A DNA stretch of 38,319 nucleotides from Patescibacteria group bacterium (GTDB lineage: Bacteria; Patescibacteriota; Microgenomatia; Woykebacterales; 2-01-FULL-43-14). The stretch lies in contig JAMCZT010000008.1 in NCBI GenBank assembly GCA_023485445.1, forward strand, positions 1 to 38,319, written 5' to 3'. Position numbers and translations under genes: made by a program. Shown in pieces: positions 1 to 38,319 of the stretch. How positions within the stretch are numbered: position 1 is the stretch's first letter; each line of letters starts with the position of its first letter. The notes under the pieces were generated by a model. It was not told the DNA's origin, made no database searches, and was given only the letters and a program-made list of their open reading frames with translations.

Positions 1-231
1 TTTCGATAAACTAACTGCATGAACATATTCACTTTTTGGTAAGATCTTGTAGGCTCGCATATACGAGCCACTATACATTCCCCTCATTAACCACTCAAGT
101 GTTACGGGATCTATCAGGTCCTGGACAATATATCTCTTGTACCCTAGAATAAATTAAACGATATAATTTATAGGAAATATTGCCTTTAAAGCTTTAACTT
201 CTATGTTCTTGTCAACCCTAACAATTTCTGG

Positions 232-237
232 CAAAAT
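232..237 (+). promoter_or_regulatory. Putative sigma70-type promoter of uvrB (-35 TTGTCA at 209-214, 17-nt spacer, -10 CAAAAT at 232-237), leaderless arrangement
   Basis: -10 hexamer ends 6 nt before the ATG at 244, so the expected TSS coincides with the start codon. Confidence 0.5.
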
Positions 238-243
238 GGGACT

Positions 244-2223
244 ATGAATGAAAAGTTCGACTTAATTTCGGCTTTTTCACCCACTGGAGACCAGCCTCAA
301 GCAATTCAAAAACTTACTGAGGGGATTAACCGTGGCATGAAATATCAAACCCTACTTGGTGCAACCGGCACTGGCAAAACATTCACCATGGCCAACGTCA
401 TCGCAAAAGTCCAAAAACCTACCCTCGTTCTCGCGCACAACAAAACTTTAGCCGCTCAATTGGCAAGCGAATTTCGGGACTTTTTCCCCAGTAACGCTGT
501 CGAATACTTCGTCTCTTACTACGATTATTATCAACCCGAGGCCTATGTACCCCACAAAGACCTTTACATTGAAAAGGATTCCGCGATTAACGAAGAAATA
601 GACCGGTTGAGGTTAGCCACCACCAAAGCCTTATTAACCAGAAAAGATGTCGTTATCGTAGCTTCTGTTTCCTGCATTTATAATATCGGCTCTCCTAACT
701 CCTACCAAAACAGCACTGTCATATTGAAGGTAGGAGATCTTTGTAATCGAACAGAAATCTTAAAAAACCTGAATAATTTACAGTATGAAAGAAACGACCT
801 TGACTTTAAACGAGGAACTTTCCGTGTTAAGGGAGATATTTTGGATATTTTTCCCGCTTATGAAGAGCAAGGAATACGAATCAATCTCTTTGGAAATCAA
901 ATTGAAAAGATCTCTGTCATTAATCCAATAAACGGAGAAAATTTAAATAACCTTACCGAAACAACGATCTTTCCTGCCCGACATTTCGTGATGCCATCTG
1001 AAAGTACCATCAAACCAATAAAAGAGATTGAAAAGGAACTCAATGAAAGTGTTAAGGACTTTAAAAGGCAGGGGAAACTGTTGGAAGCCCAAAGGCTCGA
1101 CGAAAGAACCAAGTATGATCTCGAAATGATTCAACAACTCGGCTATTGTAATGGGATTGAAAATTACTCACGGTATTTTGATGGGCGAAAACCAGGAGAG
1201 GCTCCTTACACCCTTTTGGACTACTTCCCGAAAGATTATTTATTGTTTGTCGATGAATCCCACATGACCATTCCCCAAGTCAGAGGGATGTGGGCTGGGG
1301 AAAAGAGCCGAAAGCAAACTTTGATCGACTTCGGCTTTCGCTTGCCTTCAGCAATGGACAACCGCCCCCTGCGTTACGAAGAATTCGTCCGCAAACTAGG
1401 GCAAGTCGTTTTCGTCTCAGCCACTCCAGAAGAATATGAGATTTCTTTATCCAGCCAGGTTGTGGAACAAATCATCCGTCCTACCGGTCTGATCGACCCA
1501 AAGATTTTAATTCGCCCCCAGAATGGGCAAATCAAGGATTTGATCAGAGAAATTGAAGTCCGGACTAACCAAGGCGAGCGTGTTTTAATCACCACTTTGA
1601 CCAAGAGAATGGCTGAAGAACTTTCCACCTATTTAGGCGAAGATGGAATTAAAGTAATGTATCTGCATTCCGACATCGATACTTTAGAAAGGATCACTAT
1701 TTTGCGTGATTTAAGGTTAGGAGTGTACGACGTGGTAGTAGGAATCAATCTCCTCAGAGAAGGATTAGATTTACCAGAGGTTTCTCTCGTCGCTATTCTC
1801 GACGCCGACAAGGAGGGCTTCTTGCGTTCAAAAACTTCCTTGATCCAGACCATCGGCCGAGCCGCCCGTCACGTTAATGGCCAGGTTATCATGTACGCGG
1901 ACGTTATGACCAAATCAATTCAGGTAGCCGCTGAAGAAACTAATCGGAGAAGAAAAATTCAACTTGACTATAATAAAAAGTATCACATCACGCCGACTTC
2001 AATCAAAAAGGCAGTTAAAGATATCGGTGATCGGATAAAAGAGCTCCAACCAGAGGCTTCAACTACCGAAGAATTTGACCTAACCAAAATTCCTAAAGAT
2101 GAAATTCATCGTCTAATTAAAGATCTGGAAAAACAAATGAAACAAGCCGTCCAAACACTTGAATTTGAAAAAGCCGCTCTTCTAAGGGATCAAATTTTAG
2201 AGTTGAAAAAAGAAAAGGCCTGA
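244..2223 (+). CDS. uvrB: UvrABC system protein B (excinuclease helicase subunit)
   Basis: 659 aa; Walker [20 protein letters not shown] beta-hairpin, DESH box, C-terminal UVR motif ([28 protein letters not shown]). Confidence 0.98.
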
Positions 2224-2237
2224 AAAAAATCAGGCCT
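2216..2237 (-). terminator. Intrinsic terminator for the minus-strand plsX-plsY transcript, overlapping the uvrB 3' end
   Basis: Perfect 8-bp stem AGGCCTGA/TCAGGCCT with 6-nt loop; read on the minus strand it is followed by TTTCTTTTTTC. Confidence 0.75.
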
Positions 2238-2272
2238 CGAGCGTTTAAGTCTTCCTCTCGTAAAACTTCCTT

Positions 2273-2893
2273 TCAACCCTCAACTGTTTCCTTCTGGCCA
2301 AGTTTCCGTTCTGTCCCAAGAGCCAACCGGCCGATGTTATCGGCGTGCCTAAGCAAAATCACTAACCAAGCCAGGAAGGCGAAAATCCTATACTCCAAAG
2401 GCAGAAAATAGTAATTTGAATAGGCTAAAACCAGTAACAAAACTGTAGTAGCGCCCACAAGCGAGCCAAGGGAAACATAGCGCTTGGCCACGACTAGCAC
2501 TATTGCCACCAGTAATCCGCCTAATGTCGGGAAGGGAGAAAAAAGAAGCATAACGCCTAAGCTACTAGTCACTCCTTTCCCTGCCGGGCTTTTGAAGTAA
2601 ACAGACCAACAATTACCAGCGACAACTGCCAAACCGCAAAGCATCTCCATGAAGGGGGAATTAGTCATTTCCCGAACCAAAAGGATCATCGCCATGGCTT
2701 TCGCCAAGTCAACGATAAAGGCCACCACTCCCAGACCCCAACCCAAGTTTCGAACAACATTGGTCGCCCCGGTGCTGCCGCTACCTTTCTCGCGAAGATT
2801 GATCCCCTTTAGCGTTCCCAAAAAGTAACCAGTAGAAAACGCTCCGACAAGATAGGCTAGTGCAATTAGGAAAAATGCCTCAATAATACTCAT
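2273..2893 (-). CDS. plsY: Acyl-phosphate glycerol-3-phosphate acyltransferase PlsY
   Basis: 206 aa multi-TM protein; GSGSTGATNVVR and SPAGKGV motifs typical of PlsY; adjacent to plsX. Confidence 0.95.
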   Translation of the reverse strand: MSIIEAFFLIALAYLVGAFSTGYFLGTLKGINLREKGSGSTGATNVVRNLGWGLGVVAFIVDLAKAMAMILLVREMTNSPFMEMLCGLAVVAGNCWSVYFKSPAGKGVTSSLGVMLLFSPFPTLGGLLVAIVLVVAKRYVSLGSLVGATTVLLLVLAYSNYYFLPLEYRIFAFLAWLVILLRHADNIGRLALGTERKLGQKETVEG

Positions 2894-2931
2894 GTCCCTT
2901 CTCCTTTTTTTGTTGTTTTTTTAAAATGTTC

Positions 2932-2966
2932 TCCGGCTGGAAACCCTATCAAATATTCCAGCCGGA
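2932..2966. other. Intergenic hairpin between plsX and plsY
   Basis: TCCGGCTGG (2932-2940) / CCAGCCGGA (2958-2966) inverted repeat; no clear U-tract on the minus strand. Confidence 0.55.
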
Positions 2967-2974
2967 AAAATGCG

Positions 2975-4057
2975 TCACCTACAGGCTGAAAAGTCCTTTT
3001 CGACTTCCCTCTGTATCATCTGGACGAGGTCTTGTTCTACCACCTCTTTTGCCACTCTAATCGCATTTCTGATCGCCTTTGGGCTGCTTCTCCCATGAGC
3101 CACAATACAAACCCCATCAATACCCAATAACGGAGAGCCGCCCCATTCCGCGTAATCGAGTCGTTTTTTAACTCTTCTTAATTGCAAGAGTGCGGGCAAG
3201 TTAACGATCATTCGCAACCAGTTAGCAGTCAATTCTTCCTTGATTATTTCTTGCAAATATTTCGCCGTTCCCTCAGCCGATTTTATGAGGACATTGCCGA
3301 CAAAGCCATCGCAAACCACAACGTCAGCAAGACCTGCGGTGATATCCTTTCCTTCCACGTTGCCGACGAAGTTTATCTTACCTAAAGAACGTTGTTCTCC
3401 AAAAAGCGGATAAGCGGAAAGAGTCAGTTGATTGCCTTTGGTCTCTTCTTCGCCGATATTAAGCAAGCCAACCCTGGGATTTGCTGAACCCAGTAATTTT
3501 GCGTAACAGCTTCCCATGAAACCAAATTGGACAAGGTATTCAGGCTTGCAGTCAGAATTAGCCCCAATGTCGAGGACAACCACACGACCTGTCTTGGTCG
3601 GCAGGACGATTCCTAAAGCAGGGCGTTCGATCCCTTCAATCCGCCTAAGATAGTAAGAAGCGTTAACCATGATAGCTCCGGTATTGCCCGCAGAGACAAA
3701 AGCTGCCGCCTCTCCTTTTTTCACCATTTTAAGTCCTAAGGCTATTGTAGACGCTGGCTTTTTCCGGATAGTATCACGCGGATGTTCTTTCATTTCTACC
3801 ATTTGGTCAGTCTGCAATACTGGAATCCATGAGCCATCATATTTTTCCCAAGGATCGTCTGGTAGCGCTTGATAAAACTCTGGCTTTAAGCCGAACTTCC
3901 TTACTTCAGGAGAAATGTCCAGGAAACGGCCGATCAGGATTGGGATAATACCAAATTCTCGCGCTGCCTCCATAGCACCCTTGACTACCACGTTCGGTCC
4001 GTGGTCTCCTCCCATTGCGTCAATCGCAATGATTAGATTCCTCGCTGTCTTTTTCAT
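2975..4057 (-). CDS. plsX: Phosphate acyltransferase PlsX
   Basis: 360 aa; AIDAMGGDHGP start, SAGNTGAIM, VVCDGFVGNVLIKSAEG motifs. Confidence 0.97.
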   Translation of the reverse strand: MKKTARNLIIAIDAMGGDHGPNVVVKGAMEAAREFGIIPILIGRFLDISPEVRKFGLKPEFYQALPDDPWEKYDGSWIPVLQTDQMVEMKEHPRDTIRKKPASTIALGLKMVKKGEAAAFVSAGNTGAIMVNASYYLRRIEGIERPALGIVLPTKTGRVVVLDIGANSDCKPEYLVQFGFMGSCYAKLLGSANPRVGLLNIGEEETKGNQLTLSAYPLFGEQRSLGKINFVGNVEGKDITAGLADVVVCDGFVGNVLIKSAEGTAKYLQEIIKEELTANWLRMIVNLPALLQLRRVKKRLDYAEWGGSPLLGIDGVCIVAHGRSSPKAIRNAIRVAKEVVEQDLVQMIQREVEKDFSACR

Positions 4058-4083
4058 TTAATCCCTCCCACTTTTTTATAAGC

Positions 4084-4113
4084 TTTATACACAGTTTACT
4101 ACCAATTTGTCAA
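4084..4113 (-). promoter_or_regulatory. Putative promoter of plsX (TTGACA - 18 nt - TATAAA) followed by SD GGGAGGG
   Basis: Reverse complement of 4108-4113 is TTGACA and of 4084-4089 is TATAAA. Confidence 0.55.
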
Positions 4114-4216
4114 ATATCAAAAGACTCTTATTTAATCATATTTAATCATATTTATATTATTATTGTAATGTTATGTTATAATAATATTTAAAATAATCTA
4201 CTTATTGGAGAGGTTT

Positions 4217-4447
4217 ATGGGTAGGTCAACCAAAAGAAGGGATGGATCAAGAAAAGCGCTTTTTCACCTTTGCCGCAGTTGCCGACTAGCCCATCACGAA
4301 AAGTACTGTCCGCGATGTGGGCTAGCACAGAGAATCACCATTCCGTGCTGCCGCCCGCTAGATAATAACGAGGAAGGAAGCAGTCCTTGCCTTAAGTGTA
4401 AAGAGCTTTCAAACTGCCAACCGAGCTTGGAAAATTGCTACAACTAA
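4217..4447 (+). CDS. Small Cys-rich zinc-ribbon protein, function unknown; start reassigned from the TTG at 4205 to the ATG at 4217
   Basis: ATG at 4217 preceded by SD GGAGAGG (4207-4213); ten Cys including CRSC-X8-CPRC and CLKC pairs; basic N-terminus. Confidence 0.6.
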
Positions 4448-4454
4448 TCCTATT

Positions 4455-4487
4455 AGGCCATCTGATTAACCAGTTGTCAGATGGCCT
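4455..4487 (+). terminator. Hairpin (possible terminator) downstream of the small zinc-ribbon ORF
   Basis: Perfect 11-bp inverted repeat AGGCCATCTGA / TCAGATGGCCT, 11-nt loop; no strong T-tract. Confidence 0.5.
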
Positions 4488-4533
4488 TAGACCCTTCCAA
4501 AAAATTCCCCAAAGTGTTATAATTTTCCTTCAA

Positions 4534-7383
4534 ATGTCTGACAAGATCACCATTCGCGGGGCGCGCGAACACAACTTAAAAAATATCGACTTAGAAATCC
4601 CTCGAAATAAGCTCGTCGTATTTACCGGCATTTCCGGAAGTGGAAAGTCAACCTTGGCGTTCGACACAATTTATGCTGAAGGCCAGCGACGTTATGTCGA
4701 ATCTCTTTCCGCCTACGCCAGACAGTTTCTGGGTCTAATGGAAAAGCCAGACGTCGACCAGATTGAAGGGCTTTCTCCCGCTATTTCAATCGATCAAAAG
4801 TCCGCATCGCACAACCCTCGATCTACGGTCGGCACAGTTACGGAAATTTATGATTACTTAAGGCTTTTATACGCCCGAATCGGTCATCCGCATTGTCCAA
4901 AGTGCGGAAAAGAAATTACCACCCAGACGGTGCAGCAAATCGTCGACCAAGTCTATGATCTTCCAAAAGAAGGCAAAGTCTTGATCTTGGCTCCCTTAGT
5001 TAAAGGCCGAAAGGGCACCTACGAAGAAATTTTTTCAGATCTTAAGAAAAAAGGTTATGCCCGAGTTAGAGTCGATGGAAACGTTTACGAGCTGGAGGAG
5101 GAAATCAAAATTTCACGCTACCAAACTCACAGCATTGAAGTCGTAGTTGACCGGCTAGTCCTTCCAATAGAAAAATCCCGTTTAACCGACTCCATCGAAA
5201 CTGCTTTGAAACTAGGGGAAGGAATAGTAATAGTAGCTTTACAAAAAAACGACAAGAAAAGCTTTTCTGATTTAATTTTTTCCGAAAAATTTGCTTGTCC
5301 TAATTGCGGAATTTCGATTACCGAAATTGAACCCCGCACCTTTAGTTTCAATTCTCCTTATGGGGCCTGCCCTCATTGCACAGGGCTAGGAGTGACTCTA
5401 GAGATCGATCCCGAGCTTATCATTAACCCCAATCTTTCCATTTCAGAGGGCGGAATTCTTCCTTGGTCAAGACTGATGGCCTCCGATTCATGGCATTTAG
5501 GTTTAGTCAAAACCTTAGCTGAAGAAAAAGCTTTTTCGCTGCATGAACCTATAAAAAATCTAAGCGAGGAAGCAAAAAAGGCTTTATTATATGGCGATGA
5601 CTCGATCCTTCACGTCACTTTCCGTAACCGATTCAACCGAACGAGGACCTACTCAACCACCTTTGAAGGAATTATCCCAAACCTCATGCGTCGGTTTAAA
5701 GAAACTGAATCTGACTACGTCAAAAATGAGATCCAAAAATACATGGGCCAAAAACTTTGTCCCATCTGCCAAGGAGCCAGGCTCAAACCCGAAGCGCTTT
5801 CAATAACTATTTCAGAAAAATCTATTAGCGACGCAACGCAGATTTCGATAAAAAATGCCGCTACCTGGTTCGATTCCTTAAACCAAAGTAAGCTTTCAGA
5901 AAAGGAATTCGATATCGCCCGCCAAATCCTAAAAGAGATCAATAGTCGCTTAAAATTTTTAATCGACGTCGGCCTAGATTATTTAACCTTAGACCGAGGT
6001 GCGGCCACCTTATCCGGCGGGGAAGCCCAACGAATCCGCTTAGCCTCTCAAATCGGATCTGGGTTAACAGGCGTCCTCTATGTTTTGGACGAGCCCTCGA
6101 TTGGCTTACATCAAAAAGATAACCATAAACTGATCGAAACGCTTAAAAGACTTCGCGACTTAGGCAATACTGTTATCGTCGTTGAACATGACGAAGACAC
6201 CATTCGTTCTGCCGATTGGGTTGTCGATATCGGCCCTGGAGCGGGGGAGCACGGGGGAAAAATCATCGTTGCGGGAACACCAGAGGAAATTATCCAAAAC
6301 CTTGATTCTGTCACCGGACAGTACTTATCTGGACAAAAAATTGTTGGAAAATTTAAAGACGCTACGGATGACTTTTCTCAAACCGGTGAGCTTACTATCG
6401 TCGGAGCCACCGAGCACAACCTTAAAAATATTGATGTTTCCATTCCTTTAGGTCATTTTGTCTGTGTCACTGGCGTTTCTGGAAGCGGCAAGTCTACTTT
6501 AGTAAACGATATCTTATATAAAGCCATGGCCACTAAGATTTATGGGTCAAAAGAAAAAGCAGGAAGTTATCAAGAAATTAAAGGGGCAGAACTATTAAAT
6601 AAAGTAATCAACATTGACCAGTCACCGATAGGTCGAACCCCTCGTTCCAACCCCGCCACATACACAGGAGCTTTTAACTTCATCCGTGAAATTTTTGCCC
6701 GCACCCAGGAAGCAAAGATTCGTGGTTACAGCGAAGGAAGGTTTTCCTTTAACGTTAAGGGCGGCCGCTGTGAAACTTGCCAGGGAGACGGCACCATCAA
6801 GATCGAAATGCAGTTTCTTCCCGACGTTTACGTCCCTTGTGAAGCTTGCCAAGGGAAAAGATATAACCGAGAAGCTTTGGAAATAGAATATAAAGGCAAA
6901 AATATTTCTGACGTTTTAAACATGACGGTAGAGGAGGCCTTGGCCTTTTTCGAAAATATCCCTACCATTAAAACAAAACTCCAAACGCTCAACGACGTGG
7001 GCCTTGGCTATATCCGTTTAGGCCAGAGTGCCCCGACTCTCTCAGGTGGTGAAGCCCAAAGGATCAAACTCGCAACGGAACTTTCTCGCCGTGCTACCGG
7101 TAAAACTCTCTATATCTTAGACGAACCAACTACCGGGTTACATTTCGCCGACGTACAAAACTTGCTTAACGTCTTGCATCGTCTGGTTAAAAATGGTAAT
7201 ACTGTTTTAGTCATTGAACACAACCTAGACGTCATTAAAACCGCGGATTGGATTATTGATTTAGGCCCGGAGGGCGGAGACAATGGAGGACAAGTCACTG
7301 GCACTGGCACACCAAGGGCTTTAGCGAACAATCTTACATCGTTTACAGGACAATATCTGCAAAAGGTATTGTCAAGTTCTTAA
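4534..7383 (+). CDS. uvrA: UvrABC system protein A; start reassigned to the ATG at 4534
   Basis: Homology begins at [54 protein letters not shown]; two ABC modules, zinc modules CPKCGKE and CETCQGDG. The 33-aa extension in the ORF track (from 4435) contains a hairpin and a TATAAT box (4518-4523). Confidence 0.96.
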
Positions 7384-7397
7384 ATTTTTGATACAAT
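7369..7397 (+). promoter_or_regulatory. Putative leaderless promoter of the histidine kinase gene: TTGTCA-17-TACAAT, ATG 8 nt after the end of the -10
   Basis: TTGTCA 7369-7374, TACAAT 7392-7397, ATG 7405; no SD. Confidence 0.55.
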
Positions 7398-7404
7398 ACC
7401 TGCC

Positions 7405-9444
7405 ATGAAAAGCAAAGAAACAACCAGAAGGAATTCTCTTTATAAAAATAAGACAAAAATCCAACTAAAGTTGGCTAAGGCTCTAAGCTCAACCTTAGAT
7501 ATTGATAAGCGAATTTCATTAATCGCGAAAGAAATCTCTCACGTTTTTGATGTTGAACGATGTAACATCTTTTTAGTCAATGAGAAAAAGACTCATCTTA
7601 TTCCCCAAGCTTCCACTTCAGAAAAACTTAGCCAGCTTTGGCAAGAAACGCCAATCGATTTAAAAAGCAACTCTACTACCGCGAAAGTTGTTCGAAGCGG
7701 GAAAGTAGAAATGATTGAGAACGCTTCAAAGGTCCCTGGAGCTTACCGAAAATTGGTCAAAAGGTTTAATATCAAATCCTCCCTTTACGTCCCCATGAAA
7801 TTCAAGGGAGAAACCATAGGGGTCATCGTTATCGATGATACAAAAAAGTATCGGGTCTTTTCCGATGACGAGATAGGTTTTGCCTCGATGTTGGCTAGTC
7901 AAGCAGCCGTCTCTTTAGAGAACGCCAAACTTTATGAGGAGATCAACCGAGAAAGGCTTAACTTAAAAAACATCCAAAACTCCATCCCAGATGGAATTAT
8001 TATTTATAATAAAGATGAAAGGATAATCAGCCTCAACAAGGCGGCAAGGGAAATTTTCAAATTTAAAAAGGATCCTGTCGGTAGATTCCGGTCAGAAGTC
8101 TTGTTCGGAGAGAAAGGAAATTATCTTGACGGGAAGCTAGAAACCACCTTCAACACTAGCCAGGCCTTCCAAGAGGCTATCTCTTTTGGAAAAAATCCTC
8201 AAATCATTTCTGTTTTGCATCGAGGAAGGAAACGCTATTACCACAATGTTCTTTTTTCACCTCAATTTGATAAAGATGGGCAGGTTGATAGTGTAATTGC
8301 TACAATCAGGGATATTTCAAAGATCATTCAACAAGAAAATAAAATAAAAGAGCAACTTAAGAGAGAAGCGCAAGAAAAGGAACGTTGGGAGGCTGTCTTT
8401 AATAATGTCGACGAAGGAATCATCATTCTTGGGAGGAACCGACAAATTAAAAAGGTCAATCCTGGTTTTGAAATCCTCACAGGCCTTCGAGCAGAAGAAG
8501 TTATCGGAAAATTTTGCTGGCAAGCCAATCCAGCTTATAATTCAAAGGGCGAAAAAATTTGCGACACAAGTTGTCCTATTAAAAAGCTAGAAGAAACCAG
8601 AGAGGCTATTCCTTATTTTGAACATAAAATCAAGACCAATTACGGCAAGGAAACCTGGACAGGTTCTAGTTTCAGTCCTCTTAAAGATTCGCAAGGAAAG
8701 ATCAAAGGAACGATCCACGTCATACGAGACATCACTAAGTTAAAGGAATTGGATAAAACCAAATCCGAGTTTGTTTCCATCGCTTCTCATGAGCTGCGTA
8801 CTCCTTTAACCGTCATTAATGGTTATCTATCCTTGTTACTCTCAGGAGACCTGGGAAAAATTTCGCCGAACCACCAAATAATTTTTAACAAGATCTACAG
8901 CGATACCCAAAGGCTGACCCGTTTAGTGGAGGATTTATTGAATGTCGCGCGGATCGAAGAAGGAAGATTAAAACTAAATCCGGAAAAAGTAGAAATGGCA
9001 CAGCTAGTTAAGGATACAGTGGAAGAATATAAAATTTACGCGGAAAGCAAAAAAATCTCCCTGAACTTTATTGTCCCAAAAAATAAAAATACTCAAGTTT
9101 TTATCGATAAAAATAAAATCAAACAAGTCCTTACTAACTTGATTGACAACGCCATCAAATACACTCCAGAAAAAGGAAAAGTCAAGGTTAAAATCACTGA
9201 GGAAGATAGACTTATCGCAATCACCATCGAAGATAATGGAATTGGTATCTCCAAGCAAGCCTTACCGTCGCTTTTTACAAAATTTCAGCAGGTTAGCGGA
9301 AGCTACATCAAGGAAAATAAAGGTACCGGCTTAGGCCTCTTCATCGTCAAAGGCCTTGTTGAATTACATGGTGGAAATATCGATGTTAAATCCACTTACG
9401 GTCAAGGTTCAACTTTCCGGTTTACCTTGCCAAAAACAGCGTAA
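7405..9444 (+). CDS. Soluble sensor histidine kinase (GAF-PAS-PAS-HisKA-HATPase_c)
   Basis: 679 aa; GAF-like N-terminus, two PAS domains, H-box FVSIASHELRTPL, N-box NLIDNAIKYTPE, G-boxes DNGIGI and GTGLGL; no TM segment seen. Confidence 0.93.
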   Translation: MKSKETTRRNSLYKNKTKIQLKLAKALSSTLDIDKRISLIAKEISHVFDVERCNIFLVNEKKTHLIPQASTSEKLSQLWQETPIDLKSNSTTAKVVRSGKVEMIENASKVPGAYRKLVKRFNIKSSLYVPMKFKGETIGVIVIDDTKKYRVFSDDEIGFASMLASQAAVSLENAKLYEEINRERLNLKNIQNSIPDGIIIYNKDERIISLNKAAREIFKFKKDPVGRFRSEVLFGEKGNYLDGKLETTFNTSQAFQEAISFGKNPQIISVLHRGRKRYYHNVLFSPQFDKDGQVDSVIATIRDISKIIQQENKIKEQLKREAQEKERWEAVFNNVDEGIIILGRNRQIKKVNPGFEILTGLRAEEVIGKFCWQANPAYNSKGEKICDTSCPIKKLEETREAIPYFEHKIKTNYGKETWTGSSFSPLKDSQGKIKGTIHVIRDITKLKELDKTKSEFVSIASHELRTPLTVINGYLSLLLSGDLGKISPNHQIIFNKIYSDTQRLTRLVEDLLNVARIEEGRLKLNPEKVEMAQLVKDTVEEYKIYAESKKISLNFIVPKNKNTQVFIDKNKIKQVLTNLIDNAIKYTPEKGKVKVKITEEDRLIAITIEDNGIGISKQALPSLFTKFQQVSGSYIKENKGTGLGLFIVKGLVELHGGNIDVKSTYGQGSTFRFTLPKTA

Positions 9445-9476
9445 AATGATAGTATATTTATTAATTTGGAGGAACT

Positions 9477-9860
9477 ATGAAAGAAGACAAAGTTAAAGTT
9501 CTCCTAATCGAAGACGAGAAGGAAGTTCTCGAGCTTTATAAGCTTAAGCTTACTCTAGACGAGTATGATGTTATTACCGCCGAAAACGGCGAAGAAGGGT
9601 TAAAAAAAGCCTGGGAAGAAAAACCAGAACTAATTTTCCTAGATATTAAGATGCCGGGAATGGACGGGTTCGAAGTCTTAAAAAAACTTCGAGAAAACCA
9701 AGAAACAAAAAATACCCCCGTCATCGTCCTTTCGAATTTTGATGAGCAAGACATGATTGAAAAGGGGCTCACCCTGGGGGCAAACGAATATCTCGTCAAA
9801 TCCCAATTTTCTCCTGAGGAAATTTCAAGGAAAGCTGGTTCTTGGGTCAACGAGGAGTAA
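9477..9860 (+). CDS. Receiver-only response regulator
   Basis: 127 aa; VLLIEDEKEVLEL, phospho-Asp in LIFLDIKMPGMDG, VIVLSNF, YLVKSQ; SD GGAGGA before the ATG; no output domain. Confidence 0.93.
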   Translation: MKEDKVKVLLIEDEKEVLELYKLKLTLDEYDVITAENGEEGLKKAWEEKPELIFLDIKMPGMDGFEVLKKLRENQETKNTPVIVLSNFDEQDMIEKGLTLGANEYLVKSQFSPEEISRKAGSWVNEE

Positions 9861-9863
9861 TTT

Positions 9864-11798
9864 TTGGTCAATTTTTCCTACTTCTTGAAGATAGGTAAAA
9901 AATACCAAGTTGCATTGGTTTTTTTTACAATCTTACTAATTTCGATTACTTTGGCTTCTGCAAAGCAAATTTTTGCCGCGGATAAGTTTTCTGTTTCTTA
10001 TGACGTAATCTATAACGTAGAAGAGAATAACAATACCCAGGTAACCCAAAACGTTCGCCTTACCAATCAAACGCGTAATTTTTACGCCACGGAATATACC
10101 CTGAGTATCGGTTCAACGAAGATAAAGGATGTCTCAGCTTCCGATAACGGGGGAAATATCGCGCCTGAAGTCAGCACCAAAGAAAATTCGACTGATATTA
10201 AGTTAAAATTTAACGATAAGGTGATTGGCCAAGGACGAGTCTTAAATTTCAAACTTGTTTACATTGTAGAGGATGCCGCGATCAAAAACGGCCTGATTTG
10301 GGAAGTTAACGTTCCAAAACTAGCCTCCACGGGGGATATAGACACCTATAACCTCAAAATCAGGATCCCGAAAAACTTTGGCGACCTTCATTATATTTCT
10401 CCTGAACCAAAAGGAAAAGCAGATTCAGACAAGACGGAATATCTTTTTGATAAAGACCAACTCGCCAAAAGCGGAGTAGTGGCTGCTTTTGGCCCATATC
10501 AAGTTTTTGATTTTGAACTAAAGTATCATCTCGGAAACGATAGCCTTTTTAGCACCTTTTCCGACATTGCCCTTCCTCCCGATACAGAAACCCAGCAAGT
10601 TTATTTTAGTCAGATTGACCCGCTTCCAGAAAAATTCTTTACCGACGACGATGGCAACTACATGGCAAAGTATAAAGTTAATCGAGGGGAAAAGCTTAAT
10701 ATTACCGTCAAAGGTTCGGTGAGAATTATTGGGAACGACAAGTACTTTAACGCAAAAAAATGGACAAGGTCAGAACTAAATCAGTATTTAAAACCCGATA
10801 AATACTGGGAATCAAATGACCCTACTATCGTTGCGAAAGCCAAAGAACTCAAGACCCCGGAAGCAATTTATAACTACGTCGCGACTACTTTAAAGTATGG
10901 CTACGAACGGGTAAAAGACCCAAATTTGGAAAGAATGGGAGCCCTAACCGCCCTTAATAATCCAGATCAGGCTATTTGCATGGAGTACACCGACCTTTTC
11001 ATCACTCTCTCTCGGGCCGCTGGCATTCCCGCCAGAGAGCTTGATGGGTTCGCTTATACCGAAAACAAAAAATTGAGACCGACAACAATCGGCGGAAAAG
11101 AAAACAGTGATGTCCTCCACGCCTGGCCTCAATATTATGACTTCGAAAAAAGTCGCTGGGTCTCTATCGATCCAACCTGGGGATCAACAACGGGAGGAAT
11201 CGATTATTTCCATAAGCTTGACACAAATCACTTTGTCTTCGCGATTAAGGGTATCTCTTCTAACCAACCACACCCTGCTGGTAGCTATAAAATTGATCCC
11301 AGCAACCAAGGGGATGTCAAAGTTACCTTTGCCGGCAAGGATCCGAATGGCGAACCAAAGTTAGAAATTAGCGTAAAAAATACAGAAGTACCCGCGGGAT
11401 TCTCAACTAACGTCGAGGTCGACGTAAAAAATAATGGACCGAAAGCGTTGCAAAATGCTAAGTTAAACATCACTACCCAAGCGCTAGAACTTTTGAACGA
11501 GAAAAGTATTGAAATCGGAAATGTGTTGCCTTATGAAAATAAGATCATCACCCTTAAACTCCGAACGAAAGATCTTTTCCTAAACAAAGTAGACCCTCTT
11601 TATTTAGAAGTAAAAGGAACGGATGGAAGAAACCCCATCAGTAGCGCAGTCCTTAAACCGATCCAAATCAAGCCTTTTTTGATTTACGGTTTTTTCCCAT
11701 GGCTCGGATTATTCGCCCTCGCGGTAATGGCTTTTGCAGGACTACTGATTCTTTATAACAAACTTAAAAAGTCGTCAACTTCGAACCCTACTTCATAA
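9864..11798 (+). CDS. Secreted, membrane-anchored transglutaminase-like (TGc) domain protein
   Basis: 644 aa; N-terminal signal/TM; TGc triad ICMEYTDLF (Cys), DVLHAWPQYY (His), SIDPTWG (Asp); C-terminal TM. TTG start with SD GAGGAG. Confidence 0.85.
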   Translation: MVNFSYFLKIGKKYQVALVFFTILLISITLASAKQIFAADKFSVSYDVIYNVEENNNTQVTQNVRLTNQTRNFYATEYTLSIGSTKIKDVSASDNGGNIAPEVSTKENSTDIKLKFNDKVIGQGRVLNFKLVYIVEDAAIKNGLIWEVNVPKLASTGDIDTYNLKIRIPKNFGDLHYISPEPKGKADSDKTEYLFDKDQLAKSGVVAAFGPYQVFDFELKYHLGNDSLFSTFSDIALPPDTETQQVYFSQIDPLPEKFFTDDDGNYMAKYKVNRGEKLNITVKGSVRIIGNDKYFNAKKWTRSELNQYLKPDKYWESNDPTIVAKAKELKTPEAIYNYVATTLKYGYERVKDPNLERMGALTALNNPDQAICMEYTDLFITLSRAAGIPARELDGFAYTENKKLRPTTIGGKENSDVLHAWPQYYDFEKSRWVSIDPTWGSTTGGIDYFHKLDTNHFVFAIKGISSNQPHPAGSYKIDPSNQGDVKVTFAGKDPNGEPKLEISVKNTEVPAGFSTNVEVDVKNNGPKALQNAKLNITTQALELLNEKSIEIGNVLPYENKIITLKLRTKDLFLNKVDPLYLEVKGTDGRNPISSAVLKPIQIKPFLIYGFFPWLGLFALAVMAFAGLLILYNKLKKSSTSNPTS

Positions 11799-11831
11799 GC
11801 AACTTTGGTTTCCTTTTGGCCTCAAATTTAG

Positions 11832-11837
11832 TAAAAT
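11832..11837 (+). promoter_or_regulatory. Putative -10 (TAAAAT) of uvrC, leaderless spacing
   Basis: TAAAAT ends 6 nt before the ATG at 11844; -35 is weak. Confidence 0.4.
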
Positions 11838-11843
11838 AAGTTC

Positions 11844-13088
11844 ATGGATAGTCAAAATCTCCCCGACAAACCCGGGGTTTATCTCTTTAAGGACAAAAAT
11901 GGTAAAGTCATTTACGTGGGAAAGGCGGTTAACTTAAAAAACCGGGTCCGTTCGTATTTTCAAAATAACCTTTTGCCTAAAACAACTCTCTTGGTGTCAG
12001 AAATAAAACATATTGAGCATATCGAAGTACAGTCAGAAGTAGAAGCTCTTATTCTGGAAGCAAATCTCATTAAGAAATTCCGTCCTTATTATAATGTCCG
12101 TCTTAAAGACGATAAGGACTACTTGTATATAGAGATAACCAAAGAAACTTTTCCAAGGGTAATGACCGCTCGTTTACATGATTTAAGGGGAGCAAAAGTT
12201 CATTTCGGCCCTTTTCCAAATGGAACCGCTGTTCGACAAACCTTGAGGCTTCTCCGCAAACTTTTCCCTTACCGAAGCTGCCGTGATTTACAAAATCGCC
12301 CTTGTCTTTATTTCCATATCGGCCGCTGCCTCGGCCCCTGCCAAAAAAATTTTGATAAAAAGGAATATGAAAAGACGATTCGTCAGATAATCCTCTTTTT
12401 GAAAGGGGGAAAAGAAAAAATCGTTCAACAAATTACCCAAGAAATGAAACAAGCGGCTAAAAAATTGGACTTTGAAAAAGCCGTCAAGCTCCGCAATCAA
12501 TTAAGCGCAATTGAGTATGTGACCACTCAAACGAAAGTTATTTCAAATTATTTAGAGAATCCAAACTTAATGGAAGACTTACGCCATGAAGAGCTATCCC
12601 AGCTTAAGGAAATCCTTAAACTTGAAAGGTTGCCCCACAGAATTGAATGTTTCGATATCTCAAATATAGGTGGGGAAAATGCGACAGGGTCAATGGTAGT
12701 TTTTTCATCCGCCCAACCAAACAAAAAAGAATATCGGAGATTTAAAATAAAATCGGTACGGGGAATCGACGACTACGCGATGATGCGAGAGGTACTTAGC
12801 AGGAGGTTTAAAAATAGCTGGGCAAGTCCAAACCTAATCGTCGTCGATGGGGGAAAGGGCCAACTGAACGCAGCTCTCGAAATTTTAAATAAAGAAACTC
12901 TAACCACCCCCGTCATCAGTCTGGCTAAAAGGGAAGAAGAAATTTTTATTATGAATCGATCAGCTTCAATTAAGCTTCCTAAAGAATCTCCTGCCCTACA
13001 TCTCATCCAACGACTTCGTGACGAAGCCCACCGCTTTGCCCTTAATTATCACCGCAAACTGCGTACAAAATACTCCCTGTCAAAATGA
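11844..13088 (+). CDS. uvrC: UvrABC system protein C, compact form
   Basis: 414 aa; GIY-YIG (KPGVYLFKDKNGKVIYVGKA), UVR motif, RNaseH-like C-terminal nuclease (IECFDISNIGG...VVDGGKGQL...AHRFALNYHRKLR); terminates before the usual HhH2 region. Confidence 0.93.
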   Translation: MDSQNLPDKPGVYLFKDKNGKVIYVGKAVNLKNRVRSYFQNNLLPKTTLLVSEIKHIEHIEVQSEVEALILEANLIKKFRPYYNVRLKDDKDYLYIEITKETFPRVMTARLHDLRGAKVHFGPFPNGTAVRQTLRLLRKLFPYRSCRDLQNRPCLYFHIGRCLGPCQKNFDKKEYEKTIRQIILFLKGGKEKIVQQITQEMKQAAKKLDFEKAVKLRNQLSAIEYVTTQTKVISNYLENPNLMEDLRHEELSQLKEILKLERLPHRIECFDISNIGGENATGSMVVFSSAQPNKKEYRRFKIKSVRGIDDYAMMREVLSRRFKNSWASPNLIVVDGGKGQLNAALEILNKETLTTPVISLAKREEEIFIMNRSASIKLPKESPALHLIQRLRDEAHRFALNYHRKLRTKYSLSK

Positions 13089-13121
13089 AGAATAAAATTT
13101 TTAATTTAATTTTTTGCCCTA

Positions 13122-13151
13122 TTGACATGTCGTGTATTTCTAGTGCAAAAT
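13122..13151 (+). promoter_or_regulatory. Putative promoter of the cohesin/dockerin locus: TTGACA (13122-13127) - 18 nt - CAAAAT (13146-13151)
   Basis: Consensus -35 and 4/6 match -10, placed between the uvrC stop and the likely real ATG at 13172. Confidence 0.45.
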
Positions 13152-13171
13152 ATAAACAGGTAACCAACCAT

Positions 13172-14941
13172 ATGATATTAACCAACCTGTCAAAACATGA
13201 ACTTTTTATTGTTATTATAACTTTTCTTGTCGCTTTTTCTTTACCTTTTGCTGTGAATTTGGCTTTAAATCAAACAAGCGTTAGGATTAAAGCCACTTCT
13301 ACACCTACCTCTCTAACTCTTGCCAGTAGCGCTACTAGCGGGGCTACGATTAATATTGGCGACCCGATCGATGTGGCAATTTACCTTAATAACGTAAACG
13401 GCGTCGCTATTTCGGCAATCGATACGGTTGTAAAGTACAACCCCGCAGTGGTCGGAGTAGCCCCTTCAACACCAGTTACTTACGGAAATATCTTTGGGTC
13501 AGGCGCTCAGTTTTGTGGAACTACTTGCAGTGCTGCTCTAAACTCTGTTGATATGTCAGGGGGATCTGAAACAGGGAAGGTAATGATTAGCACTTTGGCC
13601 TGGGATAGTCTAGGAGGAGCAAGCCTAAGCGCCTATTCCGCGACCTCTTCGGCTCAAATTGCAACGGTTCGTTTTGTCGCCAAAGCTGCCACTACAAGTA
13701 GCAGTATTTTTCTAGATTTTAAAGGAACACCGACTGCAGATCCAAATGTAATTACTTGTAGCGATACTGACCCAGTCGTCGCCAATCGTTGTTCAACGAC
13801 GGACTCAAATGTCGTTAAACAACTTTCCGCAGGTGAAACATCTGCAGATGCCGATACCTTAACCAAAGTAACTAACATTTCATTTGCCGTAACCAGCCCT
13901 ACTCCTGCCACATTCTCTAGTGTCTCACCGACATCAGGGCAAGTAGGAACTCCAGTAACAATTACCGGAACAAATCTAGGTACTAGCGGTACTATTTCTT
14001 TTAATGGTGTCCTCGGGACGGCGACCTCATGGAATGATACGAATATAGTGTTAAATGTCCCGAACAATGCCACTTCAGGTACAATTACAATTCAAACAGT
14101 CAATGGAACAATCACGACAACTAGCTTCTCTGTCGTTGCTGCGCCACCGACAATTTCCAACTTTTCGCCAACATCAGGATTGGTAGGTGCCTCAGTCACA
14201 GTTACTGGAACCAATTTTGGTTCAACAAGTACCGGCGCTCAAGTTCTTTTCAACGGCACGGTTGCCAATTCTATAACTTCATGGAACAGCACGACCATCG
14301 TCGCAACAGTACCTAATGGCGCAACAACAGGTAAGATCTCTGTTACTTTACCAGCTGGAAGTGCCACTAGCGTAACAGATTTTACAGTAAATCCTCCAGC
14401 GTTGGTCGATAACACTCCACCAGCCATCACAAATGTGGCAATCAGTAACGTCACAATCTCAGGTGCAACTATTACTTGGGTAACCGACAAATCATCAACA
14501 TCCTTAGTTGAATACGGAACCACTGCCGCGTATGGTTCTTCTTCGAATGGGGATAGTGGCATTTCGCATTCTGTTAATTTAACTAATTTAACCGCGGGGA
14601 CGACTTATCATTTCCGAGTCAGGAGCAACGATGGAAATGGTCATGAGGCGATTGAAAATGATAATTACTTTACAACATTAACACCAACTCCAGCGCCAAC
14701 ACCAACCCCGGAACCAACTCCAGCGCCAACACCGGCCCCGGAACCAACTCAAAACAACACACCAGCCCCCACAAAGCCAACTTCTGACCTGAACAAGGAT
14801 GGTAAAGTTAATGTCTTTGATCTGTCGATCTTATTAAGAAAGTGGAACAGAACTAGTGACGTGGCTGATGTAGACTTAAACAGTGACGGTAAAGTGAACG
14901 TATTTGACCTTTCAATTTTACTCAGAAGCTGGAACAGATAA
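13172..14941 (+). CDS. Adaptor scaffoldin: signal peptide + cohesin-like + 2x IPT/TIG + FN3 + Pro/Thr linker + C-terminal dockerin
   Basis: ORF opens at 13085, but the ATG at 13172 (MILTNLSKHELFIVIITFLVAFSLPFAVNLAL) gives a normal signal peptide. Cohesin-like TSLTLASSATSGATINIGDPIDVAIYLNNVNGVAISAIDTVVKYNPAVV; IPT repeats FSSVSPTSGQVGTPVTITGTNLG and ISNFSPTSGLVGASVTVTGTNFG; dockerin DLNKDGKVNVFDLSILLRKWN / DLNSDGKVNVFDLSILLRSWN. Confidence 0.85.
   Translation: MILTNLSKHELFIVIITFLVAFSLPFAVNLALNQTSVRIKATSTPTSLTLASSATSGATINIGDPIDVAIYLNNVNGVAISAIDTVVKYNPAVVGVAPSTPVTYGNIFGSGAQFCGTTCSAALNSVDMSGGSETGKVMISTLAWDSLGGASLSAYSATSSAQIATVRFVAKAATTSSSIFLDFKGTPTADPNVITCSDTDPVVANRCSTTDSNVVKQLSAGETSADADTLTKVTNISFAVTSPTPATFSSVSPTSGQVGTPVTITGTNLGTSGTISFNGVLGTATSWNDTNIVLNVPNNATSGTITIQTVNGTITTTSFSVVAAPPTISNFSPTSGLVGASVTVTGTNFGSTSTGAQVLFNGTVANSITSWNSTTIVATVPNGATTGKISVTLPAGSATSVTDFTVNPPALVDNTPPAITNVAISNVTISGATITWVTDKSSTSLVEYGTTAAYGSSSNGDSGISHSVNLTNLTAGTTYHFRVRSNDGNGHEAIENDNYFTTLTPTPAPTPTPEPTPAPTPAPEPTQNNTPAPTKPTSDLNKDGKVNVFDLSILLRKWNRTSDVADVDLNSDGKVNVFDLSILLRSWNR
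14683..14750 (+). repeat. 30-bp tandem repeat (about 2.3 copies) encoding a TPAPTPTPEP-type linker
   Basis: ACCAACTCCAGCGCCAACACC(AA/GG)CCCCGGA at 14683-14712 and 14713-14742, partial third copy. Confidence 0.9.
14786..14938 (+). other. Dockerin module of the adaptor scaffoldin (two F-hand Ca2+ loops)
   Basis: Two D-x-N-x-D-G-x-V-N-x-x-D loops, near-identical repeats. Confidence 0.9.
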
Positions 14942-14972
14942 TTTTTAATCTATAATAAAAGGAGTACTTCCA

Positions 14973-16151
14973 ATGTTTAACAAAAAAGTAATTAGTATTT
15001 TTAGTTTATCTTTTTTAGGTCTTCTTCTTTACACTAAACCAGCTTTTGCGGCTACCTTATCTCTCTCTCCGGGCAGCGGAAATATCAACCAGGGAAGTAC
15101 TCTAAATGTCCAAGTAAAGTTAAACGCAGGTGGAGATGCCGTAAACGCGGTTTCCGCCTTTTTGACTTATTCAGCAGATAAACTTGATGTCGCTTATGTC
15201 AGTTACAGTTCATCTGCTTTTGGAATTGAAGCTGAAAACACTTATGGAGGAGGGAGCATTAGAATATCACGGGGAAGCGTAAGTCCGATAAGCGGAAACG
15301 CAACGGTAGCCACAATTGGTTTTAGAGGAAAGACACTAGGAAATGCATCTGTTTCGTTTGCGGCCGGTTCCGCGGCCCCTCGTGCCTCTGACAGCTCTGA
15401 TTCGCTTAGTTTAGCTGGTAGTGGCGGTGGGAGTTATAGTGTGGTAGAAGCTCCGCCGGAACCACCAAAAGACACTACTGCTCCTAAAATCTCGGGAATT
15501 TCCGTTGTAGATACTTCCACAACCAGTGCAACAATTACCTGGAAAACGGATGAAAAAGCAGATTCTTATATCGAGTATGGTTTAGAAAAGGATAAATATT
15601 TCCTAAATGTCTCTAACGGCGATTTAGTAACGGAACATTCATTAAAATTGGAAGGACCAGTCTTAGTGGCGGGAACTAAATTTCATTATCGAATAAAGTC
15701 AAAAGACGCTGCGGGAAACCAAGTGGTTGGAGATGACGGAGTTTTTCAGCTAAAAGGATTCAAAGTAATCGTAAAGGCTGTAGACAACAATAATAAACCT
15801 TTAGTTGGTATAAAGGTATTACTTTATAGTGATCCGTTAGAAGCAGTAACCAACTCAAAAGGAGAGGCTAGTTTTGATAATGTCGCTCCCGGAAAACACT
15901 TGGTGCTAATCAAATCAAATAATGCTGAAAAAACAAACGAAATAACAGTAACTGCGTCATCCGTTCCACAAGTTACTACGATAAACGTAGGAGCGCCACT
16001 TATCGAATCGTCACAACAAGGGAATATTTTCAGCAATCTTGCGGTTTATGCTGTAGTTATCGTCCTTGGAATTATTATCGGAGTTCTTTACTACTTCTTA
16101 AAAATTAAGAGGAAAACTCCTAGTAACACTAGTAATTCTTCTAGTTATTAA
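14973..16151 (+). CDS. Membrane-anchored cohesin protein (anchoring scaffoldin): signal peptide + cohesin + FN3 + carboxypeptidase-regulatory/PEGA-like + C-terminal TM
   Basis: 392 aa; LSLSPGSGNINQGSTLNVQVKLNAGGDAVNAVSAFLTYSADKLDVAYVSY...GNATVATIGFRGK is cohesin-like; C-terminal LAVYAVVIVLGIIIGVLYYFLKIKRK is a TM plus basic stop-transfer; SD AAGGAG. Confidence 0.85.
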   Translation: MFNKKVISIFSLSFLGLLLYTKPAFAATLSLSPGSGNINQGSTLNVQVKLNAGGDAVNAVSAFLTYSADKLDVAYVSYSSSAFGIEAENTYGGGSIRISRGSVSPISGNATVATIGFRGKTLGNASVSFAAGSAAPRASDSSDSLSLAGSGGGSYSVVEAPPEPPKDTTAPKISGISVVDTSTTSATITWKTDEKADSYIEYGLEKDKYFLNVSNGDLVTEHSLKLEGPVLVAGTKFHYRIKSKDAAGNQVVGDDGVFQLKGFKVIVKAVDNNNKPLVGIKVLLYSDPLEAVTNSKGEASFDNVAPGKHLVLIKSNNAEKTNEITVTASSVPQVTTINVGAPLIESSQQGNIFSNLAVYAVVIVLGIIIGVLYYFLKIKRKTPSNTSNSSSY

Positions 16152-16197
16152 CATAGCTACTAAATAGACAGAGCTAGTAATCTAATTTGCATTTTGC

Positions 16198-16233
16198 TTA
16201 AGACCCTGTCCCTGACCAGGGACAGGGTCTTAA
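16198..16233 (+). terminator. Long perfect hairpin between anchoring scaffoldin and cargo genes (terminator or REP-like palindrome)
   Basis: 17-bp arms TTAAGACCCTGTCCCTG / CAGGGACAGGGTCTTAA separated by 2 nt; no U-tract. Confidence 0.6.
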
Positions 16234-16247
16234 ATCTAAGGATTTAG

Positions 16248-17273
16248 ATGAAAAGGAAGTTTATATTCATTTCGTTAATAATATGTTTTTTTGCCAGTTA
16301 TTTTTTGTACTGTAAAAATGTATCAAATGAATTTGGCAAAGTTAAAGAAGTTAAAGCTCAAACCGCCCCGGTTGATTATAACGATGTGATTTTCCTCCAT
16401 CATTCAACAGGTCAGGGATTGATCGATGGCGGAAATGTAAGAAAACTTTTGACGGATTTAGGTTACCAATTTTGGGATCACGGCTATAATTCTCAAGGCC
16501 TTACCTTACCAAACGGTACTTCAGCTGGTTATAATTATAATATTCCAAATGATAATACTGACCCGATCGGACTCGTCACCACATTTGAACTACCTTTCGA
16601 CGCATCTTCTCCCGCACATCCAAGTCAACCAACTAATGCTCTGTCCGGATTATTGCGGCACAAAGTAATCGCTTTCAAGTCGTGCTTTCCAGCGAGTGCC
16701 ATTTACAACGATGCGATGCTAAACCAGTATAAAGATTATTACCTTCGAATCAGAAATGTAACCGATAAGTACCGAGACCATATTTTCATTGCTTTTTCCA
16801 CCCCACCCCTTCACCCCTCAAGTACCGATTCTCAACAAGCTACCAGGGCTCGAGCTTTCGCTAATTGGCTAAAATCTCCCGAGTATCTTGACGGACACCC
16901 AAACCTTTTTGCTTTTGATTTCTTTGATTTACTAGCCGCGCCTGCAGACGCGACCACTGAAGCCAATATGCTTCGCGCCGAATATCGACCTCCCTATGTT
17001 GATTCCCACCCAAACGCCTTAGCCAATCAAACCATCGGCCCAATTTTTGTAAATTTTATAGACAACGCCGCTAAAAGTTACAATCCAAACTCCTGGCCAA
17101 TCAAATCTTTGCTTGGTGATTTAAACGGTGACAATGTTGTTAACAAGGTTGATGTTGACGAACTTCTCAACAACTGGGGGTATTTCCCTCGAAACGTTAA
17201 AGCTGACACAGATATCAACGGAGTGGTTAATGGAGTAGATTTTGCCTTAGTTATTAAAGATTGGGGCAGATAA
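16248..17273 (+). CDS. Secreted SGNH-hydrolase-like protein with C-terminal dockerin
   Basis: 341 aa; signal peptide ending KEVKAQT; VIFLHHSTGQGL, AFKSCFPAS, DSHPNALANQTIGPIF (possible D-x-x-H-type block); dockerin DLNGDNVVNKVDVDELLNNWG / DTDINGVVNGVDFALVIKDWG. Confidence 0.7.
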   Translation: MKRKFIFISLIICFFASYFLYCKNVSNEFGKVKEVKAQTAPVDYNDVIFLHHSTGQGLIDGGNVRKLLTDLGYQFWDHGYNSQGLTLPNGTSAGYNYNIPNDNTDPIGLVTTFELPFDASSPAHPSQPTNALSGLLRHKVIAFKSCFPASAIYNDAMLNQYKDYYLRIRNVTDKYRDHIFIAFSTPPLHPSSTDSQQATRARAFANWLKSPEYLDGHPNLFAFDFFDLLAAPADATTEANMLRAEYRPPYVDSHPNALANQTIGPIFVNFIDNAAKSYNPNSWPIKSLLGDLNGDNVVNKVDVDELLNNWGYFPRNVKADTDINGVVNGVDFALVIKDWGR

Positions 17274-17277
17274 CTCA

Positions 17278-20200
17278 ATGGGAAGAAAATTTATACTTGT
17301 TACCGCTTCAATTATTATTTTTCTTATTGGCCTAAACCTTCTTAATAAAAATAATAATTCGATAAATTTACCCTCTAAAATCCAAGCCCAAACATTAGAC
17401 TCCGACTGGCCTCAATTAGGACACGACTCTCAAAAAAGTAATGCTACTAACCAAATTGTAAATGGTCCTTATCGCTTTTATTGGAGATGGACAGATGTGC
17501 CCATTGCTTCTCGAATTCAACCGGTAATATTTAATGGGACTATGTTTGTAGGAGGGCTAAATGGAACTTTCTATGCTCTTGATGCTGCAGCTGATACTCG
17601 AGGACAAGCTCCTAGGATAGTCTGGCAAAGAGATCTCAAAGACCCAACAGGAGCACTTAACTCACCCATTAGATCTGGAGCCGGAGTTGATGATGCAACC
17701 AATACAGTTGTTGTAGGTACTCAACATGGAGTAATTTATGGTTTGGATATTGCAACAGGCAATGTGGGGGGTAGTCCAAAATGGACTGTCCAAACTGGAG
17801 GAGCTATTTTAGCCTCTCCTCTTATGTATAATGGAGTAGCTTATCTTGGTTCCTCAGATGGTAACTTCTATGCCATAAATACTGCTGACGGAAATGTCTT
17901 GTGGAAGCATCCAATTACTGATCCGGTTAAAGGTAATGTACCTATATTAGGTTCAGCTGCCTTATCTGCAGATGGATCGAGACTTTTCTTTGTGGCGGAA
18001 AATGTTCAGGCTTATGCTTTAAATACTGCTGATGGATCCGAAAGCTGGAACCAGCAACTCCAAGGCCAATCTGGAGCTGACCGCTGGCCAGTAGTGTTGG
18101 GTAACACTGTAGTTTTTAGAACCCAGCCAATTAGAAATTTATGGGATCTTTTACATGAAGGTGATACTGTCATGGATTCTGCAGGAACTGTTTTGGCTGA
18201 TTGGAGTGCTGACTGGAATATTGTTAGACCCCAAATTATTAATAACTTGACTGCAAGTCCTGTCAACCAGACCCTTTTTGTTTTAGATGTTAATACCGGA
18301 CAATCAAAGGGAGTGGCTCCGGTTTTGGCTACTTATGGTACTCAAGATCCGCCCGCTCCACCTACTGTTTATAATCAAATGTTTTATCTTCCTTACCGAG
18401 CCCGTCATGGAATTCAAACAGATGGCGGATCTGTCCATGTGACTACCAGATATGATGCAGAACTCGGAAGAATGGATCCAACAACTTTGGATATTGCAGG
18501 GCTTACTACTGCTGACACCTTTACTTATCAGTTCCGGATGACCTCTGATGAACAATCTGTTCCTACACTGGCTGGCAATTTACTTTTAATGGACAGTTGG
18601 GAAAGGTTAGGTGGGGTACAACTGACTGCATCTACCAATGGTAATTTGGTTGCTATTGCTCAAAGAGCAGCTAATGATTCTTGCGGTTGGGGGCCAGGTG
18701 GAAACCAAATTGTTTTTTCCGAAAACTGTCCTTCTGCTGGACCTTTGACTACAGAAGGAAGAGCTAGAGCAGGAGCAGTGGTAGGTTCTGGCAGGATCTT
18801 CTGGCATGTCGATGCTGTTACCGATGCCAATGGTAGTGGCTATGAATTTTCTGGCAGTGGCTTAGGGGCAATTGGTCCAGCCACTGGAGGTACGACCATA
18901 CCTTTACCTGCAGGAACTGCGCTTTCTCCAATTAGTCCGCTACCATCCAGAGCAGCCACTCCTTCAGCTCAGGCTTTGCTCAATTACATTACCACTGAAC
19001 CAACGCGTCCGGTTGCTGCCCCGACTGATTTAACGACAAAATTAGAGCAGGAAATCCAAAAAATAGTTAGCGCCAATGGTCATTTATTACCTTTATTTAT
19101 TCAGCCGGGAGGATTCAACCCTCTAGGTTCTTATCCCCAAGATACTAATAACCCACCTGAGCCGGCTGTTGTAGCTGGGTCAGATGCATTTTGGTTTGAT
19201 CCGGGTGAACAAGTTCTGACTTTATCACAAGCGTATCCTTATCTTAATCCAACTCTTCAAGGACAGCTTAAAACTTATTTGCAGACTGAGATTAATCGAT
19301 TTTCACCCTTACAAATGCTTCCCTATGGTGCATCTTACGGATCATCCGGTGATTGGTTAAGAACTGGAGTCTCTCGAGAGTTTTATCCAGTGACAATTCG
19401 CAGTAGTCTAGGTACTGGTAACCTTGGAAGTTGGCCACCACCGGCACCAGCTATTCAAACTATATATTCTCTGTGGGCCTACGCCAAATATGTTGATGGT
19501 TTTGGTCCAACCTCTTATGTAGCCACAAATTGGACCAGTATTAAAAATCTATTTGATGCCAAAAAAGGCACTGTAAATAATTATGCGAGAATTGCCGGAG
19601 CAATTGGGTACTCTCGTATAGCTGCTCAACTTGGTCATACTGCTGAAGCCACCGAGGGACAAAACGTGGCTATTGCTGCCATGCAAAACGGAGTAAATTT
19701 CCAGAATTGGTTAGACGTTGCTGACAATGTTTATACTCCCACAACTCCCGATTATAGGCAAAACCAACTAAATAGAGAGCCTGGATTCCGAGGTCAGGTG
19801 TTTTTTGGTCTGACACCGGAAATTGGGAGGTTTTTAAGGGATACTAATAATACTCCAGTTAATACCTTTATTAATCGGTTGACCCATTACACCAATAATG
19901 ATTACCTTTGGTATGTAACTCGGGTAGGTATACAAGGAGAGGCGGGTGAAAATAGTTTCCAAAATCCTGAACTAGGCTGGTCTGTTTTCTTGGCTCAAGC
20001 GTATATTAATGGAGCCAGTCAACAGCAACTGAGGTATTGGTTAGACAGGCCTTGGGGATTGGGTGACCTCTGGTATTTGCAAAAATTAGTTGCTACTATT
20101 GAGGCGCCTTCATCGGCTTTTTCTTTAGCTGATATCAACCAAGATAGTCAAGTTAATATTAAAGACATGGAAATCTTGTTTGATAATTGGAATATGCCAA

Positions 20201-20289
20201 AAAATCGAAGGGCAGATATCAATGGTGACGGAATAGTTAACAGTGTTGATTTTGCACTGGTTTTAAAGGATTGGGGTAAAGTAAAATGA
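17278..20289 (+). CDS. Secreted PQQ-type beta-propeller + alpha-helical (putative toroid) domain + dockerin
   Basis: 1003 aa; signal KIQAQT; propeller blades GTFYALDA, GVIYGLDIATG, GNFYAINTADGNVLWKH; dockerin DINQDSQVNIKDMEILFDNWN / DINGDGIVNSVDFALVLKDWG. Confidence 0.85.
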   Translation: MGRKFILVTASIIIFLIGLNLLNKNNNSINLPSKIQAQTLDSDWPQLGHDSQKSNATNQIVNGPYRFYWRWTDVPIASRIQPVIFNGTMFVGGLNGTFYALDAAADTRGQAPRIVWQRDLKDPTGALNSPIRSGAGVDDATNTVVVGTQHGVIYGLDIATGNVGGSPKWTVQTGGAILASPLMYNGVAYLGSSDGNFYAINTADGNVLWKHPITDPVKGNVPILGSAALSADGSRLFFVAENVQAYALNTADGSESWNQQLQGQSGADRWPVVLGNTVVFRTQPIRNLWDLLHEGDTVMDSAGTVLADWSADWNIVRPQIINNLTASPVNQTLFVLDVNTGQSKGVAPVLATYGTQDPPAPPTVYNQMFYLPYRARHGIQTDGGSVHVTTRYDAELGRMDPTTLDIAGLTTADTFTYQFRMTSDEQSVPTLAGNLLLMDSWERLGGVQLTASTNGNLVAIAQRAANDSCGWGPGGNQIVFSENCPSAGPLTTEGRARAGAVVGSGRIFWHVDAVTDANGSGYEFSGSGLGAIGPATGGTTIPLPAGTALSPISPLPSRAATPSAQALLNYITTEPTRPVAAPTDLTTKLEQEIQKIVSANGHLLPLFIQPGGFNPLGSYPQDTNNPPEPAVVAGSDAFWFDPGEQVLTLSQAYPYLNPTLQGQLKTYLQTEINRFSPLQMLPYGASYGSSGDWLRTGVSREFYPVTIRSSLGTGNLGSWPPPAPAIQTIYSLWAYAKYVDGFGPTSYVATNWTSIKNLFDAKKGTVNNYARIAGAIGYSRIAAQLGHTAEATEGQNVAIAAMQNGVNFQNWLDVADNVYTPTTPDYRQNQLNREPGFRGQVFFGLTPEIGRFLRDTNNTPVNTFINRLTHYTNNDYLWYVTRVGIQGEAGENSFQNPELGWSVFLAQAYINGASQQQLRYWLDRPWGLGDLWYLQKLVATIEAPSSAFSLADINQDSQVNIKDMEILFDNWNMPKNRRADINGDGIVNSVDFALVLKDWGKVK

Positions 20290-21851
20290 AGAAACTCTTT
20301 TTAATTATCACTATTTTGGCCAGTACCGTAATCTTAGCTTTTATCTCTCAACCAAAGACTAGACACTCTCCTCCTAACCTTCCCGCTTTAGTCCAAGCTC
20401 AAACCACCGGTACCGATTGGCCTCAGGTTCAAAAAGATGCTGCTCACACCGGATATTCTTCTGAAACCTTAGGCACTAATTTCAAAGTAGCCTGGACTCA
20501 TCCTTTCCAGCCAGACAGAGTCCATCCTCAAGTCCAAGCTATTATCTACAAAGGTAAAGCTTTTGTAGGTACTGAAGGGGCTAATGGTCAAAAACCAACC
20601 CTTTATGCCCTAAATTCTACCAATGGCCAAGAAGTTTGGAAATTTGAAGCAGGTGGACCAATATTAAACTCAGTCGCTGCAGATAATGGCAAAGTCTTCT
20701 TTGGATCATTAGATGGAGCTGTTTATGCCATCTACACTGATACTGAAAATGGGCATACTCAAGGCCAACTTGCCTGGAAACAACAATTATCCCAAAGATT
20801 AGGCTTTTCAACAGCACCGATAGTAGCTGATAATAAGGTTATGCTGGGTGGACAGGATGGTTACTTTTATGCTTTGGATCCAGGAGATGGCCACACGATC
20901 TGGAGGTATGATGCCGATGCTCCTATTATTCAAACTGCTGCTTATGACCAGGGCAAAGTTTTCTTTGGCACGCTTGATATGTATGTTTATGGCTTAAATA
21001 CGTCTCCGGCAAATACTAATGATCCGGCATCTATTCTTGCTTGGAAGAGCGCTAAACTGGATGGTAAAGGTTTTAAAGATTATTGGCCAGTTGTTACTCA
21101 AGGTAAAGTACTGGCCAGACCCATACCCAAAGAACCATGGGTCTATACAGGTTTTCCGAATTTAGGCTTTCCTTTTGTCCAAATCTGGAGTGCTTCCGAT
21201 CCTAACTGGACATGGCTAAACACTAATAGTTCGGCTATAGCTGCCGGCCATGCTGCACAAGTGGCCGATATTATTAATTCGCAAAACAAAGCTATAGCTA
21301 GTTATGAGGCTAATCCGGGTAGCTTCCAGAAAAATCTTTATGTTTTGGATGAAAATACCGGTCGGGAACCTTTTGCCGTACCTCAGTGGATTGAGCAAAC
21401 CATGAACGGCACTCCGGCTGCCCCTTGTGTTGATCGGGATGGTAAACTAGTTACCCCCGTATCGTTTATCCGCAGTGGATGGGGCAGGCTCGAGTTGGCA
21501 ACAAGTAGCGGTCGGATTACTGATCTTTTGTATGATGGTTATGATTGGTATGAGCAGCCATTTAATTCGACAAGTGGGGGTAGTCCGGCTGGAATGGGTA
21601 ATCCTGATGAAAATTTGGCGGTTAGTTGTACGGCTAACTTAATTCTCTCCGCTCATCACATGGAGACAAACGCAAATTACACCGGAGCCTTTAATTTAGA
21701 TACCAGAAGATGGATACAAATTCCACCTGGTTACAGAAATAGCCAAATGTTTAACAATACCCAGGCCGGAGGCACTAATCCTTTCTCTATTTCCAACGGT
21801 ATGATTTATCATGTGGCGGTTAATGAATTAGTAGCCAGGACAACGAATTAA
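20286..21851 (+). CDS. Secreted PQQ-type beta-propeller protein without dockerin (likely N-terminal half of a split gene)
   Basis: 521 aa; signal LVQAQT; TLYALNSTNGQEVWKFEAGGP, GYFYALDPGDGHTIWRYDADAP; ends NELVARTTN with no dockerin; ATGA overlap with upstream CDS. Confidence 0.82.
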   Translation: MKKLFLIITILASTVILAFISQPKTRHSPPNLPALVQAQTTGTDWPQVQKDAAHTGYSSETLGTNFKVAWTHPFQPDRVHPQVQAIIYKGKAFVGTEGANGQKPTLYALNSTNGQEVWKFEAGGPILNSVAADNGKVFFGSLDGAVYAIYTDTENGHTQGQLAWKQQLSQRLGFSTAPIVADNKVMLGGQDGYFYALDPGDGHTIWRYDADAPIIQTAAYDQGKVFFGTLDMYVYGLNTSPANTNDPASILAWKSAKLDGKGFKDYWPVVTQGKVLARPIPKEPWVYTGFPNLGFPFVQIWSASDPNWTWLNTNSSAIAAGHAAQVADIINSQNKAIASYEANPGSFQKNLYVLDENTGREPFAVPQWIEQTMNGTPAAPCVDRDGKLVTPVSFIRSGWGRLELATSSGRITDLLYDGYDWYEQPFNSTSGGSPAGMGNPDENLAVSCTANLILSAHHMETNANYTGAFNLDTRRWIQIPPGYRNSQMFNNTQAGGTNPFSISNGMIYHVAVNELVARTTN

Positions 21852-21860
21852 TTAAGATTT

Positions 21861-24638
21861 ATGACTAAAGATTTACGATTAAAGAATATCAATTGTCATT
21901 GCGAGCGTAAGCGAAGCAATCTTTATCTTTTGTTTAATGGATTGCCACGAATCCTTTGGACACTGGCAATGACATTAGTGTTACTTTCAACATTTAGTGT
22001 AAATGAGGTGCATGCCCAGACTGTGGATCCTTCGGTGTGGCAAACAGGAGCAACTGGATTAAGGGCCACTGCTAATAATGAAAGTAAAACAGCTGGGCTT
22101 TCAATTATTATCAAGGCGTCAAGTGTCCCGTTTATGTCCCTGCAGGGAGGGGTGAAAAATGGGGGGTGGGGAAGGGTTATAGGACCTACTACAGTTGATT
22201 TGGGTGAAATTAAATTACCTGGGATAAATCCTTCTCTCGTTTCCCAGGTGTCTGATTGGTCACATAATGAAATGTCTTTTACTAACAATTTAAATATTTG
22301 GATTTCCAGGCTTTCCCCGGCGGTATTAGTTCAAAACTTAAACAACTCTTTAAGATTATTTTCTGGTAATTTAAATGGAGGTGTATTTGCTCCTGGAAGC
22401 GCCATCGGCGAACCTTGGTATCAACAAGTGGTTCAAGGCAGAACTCCCTCGCCTGTCTATCCTAAATATATAGCATATTCCTCAGGCGGGAATATCAGGG
22501 TTCAACAAATCCCTGCTTCAGGAACTACTGCCTTAAGCCTGCCTGATTTAGATAGTAATTGGATCCTGGTTTGGTATGGCAATAATAGTTATTTTGTAGA
22601 TACAAAAAAACCGCTAACTTATTCAGGTACAAGTGATAATTATCCTGAATCAAATCTCGCCATACAATACACCTATCAAGCAGATCCCCCAATGTTAATT
22701 AAATTCCAAAATAATCCTACAAGTATTATTCAAACTTCTGAAGGAGGAATAGATTTAGCCTTTAATGGTAATTCTGGTTATACCTCAATGATGCCTCTTT
22801 TAGGCAGAGAACATTTGAAAGCAACAGACACAGAAGGATGGGGAACTTCTGGAACATTACCAGCAAATGTTTTGACTAAGATTAATTTCTGGAATACTAA
22901 CAACAGATTATGTTCTTATCCAACAACTGTCTCAGAAACCTATGCTTATGATACCAGTAGTGATACTTCAACTATCTCAGAAAATATCAATTACCTTAAT
23001 GTTTGTCTTGGAGGATCAACTACTTCAGGTTTTACTATCTTACCTCCATCTGTATCTTTGGCTAAAGACGCTTTAGGCACAAGCTTTAATATTTCTGGAA
23101 CGCCTACTGATGCTAATTATCCTACAGAATTTGGACCAATTATTGGAATTGATAATACTAACCATTATTCTTACTCCATTTCTGGCTTTAAAAAATATAC
23201 CGATGTAAAAAGAGTGGCAACTAATTCAAACGGAGCACCAGCTGATTTATTACAAAGCCTAATCGCTCAGGTGGATAAACTCATTGCTGCTGGGCATTTA
23301 GCTCCTTGGGTAGCTCATGATGCAGCTCAGGGTGATCTTACCGGCTCAGTGGAATTTATTAATCCTGCAGATACTATTTACCATTTAGCAGAAGTTATTC
23401 CAATTTTACCTGAACCTCAAAAAACCAATCTGATTAATTATCTTAAATCTGAAAGAACAAACTTTCCCCCAGAAACTGTTTATAATCTGTCACTAACTCA
23501 AGGAACAGCCAGAGAAGATTATGCTTTGCCTTTATCCAGAACATCAATTGGACCAACTTATGCTCAAAGATGGGAACAGTTTCGCTCAGACATATTTTTG
23601 AAGCAGATCCCGCTTTATAATTTCTATGCTTTGGCTAATTATTATGATGTTACAGGTGATACTGTTCCTTCTTCTGTTCTTACTGCAGCTGTTTCTGTAT
23701 TAAATGCAAATATGGCCGAGCAGGATTGGGCCACTTTTTATTGGTTTAAGGGGTTTGATCAACAAGAAGTAGCAGTGGAAAATGTTAACAGGCACTTAGC
23801 CGGACTTGTTGGCTTAACCAAACTTGCCAAAAAGGCTAACAATTCTCAAGTCGAAAATTTATCTCGGGCACTTTTAGCAAAAACTGCCCTAGAAAGAATT
23901 GCCTTTTTGGAATACCCAAGTTACCTTTATACTTCTGGTCTTATGGATTTGGCTTCACTACCTGCTAATTGGCAGCCTCTTCAGTTAACCACTGATTTTT
24001 ATGGATATATTATTAACTATAACTGGCAGAATGCCAATGATGATGTCCGTCAAATGTTAACTTTGAACCAATTTGAAAGTTACCTTTCTGATCATTCTGG
24101 TACCAGTAGGGTGTGGAGAAAAGCAGTCAATCCAGATTTGATTACTTTTAAAGGAATGGTGCCAGAAGCTTTCAGGTTTTTGGCTGACTTTGATAAATCA
24201 AAAGCAGAAATTTATGTTAAAAAGGTAGAAACTTATATTCCTTCCTGGTATCTAGCTTTAGATTCAGCTCAGGTTGGAGCAGAACATGGAACAAGCCATC
24301 CGGGTGATTCTTTCCAAATTTTTATGGCTAAGGATTTAATCAATGGAGAATCAGCACAAAACTTAGCTCGCTATACCAGTTTTCCCTGGCTTAATATTGG
24401 TGATTTTTTCTATATGCAAAAGCTGGCAGAAACTATTAAAGCTTATGAGGGAGTAACTTGGGAAGATCAAACATACTTAGCAGGGGACATTAACCAAGAT
24501 CATACCGTAAACTTAGATGATATCAAGATTTTGTTTGATAACTGGAATATGCCCAGAGATAGAAGGGCTGATGCCAATGGCGATGGGGTAGTCAACGGGG
24601 TAGACTTCGGCTTATTATTAAAAGACTGGGGGAAATGA
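21861..24638 (+). CDS. Secreted alpha-helical (putative toroid) domain protein with extra beta domain and dockerin (likely C-terminal half of a split gene)
   Basis: 925 aa; signal region ILWTLAMTLVLLSTFSVNEVHAQT; VDKLIAAGHLAPW...ADTIYHLAEVIPILPEPQK matches the 1331-aa paralog; dockerin DINQDHTVNLDDIKILFDNWN / DANGDGVVNGVDFGLLLKDWG. Start uncertain (21861 or 21970). Confidence 0.8.
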   Translation: MTKDLRLKNINCHCERKRSNLYLLFNGLPRILWTLAMTLVLLSTFSVNEVHAQTVDPSVWQTGATGLRATANNESKTAGLSIIIKASSVPFMSLQGGVKNGGWGRVIGPTTVDLGEIKLPGINPSLVSQVSDWSHNEMSFTNNLNIWISRLSPAVLVQNLNNSLRLFSGNLNGGVFAPGSAIGEPWYQQVVQGRTPSPVYPKYIAYSSGGNIRVQQIPASGTTALSLPDLDSNWILVWYGNNSYFVDTKKPLTYSGTSDNYPESNLAIQYTYQADPPMLIKFQNNPTSIIQTSEGGIDLAFNGNSGYTSMMPLLGREHLKATDTEGWGTSGTLPANVLTKINFWNTNNRLCSYPTTVSETYAYDTSSDTSTISENINYLNVCLGGSTTSGFTILPPSVSLAKDALGTSFNISGTPTDANYPTEFGPIIGIDNTNHYSYSISGFKKYTDVKRVATNSNGAPADLLQSLIAQVDKLIAAGHLAPWVAHDAAQGDLTGSVEFINPADTIYHLAEVIPILPEPQKTNLINYLKSERTNFPPETVYNLSLTQGTAREDYALPLSRTSIGPTYAQRWEQFRSDIFLKQIPLYNFYALANYYDVTGDTVPSSVLTAAVSVLNANMAEQDWATFYWFKGFDQQEVAVENVNRHLAGLVGLTKLAKKANNSQVENLSRALLAKTALERIAFLEYPSYLYTSGLMDLASLPANWQPLQLTTDFYGYIINYNWQNANDDVRQMLTLNQFESYLSDHSGTSRVWRKAVNPDLITFKGMVPEAFRFLADFDKSKAEIYVKKVETYIPSWYLALDSAQVGAEHGTSHPGDSFQIFMAKDLINGESAQNLARYTSFPWLNIGDFFYMQKLAETIKAYEGVTWEDQTYLAGDINQDHTVNLDDIKILFDNWNMPRDRRADANGDGVVNGVDFGLLLKDWGK
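21894..21974. repeat. Palindromic REP/MITE-like element ('TGTCATTGCGAGCG...GGCAATGACA') inside the 5' coding region of the next CDS
   Basis: Left arm TGTCATTGCGAGCGTAAGCGAAGCAATC, right arm GATTGCCACGAATCCTTTGGACACTGGCAATGACA; arms are imperfect reverse complements with matching termini. Confidence 0.75.
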
Positions 24639-27600
24639 TGAAAAAAGTTCTCTTGACTTTCCTGGCCGTTCTTGCCCTCTGGACTTTTATTTATCAGAAA
24701 AACCAAGTCTACTTGATGAAAATTAACGCTCAGACCACTGGTCCTCAAATTGGTAGTATTAACGATAACCTTTCAGCTTATCCTAATTCCATCGTTCCGC
24801 AGTATTCTAAATTTGAACTTACTTTTAGTATTAACAACACTGTCGCAACGAATTTACAGTTTCCTTACGATGCTAGCCCACCCACCGGGTTGATTGGCAA
24901 AATTGGCCTTTCCGTGGACGGGCTTTTTACGACGGATAATTGGGCCACTACGATTACCCAACCTGGCTTTTTATATCAGGATTATGAGCAAACGGTGCAA
25001 AACAACCGAGAGCATCTTTATCCCAAAGGGGTACCGGTTTGGAAGATTCGCTTTGCGCCAAAGATTAAGGGAACTTATCATTATAAAATCAGAGCTACGG
25101 ATGACTCCGGAATAAATTATTATCCCACTAACGGTGATTTGACTTTTTCCGTGGGTGATTCACCACCAAGTAATCACGGTTTTATTCAGGTCAGTCCTAA
25201 TGATAAGCGCTACTTTGAATTTTCCGATGGTACACTCTTTAATCCTGCGGGGGTAAACGGGGGTTTTGACGCCAAAAACGATAGTTTGGTCACTCTTGAT
25301 CAAAAACTCACCCAACAATCTAACAACGGCCTCAACCTGTTCCGTCTTTGGATGAGCGGGACTTCAATTGCTGGGTCGGCTTGGTCTCCTTGGATCTGGT
25401 TTGGTGGGCCTTGGTATGGCGGTTATATTCCTAACTCAGCGCTTTGGGTGAACCCTCAAAAAAACCAGACCAACCCTCTTTATAACCCCACCGCCAGCAG
25501 CGAAGACTACATCTTTGCTCTAAACTATAATCCGCCCAACACTTCCGCCGCCTGTTTATTTACCGGCTGGATGAATCCGCCTATTTCAGTCAAACCCAGC
25601 ACAAAGTATCATTTTAAAGTTCGCGCTTTGGCAGAAAACGTTACCGGTCCAAGAAATTCTGCTCAAACTAACTATGGTTTAACGCTAAAAATTGCCGGTT
25701 GGCCCAACGCAGACGCCAATTCTTGTCCCGACGCGTTGTCTTCTTACTCAGCCCTAACGCCTTACCTTAACGGGAATGGCTGGCAGACGGTTGAAGCTGA
25801 CTACACTACGACAGGAAGTCAACAATTTATCGATTTTCTTTACATGGTCATGGACAACGTTAATACTGGTTCTTATGCTCACGTGGCCGAGGTTTCGATG
25901 AAGGAAGTTTTAGCCAACGGTTCGCTGGGACCGGAGATTTTAATTAAGAGCAAATCCGATATGCAGAACGACTTTAACTTACGCGAATCTTGGAAATGGG
26001 ATTATCTTTTCGATAGAGCGGCCGAAAAGAATATTTACTTTAAAACGGTCGTTTTAGAAAAAAACGATCGAGTCTGGAACATGATCAAACCAGACGGAAC
26101 CATGGATACCACCGAAAGCAACAACAATTTTTACGCCGTTGACCCTTCCGATTGGACGAAAGAAACTAAAGTGAGAAGATTGCAAGAATATTTTTGGCGG
26201 TACCTCGCCGCCAGGTGGGGATACTCGACGGCTGTCCACTCTTGGGAATTCGTGAACGAAGGCGACCCGTTTAGCGGATATCATTATACTTCTACCGAAG
26301 CTTTTGCCAAATATATGCATCAAAACGAACCAGAGCGACACTTGGTGGCCACTTCCAATTGGCATTCTTTTCCCGTCGATAGTTTTTGGGGCAATTCTGC
26401 CTATCCCGACGTTGATTATGCCGATATTCATGCTTACATTAACACTGGTAGTTACAATTGGTCGCCACCAACGGGAACCTATTTGGAGACAGATTCGGCA
26501 AACGTGATGGACAGTAAGGGCGGCTCGATCAGGGTACCAGCAGGGAAGAATAGTGTTAATGGTGATCTTGGTTATCCGGTTAAGGGTCAAGGAAAATGGA
26601 CAATTTCTGTTTGGATGAAAATAAATAATTACACTGGTAGTTGTCCTTACGGAATGTCTTCCGGCTTGGCCGGACCAATTTTTAGGATCAACATGGATGG
26701 AACGGGCGGTTTTACAAGAAGCATTCCTTACGATCCGACTGATCCCAATAAATATTACGTGTGTACCAACTCATTTACTGGAACGAAAGATTGGACCAAG
26801 TTTTCGGAAGCCTTCGATATCCCGGATAGCGTGTATCACAATCTTCGCGTGGGCTTTGACACTTCATATGCGACAACCGGCACCGCTTGGTTTGATAACT
26901 TAGAGATTACGGATCCAGCAGGGAAGAAGTTTTACGTTTTAGGCGATGGCACCTTTGATGATCAAGTTCGCCTTGATCAAGATACGGCAGTTTATGCTCA
27001 GAGCTTAAGTAGTTTATATAGTTCCGCCGGGCCAGCGGGCGCCGCCAAACCTACTATTCGAGGAGAAACCGGTATCGTTGATCCGTTGACAGGTGGCGAG
27101 TGGTCAGAACTGGCTAAAGACACCCAAGGAGTTTGGTTACATAAATTTATTTGGGGGCAGATAAATTCTGGCGGCATATCGAGCTTATACTGGTGGCAGG
27201 ATGCAATTAACAAAAATAATCTTTGGGGGCAGTTTAAGCCGTTTTCAAACTTTATGCAAGGTATTCCGATTAATAATGGTCATTATCAAGACGCGCAGAC
27301 TAGCGTTTCGGACAGTAATTTAAGAGCCTGGGGACAAAAAGATACTTTTAATGGCAAAGCTCATCTTTGGATTGATAACAAAACTGATACTTGGACCAAT
27401 GTCGTCAATAATCCGGGAACTGTTACCCCCGCTTCGGGAACAGTCACCTTTTCTGGAATGCCTATTGGGTCTTACAATATCGCTTGGGTCGATCCTTACA
27501 CCGGCAACACCATCAAAACTGAGACGCTCAACGTAAATGGCGCCGGAAATATTCTTCTTACGTTACCATCGACCTTAACCACCGACGTTGCTGTCAAAAT

Positions 27601-27784
27601 CGACGCCACCTCTTTAATAGCTGGAGACATTAATCGAGATGGAAAGGTCGATCTTTCCGATTTACAACTATTGTTTGATAACTGGAATATGCCAAGGGAC
27701 AGAAGGGCTGACGTTAATGGCGACGGAGTGGTCAATGGGATAGATTTTGCGCTAGCATTAAAAGATTTTGGGAAATCGCCCTAA
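24635..27784 (+). CDS. Secreted glycoside hydrolase (DUF5060-like N-terminal Ig domain + GH-A-clan-like TIM barrel with inserted CBM-like domains) + dockerin
   Basis: 1049 aa; signal KINAQT; candidate acid/base in HSWEFVNEGDP, candidate nucleophile in TIRGETGIVD, WLHKFIWGQINSGGISSLYWWQD; dockerin DINRDGKVDLSDLQLLFDNWN / DVNGDGVVNGIDFALALKDFG. Confidence 0.75.
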   Translation: MMKKVLLTFLAVLALWTFIYQKNQVYLMKINAQTTGPQIGSINDNLSAYPNSIVPQYSKFELTFSINNTVATNLQFPYDASPPTGLIGKIGLSVDGLFTTDNWATTITQPGFLYQDYEQTVQNNREHLYPKGVPVWKIRFAPKIKGTYHYKIRATDDSGINYYPTNGDLTFSVGDSPPSNHGFIQVSPNDKRYFEFSDGTLFNPAGVNGGFDAKNDSLVTLDQKLTQQSNNGLNLFRLWMSGTSIAGSAWSPWIWFGGPWYGGYIPNSALWVNPQKNQTNPLYNPTASSEDYIFALNYNPPNTSAACLFTGWMNPPISVKPSTKYHFKVRALAENVTGPRNSAQTNYGLTLKIAGWPNADANSCPDALSSYSALTPYLNGNGWQTVEADYTTTGSQQFIDFLYMVMDNVNTGSYAHVAEVSMKEVLANGSLGPEILIKSKSDMQNDFNLRESWKWDYLFDRAAEKNIYFKTVVLEKNDRVWNMIKPDGTMDTTESNNNFYAVDPSDWTKETKVRRLQEYFWRYLAARWGYSTAVHSWEFVNEGDPFSGYHYTSTEAFAKYMHQNEPERHLVATSNWHSFPVDSFWGNSAYPDVDYADIHAYINTGSYNWSPPTGTYLETDSANVMDSKGGSIRVPAGKNSVNGDLGYPVKGQGKWTISVWMKINNYTGSCPYGMSSGLAGPIFRINMDGTGGFTRSIPYDPTDPNKYYVCTNSFTGTKDWTKFSEAFDIPDSVYHNLRVGFDTSYATTGTAWFDNLEITDPAGKKFYVLGDGTFDDQVRLDQDTAVYAQSLSSLYSSAGPAGAAKPTIRGETGIVDPLTGGEWSELAKDTQGVWLHKFIWGQINSGGISSLYWWQDAINKNNLWGQFKPFSNFMQGIPINNGHYQDAQTSVSDSNLRAWGQKDTFNGKAHLWIDNKTDTWTNVVNNPGTVTPASGTVTFSGMPIGSYNIAWVDPYTGNTIKTETLNVNGAGNILLTLPSTLTTDVAVKIDATSLIAGDINRDGKVDLSDLQLLFDNWNMPRDRRADVNGDGVVNGIDFALALKDFGKSP

Positions 27785-27812
27785 AAACTTGGGCGAAACT
27801 GGTTAAAAATAT

Positions 27813-30800
27813 ATGAAAAAACTATTTATTTTTATCTCTGCTTTATTAGCAACTTTATCCTTGATTGTGACTTATCAATTGGGGGATAAAACTTCTTTAA
27901 GTCTTTCACCCAAAGTCCAGGCTCAAGCAATCAATTATGATTGGCCAACTTTAGCTCATGACAGTAAAAGATCAGGTTCAGCTCAAGAAGGCCCTGATGG
28001 ACCATATACTAAAGTTTGGTATAGGGATTTTTGGTCAGAATTTGGGGAACAGGTGGATAATGGTTATCAGCCTATTGTTGCCCATAACAATAATTTAAAC
28101 AAAGATATTATCTATATCGGGATCACCAGAGGGGCAATTTACGCTTTAGATAACGCTGACGGTTCAATTATCTGGCGTTATCCAAAGCAAGGATATATTG
28201 GTGGGATTTTAAATTCACCCACTTATGACAATGGCATCCTTTATGTAGGTAGTTTAGATGGCAATGTTTACGCTCTTAATACCAGTAGTACCAGTGGCAG
28301 CAACCCGGCCGCTCCAGCAGTAGTTTGGACTTTTAAAACCGGTAGGGAGGGAGGATTCTGGGCTACTCCAGCCGTGACAAATGACTCTGTTTATATTGGC
28401 GGCCGTGATGGTTACTTTTATGCTATTGATAAAAATAACGGCAGTAAAAGATGGGAGTACCAAGTAGGTTTTCCCATTTTAACTTCTCCAGCTGTAGAAA
28501 ATAACACTATTTATTTTGGGGCAGAGGACATGAAAGGCTATGCCCTTAATACTTCAGGAAACCTGATTTGGAAATCAAACCAAATGGCTGGGCAGACTAT
28601 GAAGGGTGAGTACCCAGTACTGACCGGGGACAAGGTAATTTTTAGGACATCCCCTAATGATATGGGGCATAGCAAACTTGAGGCAATGAATGTTCTAACT
28701 TATGCTGCTGGCTGTTTGGATGACCAAGCTTACCAGGGAGATATTGCTCCAAATTGGGCTAACACCCCCTGCTTTAAGCAAAAATTCATTTCTACAGACC
28801 CAGGGGCGGATCCGGTAAAAGAAGATCAGACAATTAGAGATTACTTATCAGGAAAAAGCATTACTTTTACCACTACCAATACTGCCACTCCCCGACAAAT
28901 TACTATTCCTGGCCGTCCTCAATATGAAACTTTCTTTGCTTTAAATAAATCTGATGGGCAAAAACCTTATATTTCACCGGTTCTTTATACTGGCGGGTAT
29001 GTTCATCCCGGAGTGGCTCCAGTAATTGATCCTACTGGGAAAGTTTGGGTAGTTTACCGCAGTTATTATTCTGATTGGGATGATACCGGCAACCCTCAAA
29101 TGTTTGAGGGTTTGGGGACGATAAATATGCAAACGGGCACAATTACCCCCTTTAACCCTAACCAACACCCCACCGGTTATTCCTGCACTACTGCTTCCTG
29201 TAACCCAGTTTACAACACCAACATGTGGTTTATTGGTGATGAAACAACCGCCATTTCTTTAACCAGCAACAGGCTTTATACCAACCATTGGTCTGGCCTG
29301 GGGGAAGCGGATACTACCAATGGAAATTTGCAGTCAATCATTGGCCAAAGAGATGTTTTTCAATACAAGCTGACAGACAATAGTCCTCATTTGGGACCAT
29401 TTAATTCCTATGGTGACGGGATAAACCCGCCTTCGGTAGTGGAATCAAAAGGGCCGACTATTTTTAGAGATACGGTGGTGGTCAATTATAACTCAGTGGT
29501 GGCAGCGATGAGAGGTCATTTGGCGGGAACCACACCCACTCCGATATCCACAATTACTCCTTATCCAGTACAGACCTTAAACCCAACCACTGCCGGACCA
29601 GTAAATATTCCTACCCAAACTGAGTTGGAAAAATACATCTGGGAAATACCTCAAGTGAGCAATATTGATAATGCCAAATCAGCTGATTTGCAGGCTAAAT
29701 TAAATAGCGAGGTCAGCAAATTTATTACCACAGGCATGCTTAATCCTTGGATATTGGCTTTCAGTATTGCCAATGGGATAGGTTATTGGGCTGAGCCTTT
29801 ACAAACAGGTTATTATCTTTCCTTGGCTTACCCTTATCTTTCACCCCAACTGCAGGCTCAAGTTAAAACTTTTATCAATAACGACTTTACCAATATCCAT
29901 CCTTTAGGGAATGTCTATGATTATCTGCGCACTGCCCGCTATCCTTGGGACAGCGGTTTAACCTATGATAACGGCCAAATTCTTGACCCTAATCACAAAG
30001 AACGCTCTCCATACATTATTGGCCCGCATATTTTTTGCCAAATAAAAGGTAATTGTGACGGAAATCCTTATGAAAATACTGTAGGCTATATTCCCAGTTC
30101 TAACTTTGGAATTGACCGTCTTTACTATTTCTGGTCCTATGCCCAAAGGAGCGGAGATTGGTCCTGGATAGAAAATTACTGGGATAATACCAGTAACCCG
30201 GGCCGAGCTTCCATCAAAAGACTGAGGGTTCTGGCTAATATTGATACTGCCAGCGATGCCAGCCTGTTAGGTATTGGTTCAGCCACTGACCCCACCTGTA
30301 TAACTTATAATTGCCGAAGCATTTTTGATTCTGTCAATCGTCGAGTTTCCGGCCTGATTGCCTATGCCAGGATTGCTTATCACATGAACCAGATTGCCCC
30401 ATCTGCTGATAACCAGGCAGAACTTGACTGGGCAGTCGATGCGGCCACTAAAGCTATGCAGGCCAGGTTGCGCTATGTCAACATCTTTAGACCAATAGAC
30501 GGCAATTGCGCTAACGGTAATCTTTGCTGGACGACCTCCTCCAGCGAAGGAGGATTGTTTATCCAAAAAAACGGTTGGAATAATACGAATATTCCTCAAT
30601 ATTTTGATTTAATTCCAGAAGTCAGTCGGCTGTTGAGCGATTATGCCATGGCTGATTTTACCCGTTATAACAATTTTATTGACGCAGTTACTCCTTTGGC
30701 CTATTTGCAAAAAGGCGGATCCAGCTTTGACGGGGAAGCTTCTTATGTTGCTCCCCATAACATCCAAGGAATCTTTTTAGCTAAGGATTTGGTACTACAT

Positions 30801-31100
30801 CAGCCGGGGGACCAGCTAAGGACTTACTTGGATATTCCTTGGGTTGACCAGGATTATTACTACTGGGAAAGGTTAGCCAGAACTATAGAAGCTTATGGAA
30901 CAACCACGTGGGTAAACTTAGGAATCGCCGGTAGGGATGCTTTAACTGATATTAATCAAGATGATCGAGTGGATTTACTTGATTTGCAGGTCTTGTTCGA
31001 GAACTGGAATATGCCAAGGGACAGAAGGGCGGATGTTAACGGTGATGGAGTAGTTAATAGTATTGATTTTACTTTGGTACTAAAGGACTGGGGTAAATGA
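27813..31100 (+). CDS. Secreted PQQ-type beta-propeller + alpha-helical (putative toroid) domain + dockerin
   Basis: 1095 aa; signal KVQAQA; GAIYALDNADGSIIWRYP, GNVYALNT, GYFYAIDKNNGSKRWEY; dockerin DINQDDRVDLLDLQVLFENWN / DVNGDGVVNSIDFTLVLKDWG. Confidence 0.85.
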   Translation: MKKLFIFISALLATLSLIVTYQLGDKTSLSLSPKVQAQAINYDWPTLAHDSKRSGSAQEGPDGPYTKVWYRDFWSEFGEQVDNGYQPIVAHNNNLNKDIIYIGITRGAIYALDNADGSIIWRYPKQGYIGGILNSPTYDNGILYVGSLDGNVYALNTSSTSGSNPAAPAVVWTFKTGREGGFWATPAVTNDSVYIGGRDGYFYAIDKNNGSKRWEYQVGFPILTSPAVENNTIYFGAEDMKGYALNTSGNLIWKSNQMAGQTMKGEYPVLTGDKVIFRTSPNDMGHSKLEAMNVLTYAAGCLDDQAYQGDIAPNWANTPCFKQKFISTDPGADPVKEDQTIRDYLSGKSITFTTTNTATPRQITIPGRPQYETFFALNKSDGQKPYISPVLYTGGYVHPGVAPVIDPTGKVWVVYRSYYSDWDDTGNPQMFEGLGTINMQTGTITPFNPNQHPTGYSCTTASCNPVYNTNMWFIGDETTAISLTSNRLYTNHWSGLGEADTTNGNLQSIIGQRDVFQYKLTDNSPHLGPFNSYGDGINPPSVVESKGPTIFRDTVVVNYNSVVAAMRGHLAGTTPTPISTITPYPVQTLNPTTAGPVNIPTQTELEKYIWEIPQVSNIDNAKSADLQAKLNSEVSKFITTGMLNPWILAFSIANGIGYWAEPLQTGYYLSLAYPYLSPQLQAQVKTFINNDFTNIHPLGNVYDYLRTARYPWDSGLTYDNGQILDPNHKERSPYIIGPHIFCQIKGNCDGNPYENTVGYIPSSNFGIDRLYYFWSYAQRSGDWSWIENYWDNTSNPGRASIKRLRVLANIDTASDASLLGIGSATDPTCITYNCRSIFDSVNRRVSGLIAYARIAYHMNQIAPSADNQAELDWAVDAATKAMQARLRYVNIFRPIDGNCANGNLCWTTSSSEGGLFIQKNGWNNTNIPQYFDLIPEVSRLLSDYAMADFTRYNNFIDAVTPLAYLQKGGSSFDGEASYVAPHNIQGIFLAKDLVLHQPGDQLRTYLDIPWVDQDYYYWERLARTIEAYGTTTWVNLGIAGRDALTDINQDDRVDLLDLQVLFENWNMPRDRRADVNGDGVVNSIDFTLVLKDWGK

Positions 31101-34100
31101 AAACAATGATAAAGGTAAAGTTAAAAGTTAATGCGAGAATATTGTTCTTATCTATTCTTATTGGACTTATTCCCGCCCTTGGTATTTTATTCTGGTCAAA
31201 GGATAAGACTTCTTTAAAAATTTCTTCCCAAGTCCAGGCCCAAACAAACAGTAACGATTGGTCGATGGTGGGAGCTAATCCCCAACGAACTTCTTGGGTT
31301 TCTACCCAAGTTTCTGGCAATTTGAACTTGGAGTGGTATAAACCGATTGAGGCCTTTATTCCCCAAAATTCCCAACTAATTGCCACCAACAATATGATTT
31401 ATGTCTCTTCTGCCCGCGGACTTTATGCTCTGGCGTATGACACCGGCAATATCATTTGGCATTTTGATACTGAATTGCCGCTGGGTAACTCGCCTACAGT
31501 GGTGGGAGGAGTAGCTTATGTTGGCGGTATGGATAAAAAACTTTATGCTTTGGATGCCAATACCGGCTTGCTGCTTTGGTCTTTTGACGGTGCTACCGCT
31601 GGCTACTCAGCTAATCCCTTAGTTTTAAATGACGTGATTTATGCTGCCAATCGGGATGAAAGTCTGTATGCTATTGGAGCTCAAGGTAGCACCAGACAAG
31701 GTCAGCAAATCTGGAAATTTAGCGCCGGCGGACCAATCATTCAATCTCCTGCTTACAAAGATGGCGTCATTTATTTTGCCGCCAACGATAACTACGGATA
31801 CGCAGTTAATACGGCCAACGGCAGTCTCAAATGGAAATCAGCCAACCAGTTGCCTGGCGATGCCTGGCAATCCTATTGGCCGGTTATTTATACTGATCCG
31901 ATTAGCGCCAAGGATTATGTCATCTTTTCTGCCGCTTCGTCTTACCGGCACAGCGGTCTAAATCCGGGTACAGGCAGTGTTGCTCATCCAGTTTATCAGC
32001 AGGATAGTCCTTTTGCCTGGGATTGTAATCCCAGTTTAAACGCCACCTGCACTCTAAAAAATTATCCCTACTCTAATTACGAAACCATGCAAAAGGACGG
32101 AGTTTTCCCCTGGCAATCCAGCCCTACTAATTACACCCCGCCCGGAGGCGCACTGCCTACAGTTAACTTGCCGGACGCTTGGGCACAGGGCAAAATTATT
32201 TATGACGGTACCAATATTACCAATTACTTGGAAAACATGTCTTGGAGAAGGACATTTATTGTCCTGGATACTGGAACCGGCCAGGAATTTACTCAAGATG
32301 CTAATAATAACGGCAAACCTGATTATGCGCCAATTACCCTCTGGCAAACCAAGACCGGCAATATGTATCCGCCAGTGGTAGGGGCTGATGGCACGCTCTA
32401 TGTAGAAAACATTTACTCTGCTGCTTCCGGAAGTTATAGCATTGCCCAAGGTCGGGTTTGGGGATGGAGGATGGGCACGCCATACTTTATGGAGTCGCCG
32501 GGCAGAGCTGGCCAGGGAGCGATGGATGAACCGCAGTCGATTTCCATGGGGGGAAATATCCTCTACCGTAGTATCTGCTGTGACCGGGTGGGAGACTTTT
32601 TTGACGTCAGGCCTTCCACTACCCCTAATTTGATTCCAAGCGGATCCTTGTGGAATTACAGTAAAACTCTTCTCTCCCAGGCAGGGGATTATAACGAAAT
32701 GTGGTGGGGAGAAGATCCGACACAAGGATATCCAGGACTTGAAGGCAATTATGGAGGCAATACTGCTTTAGGCGCTCCTCATGATGGACGCAATGGCATT
32801 TACAATAATAACGGTCAGGAATCACCAATGATTCCTTACAATGGTAAAATTTATGCTTTCCATTCCAATACCATTTTTGCCTATGGCACTGGTACACAGC
32901 AAGGAAACAAGGGTTTGCTGCGGGTTACTCCTGCCAATGAGAATTTAACTGTTCCCACCACGGACGATCTCAAAGCCAAGTTGGAAGCAGAGATTAATAA
33001 AATGGATACCAATGGCGATGGGGCTTTGGATAACCTCCGACCAGCATATTATGGTGTTGGGCAAGTTGCTCCGACTATTTTAAATGACTACTTTGACAAT
33101 CCAGGAGAAACTGTCTACACCTTGACTCAGGCTTACCCTTATCTTTCGGCTACGACCCAGCAAAAGGTCAAAACATTTTTGCAGACTGAATTCGCCAATT
33201 ACTTTAACCCAACTATGTATTCGCACATTGGCTGGTCAGAAGGGCAGTCTAGGGAGGCGATGCCTATTCCCAGTGATGTCCTGCCTAGTATGGCCGCTTC
33301 GGTCAAATCCACTTTAGCTGGCAACAGCTGGTCCTGGCAATATCCCCAGGAAAACTTCTATGCTTTATGGAAATATACCCAAATTGTACCCACTGATGCC
33401 TCAACTGCCTATAATTTGGCCAAGTCCAAACTGGAGATCCATTCCAATCTTGATGCTACTTACTTTAATCAAAATACCTGGGAGCTAAACGGCTATATTG
33501 CCGGCTATATTGGCTTTTTGAATTTACAAAAAATGGTAAGCATGGATAAAGCTGACGCTACTCTTCGCAACAACGTTCAAACTGAGCTAACGAGATTAGA
33601 AGGAATTTGGGTTAATAGCATCTCTAAAGATACTCCGTGGATTGATCCAAATAATTCTAATTTGCCGGCTCATAGCGGTCCCTATCATTACCGTAACCAT
33701 AATATTGACCGGATTTTTATCAATCTAGTACCGGAGCTTGGAGATTACTTAAACCAAAATGCTCTTTCTAAAATCCAGTCTGCCTGGGAGGATTATAATT
33801 ATGTCGCTCCTTACTGGTTTGTTTCTCGTTATGATGCTATTAACGACGAAGGAGTGAATGGGCCACTGGATATTTACCATGCCCTTTTCCAGGCTAAAGT
33901 TTATGCTTTGAAGCAACCTTACTCAGAGCTGGTGAAATATTTAGACGTCCCAGCTTTTGCTCGAGGAGACCTGTTCTATATCCAAAATCTTACCGCTGCG
34001 TTAAGTACAGTGCTTAATATTTTTTCTCCTGATATTAACCAGGACGGCCACGTCGATAGAATGGATTTAAGTATTCTTTTTGATAATTGGAATACTGCTC

Positions 34101-34192
34101 GGGATAAAAGAGCTGATATTAACGGAGACGGGATAGTTAATGGAGTGGACTTCGCCTTATTAATGAAAGACTGGGGTAAAACAATATCATGA
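31097..34192 (+). CDS. Secreted PQQ-type beta-propeller + alpha-helical (putative toroid) domain + dockerin
   Basis: 1031 aa; signal QVQAQT; GLYALAYDTGNIIWHF, KKLYALDANTGLLLWSF; dockerin DINQDGHVDRMDLSILFDNWN / DINGDGIVNGVDFALLMKDWG; ATGA overlap with upstream CDS. Confidence 0.85.
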   Translation: MKTMIKVKLKVNARILFLSILIGLIPALGILFWSKDKTSLKISSQVQAQTNSNDWSMVGANPQRTSWVSTQVSGNLNLEWYKPIEAFIPQNSQLIATNNMIYVSSARGLYALAYDTGNIIWHFDTELPLGNSPTVVGGVAYVGGMDKKLYALDANTGLLLWSFDGATAGYSANPLVLNDVIYAANRDESLYAIGAQGSTRQGQQIWKFSAGGPIIQSPAYKDGVIYFAANDNYGYAVNTANGSLKWKSANQLPGDAWQSYWPVIYTDPISAKDYVIFSAASSYRHSGLNPGTGSVAHPVYQQDSPFAWDCNPSLNATCTLKNYPYSNYETMQKDGVFPWQSSPTNYTPPGGALPTVNLPDAWAQGKIIYDGTNITNYLENMSWRRTFIVLDTGTGQEFTQDANNNGKPDYAPITLWQTKTGNMYPPVVGADGTLYVENIYSAASGSYSIAQGRVWGWRMGTPYFMESPGRAGQGAMDEPQSISMGGNILYRSICCDRVGDFFDVRPSTTPNLIPSGSLWNYSKTLLSQAGDYNEMWWGEDPTQGYPGLEGNYGGNTALGAPHDGRNGIYNNNGQESPMIPYNGKIYAFHSNTIFAYGTGTQQGNKGLLRVTPANENLTVPTTDDLKAKLEAEINKMDTNGDGALDNLRPAYYGVGQVAPTILNDYFDNPGETVYTLTQAYPYLSATTQQKVKTFLQTEFANYFNPTMYSHIGWSEGQSREAMPIPSDVLPSMAASVKSTLAGNSWSWQYPQENFYALWKYTQIVPTDASTAYNLAKSKLEIHSNLDATYFNQNTWELNGYIAGYIGFLNLQKMVSMDKADATLRNNVQTELTRLEGIWVNSISKDTPWIDPNNSNLPAHSGPYHYRNHNIDRIFINLVPELGDYLNQNALSKIQSAWEDYNYVAPYWFVSRYDAINDEGVNGPLDIYHALFQAKVYALKQPYSELVKYLDVPAFARGDLFYIQNLTAALSTVLNIFSPDINQDGHVDRMDLSILFDNWNTARDKRADINGDGIVNGVDFALLMKDWGKTIS

Positions 34193-37100
34193 AAAAATTG
34201 TTTATTATTTTTCTAGCTTTAGCGTTTACAGTTGGGTTAGGCTTAATCCTTCGGTTGCCTCTTCTTTTTTCAGCAGGTATTCCTGGGAAAGTCCAAGCTC
34301 AAACCAGAAGCAATGAATGGTCTATGGCTGGAGCCAATCCTCAAAGAACTTCCCATGTTGACAGTACTGTAGAAAATCAGACTGAAATTAAAGGGCAGCT
34401 AAATCCCGAATGGTATAAAAAGATTGATCCCTATATTCCTGGAAAAGTCCAGGTGATTGCTGCCAGCGATATTTTATATGTTTCTACCTCCAGAGGATTG
34501 TATGCTTATGATGTCAACAGCACTAACCTTAAATGGATTTATTGTACTTCCACCCAAACAGCTTCTACTAATCCTTGTTCAGAAAATGAGCTGCCTTTAG
34601 GCCATTCACCAACTTATTATAACGGGACAATTTATGTGGGAGGTTATGATAAAAAGATCCATGCCATAGATGGTAGCACTGGAGCTTTCAAATGGGCCTT
34701 TACAGCTGGGGATGGATTTGATGTTAATCCTTTAGTTGTTAATAATGTAGTTTATGCAGGAAACAGGGATGGGTACTTTTATGCCATTGATGTAAACACT
34801 GGTAATCAAATCTGGCGATACCAAACTGGTGGGCCAATTAGGTACTCTGCCGCCTACAAAAATAATGTGGTCTATTTTGCCTCCAATGACATGTTTGCCT
34901 ATGCTCTTAATGCAACAGATGGCAGTGTAATCTGGAAATCTAGCAAGATTCCAGGATTAGGTTTTTATACTTATTGGCCAGTAATTTATACCAATCCGGC
35001 TACCAATAAAGATTATGTTATTTTTACCGGTGCTTGGCCTTATCGTGCTGAAGGTTCATATGGAGGAGGGCTGCCGGCGCCAGCCGGTTTTGAAAGTTAT
35101 AATTTTAACGGTTTTGAAGGGGATGAAGTCTTTCCCGATAGGTTTACTGTGCCTTATGGCACTATTGGTTATCAAACAGGACAGGTAAGCGGTCCTTGGG
35201 CAACAGGCTCAGCGACATTGGATCTTAGCAAGCCTAATGGCAGCGTGAAATCAGTTCCTGATTATTTTGAGAACAAGCCTTGGAGAAGAACTGTGTTTGT
35301 ATTAGATGCCGGGAGCGGCCAAGAATTTACTACTGATTTAAATAATAACGGCAAACCGGAGTACGCACCCTTCCTGCAGTTTGGTACTTATGGAAGCAGC
35401 CGATATCCGGCTGTGATTGGTGGGGATAAAGTTCCATATTTGACTAACGACTATCAAGAAAGAGGTTATATTAATGCCGGAAACCTGGTTGGCTGGAATT
35501 TGGGGTCTCCAGTTGTACAGGTGCCTAGCTCAGCCATGTTTGCTGTTGATGAGCCTGTAGCGTATTCCGGTGCCGGGAATATGATTTATTGGAAACATTG
35601 CTGTTTCCGTCAAGCCGGTAGCTTTGATCTCTCTAAACCAAATACTACTTTTCCTCAAGCTGATATGTTCAATCGGGAGTGGCAATACTTTGGTTATGAT
35701 TTTACCAATAGATTACCTGAGTATCAGAATGAAGGATGGCGCTTTGCCTATGGAACCCATGGAGATGATCAAAGCCCGCCGGTCCCCTATAAAGGCAAGG
35801 TTTATATGTTTATTTATAATTCGCTGTTTGCCTTTAGTCCTACAGGGAGTTTGACCTTCCCTCAGCCTACCCCTAGGCCAACGACTACGCCTTTTACTTT
35901 GGCGACAAAGTTTAGCGGTTTAACTGCCATAATTTCATCAACTACCAATCTTTGGCCTTCACTGGTAATGCAAAGTAAATATGCTATGACAGATCAAACT
36001 ATCCAAGGATTAGATCCTACTTATTATGAACTAGCCAAGATTACGGCCTCAGATACTTTATCACCAACTACCTTGGTTTCAGATACTTCTAAAGCTATTG
36101 CGACCAAAGTTACCCAAACCTTTGGTGCTAATACTTTAACTTCCTGGGTTTCTAAAAGAGCTCCAGCTACTTTATTCCAAACAGACAGTAATTTATATAA
36201 TATTTTAGGTAATTACACCAAAATTGCTTATCCAACTGCTACAGGCACTGCCATATTCTCAGGATCAGGTAACTTTACCGGCACTGATATGTCGGGATCC
36301 TGGATTTTGGCCTGGAATGATACTAATGCCCCCCGCTTTATGCCCATTTTAATCTCACTCCAACATAGACCAACCCAAATTACTTATTCCAGCACTGGAA
36401 TTAGAATGAATTTTAGCGGTCAAGCAGGATATCTTTCAGTTACTCCTTTCAATGGTCTTGCTAACCCTGCACTTTCTCAAGCTCAAGCTTGGGGCAGTAG
36501 TTTACCGGCTGATATTGTCCAAAAAGCCCAAACTTTAAACCAAATTTCCAAGTCATTCCCGGTAGATGTAACCGAAAGCTTTAATGAGGATCAAACTACT
36601 CATGATGTTATCCAAAGTTTTAATTACACCTATACAGACATTACTGATGACTGGAATACTCAAACTCAAAGAGTAGCCTTTTTGCCGCCTGATTTAGGCT
36701 TAGCTGCTTGGGGCAATTCTCCCATTAGAATTAATGGTCAGCCTGCATCAGCTTTGTTTGATCTAAATTATCCTACTCCTTGGGGAAGGTTAATGGGGGT
36801 ATCTAATAGTTCTTCTGCCAGCGTTGCCTTACCAGGAATTTTAAAATACTGGAACCAAACCGAAACTACTCCTAATATCCCCGATACTGATCCTTTAAAG
36901 CAAAAATTAATTTCTGAGGTGGATAAAATCTTAGCCGCAGGACATCTAAAACCTGGATACTTTGCCAGTGGCCTTATTTACGAGAATGCTGATGATCGTT
37001 ACCCTGATTATTTCAGCAATCCTGCGGAAACTATTTATACTTTGATAAGAGTTTTACCTTTACTTCCGGCAGATAAACAAGCTCAAGTTAGGACATATAT

Positions 37101-38184
37101 CCAAAATGAATATACCAGCTATCCTCCATATAACATTATTCATGTTGGTTGGAGAGATGGGGCTAATCGTAATAGTTTAGATCTTCCGCCGGAAACTATT
37201 ACTGCTATGTCGAGCTACGGACCAAAGGATTACAATTCTGCTTCCAGCATGTGGGCAAAGAATTGGAATTTTCTGCCTTACAACTTCTTTGCTTTATCCC
37301 AGTATGCAGATACTTTTGGTGGAACTGCAACTGTTTATAACCTAAGTAAACCCCGTTACAGCACTTTGCAATATTCCATTGGCCAGCGGGACATCCCATA
37401 TTTACTTAACTCCTATCTGGCTGGGGATATGGGCTACCTTAAGTTAGCGTCAACAGCAGGGGAAACAAGCACCAATTTAGACACTATTAAACAAGAATTG
37501 GTAAAACAGTTAATCAAAAGAGCCGCTTTGTCTAAAAATGCTCAGAGTTTGCAAAATTCTGGTTTTGAATATGGTGGTTATCCTTACACTATTGAAAGGT
37601 TTAGTGAAACGGATAATGAAATAGATTTTAAGAAAGTCCAAATAGCAGGAACTTATAGAGATTGGGATAACATACCTGATGGACAGTTTTGGCCACGGAT
37701 GAGTTTGGATTTTGTTAACTTAGTTCCTCCTGTAGCAGCCTTTATGAAAGATTATGTCAGGGATGAGGTTAAAGCCTCAGTGGACAGTTATAACTTTAGA
37801 GCTCCTTACTGGTTTGCCAGTTTGTCTGAAGGGTTTGCCTTAGAAGGGACAATTTCTCCTCTATATAACGTAATCTCCAACTTCCAAGCTAAAGCGATGA
37901 TCTTGGAAGGCAGTAGGGAAAGTCTGGAAAAATACCTAGACGTTCCAGCCTTTGAAAGAGGAGACTTATTTTACATTCAAAATCTTACTTCAGTGCTCAC
38001 TGCCAAAGCCACAACTATTCCCGCCGACGTTAATCAAGATCTGACGGTTGATGCAAACGATTTAAAGCTATTGTTTGAAAACTGGAATATTCCCAGGGAT
38101 AAAAGGACTGACGTTAATGGGGATGAGGTAGTTAACAGCGTGGATTTCGCCTTAATTCTTAATAGTTGGGGACGAGTAAAATAG
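34189..38184 (+). CDS. Secreted PQQ-type beta-propeller + beta domain + alpha-helical (putative toroid) domain + dockerin (full fusion)
   Basis: 1331 aa; signal KVQAQT; KKIHAIDGSTGAFKWAF, GYFYAIDVNTGNQIWRYQTGGP; central region homologous to the 925-aa protein; dockerin DVNQDLTVDANDLKLLFENWN / DVNGDEVVNSVDFALILNSWG. Confidence 0.87.
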   Translation: MKKLFIIFLALAFTVGLGLILRLPLLFSAGIPGKVQAQTRSNEWSMAGANPQRTSHVDSTVENQTEIKGQLNPEWYKKIDPYIPGKVQVIAASDILYVSTSRGLYAYDVNSTNLKWIYCTSTQTASTNPCSENELPLGHSPTYYNGTIYVGGYDKKIHAIDGSTGAFKWAFTAGDGFDVNPLVVNNVVYAGNRDGYFYAIDVNTGNQIWRYQTGGPIRYSAAYKNNVVYFASNDMFAYALNATDGSVIWKSSKIPGLGFYTYWPVIYTNPATNKDYVIFTGAWPYRAEGSYGGGLPAPAGFESYNFNGFEGDEVFPDRFTVPYGTIGYQTGQVSGPWATGSATLDLSKPNGSVKSVPDYFENKPWRRTVFVLDAGSGQEFTTDLNNNGKPEYAPFLQFGTYGSSRYPAVIGGDKVPYLTNDYQERGYINAGNLVGWNLGSPVVQVPSSAMFAVDEPVAYSGAGNMIYWKHCCFRQAGSFDLSKPNTTFPQADMFNREWQYFGYDFTNRLPEYQNEGWRFAYGTHGDDQSPPVPYKGKVYMFIYNSLFAFSPTGSLTFPQPTPRPTTTPFTLATKFSGLTAIISSTTNLWPSLVMQSKYAMTDQTIQGLDPTYYELAKITASDTLSPTTLVSDTSKAIATKVTQTFGANTLTSWVSKRAPATLFQTDSNLYNILGNYTKIAYPTATGTAIFSGSGNFTGTDMSGSWILAWNDTNAPRFMPILISLQHRPTQITYSSTGIRMNFSGQAGYLSVTPFNGLANPALSQAQAWGSSLPADIVQKAQTLNQISKSFPVDVTESFNEDQTTHDVIQSFNYTYTDITDDWNTQTQRVAFLPPDLGLAAWGNSPIRINGQPASALFDLNYPTPWGRLMGVSNSSSASVALPGILKYWNQTETTPNIPDTDPLKQKLISEVDKILAAGHLKPGYFASGLIYENADDRYPDYFSNPAETIYTLIRVLPLLPADKQAQVRTYIQNEYTSYPPYNIIHVGWRDGANRNSLDLPPETITAMSSYGPKDYNSASSMWAKNWNFLPYNFFALSQYADTFGGTATVYNLSKPRYSTLQYSIGQRDIPYLLNSYLAGDMGYLKLASTAGETSTNLDTIKQELVKQLIKRAALSKNAQSLQNSGFEYGGYPYTIERFSETDNEIDFKKVQIAGTYRDWDNIPDGQFWPRMSLDFVNLVPPVAAFMKDYVRDEVKASVDSYNFRAPYWFASLSEGFALEGTISPLYNVISNFQAKAMILEGSRESLEKYLDVPAFERGDLFYIQNLTSVLTAKATTIPADVNQDLTVDANDLKLLFENWNIPRDKRTDVNGDEVVNSVDFALILNSWGRVK

Positions 38185-38242
38185 CTGAACGCACGAGTTC
38201 TAAAAACGATTGCAACCCCCTAGATAAATAATTAAGAGTAAA

Positions 38243-38273
38243 ATTCACTTCCTGAACTAGTTAGGAGGTGAAT
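38243..38273 (+). promoter_or_regulatory. SD-sequestering hairpin before the next gene
   Basis: ATTCACTTCCT (38243-38253) pairs with AGGAGGTGAAT (38263-38273), 11 bp with one G-U; the right arm contains the SD AGGAGGTG. Confidence 0.65.
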
Positions 38274-38276
38274 ATT

Positions 38277-38319
38277 TTGAGCAAACATACTAAATTAACA
38301 AAGACTGAAAGAGTCTTGT
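38277..38319 (+). CDS. 5' end of a gene truncated by the window edge (TTG start, MSKHTKLTKTERVL...)
   Basis: Strong SD AGGAGGTG 6 nt upstream of the TTG; frame open to the edge. Confidence 0.55.
   Translation, partial: MSKHTKLTKTERVL

Follow-up and report, generated by a model that had tools for sequence, protein, structure and literature searches.

Cohesin-dockerin systems described so far

Cellulosome-like assembly is usually seen as a trait of plant degraders with larger genomes. Single-cohesin proteins have been described in Ruminococcus flavefaciens, where ScaC and ScaE represent a single-cohesin adaptor and a single-cohesin surface anchor, and where the adaptor cohesin stands phylogenetically apart and has its own groups of enzyme dockerins (PMC5301203). 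Both features recur in the stretch of DNA analyzed here, a whole contig of 38,319 nt (referred to as the window) from a patescibacterial genome of about 0.9 Mb that is 88.6% complete (G000). In contrast, the R. flavefaciens chain includes the multi-cohesin proteins ScaA and ScaB and an LPXTG anchor (PMC5301203), whereas no multi-cohesin protein was found here and the anchor has a TM helix. Paenibacillus guangzhouensis and Lachnoclostridium sp. MSJ-17, classified as "scaffoldin-containing", also have monovalent adaptors and single-cohesin proteins with C-terminal TM helices, but, unlike the window, they have SLH anchors, adaptors that carry a fused glycoside hydrolase (GH), or scaffoldins with two cohesins, and an adaptor-anchor-cargo gene run is not described for them (PMC11557425).

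The conventional cellulosomes of Acetivibrio and Clostridium share the cohesin-dockerin plugs with the window, and the top fold matches of the anchor cohesin are type-I-like (1g1k, 2vn5). The mucinolysome of Limousia is a cohesin-dockerin complex for a non-cellulose glycan, as is predicted for the window, but it is a multi-enzyme complex with mucin enzymes from anaerobic gut bacteria (PMC12997984). A cultivated saccharibacterium has an essential dockerin protein, SEML1_0315, for which the authors speculate about targeting of host-cell glycans; this is also a dockerin protein in the CPR, but the passage on it mentions the dockerin domain alone, without a cohesin partner (PMC10633639). No paper on a paired cohesin-dockerin system in the CPR was found in the openly accessible journal literature.

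Neither a scaffoldin with at least two cohesins nor a dockerin-bearing cellulase of a recognised GH family was found. In line with the first-pass annotation, which saw no classical cellulosome architecture here, every cohesin protein found in the genome has a single cohesin (one of them, on contig C27, ends at the contig edge). The window system is a new, monovalent variant rather than a conventional cellulosome.

Cohesins, dockerins and cargo of the window

Two cohesin proteins, one with a C-terminal dockerin and the other with a C-terminal TM helix, had been proposed before, and both were recovered by PF00963 (adaptor), a relatives-only cohesin HMM (both proteins), PF00404 and hydropathy:

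13085..14941, + strand: adaptor scaffoldin, 618 aa (Pfam, genome scans, relatives-only HMM, type comparison)
13313..13774, + strand: beta-type cohesin of the adaptor, with a CGTTC motif (PF00963, clade support)
14780..14938, + strand: alpha-type dockerin of the adaptor (PF00404, 35.7 bits)
14973..16151, + strand: membrane anchor, 392 aa (Pfam, relatives-only HMM, AF2, Foldseek, family profile)
15048..15401, + strand: alpha-type cohesin of the anchor (relatives-only HMM, AF2, Foldseek)
16020..16088, + strand: C-terminal transmembrane helix of the anchor (hydropathy)

The adaptor consists of an N-terminal TM/signal segment, the beta-type cohesin, two TIG domains, an fn3-like domain, a Pro/Thr-rich linker and the C-terminal alpha-type dockerin; one cohesin plus one C-terminal dockerin is the architecture of a monovalent, ScaC-like adaptor scaffoldin. 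The start annotated before, 13172, corresponds to an ATG inside this ORF, and the cohesin, TIG, fn3 and dockerin domains are whole from either start. PF00963 matched the adaptor with 22.5 bits in the protein scan and 25.5 bits in the genome scan (cut-off 24.1), and the relatives-only HMM, generated from 20 relatives with the window sequences left out, matched aa 87–223 (25.3 bits, E 5e-7). The iterated cohesin HMM lost this domain, and therefore, its assignment rests on Pfam and the first-round HMM. The two repeats of the adaptor dockerin (DLNxDGKVNVFDLSILLRxW) are near-identical, with 18 of 20 positions the same.

The anchor comprises a signal peptide, the alpha-type cohesin, an fn3-like domain, a carboxypeptidase-regulatory-like domain and a C-terminal TM helix with a basic tail. 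PF00963 did not match it at all, and the relatives-only HMM matched aa 26–143 (77.9 bits, E 2.9e-23). The AF2 model of its cohesin reached a pLDDT of 95.7 and a pTM of 0.90. Among its best 39 PDB matches in Foldseek, 38 were cohesins (1g1k, E 6.5e-8), the exception being an adhesin domain at rank 37, and the profile of the anchor cohesin family retrieved PDB cohesins at E 1e-7. The structure test proposed in the first-pass annotation was thus passed, and by HMM and predicted fold, the anchor is confirmed to carry a true cohesin.

The HMM check proposed alongside it found PF00404 on the adaptor and on seven cargo proteins, PF00963 on the adaptor, and the anchor via the relatives-only HMM only. 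On the seven of the eight downstream genes, PF00404 scored 18.5–33 bits (cut-off 22.9). In the genome scan, all eight dockerins of adaptor and cargo passed, that of 16248 only together with its in-frame neighbours; it is the weakest, with 18.5 (protein scan) to 20.8 bits, and 25.3 bits with the neighbours. Of the 16 dockerin repeats, 15 have the full set of calcium ligands (D1/N3/D5/(N,D)9/D12), the exception being repeat 2 of 16248 (D/D/N/N/D). Two dockerin types can be distinguished. The alpha dockerin has near-symmetric repeats of the "DLSxLL" type; the beta dockerin is asymmetric, its second repeat (VNGxDF..LKDW) being the better-conserved face. All cargo dockerins of the window are beta and differ from the alpha dockerin at the recognition positions. 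The type analysis supports the view that the cohesin and the dockerin of the adaptor differ in predicted specificity.

As annotated before, eight secreted genes follow on the same strand, seven of them with a two-repeat dockerin:

16248..17273, + strand: cargo 1, 341 aa, secreted, beta-type dockerin at 17112-17267 (PF00404)
17278..20289, + strand: cargo 2, 1003 aa, PQQ-type propeller, toroid, beta dockerin at 20125-20280 (Pfam and further comparison)
20286..21851, + strand: dockerin-less gene of the cargo run, 521 aa, PQQ-type propeller (Pfam, relatives)
21861..24638, + strand: cargo 3, 925 aa, beta domain and an alpha/alpha toroid with a predicted GH81-like fold, beta dockerin at 24480-24635 (Pfam, Foldseek)
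24635..27784, + strand: cargo 4, 1049 aa, DUF5060-type glycoside hydrolase, CBM-like region, beta dockerin at 27620-27775 (PDB 9gmj, Pfam)
27813..31100, + strand: cargo 5, 1095 aa, propeller, toroid, beta dockerin at 30942-31097 (Pfam and further comparison)
31097..34192, + strand: cargo 6, 1031 aa, propeller, toroid, beta dockerin at 34028-34180 (Pfam and further comparison)
34189..38184, + strand: cargo 7, 1331 aa, propeller, beta domain and toroid of the 21861 type, beta dockerin at 38020-38175 (Pfam and further comparison)

The proposed ATGA coupling of several cargo genes is reflected in ATGA overlaps at 20286, 24635, 31097 and 34189. The gene without a dockerin, 20286, is not a broken gene: G001 has a 521-aa gene, 54% identical, in the same place and adjoining a 21861 homologue, and in G035 a homologue is fused within a 2462-aa protein. 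It is a conserved dockerin-less gene, and its product must work by a route other than docking. Outside its dockerin, cargo 1 had no Pfam or PDB match; its N-terminal part has what we take to be an SGNH-hydrolase-like look.

For the 21861 model (pLDDT 64), all eight significant Foldseek matches were GH81 proteins (E 2e-7 to 1.5e-6, probability 1.00), yet with TM scores of 0.34–0.45. PF17652 (GH81) did not match 21861 and reached only 14.3 bits with 34189 (cut-off 25.6), and when PDB sequences were searched with a toroid profile, nothing but chance matches to armadillo and dockerin sequences came up. The odd N-terminus of 21861 is single-copy in the genome, which rules out a repeat element. Cargo 4 is homologous to solved DUF5060 proteins (PDB 9gmj, E 8.6e-29), with PF16586 below its cut-off. 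No cellulase family scored above cut-off among the dockerin-bearing proteins in the profile scans. Because of the predicted fold of 21861, which resembles GH81 beta-1,3-glucanases, and the DUF5060-type hydrolase 24635, the cargo looks polysaccharide-active; glycan breakdown is likely and cellulose an unlikely substrate. This agrees with the earlier suggestion of a purpose apart from cellulose, but the same two proteins indicate that breaking down polysaccharides is well within the scope of the cargo. Cargo proteins are fused in G031 and G035, and therefore, they probably work together.

Two predicted specificities among relatives

The window genome was compared with 58 relatives (59 genomes in total). 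The adaptor-then-anchor pair is kept in G001, G006, G008 and G009, where orthologues of the anchor adjoin adaptors. The cohesins of the window adaptor, of the G001 adaptor and of a 636-aa protein on contig C27 form one clade (support 99/96), and the anchor cohesins form another together with the adaptor cohesins of a sister family (100/99); a single clade of all adaptor cohesins was rejected (AU p 1e-54). The anchor cohesins of the window family are 37–49% identical to both the anchor and the adaptor cohesins of the sister family, but only 23–29% identical to the adaptor cohesins of their own family. Of the 59 genomes, 2 have beta cohesins, and precisely these 2, which represent two genera only, have beta dockerins (p 6e-4); alpha cohesins occur in 6 genomes and alpha dockerins in those 6 and one more (p 1.6e-7). 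Cohesin and dockerin genes are neighbours within 5 kb in 44 of 59 cases (1.9 expected), and the similarities of neighbours co-vary (r 0.31 versus a within-genome null of 0.18 ± 0.02, 0/2000), although co-variation and co-occurrence can also come from joint inheritance of neighbouring genes. A natural dockerin swap adds to the type matching: in G035, which lacks an adaptor, a close homologue of cargo 21861 has an alpha dockerin and adjoins an alpha anchor. From these sequence comparisons, two pairings are predicted: anchor cohesin with alpha dockerin, and adaptor cohesin with beta cargo dockerin.

Single-cohesin proteins are the norm in the bacterial class of the host, so that layers with one cohesin each do not set the window genome apart; what distinguishes its family is the second, orthogonal pair. 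The proposed order of TM anchor, adaptor and cargo gained support from HMMs, structure and cross-genome type matching.

We favour, with a probability of roughly 0.7, a two-tier monovalent tether in which a membrane anchor holds an adaptor by the alpha pair and the adaptor holds a single enzyme by the beta pair. We observed the domains, the conservation of the gene pair, two types each of dockerin and cohesin, and the co-occurrence of these types. For binding, stoichiometry, surface location and substrate we infer the following. The anchor would offer one alpha cohesin, on which the adaptor would dock via its C-terminal alpha dockerin, and a TIG-TIG-fn3-linker spacer would present the single beta cohesin of the adaptor at its end. 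The cargo enzymes would each dock there via their asymmetric beta dockerin, so that every anchor chain would carry a single, exchangeable enzyme at a distance from the membrane. The enzymes would probably act jointly on extracellular polysaccharide. The set thus most likely serves to keep polysaccharide-cutting enzymes on the cell surface singly, in two steps.

Alternatively, the anchor cohesin might take the cargo dockerins directly, the adaptor being merely another anchored protein. The sister family, in which the dockerins of adaptor and cargo are both alpha-like, and G035 appear to work in this way, or could do so. In G035, a protein body with 56% identity to cargo 21861 bears an alpha dockerin (33% identical to the dockerin of 21861, 52–57% to the adaptor dockerins of the window family) and adjoins an anchor cohesin 64% identical to that of the window, while an adaptor is absent. 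Cohesins can, moreover, be promiscuous. However, the cargo dockerins of the window genome are beta, unlike the alpha dockerin at the recognition positions, and beta dockerins were found only where a beta cohesin was found, which makes direct docking unlikely here.

Contrary to the earlier notion of a self-contained compact locus, only part of the set lies here, because genome profile scans found three more dockerin genes of the cargo type, as well as a second cluster of cohesin genes, on other contigs. Contamination or misbinning is unlikely, as beta dockerins are found on four contigs and in G001. Contigs C19 and C3 were considered as adjacent contigs and rejected, as no common end sequence was found, and near 38277 a new leaderless-looking ORF with AGGAGG starts; the cargo run, therefore, probably ends at 38184. 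A common 127-base end of C19 and C27 turned out to be an assembly fork and not an adjacency. A type IV pilus link of the C27 cluster was considered; only a few genomes have PilN/PilO-like genes in the vicinity of a cohesin or dockerin gene.

The C27 cluster consists of the 636-aa protein, whose beta-clade cohesin is 43% identical to that of the window adaptor and which has a third dockerin type, followed by two further cohesin proteins. The 636-aa protein could take cargo in place of the adaptor, and with ten cargo-type dockerins facing two beta cohesins in the genome, it might even be the main cargo carrier, the window adaptor serving a part, or two adaptors might route cargo to two anchors. 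Adaptor, anchor and cargo, however, adjoin on one strand in the window, and the assembled stretch of C27 does not contain a cargo gene, so that such a role is quite improbable. That no pairing occurs, with the cohesin-like domains as spacers or sugar binders and the dockerins as calcium-stabilised tails, would fit the existence of non-cellulosomal cohesins and dockerins with unassigned partners and the sequence-based nature of the predicted pairing, but it leaves the strong neighbourship, the co-variation of types and the natural dockerin swap in G035 without a reason and is very unlikely.

Significance for bacteria with small genomes

A published census required scaffoldins with at least two cohesins and left out metagenome-assembled genomes (PMC11557425), and therefore, it would overlook a monovalent system in bacteria of this kind. 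More tentatively, lineage-specific, mutually orthogonal single cohesin-dockerin pairs might constitute a general plug-and-play surface display in CPR bacteria of the Microgenomates type, whose genomes are near 1 Mb. The same anchor-adaptor pair would bear glycan-active enzymes in one family, whereas in the sister family it would bear metallopeptidases or adhesin-like proteins; the surfaces of host or partner cells are possible targets.

If the two-tier tether is true, bacteria with tiny genomes would gain a means to hold and exchange surface enzymes. The sister family with one pair and the window family with two would document how a second specificity arose in nature, and engineering would gain new plug pairs that are small and orthogonal. 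What these uncultured cells attack outside themselves would become testable.

Domain content of the locus and of its genome

The window is the entire contig C19 of its assembly (899 kb, 43 contigs, 88.6% complete). Ten genes run along its plus strand from 13085 to 38184.

13085-14941, plus strand: adaptor, with a cohesin and a C-terminal dockerin
14973-16151, plus strand: anchor, with a cohesin and a C-terminal TM segment
starts at 16248, 17278, 20286, 21861, 24635, 27813, 31097 and 34189, plus strand: eight cargo genes

The adaptor was recognized with PF00963 at 25.5 bits in the genome scan and 22.5 bits in the protein scan (cut-off 24.1 bits) and with PF00404 at 35.7 bits, so that the HMM check proposed by the first-pass annotation identified both a cohesin and a dockerin; two TIG domains and an fn3-like domain complete the protein. 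Seven dockerin genes had been claimed among the eight downstream of the anchor, and PF00404 indeed matched all except 20286. All seven passed in the genome scan, 16248 only in combination with its in-frame neighbours.

The anchor, which contains fn3-like and carboxypeptidase-regulatory-like domains, gave no match in the PF00963 search. Its reading as a cohesin protein was confirmed by an HMM built from 20 relatives' cohesins, with the window sequences excluded (77.9 bits, E 2.9e-23), and by its fold. The AlphaFold2 model (35 aligned homologues; pLDDT 95.7, pTM 0.90) was compared with the PDB using Foldseek, and 38 of the 39 best matches were cohesins, led by 1g1k (E 6.5e-8); a non-cellulosomal Archaeoglobus cohesin was among the matches. 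The family profile also retrieved PDB cohesins by sequence (E 1.2e-7). The weakest link of the observation, the anchor cohesin, is sound.

Further cohesin and dockerin genes were found on other contigs of the same genome.

C3: toroid and dockerin, truncated at the contig start
C31: 1031-aa propeller-toroid-dockerin protein
C9, locus L011, 3852-5138: 428 aa, N-terminal beta-like dockerin (see below) and C-terminal lipocalin-like domain (PF17186)
C27, locus L015, 1-5953: second cohesin cluster, with proteins of 636 aa (cohesin-TIG-dockerin), 200 aa (cohesin) and 431+ aa (cohesin, truncated at the contig end)

The proposal of a compact locus with one cohesin per layer was therefore only partly upheld: each cohesin protein carries a single cohesin, and no two-cohesin protein was found in the 88.6% complete assembly, but additional cargo lies on C3, C31 and C9 and additional cohesins on C27. 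The C27 dockerin is of a third type that PF00404 overlooked. This cluster directly adjoins PilN/PilO-like genes, and the end of C27 (L015 8168-8294) shares 127 bases, inverted, with window positions 1-127, an assembly-graph fork. Upstream in the window, ahead of uvrC, 7405-11798 encodes a GAF/PAS histidine kinase, a response regulator and a membrane transglutaminase-like protein with a DUF2207-like N-terminus. After the last cargo gene another ORF starts (38277-38319) behind an AGGAGG ribosome-binding site; it shows no leader and is truncated by the contig end.

Relatives and cargo

PF00404 was present in 40 of 59 genomes (window's genome counted), PF00963 in 44 of the 58 relatives and in 48 of 192 genomes of a phylum-wide sample. 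For 44 of 59 Pfam cohesins, a Pfam dockerin was located no more than 5 kb away, compared with 1.9 expected and a maximum of 10 in 100,000 within-genome draws. A dockerin protein, a cohesin protein of about 200 aa and a cohesin-TM protein form a recurring core, in a row. All 59 genomes are 0.5-1.5 Mb in size, and ribosomal protein L9 (PF03948) was absent in 16 of 16 tested, against its presence in 10 of 14 controls. Microgenomates-type CPR lineages are characterized by having lost L9, so the hosts would probably belong there. Four relatives (G001, G003, G004, G006) have another private pair of this order, a dockerin protein of about 270-295 aa ('NLTDFSILLYxW') adjoining its own cohesin-TM protein, at the following loci.

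L085, 7121-9776
L084, 2345-4741
L122, 4388-5257
L126, 2145-2966

The propellers in the cargo gave matches to PQQ-type/BamB-like families, a DUF5060 protein of solved structure is a homologue of 24635, and 34189 joins a propeller with 21861-type domains. For 21861 (beta domain and toroid; model pLDDT 63.9), the only significant PDB folds were eight chains, all of GH81 beta-1,3-glucanase (E 2e-7 to 1.5e-6), with TM scores of no more than 0.34-0.45. Because PF17652 stayed below its cut-off for cargo of this type, the modelled protein would be GH81-like in fold and not a GH81 member. Its N-terminus (21861-21990, 'CHCERKRSNLYLLFNGLPRILWTLAMT') looks like a translated interspersed repeat, a reading rejected as the sequence is single copy in the genome.

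Several cargo units are fused in a 3262-aa protein of G031 and a 2462-aa protein of G035. Chondroitinase-B-like beta-helix, CBM6/35 and apiosidase-like domains occur in the cargo of G001, and metallopeptidase domains and Big_7 arrays in that of the sister family (G006, G008, G009). Five G001 contigs (C14, C15, C20, C35, C40; loci L107, L108, L111, L114, L118) start or end inside beta-dockerin sequences; near-identical dockerins may break this assembly, which makes cargo counts uncertain.

A TM segment, an extended polar stretch and a 'KVQAQT'-like end, also seen in G001, are common to the cargo leaders in 16248-34300, whose c-region is unusually long for a signal peptide. Adaptor and cargo of the sister family (f2; L072, L073, L074) have in common a short N-terminal 'YRxSINPPY'-like motif directly ahead of the first TM/signal segment. 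It resembles a sorting signal and is lacking in the window cargo.

Two types of cohesin-dockerin pair

Two pair types were distinguished, which we call alpha and beta. Alpha dockerin repeats are near-symmetric (DLSxLL; the two repeats of the window adaptor are identical at 18 of 20 residues), whereas the asymmetric beta repeats are identical at 6-9 of 20. In beta repeat 1, recognition positions 10 and 11 vary freely (entropy 2.1 and 3.0 bits); they are better conserved in repeat 2 (0.6 and 1.7 bits). In the window's genome the adaptor dockerin is alpha, and all cargo dockerins are beta or beta-like; in the sister family the dockerins of adaptor and cargo are similar, both of alpha type.

Sister-family adaptor cohesins resemble anchor cohesins, whereas those of the window's family do not: its anchor cohesins are 37-49% identical to anchor and adaptor cohesins of the sister family, and 23-29% to those of their own adaptors. 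In the tree, one clade unites the anchors with the sister-family adaptors (100/99), and a second contains the window's family adaptors and the cohesin of the 636-aa C27 protein (99/96). A clade of all adaptors was rejected (AU p 1e-54, for a grouping chosen after the similarity matrix had been seen). Alpha cohesins occur in G000 (the window's genome), G001, G006, G008, G009 and G035, and alpha dockerins in the same set plus G004 (p 1.6e-7, kinship of genomes ignored). Beta cohesins and beta dockerins are confined to G000 and G001 (p 6e-4, related genomes counted as independent).

For 125 neighbouring cohesin-dockerin pairs, the similarities were correlated with r 0.306, compared with 0.184 +/- 0.022 after shuffling of partners within genomes; 0.306 was reached in 0 of 2000 runs. 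This co-variation supports pairing and falls short of proof, because co-inheritance of neighbours can yield the same signal.

A dockerin swap was found in G035, which belongs to another family. A 1543-aa protein there has a body that shares 56% identity with cargo 21861 across 850 residues, but its C-terminal dockerin is 33% identical to that of 21861, against 52-57% in comparisons with adaptor dockerins from the window's family. Directly after it lies the gene for a 204-aa cohesin-TM protein, its cohesin 64% identical to that of the window anchor, and no adaptor is present at this locus. A 21861-like body thus carries an alpha dockerin beside an alpha anchor, so the dockerin type goes with the anchor and not with the enzyme. 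The swap is the strongest single argument for pairing of the anchor with alpha dockerins.

Proposed assembly

The order TM anchor, adaptor, cargo had been proposed by the first-pass annotation. The domains, the pair types, the conserved adaptor-anchor pair and the swap in G035 are observed and agree with it, while binding, one-to-one stoichiometry, surface position and substrate are inferred from them. A literature search found no such cohesin-dockerin system in CPR. The proposed adaptor-anchor logic is the same as that of ScaC/ScaE of R. flavefaciens (PMC5301203) and of the monovalent adaptors of P. guangzhouensis (PMC11557425); the window system differs in having no multi-cohesin protein, in its TM anchor, in its cargo and in its host. 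Most likely, the anchor would bind the adaptor through an alpha pair, and the adaptor would in turn hold a single enzyme through a beta pair.
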